From Pleodorina starrii (lineage: Eukaryota; Chlorophyta; Chlorophyceae; Chlamydomonadales; Volvocaceae), in assembly GCA_030267565.1 (NCBI GenBank), contig BRXU01000015.1:2045001-2109000 (forward strand): a stretch of DNA of 64,000 bases. The letters run 5' to 3'. Positions 1-64,000 of the stretch are shown in pieces (within the stretch, counting starts at the first letter, position 1; the number at the start of each line of letters is the position of its first letter). The position numbers and the translations under genes were made by a program. Below the pieces are notes generated by a model. The model was not told where the DNA came from. It was given only the letters and a program-made list of their open reading frames with translations, and ran no database searches.

Positions 1-82
1 CAGCAACGCAACAACACACACACATGCACCAGCAATCAACACGGCACCGTATGCAGTTGTCCGCGCATCGCCCCCGGCTCAC

Positions 83-2061
83 CAGCCGTCATGTTGTCCA
101 GGGCGGTCCAGACCTGGGGGTGGGGTGGGGCGGGGTGGGGCGGGGCGGTCGTAAGATTGCGATGCGAAATTGGTGCTGGTTGCAGCGACCGGTCACCAAC
201 ATAACCCCATCGTTAACCGGGGTGGGGGCGAGATGGGGTGCAGGCAGCACAAGGCGGAGCAACTGCCTCCCAGGAGGGGGTTGGCAGGATAAGGCAGGCG
301 GAGGAAGAGGTGGCGGCACCGGGGAAGCAGTGAACCGCTTTATATAGGGAAACTCAGGACCTGGATGATAGACGTCAACGACTGTCCGTGTCTTTCTGAT
401 GTTAAGGCCACACACCGGCTCACGGTCTCAATAGGCTGCGCCATCCGCTGCGCTGCACTGCAGCGGCAGTAAAGAGCGGCAGCAGCCTGCGAGGACTGCG
501 CTCCGAAACCCCATTCCAGGGCCCCTCCCTGTCCCAGCCGAACCCCACGGCCACCGACGCGTACAGACCATAATCACCGACACGCATGGGCCGTACTTAC
601 CGACACGTACGGGCCGTACTCGTATTCGGCGCGGTCCCGGCACCAGTCCGAGTCGCGGTGCCACCCGAACGCCGCCCGGCCGCTGCTGCGAGGCGGCTTT
701 ACGATAAACTGCTCGTTGAAAAGGTAGGGGCCGCCAGCAGCAGCAGCAGCACCGGCCCTCGCCGCCGCTGCTGCTGCCTCCGCGGTCCCTACTGAGGCTG
801 TCGCTCCCGCTGCTGTTGCGAGCGCTGCTGGTGCTGCTGGTGCTGCTGGTGCTGGTTCTGCTGCTGCTGCGGATCCTGCGCATCCTGCTGCCGTTGTTAA
901 TCTTGTCGCCACCGCTGTCGCTGATGGTGGTGATGCTGATGCTGGTTCCCGCGGCGGCGTCATTGGTCCCGCCCCAGCAACATTCGCCGCGGCCGCCGCC
1001 TGTTCACCGGACACAGCCTTCTGGACCGCCGCTCCGTCCGCGGCGTCATCCTTGCCGCAGCGGCCGCGCTCACCATCGTGTACAGCAGCGCCAGGAACCC
1101 CGGACTCGGACCGCGAATCGCCACAGCAGGCGCCGCCATGCGCATCCCGACCCGGCCTCCGCCGCCGAACGACCCGCGGGTCATCACCGCCGCCGCCGCC
1201 ACCGCCGCCACAGGAGAAGCAGGGCGGGAAGCCCAGCGCCGATCGGACCAGGCAGTGCAGTCGCGGCGAGACGAGCAGACCCAGTCCCGGCAACCGGACG
1301 GGAGCCGCGGCGGTGGCGGCGGCGGCGGCGGCCGCGGCCATCGGCAGCGGCTCGGACGCGCCCGCCGCCGCTGCCGCCGTCGTCCCCGTCGCCGCTGCTG
1401 CCGCCGCAGCCGCCGCATCGCCGTGTCGTGTACTGGCGGGCGGGACGCTGTAAGGCCGGCTCACCTCGAAGACGCAACCCCTAGGCGGGCGAGGGAACAC
1501 GCGCGTCGGCGAGGACTGGCTTCTCGTGGCGTCAACTTGGCGGGTTGGGTGTGGGTGTGTTTGCGGGAACGGGCACTCCGAGGATAGGATGGGGCCTCGG
1601 GAAGCAGCACCCTGGGGGATGGGGGGTGGCGCATGGGCCGTTGTGCGCTGAGTAGCTGATGGAGTGGGTCGCGGGAAGGGAAGTCCCCCTGCGCGCCTGT
1701 GCAGCCCCGCCTGCTTGCCTGTTCTTGGCGATGCCCTCCCCGCCGGCGGTGGCCTCTTCATATGCGCCAGCTGTCTCCAGCACCAGCTCTGCCTCCTGCG
1801 TTGCGCAGCGGAGTGCGGAGCGAGCGCGGAGGTGCTGCGTGTGTGTCTCAGGCTGTCAGCCCCGCGACGCGGCGTCGTACCCACTTTCCCGTCCGGCCAA
1901 GGAAGGATATCAGTGTCTTCAAAACACCCTGGGTCGCCATGGTTCAAACCTACAAGCTGTAGAGTTTCAAGCTCCTGATCTTGGAAGAATCGTTCCAGGA
2001 CAACGAAGCCCTCGCGAAGCAAGCGCCGCCGGATATCGCAGCTGCAGGAACACCGCTGCAT
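83..2061 (-). CDS. Phytanoyl-CoA dioxygenase (PhyH)-like protein, 3' end off the left edge
   Basis: Partial gene for a protein of the PhyH family, Fe(II)/2-oxoglutarate-dependent oxygenases. The first exon (1954-2061, ATG at 2061, 36 codons) reads LLREGFVVLERFF, the usual PhyH N-terminal helix, and ends at a GTAGGT donor. An exon ending at 601 carries FNEQFIVKPP and then FGWHRDSDW, where His and Asp of HRD are the expected iron ligands, and YGPYVS before a GTAAGT donor. A 31-nt microexon at 83-113 continues as VWTALDNMTA in phase 0 in, phase 1 out, which is exactly what follows this motif in the family. The second iron His and the 2-oxoglutarate Arg lie beyond base 1. The middle (about 760-1500) is an open Ala/Gly/Pro-rich stretch; another candidate exon ends at 1465 (GCVFE before GTGAGC). 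The internal exon limits there are unresolved. The actual substrate is unknown. Confidence 0.8.
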
Positions 2062-4868
2062 TGGTGATATGATTCAAATGGCTGAACATTACTGGAACTT
2101 GTTTGTAAGGGATTGCACACAAATTTCGAATACGCGCTTGGCTGCCTAATGTTTCGGAGCCAGAGTGGATCCACAAGCGGTTTCGCAGCGCTTCATCATT
2201 TGTGCGTGTTTCTTTAAGCTCATCTGTCCCTGGTCATCGTGCAAGCGACGAAAATTCCGAGTCATGCGGCTCGTATGCCGCCATCAAACTAAATCCCCTG
2301 CGATGCCGGACCTGGCCCTTTGGTGCGTCCAAGTCTGACGGTACCAAAGGGGTGGGCAGGACGCTGACAGGCTCTTCGGCAGCCCGGCTCGCACCTGATC
2401 GTGCGTTCCACAATCCCCCACACTGCACTGCGTCCGGCCCTGGGTGGCGAGTGCCTGTTTTAGCCGAGGGCTCGCCGATTGCTGCTTGCAGGAGGTTACT
2501 AACCGGGGTCAGGGCCTGACATGACGGTTCGCGCTTACTAGGACATCGCGCTTCCAATCAGGTTGGTGCCCGTTGTCGGATTTAGCACAACCAAGCACTG
2601 GGGCGTGACACGGAGACGCGGGGTCTCACAGCCGGTGTGTGTATGTGTTTGTGTCCAGGGCAGTTTATCCGTACGACAAATCTCGTGTGGGCATTTGGTG
2701 GCTGTTGGCCTGTTCTGGGTGCCATTGTGGACGTATACCTGTCTGGTGGGTGTGGCTGACTAATGCCAGGGGCGGGACACGATCCCAGGGCAGCGTCCGT
2801 CTTAGGGCCGTGAAGTCGTGCTGGTGACGTTCAAGCATGTAGAGTCTACGGGCCCACGGGCCAGTGGGCCCATGCCCTCATGGCCTCACGGTCCTTCGGA
2901 CCGCCCATTGTCGTATCGTGACAACGCTACACCGGTATAAGGAAGCGCGGTAGATACTGTCCATGCCCCTGAATGAAACACGGCAAGGAGATGCATTACT
3001 AATATTTCCAGAGTGCGCCCTTGACCGTATCGTTCTGTTGCAACTGCCCTCACCGAAAAAGATGCGAACCTGGCTCTTCAGCGGGCGACGGGCGAAGGCG
3101 CGGACGAGTGCGTCCCCAGGGGGGTGGACCTCAGGCCACGTGGCAAGCGGTGCTGGCGCTGGATGCGCCGGTTGGCGACGGTTGGTGCAACCGACCATGC
3201 AGGTGCGCCACGCGGCGGGACCACGCGCGAGCCCAAACCTTTAAAATGAATGGGGCCGCAAATACCAGTAATTTGAGTTCCGGCTGGCCTCCAAGCGCCT
3301 CTTGTCAGCCGGGTGAATCCACCCGTCATCCGGTTTTAACCTTCGATTGTGATGGTGTGACGTCGCTGCAAGGGCCAACGATCAACGGCTTGTGCTTGTG
3401 CTCCCGCGCTTTCATGCGTTTTATTGCGTTCCGTCTCTCGCCTCGCTTCGAGGTAGCGCCTTGTTAGGGCGGAATGCGGCTCCGCGATGGTCTGACACGC
3501 GGGGCTCGTTGCGCTTGATCTTCCCCTTGCCTCCTACGTCTCTGCGCGCCGCACGGCATCAAGGCCACAGCCTAATGGCCGTTGTAATATTCGAGTATGA
3601 TATGCTTTGTACAGGCAGCAGAAGAAGGCGGCGACTGGACTGTGTGCCCCTTCGTGTCCTCCAACGTCATTCAGGTCCCTCGATATCCCATGCCACCGCA
3701 CGACGCTCCTCCACCATATCGTCGTCTCATTAGACAGGTTTATGGATCAGTGACAATATCTGCTGATCTCGTCAGCTGCTGTCAAGGTAGCCACAACAGG
3801 CGTGCCTAGAACCTTACAACTCCTACGACACTTGTGTCTCTCCGAGTCCATCGGGTCGTCATCAAACGCCCTTTGCATTGCGTTTTTATTTATCAACTGC
3901 AGCCTCAAGCTTGACGCCCGGTCTGGCGAGCATTCTGAAACAGTAGTCGTGGGGCTTGAACACGTCTCACACATATGCTTGCATGGGTTGTTTTCGAGCT
4001 CTTGCCTTTTCTAGGATCGCCCAACTACGTTCTAGGCATTGTGAGGAAGATTAAAAGGGTCGCCGTTTATCGAAAGAGCGGCTCGCAGTTGAAGCGGTTA
4101 AAAATTCCACGTGTGTCACGGGGCACGTACGGGACTCCCCAACTGGATTTTGGCGAGGCGCCAGTTGTACTTGGCCTATTACAAGACGTCATACTTGGAA
4201 ATGTTTGTTCCTGCTGTGCATAGAGGCAGCCTCTAGGCTTGCCGCCAGCGTATCCGCCAGCCGGACGCTTGTCGTTGCCGGCCTGACTGCGCCTTTCGTG
4301 CTGCTGCTTCTATATTCTTTTGACAGAGATAATCACCTGAATGTGTTAAACATATGTGCACGGAATCTTGTTCCGCAACGGCAGACATCGGCCTTCATCT
4401 GGGAGGGCTGGCGTTTTGGATTGGCGGCGAGCTGCAGTCACAGTGCACTTTCATTGCAGCAACGGTCAGTCTAGCAGGTTTTACAGTTGGGGTTTTTTTA
4501 GATGCAAGGGCTAGCTTCCTTGAGCGCTAGCATGTCGCGGCCAGAACTGGTGCATCGTGCATGTCACCTACCTGCAGCTTGCTATGATCAGGTTGTCGCC
4601 GCAAAATATGAGACGCGCATCGTGGAATTATGGTTTGGAAGGTTGAGTCGGCGCTTTGGTCCATTTTGGCGCACCTCCACGGTTCTTCAGCAACACCATA
4701 GCTGTAAGGGTGAATTCGGAAAAAGAAGACATCACTTTATGACCTGCTGTAGATGTTGCGAAGCCGGCCTTTAGCCGTCTCTTTTACCTCGTCCTCTTGC
4801 CAGTACTCGAGCTTCGTTTGCATACAAATCAGCCGGTGCCTGACGATTGCCCTTTTCCTGCCCTGCAG
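2062..4868. other. Intergenic: PhyH-like promoter side and upstream region of first array gene
   Basis: No convincing coding exon seen. It should contain divergent promoters of the PhyH-like gene and of the first array gene. Two small inverted repeats sit at about 2850-2902: GGGCCCA facing TGGGCCC, then CGGTCC-TTC-GGACCG. A pyrimidine-rich splice-acceptor-like site ends at 4868, about 60 nt before the first array gene's ATG, so a leader intron is likely. Confidence 0.5.
4108..4113. promoter_or_regulatory. G-box-like CACGTG upstream of array gene 1
   Basis: A CACGTG palindrome about 0.8 kb before the ATG. Similar palindromes precede each of the other four array genes. A hexamer this short also occurs by chance in GC-rich DNA, so function is inferred only. 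Confidence 0.25.
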
Positions 4869-4930
4869 TGACAGTGCCTCATAGCGCACGTCTTCATTGG
4901 CGACGGCGGCGTCAACTGTGATCGTTCGCA

Positions 4931-5888
4931 ATGAGGACGGCACCGGAGAAAGAATCAGCAATCGACTCGCTTGCTGTCCTAGCTTTCGCTGCAAGTGACA
5001 GCGCTTTGGTGGCTCGCTCCGGCGATGTTGATGATCCGCAAGCCTCCGGCGGCACGACGTTCCCACGGGCGCCAGATCACGACCGTGTCACCGTTACCCT
5101 GGGGACGGCTGCCTCACTCCCCACCCCAGGAATGCATGGTGAGGAACACGAGGGCTGCTCAACACGCCGCAACCCTGCCCATCAGTAGCCTGCAAGGTGC
5201 CGAGTGCGTCTCGGGCACCATCCTCCCAGCCGACTCACCCCGCGGGCGTACTGCACTCGGCCCGTTGACGAGGCCCCGCCCCTCGCTTTGCAACCCAGAT
5301 CCAGGCCCACAATCTCCAGCGTTTGGCAATGTCCACACGGCCGTGTTGGTTTGACACTCTGCCCACAACTGGCCCCCTGGTCCTGCCCCCGCCTGCGCGC
5401 ACACAGCACACGACGGACTTCACACCATGGTGGCAGGACTCTCCTCGCCCTGCTTCCACAACACCCTCGCGGCCCCGCACCAGCCCGGCCGCAAGTCCTG
5501 CATGGGTGCCCCCTGCGGGTCAGCAGCCACGGTGGCAGCCACAACCGCCTTTATGCTCTCAATGGCGTGGGCCGGCGACCCGACCGTGCAGTGCCTAGGC
5601 GACGGCGGCGGGTTTCACCACGCATGTATCGATCCATGTCCAGCTTCAGATCTGATTGGTGCCATCTCCAAACACCGCGTGGCGGAGGGCGCGTCGGCGT
5701 CGCCGCGCTGGCCCTATCAACACCAGCCAACAGCAGCGGCCCAGCCTTCTCTGGGAACGGCCACGGCCGCGCGCCTGCTGGCGGTGCCGTCGCTCTCCAC
5801 CAGGCGCGGCCTATACGAGGGCACAGTGCGAGGCGGCTGCGTCCGCAACACCTGGAGGTACCTCAACACCAGGACCCTCGCCGGGTAG
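4931..5888 (+). CDS. Tandem-array gene 1: unknown two-exon protein with C-terminal EGTVRGG motif
   Basis: Not a family I recognise. Exon 1 is 4931-5138 (phase-1 donor GTGAGG) and exon 2 is 5437-5888 (acceptor GGCAG). The 298-nt intron matches those of the four sister genes in size and phase. Predicted length is 219 aa. The N-terminus (SAIDSLAVLAFAAS) is a weak match to the VGSLDxWL motif of the sisters; the first residues after the intron read GLSSPC, matching their ALSSP block. The end carries RGLYEGTVRGG then CVRNTWRY, nearly identical to array gene 3 even at DNA level. The rest is Ala/Pro-rich with no signal peptide, membrane segment or catalytic motif visible. The codon for the Arg after Trp lies on an AG/GTAC that could be another splice donor, so the final eight residues are uncertain. 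A strong acceptor (TTTCTTTTCAG) occurs at about 6080. Confidence 0.6.
5802..5861 (+). repeat. 60-bp block shared with 17383-17442
   Basis: The block coding for RGLYEGTVRGG to NTWRY differs from 17383-17442 at only four positions. The last 36 bases are identical, and similarity stops just after GTAC. Three of the four differences are silent. Confidence 0.85.
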
Positions 5889-8800
5889 AGGAAGGAGGCG
5901 AGTGAGCCTGCGAGGGAAGCGGCAACCGTACCCCCGCCGGGCGTTGGGATTTTTTCTCCGTGCGATTACGGAGTGAGCAGGGGGGTTTGTACGTGCACCC
6001 GCGAGTCGATGTCGTCGGCGCTCGCTGAATAGCTTAGGAACCAAGTGGATGTGCACATGCGTTGATGTCTTTCTTTTCAGGGTACCTCATTCAAGAATAT
6101 TGCACTGTCGGCAGCCCGCATTGCCGCGCCGCGCCGTTTGCATGGAGGCTGCGTGGAGGTGCGCCGCGCGCGGTGACGGTGGTGGCGGCACTCCGGCACA
6201 TGTCTTCAACGATTTGTGTGCATGTGTCTTTCTCTTGTGTGGTTGTGTCTTGTGTTGGGTGTGCGCCTGGTGGGTCTTTATTTTGATTACCTGAAGGTGT
6301 CCTTTGGATTGAGCTTCGCCCTCCGGCCGTCACCGCCGAGGAGCCGGGCGGGGGCAGATGTCAGCGAGCAGATGTGCGCCGTCAGGAGAGAGCTCGTGGC
6401 ATGGCGCACCGACCACCGTGGGCCATCTGCTGCGCGCACGCCTGCTCGGGGTCTCGCATGGGCCGTCGCTGCCACCGTCGTCGTCGTAACGCACGCACGA
6501 GTGTGCACAGGCCACTCATGCCCGTCGGCTCTGTGCCCTGTTGCGTCACTCACGAGGCTCGTCGCCGCCGGCCCGTGCGGCCTCGATGGAGCGGGCGTCT
6601 GGTCGGACCGTCGCATGCTTGGTGTCTTTGGCCTTCTGATAGTGACGGTGGGACGGTTCTTGCGGTTCGTGCCAGCTGCGTTGTGCGGGGAGCTTTTTCA
6701 AGTTGCCGAAGTCGTCGTCTTGACGTGTTTTGATTTTCGTGGGCCGCCTAGGGGGGAAGGTTGCGACGCGCACGATGCTGGGCATGATGGGGTATGAGCA
6801 GCAGCGGCGGGCTGACAGGCGGGGCGAGTGTACGATCGAGGGTACGACATTTCATTGCGTTGACGTGATTTGTTTGTTCGTCCTGTCCGGTGTTGGCTTT
6901 GATTGGTCGGTGGGTCCCTGGTTTGCATCGCGTAGTGATACCTCAGGGGGGGATGAACACAGTTCAGACGCTTTTTTCTTTGGCAGGAGCCGCCCCGGGT
7001 ACCCCGGACACACAGTCTCCCACTTGGGCGTCAACCCAGCTGCTTTGCGACAGCACCGTCGCGGCTGCGGCTGCGGCTGATGCCGCGCAACGGCACAACG
7101 GCGAAGTTTTTGCAGTGTGGAACAAACCGTCCAATCTCAAGGCTCCAGGGAAGATGTCCTGTGTTTGTTGCCTTAGCCATAAACCGGCCCAGTGCGTGCG
7201 TGTGCACGCTATCGGCCGGACATTCATACATACCATTCCCCTCTGCTGGGCTCTGCGACCGCTCTGTGTGCGCGCGCCAGGGCTGTGTGCGCGGAGTGAA
7301 GTGCCTGCATTGGTGCACTGACCTGTGCACCCCAGCGGGTCGCCCGGTGCCCTCACGCGGGGCGTCCCCATCGCCGTAATTTCTGAGGGAGCGTGTTGTG
7401 GCGTCAGGGTACCTTTTTTGGGGTATAATTGCTTACATGGCTGCCGGCTGGGGGACGGGAGACCTCCGCCGGGGTCCTTGGTGGAGCGGGAGGGGAGCGG
7501 GAGCGGGAGGGGAGGGGCCGAGAGGGCGGGTTTGTGGGGGCGTGTGCATTCGGCATAGCGCCGCTGGCGAAGAAGCGCGTGCGCAAGGTCCTCGTTTGCA
7601 TCATGACCATCATGCTTGGGTGTGTATTACCTGCGGTGTAAGTAGCGTCTCCGAGGCAGCGGTGTGTAGAGTAGATAAGAACCGGTGTGCTCGGTGTTCC
7701 TTTATCCGGTGTTCCTTAGTTGTTGTGGGGCACCGGGTGGCACGCGCGGATGCGTGCATCGCACTGCCTGGCTGGCAAGTGGTACTGCCCGGGCTAGTAG
7801 GATAGGGAGGGGCGCTCGCTCGCTCGCCTCTGCGCGTGTGGGAGTCGGCGCGCACGGCGGCTGGAACGCATGAGTTCGGTCTTGGACCTAAGCCACTTGC
7901 GGCCCCTCTTGCCGAGATACCGGGTTGTACTGTAGTAGCTGATTTGGGGCGCCGGCCATGCGTGTGGCGGCGCCCCGTCGTCACGCCCAGCAGCAGCAGC
8001 AGCGAAGTCCCCGCTGGGGACTGCCGCCTATACGGCCGCCGATTGAGAGACGCAGCGTGTACGTTTGGAGGTATGTGAGGTGGCGGAAGCACTTTGTATG
8101 TATGTATATCTAGGAGGATTATGGGTCGGCTTCCATCCTCAGCGGCGCGGTGCGGGTTCCGTTGAGCTCGCGCGCGGGGCTGACGCTGGTGGAGGCGCCC
8201 CAAAGGGCGTCCGGCCAGTGCGTGTTGCGGTGTGGCGAGGTGCGGCGTTGCGGCCGCCAGTGTAATGCGCTGCAGCGGCAGGCGGATTGGGCCGGGTCGG
8301 GTCGGGCGCCGCTGCGTTTTGTTTCTTCGTTGCGCACACACACGAGTGGTGTTGGTGTTGCTTCGCCCGTATTCGAGTTGAGGATATAACGGTACACTGG
8401 GAGCATACCTCGCATGCATTTTTTCCGCGAAGGGTGAGCAGTACGCGGGGCCGTCCGTCTAGGCTTTTGGATGATAAGATGGTTGCCGTATCGCGGGGAG
8501 TTTGTACCGTACTATGCAACGACGGGTGACCAACGTGCATTTGAGCTGCGCAAGTCGCGTCTGGACCTGCTGGTTCTCGTCATGTAACTATATAGGCTTA
8601 TTAAAGGAGAATGTTGTTGCTGGAGGTTTATTTGGAAGGTCGTCCTCTCGCTGTCGGCGCCATAAGATGTTGAGTTGTTGTTGCCGCCTCAGGATGTTGA
8701 ATCGTCTATTAGCTACGGATACCGGTAACGTGGGTTGCGGCCGCTGGTAAGGGTGTGCGCACTGTGGGCTGTGGACAGACAGATTGCTCGGATCGGGTCG

Positions 8801-10770
8801 GAGGTTTGTGTCCCGTGGGTCCCGAGGGCCGGCAGGCAGGCTGCTAGCAGAGGGCGGATCGCCGCCAGGGGTCCGCTGGCACCTGCCCATCGGGGCCCAA
8901 TAAGTGCGGATTACGGGTTAGAGGAGGTTTGGGGGTTTAGGGAGGCCGCCCACCAGCCCGTACATGTAACGAATAAGTGCTGTTATGCGCTGTGCGCTTT
9001 TATGGCTGCAGTGGCGAGGGCGGCACCGACACCTGTTTGGTGCGACAGCGCCGCTGCCCCGCTCGCTGTCGCCTCGATCAGCCTACGGTACATGAAGCAC
9101 GACCCTGAGGGGAAGGACCCGCCCCCGGTGTTCCCCGTAACAGACCTCTGGCCAGGAGGGTATAGGAGGTTCATAAAGGATGTGAAGGAGTGCCATACTG
9201 ATTACGTGGTAGCCCCTCCTTAAGGAAAAGGTCAGCCTACAAACAAGCCGCCAGGGCCTGGCTAAGGGCATCCCTGCTGTGCAGCCTGTGCCATGCCCGG
9301 GCGGTGCGTAAAACGCCGCCGTGCAGGGAGGCGGGAGCGCAGGGGGGCCAACCCGGGCGGACGGACGCTCGGACGGGCGTGCCTCCCAAAATCCGGCCAA
9401 GCTCAAGCGCCCGAGCGGGTGCTGGCACGCCCGCGGCCGTGTCGGCAAGCTAGGCCACCAGCCGCGGGCTGCCTTTCTGCCAGTCTGCGACCTATCAAGC
9501 TACCATCTTACGGCGGGAAATGCCGATAGCGTACTCAGCAGTAGCAGGGTCGAGGGGGCCCAGGGCCCGTGGCGGCTGGGGCGACACCACGCAGTGTCAT
9601 CAGCTGCCACAGGGGTAGCGGCTGCTGCACACCGGCAGCTCGCTGGCTGAACAGCTAAAGCAGTGCGCCTCTTGCTGTTTGGCCTGAGCCGCTGCCACCC
9701 TGCCCACGCTGCTAGCGTGCGCCGCCGCGTCAGGGTATTGCTCGCCGGGGCGAGGGGCGGGTGGCGGGAGATTCATCTGGCCGGTAAGGTAGTAAGCGGT
9801 TTGGCGTGGTGCGCTGCCCTCTCTGGTGTTCTGCGCAGGCACGGTACCACGACGCGGGAGGAGAGGGCAGGAGTTCTGTTATGAACTTTCTTTGGGCCCA
9901 GTTCCCGCATTCTCGTTTTTCCGTCCCAACAATGCAAGTGGTCTGGACAGCCTAGATACATTCCGCGTACGCGTCTGCGTAATCTTTACTTTCGACAAGA
10001 TACAGGTCACTACTGCGGGTCAAATGCGACCGCACACTGAAGCGACAACGTCATGAATGACGGTGTCTTAGCGTTGCGAAAGGGTGACATAAGAATTTAA
10101 TTTTGGTGTCATCAATTGGGCCACTGAGTGTTCAGGTTTGCACAGGAGCTTGAGCGGCTTGGGTCCCTTGAACCGCACGTGGCTGTGCCCAACAACCATG
10201 CTGAGTCATTCCGTATGAGTCTCGGCTGGCTTGAAGTTCCGATGGTCCCCGGAGTTGCGCGTAAGCAGTCACAATTGAACCATAATATATTATTGCACTG
10301 AAAACAGCTACACTGAAAGCGTCTGCTATTTGTTGCAGCTTCGGGCAGACAGCCGCGTGAGTCCCACGTGCACCCTCGCCCGCAATGGTGAGAGTAATCG
10401 TTTTTGGCACATCTTTCTTTCCGTCGTTTTTAGTGCACGCAACTGATCGCCATGATTAGCAGCATTTTGCCCGACCTAAGGACGACACTAATGTTCTCGT
10501 AGAAACGCTCCTCTTGCACATACGTCATTATCTTTTTTCTCTCTCAAGGCATTTCTCCGATGGCAGCTTCTGAAAGTTCGCATCCTCTTGACCGTGGCGC
10601 GAACGGTGCCCACGTCCAAATTATATCAGTCCACGCGTGTGGCCTTGCTTGCCCCGCCTCCGCGGCTGCATTTTGAAATGTCATGATGGGGCTGCGCTGC
10701 GTTAGCGGCATTGTTGGAACAGGGTGCGCACTATTAGTAATCTTCTTCTTCATTCTTCGTACTCCTTCAG
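5889..10770. other. Intergenic spacer between array genes 1 and 2
   Basis: Mostly GC-rich low-complexity DNA, with an AT-richer stretch at about 9950-10760 before gene 2. No TGTAA lies close to the gene 1 stop. An open stretch at 8973-9223 ends in VFPVTDLWPGGYRRF-like sequence that reads as protein-like but matches nothing I know. G-box-like palindromes lie at 10176 and 10365. Confidence 0.4.
10176..10370. promoter_or_regulatory. Two CACGTG elements upstream of array gene 2
   Basis: CACGTG at 10176-10181 and 10365-10370, about 400-600 nt before the first coding exon of array gene 2, in an AT-richer, promoter-like stretch. Function inferred from position only. Confidence 0.25.
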
Positions 10771-11955
10771 GAGCAGGACAATGCATACGATGTTCCTGAG
10801 CAGGTTGGCTCTCTTGGCGCCTGGTTGCCGCCACCAGCAGCTCGTCCCACGTCTGCGGCGCCGCAGACGCGGACGGCGCCGCTGGACACATCGGGAACGC
10901 CGACTCGGACGCAGCCAATCCCAATTCCATCTAGGCCGCAATGGAGGGGTAACATGAATCAGAGCTACGTTCTTTTCGATCCATCATCATCATCATCTGG
11001 CAGCGGGGACCACCATCATCATCACCTGCAGCTCTCAGCAGAGCACCTCCCGACCCACGTGCACCCCATCGGAAGCTGCGCAGCGCCATACACCCATTTT
11101 CCAGAACCTCTGCTGCGTAGCTCCCTGCCGCGTGCTTCAGCTGCCAGCAACCCGGACGGCTCCTCCATGGCAGCAGAGCCACGCGCCTGGGCAGCCCAGC
11201 CTTGCAGCCTCGGCAGTGATGGGGAGACAAGCGCACCGCCCTGCAAGGGGGTGCAACATCAGCCGGCTTACAGCCGGCTTGTCGACTGCTACCAGCTTGC
11301 CGCCGGCCCTCTCGGCCCCGCCGCGTCCCTACCAGTCCAGGGCGCCCAAGGTGAGGCTGCACCGCAAAAGCGCCGAGGGAGCTGACCTTCAGCATCGGTG
11401 CACTGAAGCTGCCCATCCTAGGCCCCAGCATAGCGGGCGGTGGGAGCCTGCCGCGCTGTACCTCCTGACTGCGCATGTTTGCAGGAGCATGACATGTTCG
11501 CCAAGCGGCCCTCTAGTTGCACACAAGCAAACTAACAACCGCATGGCGGAAAAAAAATCCTTACGACCGGATACAAGCTACCGCAGCCCCACTTCCTTCC
11601 CGCGCCCCTCCCGTCCCGCGCGCTGCGTCCCCTCGCCTTCCCTTGCTCCCCAGCACCGGCCGGCCTCACGAGCCTGTGCAAGGCGCTCTCCTCTCCGCCG
11701 GCGTACAGCGCCAGGGAGGCCAGCCTCGCCAACCCCGCGCCGCGCGGCGGCGACGGCAGCGAAGGCCGCGCCGCCGGGCGGCGCCGGGCGGCGTCAACGG
11801 AGGTCTCGGGCCTGTCGGCGGCGTTCGACGCCGCCAGGGCGATTGCGGCTTTTGAGCGCTCGACCCTTTGGGCTGCAGCGCTCCTGGGGGACGGGCCCGA
11901 CGGCCGCATCGGCGGCAGCCGCCTGGACTGCCAGCAGGCCTTCGAAGTGTTGTGA
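10771..11955 (+). CDS. Tandem-array gene 2: divergent member, SLGAWL motif without its own ATG
   Basis: Exon 1 starts after a pyrimidine-rich acceptor (CTCCTTCAG, ending 10770) and runs to 11350 (phase-1 donor, CAAG/GTGAGG). Exon 2 is 11654-11955. The 303-nt intron matches the sister genes. In phase 0 from 10771 the exon reads DVPEQVGSLGAWLPPP, clearly the sisters' VGSLDAWLP motif with Asp changed to Gly. Where gene 3 has ATG GAT GTC, this copy has TAC GAT GTT, so the usual start is missing; the first in-frame ATG is 10954. Translation must start there (232 aa, motif lost) or in an unseen upstream exon. Exon 2 opens with APAGLTSLCKALSSPPAY, matching the sisters, then turns Arg/Ala-rich and stops without the EGTVRGG motif. 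It contains a Ser run and a His run (residues about 9-26 from 10954). Possibly a decaying copy. Confidence 0.6.
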
Positions 11956-12475
11956 GGCTTATGGTGCGAGGGATCGCACGGGATGTGTTGGTCAGGGCTT
12001 GTCTGCCATGCTGACTTCCAAGGCGCGGCAGCGGCAGCGGCAGCAGCACCCTTCCCACGTTGGTAGCTGCCGCATCAGGCTATGTCACAGCCCCTGCTTG
12101 TTTGAAGTGCAAAAGCAGATAGATGTTGCTGTTACACTGAGCAGATAGTGTCAGGGTCAGGGTAGACACAACGTGCAGCGGGGAACTGGCAGGCGCGGGC
12201 CAGGGGCCTGGGGACCAGGGGTAGGGCGTCGCCTGCGCCGGTAGGCTAGGGGCCGGATAAGGGCGCAAGCATTGGGGCTGCGACGGACATGAGGAGAGCG
12301 CTCGATGCGCGCGAGCCCATCGACGCGCACTTGCGAGTGAGACGGCATTGTGGCCCCGGTCTGCGGTTGTCGAGAGCCCAGACTTTGTCGACAGCCGGTG
12401 AAATGAGCGCGTCTACGGTTTTCTTTTTTATTCTCATGCCGCGCGGCCGTTCAAGCCCTGCGCGTCCAAAAATGT

Positions 12476-12505
12476 TGTGCTGTGCTGTGCTGTGCTGTGC
12501 TGTGC
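12476..12505. repeat. TGTGC pentanucleotide microsatellite
   Basis: Six perfect tandem copies of TGTGC, followed by a partial copy. Confidence 0.95.
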
Positions 12506-13691
12506 TGTAGAACAATTATAGCTAGCCAGCCAGATTAGAAAATGAACTTAGCTAGCTGTTCTTTTGGTGCGCACGGGTGCGTGGGCTGTCCTCCACCGCA
12601 GGGGCGGAATGTGAGGCCATCGACTCCCAACAGACCGGGAAGTACTTGAGTGTGCAGCAGCAGCAGCAGTAGCTGTGGGTTGTCAGTCAGCCTGGCTTGA
12701 GCTGTAGGGATGACCACCGAGTTGGGTGCCCGCGATCGGTAGTCGCCACCAGGGAGTGGAGTGGCGCCTTTTTGCAGTGCGTCGTCCTCGACCGGGCATC
12801 GGCGCGGCGAACGCGGCAGGGCGAGGCTGAACAATGCGGTACTTGGACCGGGTGTCTATCTGCGGGCCTCCTGATATCGCATGGGGAGGCAATGGCCGGG
12901 CGGCGCGCACTGCTGGGTGCCGTCGGTATAGATCCAATCCTAGGTCTGCATTCGAAATTTTAAAGCAGCGGGTGTATGTGGAACAGCGTTTTGCATTTAG
13001 GGTTCCGCCAGCGAGAGTGTCGCGCACTTGGTACTTGCTGTCGGCCGCGTCCCGGCATGCGCGCCGCGCCATCGGCCGGGCCATTGTTTTTGCGGTGGGA
13101 GGCCTTTTGCGGCGTCGTCGACGCGCTGCCCGGAGCACGATGAGCTCTAAGGGCGGGGGACAGGGCGCGAAGAGGAATCCTTCCCCTAGGCAGACGGCAG
13201 AACGGCGTTCCGTGTGCGGAGGATGTCCCAGGGATGTGCTCGACATTGGTGGGGCTCATGAGGCAACATCGCCGGCCGTGCGCGTGGTGGTGCATGGCAT
13301 TGTTGTTAAGGAGGCATTGCTATGGTTTGTGTGGTCGCCGTCGGTTGCGCTGAGCCCGCCCCGAATCGCTCGAGGCCAGACTCGAGTGGCCGTGTGTGTG
13401 CGTGTGTGTGTGTTTGCAGCTCTTGGCCAGGCAGGGGAATCATTGACCCGGCCCCCAAGACTGCGGAAAATTGCAGGGTGTGAAGGATGCCCAGGTGTCA
13501 AAGTCAGGAGATGCGCAACTCGTCGACTTGAAATTTATTCCAAGTATTTTTGAAGGGTGTTTACCGGTACCCTAAGTGTTTTCCTTTGTGGTGGCGTGTG
13601 CTTCAGGTTTGCCTGTGCGGGTGTCACGCCCCTCCGACGGGAGGGCGTGTCGTGTTCAGTGCACCGCCAAGTGGCCACTGAAGGAGGTCTG

Positions 13692-13738
13692 TGACGTGAT
13701 GTCTGATGTGATGTGATGTCTGATGTGATGTGATGTGC
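13692..13738. repeat. GATGT-rich tandem repeat
   Basis: Two tandem copies of a unit built from GATGTCTGATGTGATGT. Confidence 0.85.
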
Positions 13739-15532
13739 TCACACCCCCGCATCCGCGAGGGAAAAATGCCTTCCGAGTGCAGATGTGCCGTACTGCCTGG
13801 TTCCTTGGTCTCGGACGCAATCGGATCACCGGTGCATACCCACACCTTGATACCGGCGCTGCAGCATCGTTGGTTGGCCTCACAGGGTGCTGTGTTGTCG
13901 CGGCCGTGGATGCGCTTGCGTGGGCATGTCAATGCGCGTCCGTATGTTTCGCGGGGGTGTTTGTTGCGTGCTTTCGTGCGGTCAGCGCGCGCATGTCTGC
14001 ATGTGTGCATGCCTGGCTGCATGCCCGACGTTTTGGACGGGAGGCATATTCCCCTCACGCCCATTGAGCGTGTCGTACGCTCGTACCCACTTGCATTGAG
14101 GAATTACAAAAACCTGGCCGCCGGATGCCGGAATGTGGGCGGCTGGTGGCGGCAGTCGTGGCATCAAACGACATGTGACCAGAGGGCTGTCTTGCATTCC
14201 GTTATCTCGCCGAAAGGCCGGGTCGGGTCCGTGCCCTAGCTGGGATGGGCGACGGCGAGCGCGCAGCCGGGGAGCCGAGTTAGCGTAAATCGTGCTCTTG
14301 CCGAGCGGCTTGCCACATAGTACCGGTATCTTAGATGTTCAGTCCTGTGCCGCGTTGCTGTTGCCGTGCGCGTTGGTGTTTGTTCGTTGGTGTTGATTGT
14401 GGCTTTTTGGCTCTTTCCGTCGCTGGAGAAGGCGATGAGGCGATGTGGGTTGACCAGGGTTGACCGACCGCGCGCTGGGGATACAAGGTACATACACGCC
14501 GAGCATGCCGCGGGCTTGTCGCGTTGTCGGCAGCAGCGCTGCAGGACAGGTTGCCGTTCAGAAGGGAGAGAGTGGCCTGGGGGTGCTGTTACGCTACCTG
14601 CACACGACCACCGGCGGGTGCTGCGAAGCAAAGCGATGCAAGGCGTGTGCTGCAAAGCGACGCGCGAGTGAGAGGCTGAGCGGGACGAAGGTAGGGAGCA
14701 ATACCGGTAATACGCTTACGTGGCCAAAAGACGAACCGAGAGCGAAGTAAGACTTCAAAGGCGCCCCCGAGTGCTCGATGCCCATCTGTTCACGGAGAGT
14801 CTTCTGCTCGCGTTGACCTGTCGTGTCGACCCAGGTCGTTCTGACCGCTGACGCACGTGGTCAGAGGACGAGATTTGCAACGGGCTACCGTAGCATGTAT
14901 GGATGTAATGACGAACCGAAGGGCAGCCGCTTTCCTGTCACAGTTAGTTGCTGTGTCAGCCATCCAGGGAGCTTGCGCACTGGGTCCAAGCGATTCCGTC
15001 GGCATGTCGGCAGCCATTCCTCGAGTGGCCTTGAACAACGGTGTGGTTCAACTGTTGAGCCCTGTTGTTACGGCGGTAAGGAAGTACCTTGAAGTACACC
15101 CGAGACCCCCCGAGAAAGAGGGTGCCAACTTGCCATGCCGCCAACTGGGATTCAGGGTGGGTTAGGGCTGGAAATCGAAGGATGGGCGGGGATGCATCAG
15201 CGAGGAGGGGTGCGGGGACTGCGGGCTGCCAGCAGCAGTCCGTACCAGTCTTAGGCGGTCCAAAAGGCGCTTCCTTGACGTCCGCGGTACGGTGCCGGTG
15301 GGCAAATGCTGTCCACTTGTCCGAAGCCTTCATTGTCCTTTATTTCCAGGCCGCTGGCTGTACAAAAGTCATCCTTCTCAGTCGGTCGGTGATGTGTCCT
15401 GATGTACCACGCAAGTGAAGGGCAGCTACTCATGTGATATGTCTAACTGCAATTCACGGCACCTTCCGGTACCCTGCCTACCTTACTGAGTTTCTGGGGG
15501 CCGGGCTACGTCCAACAGATTGGGGGTTCCAC

Positions 15533-15995
15533 CACGTGATTCGAACCGGAGGTTGAGGTTGGTCGATTTGGTCGGCATGGACCGCGGACGTCAAAGATGA
15601 GCATTTGCACAGAGCTAATCATATCATTATCCAGTGGTCTTATGAAAAGGCGAAGTGTGATTGTAGCCGGTTCGTCACTGGGACATTGGCTCGTCACGTG
15701 TACGAAACATTTTCGGAGCACCCACTTTATTTACATCGACTTACATGCGCCATGTTGCATAGCCCGCTCCCACACCCGCTCAAACCAACGCACGAAACCT
15801 TTGACCAGGGTCAACACCTTCTCCAGTGTGGCTGGACGCAATTGCCTCGCAGTTGTGCTTGTTCATCGTATATTCCGCCCAAGGAATCAGGTGCGCCGCG
15901 CTGTTGCTCCTTATAGAAAAGAACTTCATGACTTAAAGTGCGTAGCACGGGGAGAGCGTAGCGCGCCCACACCCGTGCCTAACGACCGCCACGTG
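15533..15995. promoter_or_regulatory. Three CACGTG elements upstream of array gene 3
   Basis: CACGTG at 15533, 15695 and 15990, within 0.7 kb of the ATG at 16227. Function inferred from position and from the same element upstream of the sister genes. Confidence 0.25.
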
Positions 15996-16226
15996 CCTGT
16001 CGCCGTCGCGCTCTTGTCGCCCTATCACATTCATCCGTTCATCTCAGTCTCAGGCTACTGGATTTCTTGTGATGTGAACAAGTTACGGCACCCTGCTCAC
16101 ATAAAGCGGGGGGGAAGGCGTCACATCAAGTGCTTGACCTTGATTCCCTTGGCGCTTCAAGCGGCTCCACAACTTATAATTGCACATGTTTCTTTTATCC
16201 ACAGGCAATTTCGGTGCGCGTCCAAG

Positions 16227-17469
16227 ATGGATGTCCCCACACCCGTGGGCTCCCTCGATGCATGGCTGCCGAGCTCCGTCGCAGAGCCCCAAGCCTCCAG
16301 GAGCAGCCCCTTTACATCAAACGTCACCAGCAAACACAGTATCCTGTGGTCGAGCCAGCCGATTCCCATCCCGGGTCTGCAGAGCTCCGTGGGCGCTCGC
16401 AGCGCCATTTCACCTGACTCTGCAAACTGCGCCGGCTTCGGGCCCAACCCAGGAGCACAGCGGCGCCTGCTCGCGGAACTCTCGGGAGTTAGCTTGAAGG
16501 ATGCGACCCACATTTTGGTGCCCCGCGAGGGCACGGTGCGCCGCGGCAGGCGCCTGCGCGCGCCGCCCGTCTGCAGCCCCAGCACCATTACTGGTTTCGG
16601 GGTGACCCTAGGTCCCCGACAGCACGACACGGAGCCCCCAGCTGCAGAGGCGCTATCGGCGACTTCGTTACCGCTGCCTGCGGCACACCAAGGTGAGCGC
16701 GTTGCGTTGGTCGCCTCGACTTAGCGTCCGATAATCCGTCTCGGTCAAGATCTCATCCAACGATCCAAGGTTGATCATCCGCGGCTCCGCCCGGCTCGGC
16801 CGCCACCCCTAAACCCGCTGCTGATGTGGCTTTCAACGACACCGCGATTGAATCAAGCGGACCCCATTCGCTCACCGATGCATTGGTGTCCGTCCGCCCT
16901 GGGTTTGATGCAAAGACCGCGAAACTGATTTACGCCGCACACCCCTCCCCCATCACTCCCTCGCCGCAGCCTCGCCAGTCAGCCTGACGTCCCTCTGTCG
17001 AGCGTTGTCGTCACCCGCCGAGGAGACCGGCACTCTCGCCTGCCCCCTGCGGGCGCCCCCGGCCGCTGTCGCGTGTGACGGCGGCCCCACAGCAGCCGAG
17101 GCGCAGCAGCGTCCGAGCACGGCAGCCGGGCTTGCCCTGCCCATGTCCCGGTCCGCGCCGCTTGGAGCAGCGAGCTCCGTCCCCGCCATTAAGCAGCGCT
17201 GGGAACGCCACGACCGCAGTGACTGCGGCTCCACCATCCCGTGCCCGCCCCGCGGTGTCAACAACTTCATGAAGGAGGGCCCTGCTGCTGGAGTAGTCGC
17301 TGAGCCCGCGCCTGCGCGCTGCGGGCCCCTTGGCCGACCCGCCGCGGCGGCGGCAGTACCGCTGCTGGCGTCATGCTCCGCCAAGCGCGGCCTGTATGAG
17401 GGCACGGTGCGAGGCGGCTGCGTCCGCAACACCTGGAGGTACGCCACCTGCTGCACGGCGGCGGGCTGA
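16227..17469 (+). CDS. Tandem-array gene 3: unknown two-exon SLDAWL/EGTVRGG protein
   Basis: Unrecognised family. ATG at 16227; exon 1 16227-16692, phase-1 donor AAG/GTGAGC; 286-nt intron; exon 2 16979-17469. Predicted 318 aa. The N-terminus reads MDVPTPVGSLDAWLPSS. Exon 1 also contains VPREGTVRRGR, a second version of the C-terminal motif. Exon 2 begins VSLTSLCRALSSPAEE, homologous to the start of exon 2 in genes 2, 4 and 5. The end reads RGLYEGTVRGG then CVRNTWRY and a short Cys-containing tail. The protein is rich in Ala, Pro, Ser and Arg and looks largely disordered; no signal peptide or membrane segment is visible. The ATG is preferred because it directly precedes the conserved motif and lies just after a probable leader-intron acceptor. 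The Trp-Arg codon overlaps an AG/GTAC donor-like site, so a further small exon is possible. Confidence 0.7.
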
Positions 17470-20400
17470 GGCCGGCTGGATTGCGTTTTTGGCGCGTGGT
17501 GTTCATAATTGGTGCTAGGCTGGGAATGGATTTCTTGACCCGATGGGCGCAGATGGGGGCGAACGACGTGACTGGCGTTTCAGCAAGGCAAGAATGTGGG
17601 CCCGTTAGTCCTCGAATCTCGCGCGACGCCTGCGTATGGCCTGGAAGGTTTTCTTGCTGCTAGGTGAGCGAGTTCAGGCACGGCAAAGACACGTCGTATC
17701 TTTGCGGTACAGCGAGGTCTATGCTGTCCCTTCGCTGCAGATGGACCGGAACCTGCGGTCGTAGGCCTAGCGAGGCAACCGAAGGCCGTATCTCGTTGTG
17801 ACACAGATTATTATTATTATTATTACTATCCGCGTCGCCTGCCGACAGGGGGCGGGAAAACGGCTTCCTTGCCGTGGGTTGCATTCCCGGGCGCCAGATC
17901 CTTTCCCTGCTTGTGCACGGGCGGCAGGTGCGGGCAAGGTGTTTGGAGCCAGGCCCGCTCGAGGTCGTTTGCTTCCCGGACAGAGCGGTGGAAGGGTGCG
18001 CGTGTCTTACGTGCCTGGCGAGATCCTGGGAATTTATCCGATATGCCTCAAGCTGCTGGCTGCTGGGGCTGCGGAGAAGTTTATCGCTGTGTCTTAAGGA
18101 GAAATGAGGGGAGTCGAGGGGAGGCAGATGGCGCGAATTAGGAATTGCAGTTGTGAGCGCGGATGGGAGGGGGGAGGAGAAAGCTTAGCTGTGTGTCTGG
18201 TCCGTGAATAGGGCCTTTCGATTAGCTTAGAACCGCCAGGCAGTTTTGGGGCCCGTCTGGCTGACGTACGAGGCAGGTACGAGGGGGTAAAAGTAGAACC
18301 AGCCCTGGCTGGTACAGAGCTGGGTGAAAAGACTTTGTGCCATCGCAGGCTTATTATTAAGAGGACGTCGCAGGCTTGGTTTCGCATGCATGTACGCATG
18401 TTTGAGGGAAGAACCTACCGGTACGTGCGCGGGACGAGGCGGCAGGGCGCCGCACCTGGCTTGGCCGAGCGGCTTTGACTCGGGACGGGCTGTCGTGCTT
18501 GTGCCCTTCCTTGCTTCTTTCCTCGTCGTGGCACTGGCCTCGTGTGCAAGCATCCCTTCCTAAGAGCACGAGCCACGGGGGTTGCCGATGCGCCCCTTCG
18601 GAATTGCTTGGCATGGGGAGTGGGCTGCTGCATGCGGCGGTGTATCCTGGTGTGCACCGCTGGGCATACAGTACATCCATGGATAGTGTTTTCCGCTGCT
18701 GGAACGCGACTGCTTGGCCTTTTTTGGCTGCTGACATTTCGGCAGCGAGGCCCGTCCTCGTAGCATATGATATAGTACATATGACATGATTTCTCGGGTT
18801 TTCTGCTTCGTCTCCCCTGTGGCATAGGTCACGGAAACGGGTTAAGAGGCGCTCGAGCTGGATTGAGGCTGCTTGGCTTGACATGGCGCGCTGATGCGGG
18901 CATGGCGTGGCGTGTTGCATGAACCCGGAAGCGAGTCGCCCGTCGCACGGGGGGTATTGAGTATGCGCGGGTCTCGTAGGGAGGCGGCGATTTGGACTGA
19001 TTGACCGGTGCGCTTTCATGGGTTGGCGGGGCTAGCTTCGCCTGCGACCCGGACGTGCCGAGTGGACAAGGCTCCAGCGAAGCTGCCGAAGAGCGGGATA
19101 AGCGGCACCTGTGTCTAAGTTTCTTTGCCGTGCGACGCATGGCATTGACACCACCAAATAATTTTTTGTTCGTTTCGTTTGCTTCATGCACTATCGGATT
19201 CGTTTGCTTCATGCACTGTCGAGGATTCCTGGATTTCAGCGCGTCATGCAGTCAGGTAGCGGGCACGCAAGTCCTGCCGTTACGACGTGCTTATTATTTC
19301 CATTACCTGTTGGCCACTCATGCAGAATGCGTGTTGTGCAGACAGACTTAATGTGTTGGGGAGGGCTCCACCGCTGAGGTCGCTGCGGAAAGACGCAGAT
19401 AGATGGGCCGGTCGGTGCTGTGACTTTGTTTCCGCGCGGCGCATCGCGTCGTTTCGGCTCAAGTGGTGTTGCCACGCGACGTTAAGCTTTGGGATAACCG
19501 CCCGTCTGCGCCCTGATCCCGGCGCTTAATGAGCATGCGGGTCACGCCCCTTTGAATATCTGCAGTGGTCAGAAGTAATTCGGGCCCACTGTAAAACGTT
19601 CGTGCCACACATTTACCCCAACAGTAGGAGCCCTACTTGAGGCGAACCATCCAGCGGTCTCGAGCTGTTTCGGCGCCTGGGCCAGTCAGCTCGTTTTCCC
19701 CTTGGCAAAAGGAGCAGGCCCTGCTTTGCCGGCGCAGCGACTCCACTCCTTGAAGGGGGGGATACGGACCCTGCTGATTGACGCGCTGCGTGGGGGATGG
19801 TGGTGGCCGGCGGCATTGCGTTGTCGCCGCCTCAGACTCAACTCCACAGGCTGTTGCGCATAACGCCGGCACATGGCTGCCAGAGCGCGGCGCTTCGGCG
19901 GCACCTATAACCGAATTTGCGGGAAGCTCGCTTCAACCCAACCTGTCGTGCGTTACAGCCCTGAGAGGGCACGAGAAGCCTCCCGCTGCGCGCTGCGTCC
20001 TCTCTGACAGACAAAGTGAACTGGCGGTGAAGCGGCTTCGCACCAGTATGTATGTATAAGGTGGGAAGACGTTTTTTGGGGTTGAGTGCGTTGGTGGATC
20101 AGGATGAATGGGAGGTAGGTCCATGGGTCATCGTGGCGCCAAGCAGTGTAAGGAAAGGAGATAGGCCAGTATTATGCAAGCCCATAAATTTATTTGCAGC
20201 TGCTGGCGTATGCACAAATGCGAGAAATGTGACACCAAACCGCTATCGTACGGCTTGCATCGATTTTGTCCACTTGACATCACACCTTGCCGGTGGCTTA
20301 CTATGTAGCTTTTTACAAGCCTCCCTAGGTTATACTCATATGACGCGCATATATATGTCCGCAGCCGTGCAAATTTAGGGTTCGGACCATACGTGGTTCA

Positions 20401-20890
20401 CAAAGTTTCTTGAGGAGCAATATTCATGCCATCAACCAACAAGAATCTTCTGAAGCAGCAACACTGTACCTCATATATCTCCGTCTCTTCGCTTGATTTG
20501 TGCTCTTCAGGTGGGTCCCCGTGGCACGGACGCACGTGGTACGTTGGATCAGGTTGCCATACAATGACCGCCAGTGACTCCCGCCTTTTGGTGTTAGTCT
20601 TTGCGTTTAGATATAGAAGTGTTGCACAGTAGCAAGTGCAGCTGCTGAGGCAGTTGTCGCCTTCGCCTGCATCCTGCCACCCCGTGCACGCCGTGAGAGC
20701 CTCGCCGGAAGCTCATTGGGGCGACGTGACGCTCACTTAAATACTAGATACTTATGCCTCGGTAGCTGCGAAGCAGCGGCGAGTCGCGGAACTGGTGGCT
20801 CCATTCACAGTTGGCGCCAGGCCGCCGTCATGTCCCGAGAGGTTCTGTCCCGGCTCTGCTTCTTGATCACACGCAGATCCTGACGGCCTC
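17470..20890. other. Intergenic spacer between array genes 3 and 4
   Basis: No supported gene. Contains a short ATT run (about 17811-17826) and an AT-richer promoter-like stretch at 20150-20640 with CACGTG at 20533. An acceptor-like CACACGCAG ends about 14 nt before the next ATG. Confidence 0.5.
20533..20538. promoter_or_regulatory. CACGTG element upstream of array gene 4
   Basis: Single G-box-like palindrome about 350 nt before the ATG at 20891. Function inferred only. Confidence 0.25.
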
Positions 20891-22122
20891 ATGGAAATTT
20901 CGCCTCCAAATTCGGTCGGCTCCCTTGACGATTGGCTCGCCAAGGCTCCGCTTGCTGCCTCGGAAGCGAGGCAAGCTAGCCCATTCGCGGCAGTTTCCCA
21001 CGGCGCGCGCCGCTTGAAGCCGGCGCAATCGATGCCTGCATCAAGGTCGCCAGATACAACTATTCAGGAAACGGACCAGCCCTTGCCCTCTCTAGCTGCT
21101 CTCCTTCGCGATGTACCGTGCTGTACCTCGCCTTGCCCGCAAGAACGGCCGGCCCGCTTCGATGAAGAGCGGACTATGCACCACGGCAGGCTGCGTTCAG
21201 CAGCTTGCATGAAGAGCGATGCCCAGCCCATCACCAGGGCTGCGTGCCACGGTCTAGGCGGACCTTCTAACTTCCTGGGATCCGCCGCCTCTCTCCCCGC
21301 CAGGGCGACCCAAGGTGAGCACCCGATCTAGGCTGACGTATCTGCCCGTCCGGTTTATTTTTTGTCGCGTCGGCGCAACCCTTTCACTCCCTGTCCCTCA
21401 TGCTACCCCTTCGCCTTCTGTCCGTCCTACGGTATTTCCCACACCGGTGTCTTTGTACCCTCCTGCTCTCCTCTGCGATCGGCGAATGAAAAGTCCATTA
21501 GCGGTGCCGTAACTGCAGCACGCCCCGAAAGCTGACTAGCCGTGTTACGCCATTGGCCGCATCGTATCAACCGCCCTCCCTCCCCTCCCTTCGGCCCTCT
21601 GTGCACTCAGCCGCGGTCAGCCTGGAGTCCCTCTGTACGGCGCTTTCCTCGCCAGCCGCCCACGTGACGCTCGCGACCGCCTACACTCGGTGTTTATACA
21701 GCAATGAGCCCAAGATCCAACTCCCTGCCGACAGCGCCGCCGCCGCGGTTGCCGTCGCCGCGGCCTTCAGCCGGTCCATGACCACGCTCCCGTCCCTTCC
21801 GGAGACGTCGTCGTCGTCGTCGTCTTCTCTGTCTGGGGCATCATCTAACGGCTGCCTGTTTCCGTACATCGGCTGCTGGAACTACGACAAGTTGGCCGTT
21901 GGTACGAGCATTGATTCGTCGGGCCCGCGCTCGCTGCTCCCGCCGATCGGGGTATCCAACGGCCACCGCGAAAGCGACACAACCGCAGCAGCCAGCGGCG
22001 GCGGCTGCGGCTACCCGGGCGCTGGCTCAGCGGAGTCGGGGCGACGAGGCCTGAGCGAGGGCACGGTGCGCGGAGGCAGCCCGCGAAACTCTTGGAGGTA
22101 CTGCTCAGCCCCACAGCTCTAG
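20891..22122 (+). CDS. Tandem-array gene 4: unknown two-exon SLDDWL/EGTVRGG protein
   Basis: Unrecognised family. Exon 1 20891-21314 (phase-1 donor CAAG/GTGAGC), 296-nt intron, exon 2 21611-22122; predicted 311 aa. N-terminus MEISPPNSVGSLDDWLAKAP. Exon 2 begins AAVSLESLCTALSSPA, matching gene 3. Near the end is RGLSEGTVRGG followed by SPRNSWRY, the same motif as genes 1 and 3 but with Cys replaced by Ser. A Ser run lies in the middle of exon 2 (encoded near 21810-21830) and the rest is Ala/Ser/Pro-rich. No membrane or catalytic motif is visible. As in genes 1 and 3 the final Trp-Arg codon coincides with AG/GTAC, a possible donor; an acceptor-like GGTTTTGTAG lies at about 22278. TGTAA at 22473 may be the polyadenylation signal. 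Confidence 0.72.
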
Positions 22123-22472
22123 CGGAAGTTTCCGTTGCGCGTGGTGGTTGGCGGTTGGTGAAGCAAGCGTGGCGCCACCAGCGGATGTGGTGTTTGGACC
22201 CCGTGCAGCCAGAGTAGTAACGTTGGGTGTCGTCCGCTGACCCCACCACAAAAATAAGCGATTTTGCGGGTTTTGTAGGCGGACAGTTCGTCGCCTGCCT
22301 GCCTGAGTCCCTTATTCCGATTACATAAGTGCCCCGAGGCACGGACAGGACAGTTTAATAGTACGGCATACTGATTGGATGTGGCACGTGCTTGTCCGAG
22401 CATCTGTGCGAGGCGAGGCGCGCAGTTGTCGCCTAACCGCTCGACGCCCACGTCCGAGCTGGTAGCGCCGGT

Positions 22473-22477
22473 TGTAA
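22473..22477 (+). promoter_or_regulatory. Putative TGTAA polyadenylation signal of array gene 4
   Basis: TGTAA, the usual polyadenylation signal in volvocine algae, 351 nt after the stop codon. A pentamer can arise by chance. Confidence 0.4.
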
Positions 22478-23857
22478 GTAGTCCAGAGGACGGCGGCTGC
22501 AGGAACAATAGCCGGCCGTCGCGTGGTGCGTGGTGCGTGGTGAATAGAGAGACGTCGAGATTGCTGCGCCGGGGCAAGTATGGCGGATGTGAGGTAGGAC
22601 GCGTTTGCAAGCTGCTGTGGTGTGGTGTGATCTGGTTGCTCCTGGGGGGCCGGCGAAGTGTGTTGACGGATTATGTTTGGGTTAAAAGAGCTGCAGGAAG
22701 GCTAGGGGGGCATACCCAACGCCTCCTCGCGGCAGGGTTTGGGATTCTGTGTTGTGCTTCGCTGCAAGAGCCTGCCCGGAGTGGTGTCCGGTGAAAAGGC
22801 GGAAGCTCCTTTTCCGGGAACGGGAAGTTCATTTTGAGTCGGCCCCGAGCTGTTCTCGAACCGGGGAAAGGGGTGTTGTTTGCCGCATGCGCACGCCGAC
22901 CGACCCACGGCATGGTGCGCGGAGGGGTTTGACCGCAGGTGACCGCATCGCACCTTTGTGACCGACCCGTGGGTCTCGACCCTTGGCTGCCGCTGCCGCC
23001 GCCATTGCCGCTGCCGCACCGGACAGGGGGGTCCTCGACGTGCCGCCCTCGCCATCGAACGCCATTCTCCTTCGGCACGCGCCGGCGACCCGCTTTGCCG
23101 TTCTGGCGCGACGCGAGTTAAGTAACATAGTTTATATGACGGATGGGAAGGGAACTGCGGTGCAGTACAAGCGGCGTGCTTGGAGTTTTGGGATATGTAT
23201 GATTATGTATGTGTGGCTATATTATTAAGTGTTGCATGAGGCCCTGCCCTCCGGGAGGATGGGTTTGTCAGCGGGGCCCCAGTGCTGGCGGGGCTTGTCC
23301 ACATAGCGGCGGCGCCCGTAGCTGCGTTTCGCGCCTGGTGGGGGGGCATGCGGTGCGGCGTTGAGCGGCATTGAGCCCAAGGCCCGTTACGCTGGTCGGG
23401 TGTACCGCACAAACTGCGAATCAAAGAGGGGCGGGTGCATTACACCTTTTCCTAAGGATGCATTGGACCTAAAGCAGCCCTTGGGGACCACTCGCGATTT
23501 TTTCCCTCCATGTGCTGTGTCTTGGGCCGCGGGCCTCCCCGCGTTCCGCCGGCGTGTCCTCCGACCGGGGAGGGGGGTGTAATAAAGAAGAGACCGCAGC
23601 GGGAGACGGTCGGGGGGTGCGGAGTTGCAGGCGGTGGGCTACAGCCCGCGCCCGGGAGCGCGGCACGCGTCCTGGAAGGCCGGCGAAGTTCCGCTAGAGT
23701 AGGCATGCTTGTTGTCTGGGTTGGCCGTGTATTTGTTGTTGAGGGTTTGTTCCTTTGTTACTTGTTGTCAGCGTAGGGTACGATGATGATCATGATGATG
23801 CCTGGGTCCGTGTGACCGCCGCTGGAGGTTTGCTGCACGGAGGCGCAGGAGGAGGTC

Positions 23858-23962
23858 GGGAACAAGGCTGGCTTGGTCGCAGTTGCAGCACGCTCCCTCA
23901 CAACATTTTGGGCAGGGAACAAGGCTGGCTTGGTCGCTGCACGCTCCCTCACAACATTTTGG
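23858..23962. repeat. Imperfect direct duplication of about 50 bp
   Basis: Copy 1 (23858-23912) and copy 2 (23915-23962) share GGGAACAAGGCTGGCTTGGT and the end CTCCCTCACAACATTTTGG. Copy 1 has about seven extra bases in the middle. Non-coding as far as can be seen. Confidence 0.9.
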
Positions 23963-25654
23963 TGAAAGGGAAACGCGGCCGACCTCGCGGGAGCGTCGCA
24001 CGCGGCGATGACCCGTTGCGACAGGAGGGGGCGGGTGCGCGCAACGCACACGCCCTAATTATTGCTGCCGTCAGCGCCGGTTCGGAGCCGAGAAGAGTTT
24101 TGGGTAGTCACTTTGTGAACTGTCTGTGCCGTTGTTGGAGAGTCCGTAAAGGGTTATTGTCTTTTCTTTCTTGCGCTGCACCGTATACCGGTGACACGAC
24201 GTTTTTTGTACTAGCGTGTGTGTGGGCGTTGCCGGACCATACCCGGTCCGCGCAGTTTTATGAGGATAGGGCGCGGCATTCCTTGCGAAGACGCCCCGCA
24301 CAAAAGACGGCGCGGGCGATCTGCTGGCCGCACTTACTAGGTAGGTATTGTTGACATGAAATGCGCGGCACGCTGCTGACGCGCCAGCGCTACTCATCCC
24401 GTACTGCTGCAAGATGCTAGTTTACACCCGGGAGGGAGGGGGCGCGTCGAGTTGGCTGCGGAGGCGTAGGGGAGCGAAGGCGTCGCGCGCGGACACCTGG
24501 GGGCCGGTGGGTCCTGCCTGCCTTGGGTCCTGCTCTGCCTCAGCCGGGTGGTCGCCGGGCCGCAGGGGGCCACATTGAATTACGGGGGACACACCGATAC
24601 ACGCAGCAATGCACCGCTTGATTCGGTCCGCGGCATTAGCCGGGTTGTTGCACGAGACACGAATTTGGGCGTCGGCCGCCAAGGCCATGTCGGGAACCTG
24701 GGACCCTATTGTAATATTATTTTTATGCTGTTACGTCGCTCGGTGTGGTACGAGGTACGGTACGTTTCGTCCAGGTGTCAGCCAGAGCAGCAGCCCGGCA
24801 TCTGTTCCGCTCGCGGCCCCCGACTGACAGCTGATGTATGAGGAAGGTGGCGCGGAAGGGCGCGGACGACAGTTGTCCGTCATCGGAAGGCAGTGAAACG
24901 CCGCATCCCCAGCCGTAGCGCACTTTTGTCGGCCAGTGTTTTGAACAGCACCGAAAGCGCGTGCCCGTTGTCCAGTATGCTGTGCATCAATTCTTGACAC
25001 CCATGCGCGTGGCGCGGCGCATCGGTGGGCGCAAGACAAGAGGGGCCCCAGTGACATCGCACACAGGAGCCCGCGTAATGAGGCACATGTCCAATCCACG
25101 GTTTCGTTTATCGGTTGCACAAACCCAGCTGATGACGCTTATTTCACCTTTCCCTCCCCACGAAGTTCACGCCAGGGCCCGCAAGGTTTGGGGCCGAACT
25201 ACGTTGGATGTACGTAACCTGAACGTTACCGAAAGCGGAACAACGGGTGCCAAGTACTCTGATTATTTTGGCCAGGGACGCGGCTGAATGAGGCCAAGGG
25301 TTGTACGGGTAGGGTTGTGCTGCCATTTTATGTCGTCAGGGTAACGCTTACCAATGCAGGCGCAAAATCCGATGTCGTGCGGAGCCGCGGTTGGGGCTTT
25401 CTACGGCACTGAGAGTGCCTGCCCCCCATTCCACAATATGTACTTCTTGCGGGTGCATTTTATGCTGGTCTTGATGAAGGGGCAGCTCTAAGGGTTCTGG
25501 ATCGGCTTCAAACTGTGCCGTACATGCTTGTAATAAAGCAGTCTATCACACCTTTACAATGGACAGATCCCAGTCTATACGCAATTATTTAAGGCGCTGG
25601 GAGCATTGTTACGCTCGGTGGGTGCACCGTTAAAAGCAAACCGTCTCGTGACTT

Positions 25655-25670
25655 CACGTGTTATCACGTG
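25655..25670. promoter_or_regulatory. Paired CACGTG elements upstream of array gene 5
   Basis: Two G-box-like palindromes with identical preceding T, start-to-start distance 10 bp (one helical turn), about 0.4 kb before the ATG. The spacing would suit two bZIP or bHLH dimers on one DNA face, which is inference. Confidence 0.35.
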
Positions 25671-26077
25671 GGCAATAAAAGATCGGAATTACAACACGGC
25701 CGGCCCACATTTGTATGAGGTACGTCGTGCCCTTGCGTTTCTTGGCGAGAGATCACCTGGCTGGCGTCTGCAGCGTGTGCTCTGGGGGTTTACGACTCAC
25801 TGCACCAGCCAGCGGCGCCAGGCAGTGTCAGCTCGCGACACGATTACATTAGACTTTTGTCAGGTATGGATGTGTCACCTTCGCTCGTGTGGGGCAACAA
25901 GGGTGATTCCAGTTAGGGTTCCTATACTAGGGTTTCGCATCAAGCTAGATCTGATACAAATGTAAATCTTTTTTATAGACATTATAAAAAGGCGTTATAA
26001 ATGGTCATTAACTAAATAGCCGGTGGGCGCTATCTGTTTCGCAGGGTGGCTTTGAGCATCGGCGCGCCCCGCTTGCA

Positions 26078-28951
26078 ATGCCAGCCCATCAAGTCGGCAG
26101 CCTTGACGCGTGGCTCGGGAGCCCATTTGCAAACGGTGGTATCGGTGTGCCTGCCATACAATTTTTCCAAGGCCAGTCTACTCGCTCCCGCTCTTTCCGC
26201 AGCGGTCCGTCTCGCCCCGTTCCTATGGCGGAGCGTAAACCTGCGAATAAATTGTCGTGTGCGGTAGACGCTCATGCGGGTTCCGACGGCGAGGGTGAGG
26301 CTGTCCAGTTGGCTTCGACTTCCGCAGCAATGGAAATCGCGGACGCTTCGCTCTCTCCAGCGACGACGATCGACAACCTTCTGGATCGCTCATACGGTTT
26401 CTGTGTGTCGCCGCGGATGGCCACATCGCCCAAGCGCAAGTCTTTGCTGTCCGAGCAGCTCCGCACCGCGTCATCGCTTCCTCTGGCAGCTTGGCACCAA
26501 CCGCATCCGAAAGAAGCTGATGGCGAGAACGATGGCAACGTAATCATGTACGCATGTCGGTCCCTAGGCAGCGCTCAAGCCGGAAATCGCGACTACGGGA
26601 AGCGGCTGGGTGCGAACTTGCAGTCGACGTCGGCATCGCTCGACGCGCCGTCTACTGCCCGGTGGTTGTTGGATAAAACTATACCTGCTATCAACAACCA
26701 TTCTCCCGAAGCTCAGGGGGCCAGCCCATCTGCCGAAGCCGGTTCCCTTGACCTCCAGGTGTTTCCTGTCGGCGGCGGCCTCAGCGGCCTCAGCGACGGC
26801 AGCCGTGGCAGCGGGAGCGGCGGCGGCGGCGGCGGCAGCGCCGGCGCCGAGTCCCGTTTCCGTAACGCCTCATACGGCAGCAAGCTGCTCGTCCTGGGCT
26901 CCATGGACGCTGACGCCAGCAGCGCCTGCGGCGGCGGCGGCGGCAGCTGCTCTCTGGCATGCAGCAGCAGCGCCGGCTGCTACAGCAGCGGCAGCAATGT
27001 ACTGCAGTACTACAGCTGCAGGGACCGCGACGACTGCTGCGCCAGCGGCGGCTGCTGCGCCAGCGGCGAACAACTGGAGTGCGCGAGGTCGCTGCTCCTG
27101 AGCCACCCGGCTGTGTCCGCTGCCGCTGTGTCGGTAGCGGCGACGGGCGCGGGTGCAGCGGATGGCGCTGTCAGGATGGCGCGCCGCGCAAGATCCCCAC
27201 ACCCGAAGGAGCAGCAGCAGTGCCCTGACGGACTGCTGGAGCGACCGGCCGCACGGAAGCCCTCCTCGCTGCCTCAGCCAGGTGATAGGGCTGAGATCGG
27301 TCTCCCGTTTCCTCCCGACAGGACAGGACACTGCGTTGCAAGACCTTTGTTGTTGTACGTCTGATGTATGTGCGTCCGTAGTTCAGCCGTGCATCATTGC
27401 AGATTTGCAGTGGTCAGGTTCAGGCTCAAGGTCCTCAAGCAACCGATCTCTTTTTTCCCGCCTCCTCCGATGCGTCTTCCCTGGGCCCGAGGCGGCCAAG
27501 CACGTCGCGCACCCCAGTGCCTCATTTGCACCCCAGCGACTGATGCCTCCCCTCTCATGTGTATGTGTCTGTGTATGTATGTGCGCCCGCCAGGTACCGC
27601 CACCGACGCGCTCTCCCTGAGCACCGCCCTGTCTTCGCCGTCGCCCTGCGGCGCCGGCGCCTTCCCCGCCTCATCCACCGCCACCACCACTACCAGCATC
27701 GCTTTCGCCACCGGCGGCGCCTCCGAAGTGAGTGGCGGCTGCCTTGCTGCAGACGATGACGAGGACGATGACGACGAGGACGACACCGCTGCCGACGATG
27801 ACGATCCAGTTGACGCTCGCACAGTGTGCTCCGCGACCGACCTCGTGTCCTCCACGCTGGGTACGACGGACAGCGGTATGGGCTGTACTGCCGTACGGAT
27901 GGCCGTGGCGACGCACCTGGCGAGCGCGCCACTAGATGTCGCGGCGGTGACGGAACCAGGGGCCGATTCGGCGGCGGCGGCGACGCCGCCGGCACCACCA
28001 TTCGGGCCCCTGAGCCCGCTGCCCCTGTCATTGCCCGACCTCGAAGGCGCGGGCAGCCCGGCGGGCGGCTCGGCGACGGCGGCTGTTGCGGCTGTAGCTG
28101 CAAAGCTTCTGGGCACTGGCGACGGCAGCAGCGGTGACGGGGCACTCGCCGGCTGTGAGGAGAAGCAGCAGCAGCAGCAGCAGCCAGTGCCCGCTGCAGA
28201 ACAGGCCTCGCATATGTCGGTGCTGTCGCTGCGGCCGCCGTCTCAGCTTGAGCCGGCGGACGTCCCGCAGCCCCCGCACCCGGGCGGTGAGGCTCCAGGG
28301 AAGGTCGGGGGCCGGCCCCCCCTGGAGCGCCACTGGAGTGAGGCTTTGCCGGCCGGACTGGAGGGCTCCCGGCGGGGCGGCAGGGGCGTGTCGTACGCGA
28401 GCCTCTTCTCCACCGTGATCGTGCTGCCGGCCGGTGGCGGCAGCGGCGGCGGCGGCGGCGGCGGTGGCGCGACGGCGCACTTGGGCAGCGACGCCGCCGC
28501 GGACCCGTACAACGCCGGCGTATGCCTGCAGCACTCATTGAGCATGGGCAGCGTGGCGGGCCGGCGGGGAGATGTCTGGAGCGGCCACGGCGCTGATGGC
28601 GCTGATGGTGCCGCTGCGAGCGACGCGTGGCTTCGTGACCTGGTGAATGCTCGGCGGTCGTTCGACGTGTCGAAGACGCTGTCGAGGGGCCGGGCCGCGT
28701 CGGGCGCTGAGGCCGGCGGATCGCGTGGCGGCTCGCGCGGCGGCAGCATCCATGAGCTTTTGGAAGCGGACGTGGCGCCCGCTATGTACGAGGGGACTGT
28801 ACGGCGCGGCCTGCCGCGGCGGGCGGCGCCGCTGTCGCGTACGATGAGCCAGCCGGTAACGGAGGAGATGCTGCGCTCTTGCTTGCTGGACTCCGCTGAG
28901 GGCATCGACGCTGCCGCTGCCGCTGAGGAAGACGCCGCACGCCATGACTGA
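26078..28951 (+). CDS. Tandem-array gene 5: long SLDAWL/EGTVR protein with acidic and Gly-rich inserts
   Basis: Longest member of the array. Exon 1 26078-27281 (phase-1 donor CCAG/GTGATA), 312-nt intron, exon 2 27594-28951; predicted 853 aa. N-terminus MPAHQVGSLDAWLGSPF. Exon 2 starts GTATDALSLSTALSSPSP, matching the other members. Long inserts explain the size: a Gly/Ser/Cys-rich part at the end of exon 1, an Asp/Glu tract (DDDEDDDDEDD, encoded about 27755-27790), a Gln run (near 28170) and Gly and Ala runs. Towards the end come DAWLRDLVNARRSFDVSK, then MYEGTVRRGLPRR, then SRTMSQPVTEEMLRSCLLD. Several Arg-x-x-Ser sites could be kinase targets. The C-terminus extends about 60 residues past the EGTVR motif and lacks the RNxWR tail of genes 1, 3 and 4. 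No known domain seen. Confidence 0.75.
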
Positions 28952-29290
28952 TGCTTTGAGCCAGGGAACATGAGGAGACGTTTGCCGGACATGGGCGTGC
29001 AGCTGCTTCGGCTGCTGCTGCTGCTGCGGCGGCGGCGGCCATTCGTGCGCAAAGGCGGACGGGGCCTCGGCTCGGGTCGAGATGGGGCGGGTGGCTCACC
29101 GGCTCTGGTGGATGAAAAGGATTGCTGGCGGTGATTTGTGCGTGCCAGGAACCTGCGCGACTGGGAGGAGGGCCCGAGAGAGGACCCGGGGCCCGGGCGC
29201 GGTGCCTGGTGTGCCGCCGGCGACCATGTTGATTGGCGGTGCGTTCCGCTTCCGCGATTCGTAGTTATTTTCGGGACTTGCAAAGCTGTG

Positions 29291-29311
29291 CAGCAGCAGC
29301 AGCAGCAGCAG
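29291..29311. repeat. CAG trinucleotide repeat
   Basis: Seven perfect CAG units in the probable 3' UTR of array gene 5. Confidence 0.9.
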
Positions 29312-29592
29312 TACCGTCCAAATGAAAGATGTGGGACGATGGGGCGCCAGGGGGAGTGGACGTCCCTTTCCTCCCCGTCGTTGAGTCTGGGGGTGCTGGG
29401 CTAGGTCGTGGCGCGTAAGGGCAGAGCGAGGCCAGGGCTCGCTTGACCAGCAACATTCTTTCGTATTGTCGACGCGTTGCTGCGGTGCGCGCGCGCCTGC
29501 AGGCGGGTGCAGGTGACCGGGTTTTTGCGCGTTGAGCTGGTGCGGGGTGCCTGCGCCTGCGCCTCCTTAGTGTTTGTACTCGGTACAAGGCG

Positions 29593-29597
29593 TGTAA
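29593..29597 (+). promoter_or_regulatory. Putative TGTAA polyadenylation signal of array gene 5
   Basis: TGTAA 642 nt after the stop codon; a plausible 3' end for array gene 5. Confidence 0.4.
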
Positions 29598-32500
29598 TAT
29601 ATGAGTAGGATCAACCCTAAGCGCTCTTTCGGCTAAACAGCCGAATGGGTGTGGCCCTGCCCTGCCGCTGAGTTGGGCACGGGTGTACGCTGCGCGTGCA
29701 TGACAATGTATGTGTGTATGTGTGTGGGGGTTGTGTGTGTGTGGGTGTGTGGGCGCCTGGTGTGAGTTGAAACAACCAAATAAACTGATTACGGGGGAAG
29801 CTCCGGAAGTTGGAAACCGGCGACCCCCCTCAGGGCTCCCGTGACGTGGAGCCAGGCAGCCGCCGCAATGCCAGGGCGCGCATCTCCTCGCCCCCCCGAA
29901 CCAAACCGGGATAAAGCGACGGCCCCTGTCCGTTTGTGCGCCCACCCGTTTTCCGTCCGCCCCGTTCAATTGTTGTTCTCAGGACGCCGTTGCGCTGCCC
30001 TCCCCCCAAAACGTGTTTGCGCCCACGCGTATGTTTTTCAGCGTGGGGCCGCGCGCCCGCCTCCTCAACATAATTGTGTCGGCATTTTTTCTTCCGGTTC
30101 CCTAATGCAACATGATAGTTCGCAACCTGACGAGATCACTGGGGTTAGGCTGGTTTTGTTGGAGTAGGCTGGTAGGCAGGCAGGTTTACATCTGTCGGCC
30201 TGCTTCCCTGTCTTGGTGTCTTTCTGTCTTCTCGAGGATGCGCGGGTCCGCCGGCTGGCTGGTGCTGCGCTGGCGCCGGCGCCTGGAGGGGAGCCCTCCC
30301 ACCGGCGGCCTCGGGTGTCGCGCGGTCTGCCTGTCCCTCCCACCACTGCGAGGAGCGGCAACAGGCGGACACCCCCCCCCCAGGGAAGTTCACCCAGGCA
30401 GCAGCCCGACAGGCTGCCCTGCTGCCTGATCGACGTCGTTGCAGTTGCTGGCGTTGTGGAGTTGTCGAATCATTGTTGTAAGCGTTTGCACTGTTTAGTT
30501 TAAGTTCAGATTTTTTAATTACGCTTGTCAAGTTTTTGGTGGCGCGCTCTGTCTCTTGGCGTCCTGTCCTGGCGGCTGTCCCGCTCCCGTCCGCGTTTGT
30601 GGCCCGTCAGGAGACTTGTCAGGGTATGAGAGGCTCGGGCGCACCACTTAAACCTCCCCGTGTGATCCGTTGCCACCTCCAGTGAAGGGGAAGGGAGGGG
30701 AGGTGGGGGAGGTGTCGGACATGCAGCCCTCACCCCTCCCCGCCCTTCCCCTCCCCCCGCTGTGAGGGAGGCATCGCAACTGTTTTGCCGTGTCCCTCTT
30801 GCAGCATTCACCGGGCTGTACGACATTGCCGTTGTCCGTATTCCCCATGATGGGCGTGCAGCAAGCCACCGCGTAGGCGCAGGAAGGCGGGACTTGGTTT
30901 GGCGCCCGATTGTCGCGGGGAGGGCCTGTGCGGGACCATGGATGCGCTTACGATGGGCTGCTACACAACACGCGCGCGCTGGCGCGGTCGGATAAGGGAC
31001 TTTTGCAGTTGGTTGATAATATGAAGGAATAAATGGAGATAGAGGCACTCTTTACCTCGTAGTGGCGCGTGCATAGGTCGGTTCTGCCGGCGTGGAAGAT
31101 TCTTTGCGTGGCCTGAGAAGTGTGATCTTGGGATGTGAGCTAGGAGACGCTTTTTTGTAGCTGCGGCTTCGAGTAGGTAGGCGGGTGGGGTGGGGGAGCG
31201 AGCGGACGTTGAGGTTTGTCCCATGGGTCGCGCCGCGGGGAAGCAAAGCGGCGAGGGACACCTGACGAATGCGAGTCAGTGGAGATGAACCCCATCCGGC
31301 CGCGGTGGCCGTTCGGTGGTGCCGTCAGCTTAACTACACACTTGGCAGGGAAGGAAAGGGAAGGCGAGTCGGGCAAGCGTTCTGCGGCTGCGCAGTCTCG
31401 TGATACATCAAAGGGAGGCTTTCTACCTGCGTTCATCAGAAGATTACCATTTCTCTGCTTGTTGAGCGTGGAAAGGGATGTGTTTGATTTTTCGCCTGCA
31501 GCATCAGCGGTGCCGCTGCGAGGGGTTGAAGGGGCTCAGGAGCGCTGATCGAAATGCGGGATTGGAAGTGTTGCCGCGCCGCCGCACGCCCAGCAGCGCC
31601 ATCAGGAGCTCTGGAAGCGAAGCGCGTATGCATGCTTACATAGGACCGCCGCCTTTCGCTTGTACCGGTACTCAATAGCATTATCGGGGTTTGCCTCCTC
31701 AAAAGTTTTGGGTTTCATATGGAAAGCTGTGTTGTGCTGAGGGCAGCGGCGGTGGAATGGGAAGCGGGGGACTCGCAGGCGGGCGCAAGCGAAGAGCAGT
31801 GAGCCTGGCCGCTGTCGCTGCCGCTGTTGCTGCCAGCAGCTTTGGAGTTGTTTGGTGGATGGAGGCGGAGGCGGCACGAGGCCGAGTTCCGCGACACCCG
31901 GCGACACCGGCCGCTGACTGGAAAGTCGACTGGGTTGCGCAGATTTGGCCGTCGTTTGTGATAAGACCGTCGCAATGCGAATTTTTTGCCGTCGCGAATT
32001 GGGTTGAGCCCCGCCTGGAGTACCCAGGTGCCCTGGGCTGGGTTGCGGTTGTCCGTTGCGGTTGTCGGTTGACGTTTGATCCTCTGCTCATTGGCTCATG
32101 GGGGTATGTGCTACTTCGTCCTTGTCTGTCGAAACGTGCTGTCGGGTTGCGATTGAGCTGAGGTTTGGGCAACGTGGCATAAAGCATTCGTGTGAGCGCC
32201 TGGTGCGCAGCGGCCGGCTCGCTCGTGGGTCCTTCCGCCGCCGGAAGGCAAAACTGGGTACGGAGGAGCTTTGGTAGTGTGGAACAGCAGGGAGACGAAG
32301 GAGCAGGGAAAGGGAACAACCGAGACGCACACGGTATGCGTGACCGTCGGCAAGGAGGGAGGGAGGCGGCGTCCGATTGGGTTTCGCTTTCGCTTATCTC
32401 GCACCCAAGGGGCTGTCCCGCAGGGCCGACCGTGCCGGCGGTGGACCCTTCGCCCCATGGCGTCGACGGCGTCTGGCAGTCGTGCGAATCGCTCATTCGC

Positions 32501-34726
32501 CCGTACAACGACGACATGGATTTTGTGGCGTGGGGCTCACGCCGGAAGGGTTTCGGAGCCTGGAGGCGGTCCTGCGTTACGACATAACGATGCGCTAGCG
32601 GGTGTCCGTCAGGGCCGCCCTCGTGCGATGCGTGGCTGTTGGCGTGGGGAGAGGAGGAGGACGGAGCCGCACGAGTTCGAGATGGACGGACAGAGAGAGA
32701 AAGAGAGAGAGAATTTGCGGGAGCCGTGGATCGCACTCGAGACGAGTGCACGCTGCGCAGGCTTGTCCATTCCAGGACGGCCCTTCATGCATGGCGCAAC
32801 AATAATTTTATCCGCTTGACACTTGTGCGAGGGGCTGCTGCTTAAATATGCTTTCTTTAGGCGCCGTTGGCGCCCGCCCAAATGTTACAGGCATCATAAA
32901 TATCGGGACTCAAATATCCACCCTCAATTTTCACAAATGTATTGATAGGGATAGGAAAGCAGTCGGGCGAGGCGAGGCGAGGCGTGTTGCGCGGAAGCCA
33001 CCGCGGGACGGTTGGTGGACTGCTGGCAGCCGGCGGAGCGGCGATGGGTGGCGGTCCTTGCCGAGCGGTATTGGGGTCTGGCACGTGTGTGCGCGCTCAG
33101 CTTTTGCCGCCACGCGCACCGGCTGCGGCTTAACATGTTTGCAGGCATGTGGTTTCGGCCCAGGAGGCCATGGTCAATACTTTTTCGTGTTCAGCGTTTT
33201 GCTTGTGGGTACGGTAGATACGCCCGGATCGGCACGTTCTGGCACGTTCTGCAGGCCGTGCATGTCGGGAAGCGATCCGGAGGACATTCCGCAGTCCAGT
33301 CTTGCCGGGCTTCAGCCTGAGAGGTTGCGCGTGTGGCCTCGTAAGCCGCACTGCGCAAGGACAGCTAACGGCACAGCGCGAAGGGCTGGGATTGAGCATC
33401 CCTTTGGCTCTCAGGTGGCTACACATGCCGAGAAGCCTTGAGAGTAGCAACCATCAGCGTGTCGGCTCCGGTCGACAAACGACAATGGCCTTTTGCCCCG
33501 TTGACTCCCGGGAGGATCGTTTCAGAGCGACTCATTGTTATAGTCACGAGCAAAATATGCCTGAATGATTGCCGTTATGTGACATATAAGCACGCTTTCG
33601 CTTTATCAGAGAATTTTGGGCAATGAAAGTGGCAGCTGGCAGGCCGACGTGAAGAAATTCCTTTCTCCTGGAGCCGATCTGAGCCGATAAACCCCGAGTT
33701 ATTCCTTATAAGGAGTAAATTTTAAAAACTTACACTGTCCCCCCGCTATCATGAGTCGCAAACTCGCAAGGAGCACTGTGCAGCACTGTGTTGCAAAGTA
33801 GGGACTGCATATAAATCTGATGCAAGTGCATCTGCTGACATATCCCGTGCATATCCCACGGTCGGCGCCTCGGTCCTACCATATCCACTTCAGTATATTA
33901 TGGATATCTGCACTGTGTTACAGTACAGCAGTATATGGCCGCCATATTTGCACGCATAACCGCAGGAAGCTCTGAATTTGCCAGCAAAAGCCCAACCGCC
34001 AGAATTCTATTTTAGGATAAAGGAGAGGCAAGTATATGGCCTTGCTACGTGATCGTGCTGTGCGGCTTAAGTGGGCCAAGTGCGTACCCGTGGGTACTAG
34101 GACTGGACGGGTTGCCTTTGACACGTGCGCTTTTGGGTGAAGGGGCTTCCGATTGTGCGCGCGTGTCCATTTATGAGCGAGACTGCGGGGATTCCCGGCA
34201 CACGGTTCGAACGGTGGTGACGCTTTGCCGTTGGTTGTGGGCGAGGAGGGGCGAGGGTGGGCGGCGGGTATCGCGCGCTTGTGTCGGGAACTCGCTTTGG
34301 GATTGTTACGCGGCCGGGGTAGGTCGACGCGCCTTGGTCAGCGCGTCACTCCGCGATCTCGCGAAGGTTTGCGGTGCCGCGTTGGGTCGTCGCTTGGTCG
34401 TCGGAGGGGTTAGGTTGCAAACCGCCCCAAGTTTGAGCGCCTTCTTACATGTAACACATCTAGGATGCAATATATTGTATTCACGCGCAATGTTGCGTAT
34501 CTGCATGGCTTTTCTAGGTTCAACTGTCACTCAGTGAATTTCGCATTACGAGCGGATCTTAGAGCGGCAGTACTCAACATAGACATAACATACTAAAGCA
34601 TTTGCAACAATGTCTTTGAATGCTAAGCATCTTGAGAATTCAAGAAGAACACAAGTTACTAGGGCCGCCGCGCCGCCCTAGCAGCCGCAAACAGGCCACT
34701 CATCCGTGACCGGACCCACTGTCTTC

Positions 34727-34732
34727 CACGTG
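34727..34732. promoter_or_regulatory. CACGTG element upstream of the kinase gene
   Basis: G-box-like palindrome 475 nt before the kinase ATG. It shows that the motif is not confined to the tandem array. Confidence 0.2.
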
Positions 34733-35201
34733 AGAATTTCGTAAGCGCACGTTGTTAAAAAATGAGATGCCTCGAAATTCGTTCCGCAACAAAGGTAGGC
34801 GACATAACTGCGCCAAGACAAGCCAGATGGAGTGAGTCAGACGACTACCAGCCTCCAGAAATGTTGCAGCTTACTTCAATCGATATAACTGCAGCAAGTT
34901 ACATATTATATACTTTCGGACAAGTTCAGAGCTCATGCAAAAGCGTATTTCTGCAGAAAATTACCTCTTCATGCAGAAGCGTATTTCTGATGCAAGGGCC
35001 TTATGATATCTTACGGGATACGGCCTCTTTCGATCCTGTACGACCCTTAGTCAGCTCACGAATCATTCGTCTTGTTGGTGTTCGTCAATCGCGCATGGTC
35101 AATCCTTCTGCGCGTATGTGTACAAGTCTAACTCTTGCAAGGGCGTGTGCCTTTGCTTCACAGTGGTAGGCGCAGAGTTGACTCATTGCGGCACATTTCT
35201 A

Positions 35202-38200
35202 ATGAAGATGTTTCGTGCGTGCTTCGGCAAGGCATGTCTGCCCAAGGAGGACGCTGGTGGAGCGCGCTGCAAGCCAGCGGTCACATCAGCGTGCGACGTG
35301 GGAATCTGTCAGCCTAGCACACCGAAGCTGAGTACAACCGGCCAGGGCCCCTGTAACGCGCCTCCATTTACCACTGGAGATGGCCAGGGTTTAGCAGGTC
35401 CGGTATCCAGAGCCAGTGCGGCCGCTGACGGTGCATCCGGCCAGAAGACCCGCCTCAACGCGTCTCGGCTTCAAGAGATGGACGCTGATAACGTGATTAT
35501 TTGCGATGCTAAAAACATTATGGATGGTCTGCGGTTGCGGCAGCGTGAGCTCGGCCGCGGCACCTATGGCATTGTTGTCACAGGCAAGCCCTTTATGACT
35601 CATCGTTGTGCCCCCGTCTCACGACTTTTGAAGTCTTATTTAGCCCCTTTTCCGCGTAACGGTACTGCAGGGACGTATCGGGGCGTTACCTGCGCTGTAA
35701 AAGTCATGCTTTCGGCAGGGCTAGACCGAGCAGCGCTGCGAGAGCTGCTTCTTGGGCCCAGCCTGGTACATCCTAACATCGTCTCGGTAAGGCTCGTGTC
35801 TCGTTCGGGCCGCAGCCTTGGCGCTCGTCAAAAGACGGGACTGGCATCACATAGTTCGTCTCGCGCCCACCCTTGCCTCTTGCGAACTGTGCGCCATTCG
35901 CCATTTCGCCTCACACGCCGCACCTGACCAAATGCACAGAAATTGGGCCCAGAATTCAAAAAAGTTATCCTCGCGCGCGTCTGCTCCCTTTCCGCGCGCA
36001 GACCATCGCATCACGCGCGGCGCACCTCACTCACGAGTTTTTCGACCTTTTGGAGGGCGGCAGGTGGGAACCCCCGCCTGTGCCGCATTGATGACGCTGT
36101 CGGGAGTGGTGGTGGTGGCAGTGATGATACTGTGCTGCGAATGGGGGTTGCAGTGGTGACGGCAGTTGCGACGGCAGTGGTGGCGGCAGCGGACTTGCCT
36201 GGGATGGACGAGGAAGCGACCCCACTTGGCACACTGGGGTAGACCGGTCTCCTTCTGTGTAATGCACGCAGGGGGGCTTATTTGCGGTATTTGTTTGTGT
36301 CTACCTCTCGCTCGATGGGGGATCCGTGTCCGTTTCAGGCACTGTACACGCGGGCCTTCCGCGGCCCAGCAGGATATATTCCGTCCCTCGGGCTTTCGCT
36401 GACTGCAACGGACTCCCTTGCGTACCGCCGCCGCCACTGACTCTCCCCCCCTCCCTGCCCCCCGATCAACATTCTGCTGTTTGTCGCAGTGAGGGGGAGC
36501 GGGATCCCAGCCGACCTCGCGTGCTGGAGCCGCTGCCAATTCAATCAGGCAAGTCGGTTTGCGGCTGGGCATGGGAAGGTTTTACGCGTCACAAAACCGT
36601 CGTGCGCATTTGTCGTCGGTGAAAGCTGCCTCGGCGCCCCTCCGCTCTCCGCCCCAACGTCCTGCGTTCGGATTTTGTACCCATGCGCTCCTCGCCCCTC
36701 TTGGTGCCCTCGCAAAATACGCGTGTGCGCAATCGCTCTCCCGTCGAGGCCATCGTCTCTCGCTCCGTCTCCTGCCTCTGCCCCGCGCGATCCGCCGATC
36801 ACACAATCGACCCCACCCAACCCCCGATTCGGAAGCGGCCTTGGCCTCCGTCCGACCGACCCGCGGGTCCGTTGCAACCCCCGGTGTGCTGCCTCCCTCC
36901 CTCGAGCGCCGTTACCATCTGGATGTCGGTCTCCCGCGGAGGAGGGAGGGAGGTTGTTGGAGAGCGCTAGCCGCCCCAGAAGCCCTCAGTGCGGGGCCGT
37001 GTGGCGCCTGGCCCCACTTCGCTCGCTATGCGGTGCCTGGGGCCGCCCCCTTCCCCGATGTCCTCACGTGCCCACATCGCGTCCTCCGTCGCGCCCACAT
37101 ACATCAACTCGCGCCTGCGCCCCGTAGGCGACGGCTTCGGTGACCCCCAGGGCCTCAACGACGGCCTGGAGCCGCTGCTGGTGCTGCACCAGATCCTGCA
37201 CGCACTCGGGGTGAGTGCGGTTGCGCGCGCGAGTTCGATTCCCTCGCAGTGCAAGCAGAGGTCGCCGTACCGTGTGTGCCGTCAATACTCGGAAGCCCAG
37301 CTCTCTGCCACTCTGGACATGAGGATTGTTCAGTTCCAGACCAATCAACCGCCGTCGCCCCGGTCTGCACGCACGTCGCGCAGGCGGAGACGGGAAAGAT
37401 GGTCGTGATTGTCGTACAAGAGTACTGCGACAGCGGCACGCTTGACCACGCCATCCGCAAGAAGGTCTTTGAGCCCACCGCGATGTGGGGGCTGCGCCTG
37501 GCTCGCCGTACACTGCTGCGAACCGCCGGAGAAATTGCGCGCGGCCTGCTGCACCTGCACGACGCGGGTGTCATACACGGTGACCTCAAGGTACGACAGG
37601 TTACGAACACGACGGGTTGCGCCTTGGCCGGAGGGAAAGGGGTGGGACGTTGGGAGGCATAGAACGGGGGTGGGAGGCATTGGAGCCGAAGGTCAGCTCT
37701 GCGGTGCGGGGCGCGGTTGGACTGCGATGGGGTCGGGTGCAGCGGTGGGTTGATGACAGTGCCGTGTCTGGCGCTTGCGTGTCTGGCGAAGGTACTTGAG
37801 ATGCCGTACAGTACACAAGGGTGGCTGGCTCCCTCTGTGTGGCCCGCATTGCGCGGTCTGGGAGCTTGGTGCTGCTGGTGGTGGTGGTGGTGGTGGTGCT
37901 GCTGGTCCTCGCGCTTGCGCGCCGCACCTTGCTCTCACCCTGCTCGTCCTTCCTTTCCCGTATTCTCGTACAGCCCGCCAACATCCTCTTGAACAGCTCC
38001 AAGGAGGACCGCCGGGGATTCTCCGCCAAGGTAGGTACGACGGGGTACGGCGCCATGCGCGGCGTTGGGGCAGCAGTACGACGGCCATTGTTTGGGTGAC
38101 CGTTCATGTTGTTAAATTGCGCCGCCGGTTTTACTGATGGCGCTCTCCTAACGGAGTTTAAAATCCTCCACCGCATCCCCGGCCCCCCGCATCCATCTCC

Positions 38201-40457
38201 ATCTCCTCCCCCACATCCCCCCTTGCCCTTGCCCCCGCTTGTTCTGTCGCCTCCCAACACACCCACTCCGCCCCTGCCCCTGACTTGCACCCGCCCTGCC
38301 CCCCTGCTCTGCCTACCCCGGCCTGCCCCTGCCCCGGCCTGCCTGTCTGCCTGTCTGCCCCTGTCTGCCCCTGCTCGGCTCCTGCCCGACTGCCACCGCG
38401 TCATACCCGCCCTACCCCCATGCTCTGCACCTCACTGGCACTTCTTGCCCGGCATCACCCCTGCGATCTCGCCATCGCGGGGTACCCCTCATGCATGTGG
38501 GTACCTCGCGCAGCCGGTGCGGTGGGGAGCCAACACGTTGGCCCGCCCCCGGTCTGCATCCCCCTTGCATCCCCCCGTCTGGTTTCCCTCCTCCCGCCTC
38601 CCTAAGCCACTTCGCCAACGTCGTGTCGCCTCCCCTCTTGCGGTATTTCCCCCCTCCCATCCTGCCGTCCTTCTTCCCCCTTTGACCGCACCCATCCCCT
38701 ACCCCGCGATCCGCCCTTCTCCCATATCCCGTGATCCGTCCCTCTTGCATCCCGCCGCTGTCCCTTTGCCGTTCTCCTTGCCGTTTTCCCTTTGCCCTTT
38801 CTCCTTCGCCTTTCGCCGCCTGCTGTCGTACTTTTTGCCCTTCCGTATCCCTTTCTTCTCCACCCCGCTCGCCGACCTCGCCCTCTTTCGCGACGCGTCG
38901 CCGCCCCAGCTCGTTCGTGGGTTTCCGTGTGTTTTTGCTTTGCTTGCCTGCCTGTTCGCTCCTTGCCTCGCTAACATTGCCGCTCACCATTGCCGTTACT
39001 CACACCCTTTCCTTCCCTTCTTTCCGGCTCCTTTTCTCCTCTGAGCGCAGGTGAGTAAACCATCGTTCCTTTTGTGCTGTCCGGGCTGTGTGTCTGTGTT
39101 GGTCTCGTGCTGTCGTGTGCCAGTCCGTCAGGGGTTGGTCGGCGGCGACGCGGCCACGCGCTCGCTTTATTTCTGCCGGAGACAACAGGTAATCCTCAGG
39201 TAATATTTCAGGTAACTGCGTTGCGTTCCCCTCGCCCCGGGCCGTTCTTATTATCCCCGGCCCCACCTGAAAACCCGTCATCCCCGGTGCTGCCTCCCTC
39301 TGGCCTTGTGCGGATCCCCACAGCTGGCGGACTTCGGGTTGTCTCACGTGCTGCCTGAAGCCGCCACCAGCCTCATCACAAAGACGTGGGGAAGCATTGC
39401 TACATGGCGCCGGTGGGTTTTAGGGTTTTACTATGAAGAAGGTTTCGTTTTAGCTTTGGATTTAGGTTTTCTGAGGGCATCGGTGGGTCCTAGCCTATCC
39501 TGGGCCGCACAGTACTCTGGGAGGTTTCCCTTCATGCGCATCCCGGGGCCCCTCCTTTGTCTCCATGGGCCCGAGGGACCGCCGCCCCGGAACGGATCTC
39601 TGCAGGGCTCTGGTCGCCTGCTCGAGACTGACCTCGCTGCAGGGCGCTCGCTACATGGCATGAACCCCAGCCATTTCCTATTTAGGACCCCCCCGACCAG
39701 CTTTATCCCTACCCAGCCCATTCCGCGGACACTGGGGCTCTCCCTCTGACCCCTTTCCCCTTCCCTCGTCCCCCTCATCCCTCCTCCCTCATCCGCATCT
39801 ATCCGCTATCTGCCTTCAGGAGGCCTTCAGCGGCAAGGTCAGTCGGGCCACCGACGTGTGGGCGTTCGGAGTGGTGCTGTGGGAGCTGCTCACAGGCACC
39901 CGGCCGTACATGGGCATGGGACAAAGTGAGTCGGCGACCGGGGGGAGGGGCACGGGGGGCCGGGGGGCCCGTGTGGATGTGCAGTCGTACGGAAGGTGAC
40001 GTGACCTGTCATAATGGGAAGCCGGCATTCGGCTCTTGGTTTTGCAACAGTAATCTGCTTCCAACTGTAAAATGCTATCAAGGCTGGCTCTTCGCCTTCA
40101 CCATCTTCATCAACCTTTGTGGAATCCCTGACCACGGCTCGGGAACCCGCCCCAAACCCCGCCCCGAAACCCGCAGAAGAGGTCATCGAAGGTGTCAAGG
40201 ACAACACGCTGACGCTCTCCTGGCCAGACGCCGTGCCCATGTCCGCGCCCATCATTGCGCTGGGCCGCCGCTGCCTGAGCCACGAAGCAGACAAGCGCCC
40301 GACGTTTGTCGAAATCGTCGAAGAGCTCGTGGCCATCGAGCGCGCGATCCGGGCGGAGTTGCTCGGCGTGCCGGAGGCCGCCCCGCCAGCGGCGGAGGCG
40401 ACGGAGGCGACGGCGGGCGACGGCAGCGGCGCCATCACTGGGTTTGCGGAGCTGTGA
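35202..40457 (+). CDS. Protein kinase, tyrosine-kinase-like (TKL/Raf-like) group; apparent frameshift in exon 6
   Basis: Eight exons: 35202-35583, 35671-35786, 36980-37210, 37384-37590, 37974-38030, 39324-39412, 39820-39925, 40177-40457; about 489 aa if exon 6 is restored in frame. Kinase landmarks in order: Gly loop LGRGTYGIVVTG (about 116-128), CAVKVM with Lys138, ALRELLLGP helix C, HPNIVS, hinge VVQEYCDSGTL, catalytic HGDLKPANILL (308-318; HGD instead of HRD), LADFGL (332-337), MAP/E across intron 6, DVWAFGVVLWELLTGTRPY, and KRPTFVEIVEEL. The set is typical of TKL Ser/Thr kinases. Intron 1 is GC-AG. The start of exon 3 is the least certain point. Exon 6 is 89 nt although both flanking introns are phase 0, so one base is missing between TKTWGS and YMAP. 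The N-terminal 110 residues show no domain; the C-terminus is Ala/Glu-rich. Start could also be the ATG at 35208. Confidence 0.85.
38160..39050 (+). repeat. Polypyrimidine-rich low-complexity DNA inside kinase intron 5
   Basis: About 0.9 kb of strongly C/T-biased sequence on the plus strand, with CCTGCC and CTGTCTGC sub-repeats. It makes up most of the 1.3-kb intron at 38031-39323. Confidence 0.85.
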
Positions 40458-43400
40458 CGTGAGCGATAGGGCGACGGAGGTCTGGATGGGATATGTCGTA
40501 CAGCATGCCATACAATGCTGTATACAACATTAATGAAATTGCACGCGAAGTAGATGACCTGCGGAGCTTGGGTGCATGCTGCCAATGATGTGCGCAGCTC
40601 CGGTGCTCCCGCGGTCTTTTGAAAAATTCGTACAAAGTGAATGAGCCAAAGCTTTCAATGTCTGAGACCATTGTCTCTCGAAACTGCTCTTAACTGCAAT
40701 GGGTGGGTCCGGACAGGGCATGTGGGGGGCGGGGGCGGGTTCGTGGGTGATTGCATGGTGGCGTTGATGCACCTCTTGTGGGAGTGTGGGGACGGTGGCT
40801 CGCGGGGCCTCTTACGGGGGCGTTGAGGGCGGGGTGACTTTGGGGGGGGGGCGAGGTCCCTGGCGGCGGCAACTTACGAGATGCGACTGGGGCGTTGGGG
40901 TGTTCCCCGTGGCGGCTCCCCGCGGCGTCCAAAGTTGGCCCGCGGCGGCGGGCGCCGGGGTTGGGGTCTGTTGCATGCGGCCGCACCGCGCAGCCGTACG
41001 TGACGCGCGGCTCTAGTCGCACTCTGCCAGCTGCTATACGGTAGTTCCCGGATAATATGTTGATTAACAACTACGGTAATCGTATTTCTGCTCTTCGTTT
41101 TGGTCTTATCTGGGGAGCAGCCTAGGGCCAAATGGGTGCGACGTCGGCAGAGGACTTGACGGCAGGTGGAGCCTGCACGACTCCCTGCCTCCCTCACTCC
41201 TAGCGTGCGACTGAAGCGGTGGCATGTTTGACTGCAGTGGTGTGATGTGTTTTAACGGTGGGGGATCCGCGCGAGGTAGTCAGCGGACTGACTGACCTCT
41301 GCGGTGCGGTGGGTCCGCGCAGAGGTAGTCGGTCCGGGGGCCTCTATTCGAAGTACTGTATCGTATCGTTATCACATTTGGGATGGCGAGGCCGCGAAGT
41401 ACGACATGCCTGCGCCGTATTCGTAATCGATCTGCATGCCGTTGGGTATGGTCGTCGTACTTCATCTTGTTGGAAGTATGTACGACGCTTTGAACTGTGT
41501 GTTACTGGATAATCGTACGGCGCGTGTCAGTGGGGCCATCACGTGCAGTGTGCGTTGTGTTTACGGCTTCTGGGTTGCCTGCAGCACCGAGATGTCGCCC
41601 AGGGGGACCCCTCGCGGACCCTAAATTTTTTTGGGGTTTGGGGGATGGATTCAGACGCGCGAACGCTTGCGCCTGTGCATTGCGGTCGGCGTGGCTCGGC
41701 ATCTTCGCCGCTGCGTGTGATCCGGGTGGTTGGGTGGGTCGGTGGGTCACTGGGTTATCAATGGACCGGCGATGCCGCAAATTCGCTGCGCGAAGGGCGA
41801 GATGGGTTCTGTGGGAGGGTTGGGAATGTCGAAAGAAGAGCAGAAGGGCATGCGGGTCACCACGGTTTGGGGGGATGGGGGTTGCACTGTTACTAAGGCT
41901 TTGTACTGCGCTTTGCGTTTGTATTGCGAAAGGAAGAACGGCATTGGAGGGACGGCCGCTGCCAGCCTGCCCTGACTCGGCCCCAAGCAACCGGGTCGAA
42001 CTGCCCCAGTCCTGGCTTGCCGGCCAACATTTCGATGTTGGTTGCGGGCCGGCCTTGGGGGCGGATTATGAGGGGTGGCCGGGCTGGTCGTCTGTGTTGG
42101 GCTCGGGTCGTGCACTTACTTGATGGGCGAGCGAGGGGGCGTGAGCGAGCTGAGCTGCTGTGTGCTCGATGGTCAAGACGCAAGAGGGGGGGAGAGAGTA
42201 GTGTGGCTGCAACGAGGGAGGGCTTCCGGTCCGCCGCGAAAGGAGCGGCTGGGCAGGATTATACCTTATGTGTGTGTATGTGGTGGGTGGGGGCTGGGGG
42301 GTGTGTTCTTGCGGGGGCCTTCAGATGTGGACCGGGAGGGCAGGGGGGCGCGGGACGGCGCAATACACAACTGGGGCCTGAAGGCTGTGTCGGGTCTCCG
42401 AACCAGCTTCACTCGTGATGAGACAAGGTCCATGCATGGTTGCTGACTGTTGGTGATGTTGTGCCCCTAGCTCGACGCCCTCGAGGTTGGAGGGTTTCCC
42501 GCCGGGCGCCGCTGCAGGCGCGCAGCGGTCATCTGGTGACGGTGGCGGTGGGCTTGTGGTGGTTATGGAAGGGCGAAGCAGCATTTGTCCCGCTTGGGAT
42601 TCGCGGATTGCGTAAGCTCGCATATATGTATGCATACTTAGTACTACTGGCCCGCTGAAGGGCGTTGAACCCACCCGCTGTGCGATTCATTGTAAAGCAA
42701 TTCATTGGTGCAGCCCTCCTGTCGGTCTGCCCAGGGCGTAGCCCACATTCATGCGTGCGGCACCCGGCGATCGACACGGCACGGCGGCTTCTCTCATCGA
42801 CCAAGGCCGGCTGTATCCTGTATGTCGTTATGGACCGCGGCGCACAGCCGTCCTGTCTCGAGAATGAGTTTGGGCGCCACGCCTCTGGTGCAAGCTGTCC
42901 GTCTCTCTAAACCCAAGCATTCCAATCTGGCCGCGGCACTCCGCAATCGCCGGTTGGACGGGAGGGAGGGCTGGGCCCACCCAACGCAAGCCTGACCTGT
43001 CGTGCGTCGTACGACGAGGTTCGCGACATCCTGGAAGCGAGGCCGTCACGCCTTGCAGCCTCTGCAGCTCTCGTTGGCGACTGCTGTGGGGTGGGTTTGA
43101 CGGCGAACAGCATGCTAGTTGATGTGGGTTGTATGCGGGGGAGGCTTGAGAGCAGGGAGCAGCTGCATTACCGTAAAAGCGCATGCGGGTGGATGCGGGC
43201 GCACGCAACGGAGAGGCAGCGCTGAATCCGGCGTCCTTGTCGAACGAGGAAGGTTAAGGACGGAACCGAAGGAAGGCTGCGGTCATTCATTACAGAGGAG
43301 CTGCAAAACAGCTCCGAAGGGAGGTTGTGGTGGGGGTTGTGAGGTAACCGGGGCGAACAGGGCAAACGCAGCAAGCGACAAGTACAAGCCACCGGTGCTT

Positions 43401-44885
43401 GGCTTCCAAGCAAAATCTTGCGGGTGCATCGACGACGGCTGCGGCCCCCGGGTGGAGTCCGAATGCAGTTCCGCGGAGGAGAGCGCTTCGGGGTGACCCA
43501 TGCATCTACCGTATCTACAGGACCACGGCTGACCGCCCGGGCTCAAGCCGACAATACGCGATTCCGGTCAGTTAGCTTGACGAGACTTTCCCAGAGAGAC
43601 GTATACACAAGACACAAGTCCAGGCTTTGGCGCGCGAGGGTGCGCGCTGTGAGCCTCTCAATGCGCCGAAGAGGGCCAATGCTTTGTGGCAAAGCCGCCA
43701 CGTAGGCGCTTTTGCGGTAAAGCAGATCCCTCGAGCAGACATGAATCGGTCTGGCGTGGCACCACCACAGCTTCGGGTGACTTCGAGATGGCAATGCGCC
43801 TCAGCTCGCGCTGTTGCGTGCGGAGCGCTAAGCAACGCTCCGCGTCATCTGGGACCGGCCGCAGAACAAAACCCAACCGAACTAACGGTCGGCCGCCCGC
43901 CCGACCGCGGCCAGCCTCGAGACCTCCCACCGCAGGGAACGAGGGCGTAACCGAACCAGCAGCTTCTCCGCGCAATATCACAGACTACGAAGGACGAACT
44001 GGTGGAGGTTTGTGATTCAGAGGTGCTGGAACGAACGGGTCGGATTGTCGCACAGGCTGTGCCTCGACTCCTTACCTCGTCTCGTCAACGCGCGCCGCAC
44101 GCTGTACAAATACTAGGGCTTGTCTTACCGAAAGTCAAATGAGTTTCTCCCTCATTTTAGCGCCGTCTACGACAAGTCATTGTGGATTTCGCACTCCATC
44201 GGGGGCCGAATACTGACCGCAGCAGCAGGCGCCGCCACAGCAGCTTCCCCAGTCACGAACATCCGCTCGGCTCGTTTGACTCCCCGGCCCGGCCGGCCGC
44301 GTCCCGGTCAAGCCGTTGACTACTGTTGATTACTGTCCTCTGTGTCAGTGCCACATTCAGGTAGGGGTAAGAGGGGCCGCCGGGAGTCTGCATAGCCCAA
44401 CCACGGCTGTGGGCCGTGTACATCCCCCCATAATGCCGTTGAGGCAGTAGCGGTTGTTACACGTGGCCTCCAGTGCCCTGGAAGGGTCTTGTGGAGGCTA
44501 GGCCCCGCCCTGAATGGATGAATGAATGAATGAATATAGATGCGACCACTACATGTATTTACGCACGCATGGCCATTTCTTACTCTGCCTCACCGCTGTG
44601 ACGCCAACAAATGTCAGTTGCCACAAACTGCCTGACCCGCCAACCGTTGTGAACCACCATCTGTCTCGTAACGTGTCGTGTACGACTGGCGCTTTGGAGC
44701 GGCGATATACCAATGCGTCCCTTCCTGAGATTCCGATCACTGACAGCTCTCCCTCGCTTATTTTCGCCCTCTTTTCTGCCGTACGCTTCTGCCGCCGTGT
44801 AATTATTCTCTTGCAGCTGCTGCCGCACCTGATGGACGGTTGAGCAGCCGACGGCTCACCGCTGATAGCCAGGAAGAGTACCGTT
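40458..44885. other. Intergenic: kinase 3' side and AP2 gene promoter side
   Basis: No supported gene. The sequence is GC- and G-rich around 40700-40990. A GAAT/TGAA tetranucleotide run lies at about 44514-44535. The last 200 nt before the AP2 start should hold its 5' UTR; no clear leader intron was identified. Confidence 0.45.
44514..44535. repeat. TGAA tetranucleotide run
   Basis: Several near-perfect TGAA units about 350 nt before the AP2 gene start. Confidence 0.85.
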
Positions 44886-47800
44886 ATGGCCACGCAACAG
44901 TCCAACGAACCTAATATCACAGGGCATCCCATGTACAGAACGGCTTCCATGGAGCTTCAGCCCATCGACCAGTTTGCCGCCACCACCACCACCACCACCA
45001 CCGTCGACGTCGACGTCGACGTCGATGTCGATGTCGACACGATGAGGGAGCGACAGGACGACGTCCATGGCAGTGCCGTACAGCATCGTACTAGCGCGGG
45101 TGAACAGCGCCACGAGGCGCCTGCCGTACAGGCTCCGCTGCCATCGCAGTCACCGCCGTCATCGCCACGTCAGCCGCCCGCCGAATCCGCCGCCGCCGCC
45201 GCCATGGACGCATCTCCGGCACCCGGGGGCTTCCACCACCACCACCACCACCACAACCCCCACCACCCTCACCACCCCCACCACCCCCACCACCTCCGCA
45301 CCAGCAGCACGGCCCCGCAGCATCCGCCTCCTCCGCCCTTCCATACCGCCTCCGCCCACCCGGGGGGCTCTTCGGTGGCACCACCGGACGACGGAGAGCC
45401 CCGGTCCAACCACACGCGCCGCGCCGCCCTCCCGCATGTGCCGTACCAGGCTTCGTACGGTGTGCCCGCCGCTGCCTCCACCGCCGCCTCCGCTGAGGGC
45501 GCAATGCCGCCGTCCTTCGGCCCCAACCCCGGGGCCGTGTCGCACCCAGGCAACCACATGGCCCCGCCGCCGATGACGCCGCACCCCAGGACGATGATGC
45601 CACCGCCGCAACAGCCACCGCCTATGCCCACCAATGTTGGATATGGGCCCCAAGGCGTATACCCACCGAGCCAGGGGCCACAACCGCAGCAGGGCTACAG
45701 GTACAACTACCAAAACCACCACTACAACCACCCCAACTACCAGCACCCGCAGGGCGCCAACCCGCCCCACGCCCCCGCCCACGTGCACGGCGGCCCCGCG
45801 GTGCAGCGCCAGGCTCCGTACGACACCTTCATGCACGATTCCTCCACCGTCGGCGATGCCGGGGATCACCGAGGCTGGGCGGGGTCCGCCGCTTCAGACG
45901 CGGATGGGAGGGCCGCTGGCGGAATGGGCAGCAGCGGCGGGGGCGGCGGCGGCGCCGGCCGCATGGGCAGCGGCGGCGGCGCCGCCGCTGGGCCCGCCGG
46001 TGGCTCGGGGCAGGAGTACGGCAATCAGGGCCAGCGTGGCGGCGGCGGCGAGTACCCTGGCGGCGGACCCAACCCGGGTATTGGAGCAGGGTTTTATGAG
46101 GCCGGGGATGTGGGCGGCGGCGGCCCGGCACAACAACGCTGCCAACCCCCTCGCCCTGCAACGCCCTGGGATACGGCGGCAGCGGCGCCGCCGCCGCCGC
46201 CGCCCCACGGCGGCCTGTACAACAGGCAGTGGGGATCTCAACCAGCGCCCGCTGATGAGAATGTCGAGTACGGCAGTGGCGGGGGAGGCAGCGGCGGCCA
46301 TCCGCCGTACGGTCACCCCATGTACGGCCAATCTAATCCGTCATCCATGCAGATGCAGATGCAGATGCAGAGGCCGCCGCCGCCGTTGCCGCCGCCGCAG
46401 CAGTACGAGCACCCGCACGAGCGATACCCACAGCAGCAGCAGCAGCCGTACGGCGCTCCGTATGGCTCGCCTCCGCCCCAGCAGCACATCGCGGCCTATA
46501 ACGGCTTCCCCGAGATGCGCAACCACTCCAACCACCAACAGCAGTACTACAACCACCACCAGCCTCGGGCTCACGGATGGGCACCGGCAGCCCCCCGGAA
46601 CCCAGCCCCCCAGCCCCAGGTCGGCAACGCAGGTGACCTGTACGACATGTACGGCGGTGCTAACATCAACCACCACAACCACCACGCCGGCGGTGGCGGC
46701 GGCGCAGCCGGCCCTAGCACGGGAGCGGGAGCGATGTTTGCTCGGCAACACTCCGGTGAGGTGCTGGCGGCATCGTCGCGCGGGCGCCACATCGGATTCG
46801 CGGCGCCGACGGCGGCGGGAGCGGTTCAGCCGGTGCCTCAGCTCCGGCCCAGGTTCATTCCACCGGCCCAGGGGCCTCCCGAGCGGCAGGCCAGCGCGCT
46901 AAGCGACTGCAGCGTTACTCTGCAGCACGGCCTGCCGTACAACGGTTATGGTGCTGGCGGTAGCGGCGCTGGCGGCGGCGGCGGCGGCGGTGGCGGCTCG
47001 GGCAGGTACGACATGCACAGCGACGGCACCGACGACTTGCCGCTGTCGTACCTCCAGAGAGGAGGTTCCACCGCTGCCGCAGCGGCGGCGGCGGCCTTCG
47101 GCTGCGCCGGCCTGCAGCACCCGCCGCCAGCCTACCCCACCGCCGCCGCCGCCGCCGGCCCGGGGGCACCGGCGCTTGTGCGCGGGGCCTCCGCACCGGC
47201 GGGTCTGGGCTCTCCCGGCTTCGGCGGCGGCGGCGGCAATATGGGCCAGGGGCTCGGCGGCGGCGGCGGCGATGTGGTGGTTCCGGAGCGGGCAGCCAAG
47301 CTGGTGCGTAAGGGCAAAGGCAAGCCGCGTCGCGGTGAGGGAGTGGAGGTGACGGCGGTCGCGGAGGCGGAGGATCCGCTGCCGCCGGCGGCGCCGGCGC
47401 CGGTGGCGCCGGGGGCTTCGCGGCGGCGGCTTCCGCTGCGCAGCGCCGCTATTGCTGCGATGGCGGCGCTTGAGCTCACATCCTCGCGGCCGAAGCGGAC
47501 TCGGTCCGTCAGTGGCTCCAACGGCGGCAGCGGAGACGAGGACGGCCGTCGCCGCCGCGGCCGCGGCGCTGCCGACGGCGATGCGGAGTACGACGAGGCA
47601 GAGAGCACTGAGGAGGACAAGCAGCACTCGTCGCAGTTCCGGGGAGTCACCCGGCACAAGCGCAGCGGCAGGTAATGGGGACGGAACGGTGTATCCCATG
47701 CTCCCCTGGTCCTGGGCTCGACTGCACCTTCTAGATAAATAATAAACCAGCACCGCCCATACACCCACCGTCTGCATACCCGACCTCAGCAGCGCAGCCC

Positions 47801-49849
47801 TCAGCGAAGCTCTACGCATTCTCGGGCCGCATGTCACTCGGCCGTCGGCAATGCGCAGGACGGCAAACAGCGATCATGCACTACCCTTGCCGTACACGTG
47901 TCGTATTAGTCGTGCCTATCGTACGTTTTTGCCGTTTCTGCCGTACCTGCCGTACCTACCGCAGGTGGGAGGCCCACATCTGGGTCAAGGGCCTGGGCAA
48001 GCAGGTGTATCTGGGGGGCTACTCGCAGGAGGAACACGCGGCCGAGGCGTACGACGTGGCGGCGCTCAAGACCAAAGGAACGGTGCGTCCCCCGGGGGTC
48101 TTCAGGTTTCTTGAGTGGGAGCGGTGCGCCCGGGTGTGACACCGCCGTCGGAAGACCGTAATGCGCAGTAATGGGCGGGCGGGGCTGCGTGGCATGGACG
48201 TCACTCCTGTGTGCGGTTTGGGGGCGGCTTCTACGCCATCGATACCAGGCAGATAGTCGTGAGAGCCACGTTTGTCACCGGCGCCCAAGGCCCAACCTTT
48301 CCCTCAGCTCCCTCCTGCATATCTCGCCCTCCTGGCCGCGTGCACTTGCGCCGACCTGCTCCGACCTGCTCAAACCCCAACCCCCCAAACCTTCTTCCCG
48401 CCAGAACATCAAGACCAACCATCCGATAGAGCGGTACGAGCACCTGCTGCCGTTCCTCGGGTCCATGAATTTGGACGAGATCATCATGTCCGTACGGCGC
48501 CAGAGCCAGGTGAGGTGGTGGGGCTGGGTTCATTCATTCGCGCCATTTCCGCCCTTTTCGTGAAAGCTCTCTTCGTTATCCGCTGTGCCGCAATCTGCTC
48601 CGCTGCGCTGTGCTGTGCCACACTGCGCTGCGCTGTGCTGTGCTGCGCTGCGCCATGCTGTGGCGGCCTGCTTTATCGTTTTCCGTGCTTAAATGTGCTG
48701 CCATGCCTTCTGACGTACATGCCTTTCTGGCTTCTATGCCATGCCGTGCCCTTTTGCGCCTTGTGGTCCGCACGCACGCACGCACACACGCAGGGCTTCA
48801 GCCGCGGCAGCTCTTCCTACCGCGGCGTGACGGCTCACCCGTCCGGCCGCTGGGAGTCGCGCATCGGCATTCCCGGACAGAAGCACATCTACCTGGGGCT
48901 GCACGAGCGGGAGATCGACGCTGCCGCGGCGTATGACAGGTCGCTGGTACGGCTGCGCGGCACCCAGGCCGCCACCAACATCTCCCTGTCGGCGTACCGC
49001 GCGGAGCTCGTCGAGAACCACATCTTCCAGATGGTACGGCATGTCGTACAACAATGTGCCGTCCTTTTGACATCACACACCGCGCACAAGGACGCTGTGG
49101 GATCGTCGTGAGCTGTGTGGACATTTGTGGGCTTTTAACACGTTGCCAGTTGCGTGTGTTCAAGAGTGTGAACGTATGCATCATAGCGAGCGAGCGAGCG
49201 AGCCCTTCCGCAACGAGCGAGCCCAACCCCCTTTCGAAAGAGGTCTGCGAGCGAAGGCAGCACTTCAGGAGGTCGGGGAACAGCGCACTGCGGCACGCGG
49301 GAGTCCAAACCCAACCCCACAGCACACGCTGTGCTGCTAACCTGCATCTGCCTTCAAAGACTGTCAGCGCATGGTTTTACATGATCGTACATGGCCGGGG
49401 GACAGCCATCACAACAGCCCGCACAAACAGCTACCCGGCCCGTCGTTTCAGCGTGTCGCCAGTATCATGCCCCCTCCCTCGCAATCCCGCATCATCCCCC
49501 GCAGGCGCACAAGGACCCGCGCCTGGCGCAAGTGGCTGCTCGCAAGGGCGCCGTGTTCGAGCAGTGGATCAAGGTGGGGTTCGCGATGGATCCAAAGATG
49601 GTGTCGCCAGCTATGCGCGCAGCGGGAGAGGCGGCCGCAGCGTGGGAGCTGGAGCGGCACAACGCAGCGGTGGGCAGTGGCGACACAGGCGTCCTGGCGG
49701 CGGCTGGTGGAGGCGACGGCGCTGCAGCTTTTGTGCCCAGCAACCTCGGCCCCATGGCGGCCGTCATGGCCACGGCCGCCGGGACAGTCATGGCGGCGGC
49801 AGACGTGGCGGCGCCGGTGGACGCGGCGGCGCCGGCGGCCGCTTACTGA
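44886..49849 (+). CDS. Double AP2-domain transcription factor (ANT/AP2-type) with giant low-complexity N-terminus
   Basis: Five exons: 44886-47671, 47965-48082, 48405-48509, 48794-49033, 49505-49849; phases and lengths sum to exactly 1197 codons plus stop. Domain 1 (about 915-990) runs [20 protein letters not shown], then [20 protein letters not shown]; it is cut by the introns after exons 1 and 2. The linker reads [13 protein letters not shown] and [13 protein letters not shown], as in plant double-AP2 proteins. Domain 2 (about 1009-1072) carries [35 protein letters not shown]. Both domains keep the YRG and RAYD-like elements, so DNA binding is expected, in the nucleus. Residues 1-900 are His, Pro, Gln, Gly and Ala runs, including a (Val-Asp)6 tract at 40-51 and a His/Pro tract near 117-140. 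Basic KGKGKPRR (about 808) may be a nuclear signal. ATG 44886 is the first in frame and opens the exon; the target genes are unknown. Confidence 0.92.
45003..45038 (+). repeat. GTCGAC/GTCGAT hexamer repeat encoding (Val-Asp)6
   Basis: Six tandem GTCGAY units inside AP2 exon 1, directly after a run of Thr codons. GTCGAC is itself a palindrome, so the tract can fold back. Confidence 0.95.
48599..48661. repeat. Degenerate GCTGT/GCTGC pentamer array in AP2 intron 3
   Basis: Pentanucleotide units of the type GCTGT or GCTGC in the intron between AP2 exons 3 and 4. Similar in unit to the TGTGC array at 12476. Confidence 0.8.
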
Positions 49850-52797
49850 AGCGGGGGCTCGTTTTTGGCCCAGGATTTGACATACGCGTATTGTTTGAAG
49901 ATAATAGGAGCGGAGCGAATGGACGGAGAGAATGGACGGGGAGAATGGAGGCCTGTCTTCCCGTGTCTGCAGGTGTTCCCGACAGGCCGACCAACCTTGC
50001 CTTGTGCTGAATCGGGTGGTGGCGCCTGCCTGCAGCACCCTCGAGACACGCGTGAGCTCTCTGCACCGGTCGGGGACGTGGCACCGGTTGGGGACGACGA
50101 GGTGCCGTCCAGCTCACTGCTGGTGGTGGTGCGGGTCGGTGTTGTTTGCTATTTGTGCGTCCACGGCGAGTGGATGTGAGGTGGTGCCGCTGGTGTGACG
50201 TGCACATGAGGGAGGGAGGCGGGGACAGATATCGCTGGATTCACCACTGGGTCGGGTGGTGATGGTGGACGAAGGGGGAGCCCTACCCAGCTGGGAATCC
50301 CTTGGACCCCTGGGCGGAATGGGAGGGCAAGGGAGGAGGGCAAGGAAGGGTGGCAAGGAAGGGTGGCATCGGATGGGGTTGATGTTTTCATATGGTAAAC
50401 GCGGCGGGTAATTACTGTATGGGCCGGTTTTTGGTGACGCCCGCTGACCGTTGTTGCTGGCAGGCTGTGGGCTTCCAGTGATGGGTGCTGGGGGCAGAAA
50501 GGGCCGCGCAGCTACACACGCAGTGTTGCCAATCAAGGAGTATTGTTTGAGGCTTGACGTGATTTCCTTGCGTCGTTCGGTATATTGAGGCTGGGAACAA
50601 GCACGCGGACCATGCGTGGGGGTCGGCGGATGGAGCTCACGTCGGCACGTGTCGTCGACGACATCGCTGGAGTTGACGGGTGAAGTCACGTCTGTGGTTG
50701 GATTGACTCATATAGGATAACAGGATCCGATCCGCTCGGATTCGGATCCGGGCATTGGGGTGAGGTGCGGCCCAGGCTTCGGGTGGCGGCCCGCGGGGCC
50801 TTCGTCACGCGAAGTGACCGATGCGGCCAGAGGGTGGGCAGGCGGCCAAAACGGCTCTTCGTCGTCGGTAATGGTGGTTGCGGCGGTTATGGCGGCGGTG
50901 GTGGTGGACGAAGCTGTAGTTGCTGTGTTGTTGCAGTTGTTGGGCTCCAGGCAGTCTCAAGGGTGCTGGTATATGGCGGCGATGGGTGTTATGGCGGAGG
51001 CGATGATGTGAATGGCGGTGTGAATGGTGGCGGTGTGTGAATGAAGGCGTGAATGGTCTTGGTGATGGGAGTGGTGGTGGTGATGGTGGTGGCAAAGGCG
51101 ATGGGCCCGGGGGTAATGTTTCTAACGTTTCTGTCGTGCGCTTGCACGCTCTGGGGGCGTGAGAGATTGCACACTGCAGCGCCCTCGTTTTGTGCAGCCG
51201 CACGTCCTGTCCCACACGGTGAGATGTGATGTGATCTGATCTGCCGACATTAGGGTAGGGAGGCGTATCTATTATTGTCTTAATGGCCAGTGTTCCTGTC
51301 CTAGGCTAGCTGGGGGGGCTGTCCATCCTTGGTAGGAACTGTGATGCAAAACAGCACCGGTGAAGTGGGGTGTGAAATACACATGCATTAATCCTTTTGG
51401 TGCTTTGTTACTTAGTGTTCATTCACAGGTGATGTGCGTCTTGATCCATCAGTTGGTGTCTGGCATAGCTGGGTGTGGTGGTCGAGGCGAACGGCGGCTT
51501 GGCCGCTCAACTCCTGAGCCGCTGGCAGTCGTGTGGCGTTGGCAAGTGCTACGGGCGGTATGTGCTGCCGCAGGTGGGATATGGCGGGACTTCCTGCACA
51601 CACTGCACACACATGTACTTTACACGTGTTCACAAACAGTTACACCATTATTTGTGTTGAATTTGCCTTGTACAAGCATGTAACCCTACGTCCTCCCTCG
51701 CGCTGACACCGTCGGGGTGTGCCCTCAGGCTACATGGCAAGGCGGGAGGGCGGTTTAGGCCCGTATTCCGCCCGCTTTTGCATGGGCCATCGACCCCAAC
51801 AGAGGGCCCGTCCCGCAGGAGGACAGCAGGGGGTGTCTCCAACCACCGTCAGTACGATAGCCGGCGGTTGGGCGGTGCGTGTGCCTTAGATCAATCGAAT
51901 ACGGTAAAGAGCTTTCCACGCAAATCATGGTCACGAAACGTCCCATATAACGCAACCGGTAAACCGTATCAGCCGAGTTGGGGGCGCACAGCCGAAACGC
52001 TCAATCGATCATACGGTAGCTGCGGTTTAGTTCGGTGCGTGTATCTCAAACACGCAAAAGGTCACAAGCCGATGGGGCTGCACATGTATCGATGTGGCGC
52101 CCCCATATCCGTTAATACGTACCTCCTGGTGCAGCAGCGCTTCCAGAGCTCCAAGAGCCGCAGCCCCACTCAGCTGAGGTCCGGCCGCCGACACTGGAGC
52201 GCAGACAACCCCTTCTCGTCGGACCAACTGTCGCATTTGTCATCGTCGCATCTGCCCGGCCTCGCACGCCTGGCCACCCCGGACTGCGCGCCCCTGAGGA
52301 GGGAGACACGCGCCCCGGCCCACTGCCCCGGCTGGAACACAGCTCCCCGGCGTCGCCACGCAAGTACAAACAATCCCTGCAATCTGGCCGTCACATTAAT
52401 TAACATACCCACGCAACAACTCGGTACATCCGCTTTCCCAACCTCCTCAGGTACACAATCCTGGCACGACAGCCCTTGCGGCCCCGACGGGCCCGACGGC
52501 TGTACTTGCTTCGGCAGCAGTTCGCTTCCCTCGGGAGACCGCATACTCACATTCAGCAATTCCCGCTCCAGAAGCCCACTTATCCACAATCTACACAGTC
52601 CATACCTCCGGTCAACTCGTCGCTCGTCGCTCGTCACGTCATCAGGCAGTGCTCATCGAGGCCCTGAACCTCCGCGTGTCACATCTGGGGTTTCCTCTGT
52701 TCTGTTCCTCTCCCGCTCTGCTGCTACCCACCCTCCCTTTCGGTCACGCGCACCCTCGCCGACGGCGAAGCAGCCGGCGGCGCCCCTACGCCCTCGC
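49850..52797. other. Convergent intergenic region, AP2 and NAPE-PLD 3' ends
   Basis: The flanking genes converge here, so both 3' UTRs should lie in it. TGTAA on the plus strand occurs at 51679, 1.8 kb after the AP2 stop, rather far. GGTGG/GGCGG-rich DNA at 50860-51110. A 371-codon plus-strand open frame (51778-52893) overlaps the last NAPE-PLD exon in antisense; no motif supports it as a gene. Confidence 0.45.
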
Positions 52798-55700
52798 CTA
52801 CGGCTCCTTAACGGGCAGGGTGTTGGGCGTATTCTGCAGCTTGCCGCCCCGCACCACCGCCTTCTCTCCGTGCTGCAAAGTCACAAAGGATGACGGCGGA
52901 AGGCCCTGCTCCCGAACCGCCGCCTGAAGCCTGTCGTACAAGCACGGCAACAGCAGCGGCCCAGGGAACAAATGGCAGCATTTTAGGGAGGGCGCCCAGC
53001 GAACTCGAAGGCGGCACCATTGAGAACTAAAAATTGAGAAAGAAAAATAAATTATCAAGTTGAGGATCTGATACGGCTCGCCCTGATGAACAGCGAGGGC
53101 AGCCAGCTGGAGGGAGCAAGCAGCCGTGTCCGTACGGATGTGTACGAACCTGGTGGGCGGCTCGTCCAACGGCTCGTCAGTTAGGCTCCACGTGGCCGTG
53201 TGGATGCCGATGCTGACGGCCGCTCGCACGTCCAACGCAACCTGCAGCCCCTCCTCCGAGTTGGTGTGCTGCGGTCGCATGAACCACCTGCAGTGCAGTG
53301 CAGTGCAGTTAAATTCACAGCAGTTCGACGCGGTGCGGTGGAGTGCGGCAAGGAGCCCTTCAAGCAGCCCACACGCGACACCCCACACGCCCACACGGCC
53401 GCCCAGCAGCGGCGGGGTTTCATCTGGGTGGGGTGGTGGGGCTGGGGGCGGTGGGGTGGTGGAGACGCTGGCGGCAAGCTGGTGGCAGACCCGCCCGACA
53501 CGCGCCCCTTCCACTCGTGGCCGTGTTCGAATCCCCCAACCCGCAGCCCCCCTGCCCCCTTCACCCACCTGGGCTCGTAGGCGCCGATGGGGATGGCCGC
53601 CAGATCAATGGGCCCCAGCCGCTCTCCGATCTCCTTAAACACGGAGCAGTAGCCAGTGTCTCCCACAAAGTAGAACCGGAGAGGGGCCACAGCCGCCGCC
53701 GCCGCCGCTGCCGCCGGGGCGCCGCCGGTGCCGCCTCCTGGCGTCCTAGGGGCGCCCTCCGCAGCAGCACAAGGATCAGACCACGCGGTGGCCGGACCTT
53801 GGAGCCCCGCACCGTTGCCGCCACCGTTACCGTTCCCACCGGCCTGTCCCGGCTGAGCTGCCGCCGCCGCCGCCACCGGTGCGGCGTCGGTGGGAGGTGA
53901 TGGCGGCGGCGGCGGCGCGGTCACCACGTATCCACCCCACAGCGTGCGGAAGCGGTCCAGAATGCCTGGCGTGCGTGTTGCAGACCGCATGGCGGGGCGC
54001 GCGCAGCAGGCGGTAGGGCACCATGGTTCATAAACTCGACAAGCGCCCCCGGGTGCGAGGCCCAGCAAAGGCATAAAAGATGGTACACATGTGGCCCCAC
54101 ACAGGCCTTGGAGGAGATGGGGAGATGCAGGCGGCTTTCGACGCGGTTGGCGGATGATTGCGGACTTGCGGTATCCAGCGCAGCAGCCGTGACAGCGTGC
54201 GCGGTCGCTCCTGGGACAAGCACTCGAGGAGTTGAGCTTTCCAGGGAAACTGACGCCGGACCAGAAAGAGGCACGTGACCGTCCCGGCCCACATGCATGT
54301 CCCGTCTTAGGCCCCGCCAAGCTGGTGCGATGGCGGGCAGTTCCGCAGCCAACTGACCGGCCAGGCGGGCCCATGCTGACTGGGTTCATGAGCTAATGAG
54401 CTGCGCTGCGGCTCGGGGGCCGCGATGGAAGGATGGAACTCGTGCACGCACACACGCACGCACGCACGCACGCACCTCTCGCGCTCCAGTGCTGCGCCGG
54501 CACCATCGTAATCGTCACGCTGGCCTCCCGAACACACGACCAGCCACCGAAGCGTCCACAAATTGTGGGGAGGAGGGCGTGGGCGGAGTACGGTAACGAG
54601 GGTGCGGTCTCGTGGGAAGGGGAAGTCAGCCCGATAGGCTATGGCTGAGCGTTGCAATGACGTTGGGGCGGCCATGAGGCGGGTTTGGGCGTTACAGGCG
54701 AACAATCAAGGCGGACCCCGCACAGGATTCGTGCCGTCGGCTCGTTGCCTGCAGGGCCGCCCTCGCGTGGGCGATGAGCGCTGAGCGATGAGCGAGAGGG
54801 CACTTGCGGCGGCGAGCACTGTGTTGGCACCACGCCACGTCACGTCACGCCTCCCCCAACCCTGCCTTCCCTCCAACCCCAACCCCGACCCCCAAACCGC
54901 AACCAGGACCGTATCCCAACGTCAACATCAACAACATCAGCATCACGGGTTCACGACGCCCACGCATCCGCGCGCGCACGTACCTCTTGCCGCTGGCTGC
55001 GTTCCTGTGCTCGACGCTCTGCCACCAGTCGAGCTCCACCAGGTTGGTGCGCACGCCCTCTCCCGCAAACCAGGGCCGCAGACCCAGCGGGACGTACCAC
55101 GTCAGCGCCTGGAGGGCCACGTGTCGCCAGTGGTTGGTTGGGGGCACCCGCGCAGGGAGCTTTGGCATGGATTTGGTTTTGGAATGAAGTGCGGCTTATT
55201 GAGGTTGCTCATTGATGGATTGCGCCGACTGCCAGGTTTGGGTTTGGGTCGTGTTAGGGATGGATTTGAATCCATCAAAGGTGTGAGGGCTGATGCCAGG
55301 ATCCGCGGCCGTAACCCACGTGGTGATACCGCGCCGTACGAGTAGCCGTTACACATACTCACGCCGCTAGCTTCAAACCGCGGGCAGGTCGCCTTCCAAA
55401 ACGCGAGCAGCTCATCGCTCTTGGCTTGCTTCTTCACCCTTCCACACACTCTGGCCTGCGGCTCCCGTCAGCCGACCACCGGCCCTGACCCGGCTCCGAA
55501 ACCTAGGCACACGCACGGCGGATGCAGTACCAAGGGCTGCTGCTCCGCACCCGCGGGCTGTCCGCCTCCCGGCTCATCGGGATTCCGGTTCCCGCCAAAC
55601 CGGCTCAGCTGGCGCTACCAGCTGGAGGGTTCTCCACGGCGCCAGAGTCCCCCCGCACCACGCCTCAGCCGTACCTTGCCGTACCGACGGTTGAGTGTCC

Positions 55701-57928
55701 GTACGGAATCCGTATCCAGGTGGTCGTAATGGTTGTGGGACAGCAGTACGAAGTCCAGGGGGGGCATCTGAGGCTCACAGCCCGTGAGTGCGGGAGGAAC
55801 GACCCGCTTGGGGCCTGCAAACTGTGGTCGGCCGAGCCAAGCAGGGGGTGGAGGAGCGAGGGAAGGAAGGAAGGAAGGGGACCGGAGCGGCGCAGGAGGG
55901 AGGGGAGAGCTTCAGGCGCAGGGTCACAGCTGCTAGACAGCTTCTACGCGGAAAGGAGCTCGAGGAGCCAGCGCCCCGGAGGGGTTGTGGATAGCGGATC
56001 GGCGGCGGGGCATAGGGAGGGGGACGGGGCTCTCTCCTGTCGAGCTTCCTTGCACCCACCCACTCAGCACTCAGCCACACACGTGTGCCCCATCCCGCCA
56101 GCGCTCCGACATACATCAGGCCCCCTGCCCCCGTGCCCCTCTGGCCCACCTGCCCAGCACCCAACCCCCGTCAGCCCCCTAACCTCTCCGTTCGCCAACT
56201 TCCACCAATGCGCCGTTCGACTCCCCACCGTGTCCGCTCGTTTCCGTCCCCACAGCTGGCAGCAGCCCGGCTTCGCCCAGCCCAGCTCGACCACCCTTCC
56301 CCTTCCCTTGCTCTCGCCCCGCCTGCCCCCACCCATCCACCCACCTGCACGGGCGCACACCGTTCACTGAAGACCGGATCGGTGATAAACGTCATGCCGC
56401 CCATCTGTACGGCACGATGGGGGCGGGAAGGCTGCCACAGTTAGGACAGGGAAGGAATCGTGAGCGTGACCGCGGTAGGGCCGGGTTCGTAGTCATGAAG
56501 AAGGCGTCGTGACAGCGTTGCGGCTGGAGAGGAGGCGGCGAGCGCAAGCGCGCCGGCTTCGCGCCGAACCCGGATGCCACTTTCAGGCCCCGCTCGCCCC
56601 TGACTTTGTGACCACGGCCGCTGCGGCCGATTACGGCATCGCCACTTACGAACGATCGCTGCACCTGACCTATTCACAGCAGGCGGGCTATGACTCCGGC
56701 AGGCGGAGTTAGCCCCTCGCAGTACGATTTACAGAGATCCTTTTATCTGCCGTACCTGTACGAGCACTGTGGCATGGCCGACCCACACAGCCTGCACGCC
56801 GTCCGCCGGGGGGTTCGCCAGAGCGGTCCAGTCTACCGGGTTGAGGGGGAAAGCGCGGCTGCGGGTGAGCAAGTGAGATGCGGGGGCGCGGCCGGGAGCT
56901 GACGGTTGGATGCCGGTGGGGGACGTGACCGGCCGGAGTGGGCCTGAGCGGCAGTGGGTGTGTGGGTGTGTGGGTTGCTGCCCTGTTGGGAGCTCGAGTC
57001 CAGCGAGGTTCGCGTGTGCACCGCGGGTCGGTAGGGTCCGGCACAGGATGGAGTGCGGCAGCTCAGGCTAAAGAGCTCCCCCATCCGTTAGCGCTTCAAG
57101 AGGCCGGGCAGATGTAGTTCAGGCAGACGTAGGCCGGGCAGATGTAGGCCGGGCAGATGTGGCGTCAGAGAGCTGAGCCTTAATTGTGAAGGGCGCAGGG
57201 GATGTAGACAGCGCGTAGTACGGAAGCCTCGCTTGGTGCAGCGGCGGGGAAACATAGCTCCAGAACCCGCCCCTGGCCTCGGCGAGCGGCAAGCCCACGG
57301 GCCCTCACGACTTGGTCCCGACTCCCACCCGCCCGCCCACCCCGCGGGCCGCGCGGGTCCCCGGGGTGCCCACCGGTAGTCCTCCACCGTGGGGCGCATG
57401 TTGCCAGCCAGGTATCCCTCTGTGGGAAGGCCCGACCTGCGCCTTTCCTTGTGCCATTTCCATACCTGTTTACGGGGCAAGGGGCGGGTACGAGTGCGGA
57501 TAAAACTTCAGGGGCGGGATTGCATTCCGGAGCACTCAGTGCGTGTGTTTTGGGGAGCGGCTTGCTGCCAACGTGAATGCTGGGCCGCTATAAGCCTCCC
57601 TCGCGCCTGTACCTGGCTTGCAACCTCCCAAACACATGCCTGCAGGTTGCAAAGTCTCGTGCCTAGCCTAACCGTGCTTGCAGTAGCACCCAAATGCAAC
57701 ACGCCATGCCCCCACGCATGCGCAGACGCTATGAGGCTCAGGACCCCGCGCACGGCGTCACATTGCACCTACATGCGTTAAAGAGCGCTCCTCATATGTG
57801 TCCCAAGGGTTTCTGAAGCGTGGGCCCAGCGCGCCAGGGCGTTCAATGTGGTGGGAAGGAACATTTGCGCTGGGCCGCTTCGCGTCTTCCAAGCTTGCAG
57901 ACACAGCGTCCGATTTCTCAGGTGTCAT
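52798..57928 (-). CDS. NAPE-PLD-type zinc phospholipase D (metallo-beta-lactamase fold)
   Basis: Ten exons (high to low): 57773-57928, 57374-57465, 56756-56858, 56341-56404, 55675-55814, 54984-55108, 54476-54519, 53569-53965, 53150-53287, 52798-52930; all phases agree and give 463 aa. The family hydrolyses N-acylphosphatidylethanolamine to N-acylethanolamine and phosphatidic acid. Landmarks: [53 protein letters not shown] (zinc ligands His165, His167, Asp169, His170), [21 protein letters not shown] (His237), [16 protein letters not shown] (Asp344), [16 protein letters not shown] (His403), [13 protein letters not shown]. All expected ligands are present. An Ala/Pro/Gly-rich insert of about 80 residues (257-337) separates WGGYVV from the GDTGYC strand and should form a surface loop. 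Start at 57928 is the ATG nearest the conserved core; an in-frame ATG at 58078 would add 50 residues with a basic, possibly targeting, N-terminus. Confidence 0.92.
54441..54475. repeat. CGCA tetranucleotide run at a NAPE-PLD splice donor
   Basis: CGCA/CACG run in intron 7, touching the donor of the 44-nt exon 54476-54519; on the minus strand the donor GTGCGT is the first repeat unit. Confidence 0.85.
55858..55878. repeat. GGAA/GGAAG microsatellite in NAPE-PLD intron 4
   Basis: Short run of GGAA units within the intron at 55815-56340. Confidence 0.8.
57105..57163. repeat. Tandem 18-bp-type repeat in NAPE-PLD intron 2
   Basis: About three copies of GGCCGGGCAGATGTA with one diverged copy between them, in the intron at 56859-57373. 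Confidence 0.85.
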
Positions 57929-59044
57929 AGATGCACAAAAGCGAAGATCACGCTGTAGGAACTCCCTGGTCAAAAGGTGCAAGCCGGGTCCATATAAATC
58001 AATCCAGTTCAGGGAATTGCTAAGAAATCGCCGTATTGTGCGTGTACAGCTGTATGTAAACAACAAGCGTCGTCTCATGTGAGGTGCTGCAATCCGTCAA
58101 TCAGCTTAAACGCATCAATCTTGTTCTATCTTGCGCCAATTTGGCTTGATCGGCTGTGTCGCTATACAGCGAGTGGGCGTGTTGTAATGCCATGTGAACT
58201 TCACTTATACCGTTCATGCACAAACGGTTGCTCATCGGATTGCTTACGACGACACGAGGACCGAATCAACTTTATTTCGCATTCTGGGTATCCGGCGCGG
58301 TACGCTGTGTATGTGGCGATGGGCTGCAATGTGTTTGGACGGTAACGATCACCCGCCAAGATAACGCATCAACCGCTTACCGAGCGCCAAGAGTGAGCGC
58401 TGCGTGCGGAACGAGCCCATTCCAAAGACTTACAAGAAAACACGTTGCAGAAACCCAAATTCGGCGAAAAAAAACCGGTCAGAAAAAATGGGTAGGGTAA
58501 GAAGTAATCAGGGATGGCCGATTTTGGCACGGAGTCGCACACCTGAAGAAAGAGAGAAAGTCGATCAAGGCGTAAGAATGTGTGTATATCCGAATCACGG
58601 AATCCTATATGACCTATGAGCTGGAATGCCTGCTTGCCCTGAGGGCCTAAACAACCCTAATCCTAACACAACGCGCGTACATTCCTAATTAGCCTGTGAG
58701 CTAGCTGTCTAGCTGATCACGCTGTTGTCCACGTTGTCAGCGGCCGTCATCGAGTCAGTGCAAAACCAGCCTTCGTCCGTCCTAGCGCCGAAGCTGCTTT
58801 GCGATGCACTTCAAGAGCGAACATTAACCTGCGAACACTAGCCCCCTGCACTCGTCCTCATCTCCTCCGTCTGTCTGCCCCCGTCACAAACACCTGCTGT
58901 CCTGTCACATACCCAGCGGTTGCGTATAAAGCTCCATAACACGAGGAACGACGGCACGCAGAAAAGCCGCCCATGATCCCAGCGCAACAACACGATTTGT
59001 AACCGTGCAAACAACGCGTTAAAACAAGAGACCGATCCCGCCGT
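57929..59044. other. Intergenic: NAPE-PLD promoter side and RING gene 3' side
   Basis: AT-richer than its surroundings. It should hold the NAPE-PLD promoter and the RING gene 3' UTR. TGTAA on the minus strand lies at 58430-58434. No gene seen. Confidence 0.5.
58430..58434 (-). promoter_or_regulatory. Putative TGTAA polyadenylation signal of the RING gene
   Basis: TGTAA on the minus strand 611 nt after the RING gene stop codon. Confidence 0.35.
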
Positions 59045-60546
59045 CTAGGAGAAGTAGAGGCCCTGAATGAGCTGCTGCAGCTGGGCCGGATCGGCGTACG
59101 GTCCCTGGGTTGAGGGCGACGCCAGGTCCACGGCCTGCAGCTCCGAGCACGCGTGCAGCAGGCCGCGGAACTGCTCCTGCTGCTGGATCTGCTGCTGCAG
59201 CTGCTGTTGGTACACGAGCGGCAGGGCCAGCCCCTCCATGCCGAACTTCTGCGCCGTGGCCAGGTAGGCGGCCTCAAGGTCCGTGTTGGCGCCTGGCAGC
59301 GTCATTGTGGGCCCGGTGAAGCCGGCCGCGGCAATGCTCGCCGCCATCTGCGGTGGCAGCGCTGGCTGCGGGCCGCACGACGGCAACGCGCCACCAGCAG
59401 AGAACGAGTTGGATCGGCCGCCGGGGCGCTGGAGGAAGCTCTGTTGCTGCGGTCCGCCCGGCTGCGAGGCGCGGCGCATGGAATTGCCCTGCTGCTGGAG
59501 GCCCTTGGGTGGGTTATACGCGCCGCCCATCATGCCGGCCGTCATGACGCCACCCGACGGCAGCTGCTGTGGCAAAGGCGGTCCCGAGAAAGACTGGTGC
59601 TTTGGAGCCGGCATGCCGCTCATGTGAGGCATGCCGGCGCCAGGGGCTCCACCATATCCTGAAGGGCCGCCGGGGGCCATGCCCGGCATGGCTGATGGCT
59701 GAAGCCACCAGAACATCTTGTTGACCTTGTTTGCGGCAGACTTGCCCTCCTCCTGACGCGTCTTGTGCGCAGCCACCTCCTCCTCGGGCAGCGAGGCAAG
59801 GAAAGCCTCGACGACACCATCCAGCGCGATGCACCGCATGGGAATCGCGCGCAGGGGAACCTGCGACCACACACAGCCAGCGCCAGGCCCGGTTAATGTA
59901 TGACACTTAACAACATATAGCTCACAATCAATCACCCGAGGACATTTGCTGCAGGGGAATGAAGTAACTGTTTGTATGCCCACGAGACGTTCGAGGTGCT
60001 AACGCCGCAGCCCAAGCGGTCAACGGGACGATGATGCAGCCTGCCGGAACCGCATCTAAGCACCAAGGAGGCTATCTCATGACCTCACACCTTGCATCCA
60101 TAACCAAGAACTTAAGACCATGTCACAAGTTATTCACCTGGCAGTTGGGGCAGGAGGGCTTATTGCCCAGCCAGTCGAAGAGGCAGCTGCCGCAGTACTG
60201 GTGACCGCACGACAGCACCAAGGAAGAGGCAATCAGGTTGTTACACAGAGCGCATGTCACATGCTGCTTGACGTCCTTGAGCGTGACAGCCGGCGTGCCC
60301 TCCGTATGGGCGCTGAACTGAGGCTCGATGCTGCGCGGCTCCTTTCCGACCAGGACAGCGGCAGGCCTCGAGGTGTCCTTGGACGAGGTGTCTTGCAGCT
60401 GCGCAGGGAGACAGCAAGGTTTACAGGGTCGGAGAAATAAAAACAACGTATGCGAATGCTAGTGAAGGTTTCCGAGGTTCAAAGACGTGGACAATCGCCT
60501 CGGGTCAACGGCAGGGGATAACCCGCAGCCGCGGCAGCATCTGACC
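59045..60546 (-). CDS. C3HC4 RING-finger protein, probable E3 ubiquitin ligase; 5' end uncertain
   Basis: Two secure exons on the minus strand: 60138-60398 and 59045-59860, both phase 0. The first carries VKQHVTCALCNNLIASS, LSCGHQYCGSCLFDWL and CPNC, a complete C3HC4 RING (CxxC, CxH, CxxC, CxxC), which binds two zincs and recruits E2 enzymes. The second continues VPLRAIPMRCIALDGVVEAF, the helix often found after RINGs of the CHFR/RNF8 kind, then KMFWWLQPSAMPGM and a long Gly/Met/Pro/Gln-rich tail with a Gln run (QQQLQQQIQQQ) and the end GLYFS. Upstream, an open stretch ending at a possible donor at 60546 (ACAEHYTLPDE) would splice in phase to 60398, but its own start is unknown. No FHA domain is visible, so membership of the CHFR/RNF8 group is only a guess. 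Substrates unknown. Confidence 0.75.
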
Positions 60547-62119
60547 TCGTCTGGGAGCGTGTAGTGCTCGGCACAGGCCATCATGATGTGTTTCAGGGTT
60601 TGGCCTTCTCGGTTGAGGGTCTGGACTTGGGTCAATTGCTCAAACCGACAGACGGGGCTGGACCAAATCAAATAATGACTAGTTTCAAGAACTTGAGCTG
60701 AAAGATTAATGTTAATACAATACAGCTCCTTAAGTTGTTGATGTCGATGTCGCGAAGTATGAAGCCTTAAAAGTTCCGGCTTGAGTCCGATTGGTTCCGA
60801 ACGGGGCGCGTTTAATGTCAAAAGCGATCAGTAAATATATCACCGAACACCAGGCCTACAGCTATGTTTTCCTGGGCGACTTTATATTTTCAAAAAGGAT
60901 CCGAAAGCTGTCTCGCAGTACAGTACAACAACCTAACCAACTGTCAGCAAGCAACCCTGGAATGCCTTATCGACACTTCGAGCTTGTGGTATCCTTCATG
61001 CATTTTACATTGTGACCTCTTTTTATGTCAGTAGTCAGACGCCAACCCGAGACATCGCAGAGTATGCTGACGCTGCTTTAACCGTATCGTTGGCATGAAT
61101 GGCACCGAGAATTCCCCTTTGTGAAGTATGCTTTAATCGATGCGCCGCAGCTCTTTCTCTTCTACTTACGGCTCGAATTCACCCCAGGCTTGGCAGCCAA
61201 CGGCTCACAGCTTTAACAGTTCAGAAATCTGGGTTGGGATAGGCTGCGTCCTTGCCTAGCGCCGCTTGTATAAGTGTTCAATGCAGCCGCTTGTCGCGGC
61301 CGTAACGCCCTCTGCTGCACATGTTTGTAGCAAGGGTAGCCCCGTCTGCCCGGCAGGGCCCGGCAGGGCCCGGCAGCTTTCTGCAGCCAGCTGCAGCCTT
61401 CAGTTATCATAGGGCTGAAACGCGCAAACGTCTGGAAGCGCCGACGCGGTGCATCCATGCGTATTCGCAAGCTTCACACGAGCTTCAGCTGCAACAGCAG
61501 CTGGTTTTGCAGACGGCCGTGCATGGTTGCGCGGCCTCGCAAACGTCGCACAACATCCCAAACTTGGCGAGGCTTGGCGCAGTAAGCTGCACTATACACT
61601 GTGTACGAAGCATCGCTTCGTGATCCTCCGAAGCTAACCCTCATGCCGGTAGATTGGCCATAGATTGCAGGTCGGGTCCCCCCGCGAGGCACCCCCCACA
61701 CCTACCACGCCGTCAGCGCCCACCGCACAACGTGGCGTTGCCTTCATTGTATCCCGCCATTACCCAAGCAAGAATACGCATCGTAACGCGCCGCGCTTTC
61801 GTCACAGCGCTTTCGTCATAGGGTGCTTATTTATATTTCTTCGTTACTGCTTCATAACTCTTCGCCGGCGACTCTCTTACAAGCAGGAAACGCTGGGCAC
61901 CCGGTTTCGTATCACACTTGCCCCCATACTCTAGAATTCATCTGACCCCCGAACTAGCGCTACCAGTGGCAGCTTGCAAGCACGCTCGCCTGCGTCCACC
62001 CACAAAGCTAGTCATGGAAGCATTGGGACGGATGCAAGCGCCATGGGTCACACGAATACAGAACAATTCCCTGCAATTCCCGTGCCCCCAAGACCAGAAA
62101 CAGTTTGAAACACACAGGA
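60547..62119. other. Region upstream of the RING exons; AT-richer, no supported gene
   Basis: May contain a first RING exon (an open minus-strand frame reaches 60821) and its promoter. A triple GGCAGGGCCC-type repeat lies at 61352-61378. TGTAA on the minus strand at 61878-61882 lies 238 nt beyond the orphan ORF below. Confidence 0.4.
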
Positions 62120-62791
62120 TCATAAGGAAATGACGATGTCGGAAGTCAACCGGCCAAGGATGCCGACGACGGCCGCTGCATCTGTGCACCACCGCACTGC
62201 ACCAGCACAGCGCGGCCTCCGCACCAACGGTGTCGACCACTTGTGGCCTGGCGGCGTCGATTCACTCCCAGAGCCCTCCGCCATCCAGGTTCCAATAAAC
62301 AAACCGTGCAACTCACTCGACTCGTTATTACGTCCATAGCTTCGAAGTACGGCACAGTGGGCTGCAAACCACATACCAAAATGCTGCCATAGCGCAACCA
62401 CTGTTTGCTTAAGACCACTTGCCATGTTAAGTTCGGTGCTCCCATGTGTAGCGGCAGCCAAGCTGGCTCCAGTCCAAGCCCGAGTTACAGTTGGTTCGAC
62501 AAGTAGTGAAACCTTGTGAAACAAACAAGGCGCGGAGCGCGTGTCAGACCCAGATGCGTCATCATACGGCCACGCCATGCCACGCCTCTCAACAGCCGCA
62601 GGGCTAGCAAGCCCGGCTCCTGGGATGATCGAGCGGGGCACGGTAACTGCAACAAACAACACTTGCCACGCTGCTTCAGCATTTCGTAGCGCTTCGACAA
62701 CCTCCGTGCACGTTTGCCCTTGTGCACGGAACAGAACACAACCCGTAAGAAGCAACAGGGAACCGGCCGTCATGCCAAAAATGACCGGCAA
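62120..62791 (-). CDS. Orphan single-exon ORF, 223 aa, doubtful
   Basis: An uninterrupted minus-strand frame beginning MPVIFGMTAGSLLLLTGCVL, which resembles a signal peptide or a single membrane anchor, and ending GRLTSDIVISL. The rest has no motif I recognise. In favour: the hydrophobic N-terminus directly at the first ATG and a TGTAA 238 nt downstream. Against: random frames of this length are common in this GC-rich DNA, and the codon content is not obviously biased. Could also be part of a larger spliced gene or non-coding. Confidence 0.25.
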   Translation of the reverse strand: MPVIFGMTAGSLLLLTGCVLFRAQGQTCTEVVEALRNAEAAWQVLFVAVTVPRSIIPGAGLASPAAVERRGMAWPYDDASGSDTRSAPCLFHKVSLLVEPTVTRAWTGASLAAATHGSTELNMASGLKQTVVALWQHFGMWFAAHCAVLRSYGRNNESSELHGLFIGTWMAEGSGSESTPPGHKWSTPLVRRPRCAGAVRWCTDAAAVVGILGRLTSDIVISL

Positions 62792-63013
62792 CGTATTGTA
62801 CCCGTAAGCACGTTAAACATTCTGCAATCGCCGTACTTTAGATGGACACTACTACGCTCATTCGCTCCCATGTTACACGTTTTCATTCTTCCATTCCGGC
62901 CGGAACGAATACCACCCGCACCCGAAGCCATGAAAACCCGCACCACGCCTAACGCACCCGCCTCAAGCCGGTGGACAAAGCCTTGCCCAACCCTCATCCT
63001 CCGCGCTCGACCT
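62792..63013. other. MATE 3' UTR
   Basis: Short gap holding the probable MATE 3' UTR; nothing else seen. Confidence 0.4.
62873..62877 (-). promoter_or_regulatory. Putative TGTAA polyadenylation signal of the MATE gene
   Basis: TGTAA on the minus strand 137 nt after the MATE stop codon. Confidence 0.4.
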
Positions 63014-63906
63014 TCACGGTATCAACTCCACCTGCCGCTGTTCCCGGGCGCCTAACTGCACCTCAACGCCAGCCTCCAGGCCGCCGCCCCCGCCCCCTTC
63101 CACGCCACCAGCGACACCGCCCGCCGATTCCTGCGTCACCACCCGCGGCCTGCGGAACATCGAGGACAGACTGCGGATCAGACGGAGAGTGACGGAGCCC
63201 TGGCGTCCCGTGGCTCCCAGCTCGCGCCGCGCGTGCGCGTCCTTGACCGCCTGAGAGAGTCGCCGCTCGCTCCACATGCGCTTCAGCCCGCCCGCGTAGC
63301 TGCGCCCGCCGCCACCCATCGAGGCGACACCGCTGCTGCCGGCCGCGAGGCCACCGTCGCTGCCGCCCGCGTCCAGCCCTTCCGCTCCTGTGCCGCCGAG
63401 CATGGCCTGCTCCTCCTCGGCTTGCTCTGCCAGGGCCTGCGGCAGGGAAGCGCGCATGCGCAATTTTTAAATTAATTTGCCGGGCCCAGAAAGAAGAAAG
63501 TGCCAACCGACACCAGCTGACACTAGCCCAGGAGATAGGAGACGTAAAACCAGGATGTGATAGCCCGCGCCCAGCTTGCCTGGACCTTTCCAAATCGCCG
63601 GAAACGCAATGCAACGCCCGCAGCGGCAGATGCAACTGAGTTGCCCCCTCTGAAGATGTGTGCAACCACTCTAACTAGAGTTCAGTAACCAGTGCAGTGC
63701 TGAGACCCCATCTCACTCCTCACCTACCTTGAGCCGTGCCACGGCCTTGTCCGACTCCTTGCGCCATCGGATGCGGCTCATGGCGGTCAGGTTCATGATG
63801 CCTGTGGCCGTGTCGCCCGTTGAGATGCCCGCCCACAGCCCCTTGACCCCCATACCCGCCTTGAAGCACAGTAGGTAGCCCAGCAGCACGCCGCACACCC
63901 AGAAAC
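63014..63906 (-). CDS. MATE-family multidrug/toxin efflux transporter, C-terminal part only
   Basis: Two exons visible: 63728-63906 (phase 1 in, phase 0 out) and 63014-63436. The rest of the gene lies beyond the right edge; bases 63907-64000 look intronic. The first exon reads GFWVCGVLLGYLLCFKAGMG, VKGLWAGISTG and RIRWRKESDKAVARLK. That is the typical end of a MATE protein: the last two membrane helices separated by the GVKGLW loop, followed by a charged Trp-x-Lys-Glu tail. The family moves organic cations, citrate or xenobiotics in exchange for protons or sodium ions. The second exon encodes an unusual extension of about 140 residues, with an acidic start (AEQAEEEQAML), a Gly/Ser-rich middle, a basic SERRLSQAVKDAHARREL part and a Gly-rich end; it is presumably cytosolic. 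Substrate cannot be told. Confidence 0.82.
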
Positions 63907-64000
63907 CTGCGCCGCGCACCGCACACAGCACACGGTCGCGCGGTGTAACCCAAAGCCCAGTTCGTCTTAAGCCGCAAGCCGGACGCCGGGCGCCGCGGCC

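Follow-up and report, generated by a model that had tools for sequence, protein, structure and literature searches.

A tandem array of undescribed volvocine genes in Pleodorina starrii encodes short conserved motifs within chains predicted to be disordered

Introduction

Docking motifs can usually be told by their being short and conserved while the disordered chain around them drifts. In volvocine algae, a standard model for how multicellularity arose, regA lies in a tandem cluster and VARL proteins have a SAND-like domain. Two described systems come closest to the locus studied here: the EPYC1-like Rubisco-binding-motif proteins, which occur in the Volvocales and carry short repeated motifs, as stated in PMC10473226, and the volvocine regA-like (VARL) proteins, likewise a volvocine gene family according to PMC10137558.

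We analysed the 64,000 nucleotides from 2045001 to 2109000 of the Pleodorina starrii contig C15 (the window), for which an initial annotation had claimed a tandem array of five paralogous genes of an unrecognised family, with three fixed motifs that would serve as docking sites in largely disordered chains. We confirm that the family is real and undescribed and that it was accurately read from the raw sequence; the interpretation placed on it is partly supported.

Results

Gene models of the array

Five paralogues (c1 to c5) lie in a row on the plus strand, all within the window, and the five spliced models bear out the proposal of one phase-1 intron per gene, in each case a GT...AG intron of 268-312 nt at an identical position within the protein. 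The shared phase-1 intron, together with motifs that follow one another in a constant order, establishes the common ancestry of the family. The exon starts given initially (4931, 10771, 16227, 20891 and 26078) were all correct. Of these, 10771 serves as a splice acceptor, and no in-frame ATG adjoins it. A pyrimidine-rich AG lies 14-62 nt upstream of the ATG in c1, c3, c4 and c5 and at 10771 itself in c2, which suggests that the genes have a 5' intron in common.

The first gene, c1 (229 aa), consists of an exon at 4931..5138, which lacks the VGSL motif and ends in LGTAASLPTPGMH before the phase-1 intron, and an exon at 5407..5888, which carries GLHTMVAGLSSP and, at 5802-5861, RRGLYEGTVRGGCVRNTWRY, followed by a stop; the database entry P0002 (PLESTB_001095400) has exactly the sequence of this model. 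For c2, we infer a putative start codon at 10385..10387 (plus strand), forming the 3' end of a 5' exon (ATG|GTGAGA, phase 0). Joined in phase to 10771, it would give an open protein of 294 residues, inferred start exon included, that contains the N-terminal motif. The main exon of c2 (10771..11350) has EQVGSLGAWLP at 10798 and LGPAASLP ahead of the intron, its last exon (11654..11955) has GLTSLCKALSSP and is without EGTVR, and the annotated model P0003 (PLESTB_001095500) begins downstream of the proposed start, at MNQSYV.

In c3 (321 aa; orthologues P0004-P0006), exon 1 (16227..16692) carries MDVPTPVGSLDAWLP, an internal EGTVRRG at 16527 and SATSLP before the intron, and exon 2 (16970..17469) carries SPVSLTSLCRALSSP and, at 17383, KRGLYEGTVRGGCVRNTWRY. 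The female-strain protein P0001 (PLESTF_001894900) equals this model minus three residues at the exon junction, as if a splice acceptor 9 nt downstream had been used; the Volvox orthologues retain SP[MV] ahead of SL, which favours the longer form. The c4 gene (311 aa) has NSVGSLDDWLA and, before its intron, LGSAASLP in exon 1 (20891..21314), with VSLESLCTALSSP and, at 22042, RRGLSEGTVRGGSPRNSWRY in exon 2 (21611..22122). The longest member of the array, c5 (853 aa; V. africanus orthologue P0009), has HQVGSLDAWLG, SPKRKSLLSEQLRTASSLP and a pre-intron SSLP in exon 1 (26078..27281), and DALSLSTALSSP and, close to the C end, LLEADVAPAMYEGTVRRGLPRRAAPLSRTMSQP in exon 2 (27594..28951); the annotated P0008 (PLESTB_001095800) is identical to it. 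Within 10 kb on each side of the window on C15, the best motif scores (N 19.9, middle 23.6, C 18.6 on the matrices described below) stayed under those of the family.

Occurrence of the motifs and comparison with chance

The N-terminal motif VGSL[DG]xWL is present in c2-c5 and missing from c1, where a weak copy had been proposed. The middle motif SLxxLCxALSSP, initially placed right after the intron, is found there in strict form in c3 and c4 and as the variant GLTSLCKALSSP in c2; the versions in c1, GLHTMVAGLSSP, and c5, DALSLSTALSSP, are loose, and the block in fact begins before the intron, straddling it as SLP...|...SLxSLCxALSSP. Its pre-intron part reads AASLP in c1, c2 and c4, ATSLP in c3 and SSLP in c5, with 5, 5, 6, 5 and 2 residues between SLP and the intron in c1 to c5, respectively. 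The claim of a C-terminal EGTVR in four of the five genes held for c1, c3, c4 and c5, and the c3 type turned out to carry two copies. Across the 11 family proteins, VGSL[DG]xW[LV] occurs in 10, with c1 the exception, and EGT[VIM]R in 10, with c2 the exception; five of the 11 have two copies of the latter.

For a chance control, motif matrices were built from Volvox and Tetrabaena rows only (5 rows for N, 4 for middle and 4 for C), and the null consisted of 100 residue shuffles of the window's six translated frames. The N motifs of c2-c5 scored 31.4-41.4, against a null maximum of 28.8 and a next real match of 23.0; the C motifs of c1, c3, c4 and c5 scored 45-77.8, against 33.0 and 28.0, respectively; and the middle motifs of c2, c3 and c4 scored 46.8-61.3, against a null maximum of 36.5. 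The middle motif of c5, at 25.3, lies under the null median of 27.8 over the 100 shuffles and so does not by itself rise above chance, and that of c1 is outside the top 12 matrix matches in the window. As the relatives behind the matrices came from searches with the window's proteins, the test is independent in sequence, not in discovery.

Genome-wide pattern searches covered 136,057,477 bases on 95 contigs. The DNA pattern for EGTVR[RG]G had 14 matches, against 22 for its reversed control, so that EGTVR by itself is no DNA-level signature; five of the 14 are c1, c3 (two), c4 and c5, and the remaining nine are without family context. The stricter [YF]EGT[VIM]R[RG]G had four matches (c1, c3, c5 and a locus on contig C32, c6) and none in the control. 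An initial loose pattern for the N motif, with 334 genome matches, was dropped for two strict VGSL[DG]xWL patterns, which gave six matches (control 2) and one match (control 0). Four of these seven are c2-c5 and one is C32:265219; the other two, C3:6850010 and C32:1169785, lack family context and were rejected as members.

A probable sixth gene outside the array

Position C32:265219 opens the reading frame M-PTVGSLDAWL, with the N motif directly after the Met, and the C motif FEGTMRGGWPRR, with EGT[VIM]R close to the C terminus, follows on that strand some 3.1 kb further downstream. A donor six residues past SSSSLP is in phase 1 and ranks first among 18 GT sites by a simple consensus count (7/9, next 5); of 8 acceptors, the one used shares first place by pyrimidines (12/15). 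Splicing at these sites would yield a putative protein of 905 residues, in which RRTSLLSRQL corresponds to KRKSLLSEQL of c5 and RQDSAP to RTMSQP of c5. After the intron the ALSSP block is unrecognisable, with only SGPLSASP there; the locus (L056) has no middle motif of family score, its best being 25.4, elsewhere; BLASTP between c6 and c5 is weak (E 0.022 in an 11-protein set); and whole-genome protein searches gave places on C15 only. Because of the joint layout of both end motifs and a matching SLP/phase-1 intron, we consider c6 probably a sixth family gene. The tandem array thus stands as a row of five paralogues, with a probable dispersed member in addition.

Relatives and age of the family

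A profile search against 5.77 billion proteins, limited at the scoring step to the 7991 candidates with most words in common, gave seven proteins at E<=1: three from P. starrii, three from Volvox and one from Tetrabaena socialis; no annotated counterpart of c4 was among the seven. With the C end of P0004, six candidates gave four matches, all from P. starrii or Volvox, and a query with the C-terminal part of c5 recovered, from 7456 candidates, c5 itself and V. africanus VaNZ11_002916. Besides the P. starrii entries, family proteins in databases are Vretifemale_10049, Vafri_6719, VaNZ11_002918, VaNZ11_002916 and TSOC_011091; in these relatives, which come from Volvox reticuliferus, V. africanus and Tetrabaena, the order of the motifs is unchanged. 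The protein searches, which depend on word sharing, on annotated gene models and on limits of length, brought up nothing from Chlamydomonas, Gonium or V. carteri, and missing genera are therefore no proof of absence. The best reading is of a family restricted to the volvocine algae.

VaNZ11_002916 (c5 type) and VaNZ11_002918 (c3 type) are each on a contig 5,688,754 bases long, and their locus tags differ by two. From this it follows that c3 and c5 were probably neighbours before the species split, which would make their cluster older than the divergence of P. starrii and V. africanus. The Tetrabaena protein has the short-type layout, with VGSLGEWV, an internal EGTIRDG, SLDNLCNALSSP and RRGLYEGTVRGGSPRNSWR. 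According to PMC11007952, the Tetrabaena lineage split from Goniaceae and Volvocaceae about 298 (349-237) million years ago, a split placed there in a unicellular ancestor. If that tree and the homology are right, the family predates multicellularity.

A prokaryotic or viral origin was considered and rejected (16 pattern stretches on viral contigs and 17 on genome contigs, none confirmed). We think the sex-determining region (SDR) an unlikely setting, since the SDR contig of bisexual P. starrii is given as contig_12 in PMC10256686 and the window is on C15, assuming that the numbering agrees, and since a c3 allele is present in the female assembly (PLESTF).

Conservation, disorder and tests against known families

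Between c3 (P0001) and its three Volvox orthologues, the motif blocks, which were delimited post hoc on an alignment already viewed, retain 66, 63 and 61 of 85 residues, compared with 60, 43 and 41 of 233 outside them. Between c5 and its V. africanus orthologue, the best 20-residue windows include those that keep 14 residues at the N end, 14 at KSLLSEQLRTASSLPL, 13-15 around GSMDADASSACGG, 13 at VNARRSFD and 16 at EGTVRRGLPRRAAPLSRTMS, against 2-6 in many linker windows. Judged from these alignments, short motifs are strongly conserved between fast-changing linkers. The idea of three fixed motifs thus holds in that they are conserved far above the linkers, but there are more than three conserved elements.

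Among paralogue codons, silent changes exceed replacements in three of three comparisons for the middle motif, three of six for N and two of six for C; in the three C-motif comparisons involving c5, 12 of 20 changes are replacements. For the eight core N codons, VGSL[DG]xWL, silent changes exceed replacements in five of six comparisons, with a tie for c4/c5 (hand count). A motif-only tree (11 rows, 49 columns), on which no conclusion rests, joined c5 with V. africanus c5 at 84 and added c6 at 62, with values of 69 and 96 within the Volvox c3 group and 30-36 elsewhere.

AlphaFold2 gave the c3 protein P0001 a mean pLDDT of 44 (7-row alignment), its sole helix, at 158-165 inside the middle motif, sitting in low-confidence blocks of mean pLDDT 57-62. 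For c5 (2-row alignment) the mean was 32; the middle motif is not helical in this model, and a helix of low confidence lies at 825-851. By these predictions, made on shallow alignments, the family proteins would be disordered, in agreement with the initial description.

Pfam-A had no match to any of the five window members at E<=1 or to five further relatives including c6 at E<=0.1 (P0006 left out), and a profile from a 7-row alignment (A5) matched no PDB chain at E<=1. Known short motifs were compared as well. The C-terminal WRP[WY] of Groucho-type WRPW/WRPY proteins is in none of the 11 family proteins within the last six residues, and the Atg8-interacting pattern [WFY]xx[LIV] is in none among the first 20. 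A conserved and phosphorylated RxxSxP marks mode 1 clients of 14-3-3 proteins; as a string of letters, RxxSxP occurs close to the C end in c5 (RTMSQP), P0009 (RTKSQP) and c6 (RQDSAP), and further copies of the string lie at other places in c3, c4, c5, P0004, P0005 and P0006, with none in c1, c2 or P0007.

The initial annotation knew no such family, and this fits the absence of Pfam matches; several members were, however, already listed in public databases as hypothetical proteins (c1, part of c2, c5 and the female-strain c3). In the search tables the listed family proteins have neither a functional name nor a precomputed Pfam domain. Literature searches found the family's motif strings and locus tags in no paper, and among the matches listed for volvocine algae and disorder there was nothing on the family.

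Discussion

The best reading of these sequences is that of an undescribed, lineage-restricted family, whose function we can only infer. Tentatively, and with somewhat less than even confidence, we take its members to be intrinsically disordered, phosphorylation-tunable volvocine adaptors, or scaffolds, anchored by short end motifs. VGSLDxWL, at the very start of the chain, would be a hydrophobic and acidic docking motif, and the basic EGTVR near the C end a second one; it is plausible that the motifs have a common binding partner. With EGTVR present twice in the c3 type, as also in Tetrabaena, one chain could engage two partner sites. The middle SLxSLCxALSSP may form a short helix ending in a putative proline-directed phosphosite, S-S-P, and so act as a binding switch. 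Against the adaptor reading it counts that the c5 version of this motif is not by itself above chance and has no helix in the model, that the c6 version is barely recognisable, that the C-motif codon changes involving c5 are mostly replacements, and that the three docking classes compared by pattern (Rubisco-binding, WRPW and Atg8-type) fit none of the 11 proteins. The long members (c5, its V. africanus orthologue and c6) would have gained candidate sites resembling those of basophilic kinases ([KR]RxSLLSxQL-like and RxxSxP). Tandem duplication may then have been followed by variation in linker length and motif set, leaving c1 without an N anchor, c2 without a C anchor and c5 with long linkers. 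A two-ended clamp would therefore not be obligatory.

Other explanations have to be weighed against these putative adaptors. The genes could share ancestry without a common partner, their motifs being targeting or processing signals while the linkers drift freely. The position of the motifs near the chain ends, as in sorting signals, fits this account, as does the fact that the c1 and c2 frames stay open despite one missing end motif; conservation, however, extends to the second EGTVR inside the chain and to the SLP/ALSSP block in its middle, and we consider the account unlikely. Somewhat more doubtful still is a role as transcriptional regulators or co-regulators, in which activation would fall to the short N motif and contact with nucleic acid to the C end, basic and rich in Arg and Gly. 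SLDxWL does combine acidic with bulky hydrophobic residues, and RRGLYEGTVRGGxxRNxWRY is basic and contains RGG, both of which are resemblances only; the C motif also has a conserved Glu, and the Pfam scan gave no DNA-binding domain.

Decaying tandem duplicates, or non-coding DNA misread as genes, would account for the missing end motif in each of c1 and c2 and for the lack of an annotated c4 protein in the search. Such decay is very improbable in view of the open frames, the conserved phase-1 introns and the c3 and c5 orthologues in Volvox; the P. starrii genome annotation, taken as a whole, moreover drew on RNA-seq reads according to PMC10256686. A W-R pair close to the C end and the recurrence of short motifs in disordered volvocine chains also bring to mind pyrenoid proteins that carry the Rubisco-binding motif. 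That motif follows the pattern [DN]W[RK]xx[LIVA], which none of the 11 family proteins contains, and this explanation seems to us the least credible of all.

For the adaptor reading, an extended version can be proposed, although as a whole we hold it to be improbable: a dedicated volvocine scaffold system in which VGSLDxWL and EGTVR would be two docking classes with their own motif-receptor pairs, older than multicellularity by their presence in Tetrabaena, and expanded into tandem scaffolds that differ in valency and reach.

Our analysis gathers five genes that had no name into one defined family, which has a signature that can be searched for, is probably ancient and probably includes a dispersed sixth member, and the motif peptides named here could be used directly to fish for a binding partner. 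Should the motifs indeed share a docking partner, the family would represent a volvocine signalling or scaffolding module that is invisible to domain-based annotation. Compared with known systems, it differs from the EPYC1-like proteins in lacking their motif and from the VARL proteins, with their SAND-like domain, in having no Pfam match. With the former it shares repeated short motifs in volvocalean proteins, and with the latter the standing of a volvocine gene family.

Motif conservation within and beyond the array

The final 20 codons of the C-terminal EGTVR-motif region are nearly the same in the first and third genes of the tandem array (5802-5861 and 17383-17442, respectively), with 16 identical, three silently changed and one replaced, while outside these codons the two genes can scarcely be aligned. 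Such near-identity despite poorly alignable surroundings suggests that the stretch was recently gene-converted or partially copied. A probable sixth gene of the VGSL/EGTVR family, detected through motif patterns only, lies on another contig, C32 (L056:711-3981), and its predicted protein of 905 aa is rich in Gln runs and Ala runs.

Neighbouring genes and open frames

Elsewhere in the window, a plus-strand open frame of 943 residues (44844-47672), with runs of Thr and of Asp-Val, had no Pfam match at E<=0.01. The Pfam scan of 10 window frames returned a single match, to the metallo-beta-lactamase superfamily (PF12706, E 1.2e-7), in a minus-strand open frame (53184-54392). Downstream of the array lies a multi-exon protein kinase gene (35202-40457, plus strand), which matches PF07714 (E 2.4e-31, exon pieces joined by hand) and whose catalytic loop contains HGDLK.
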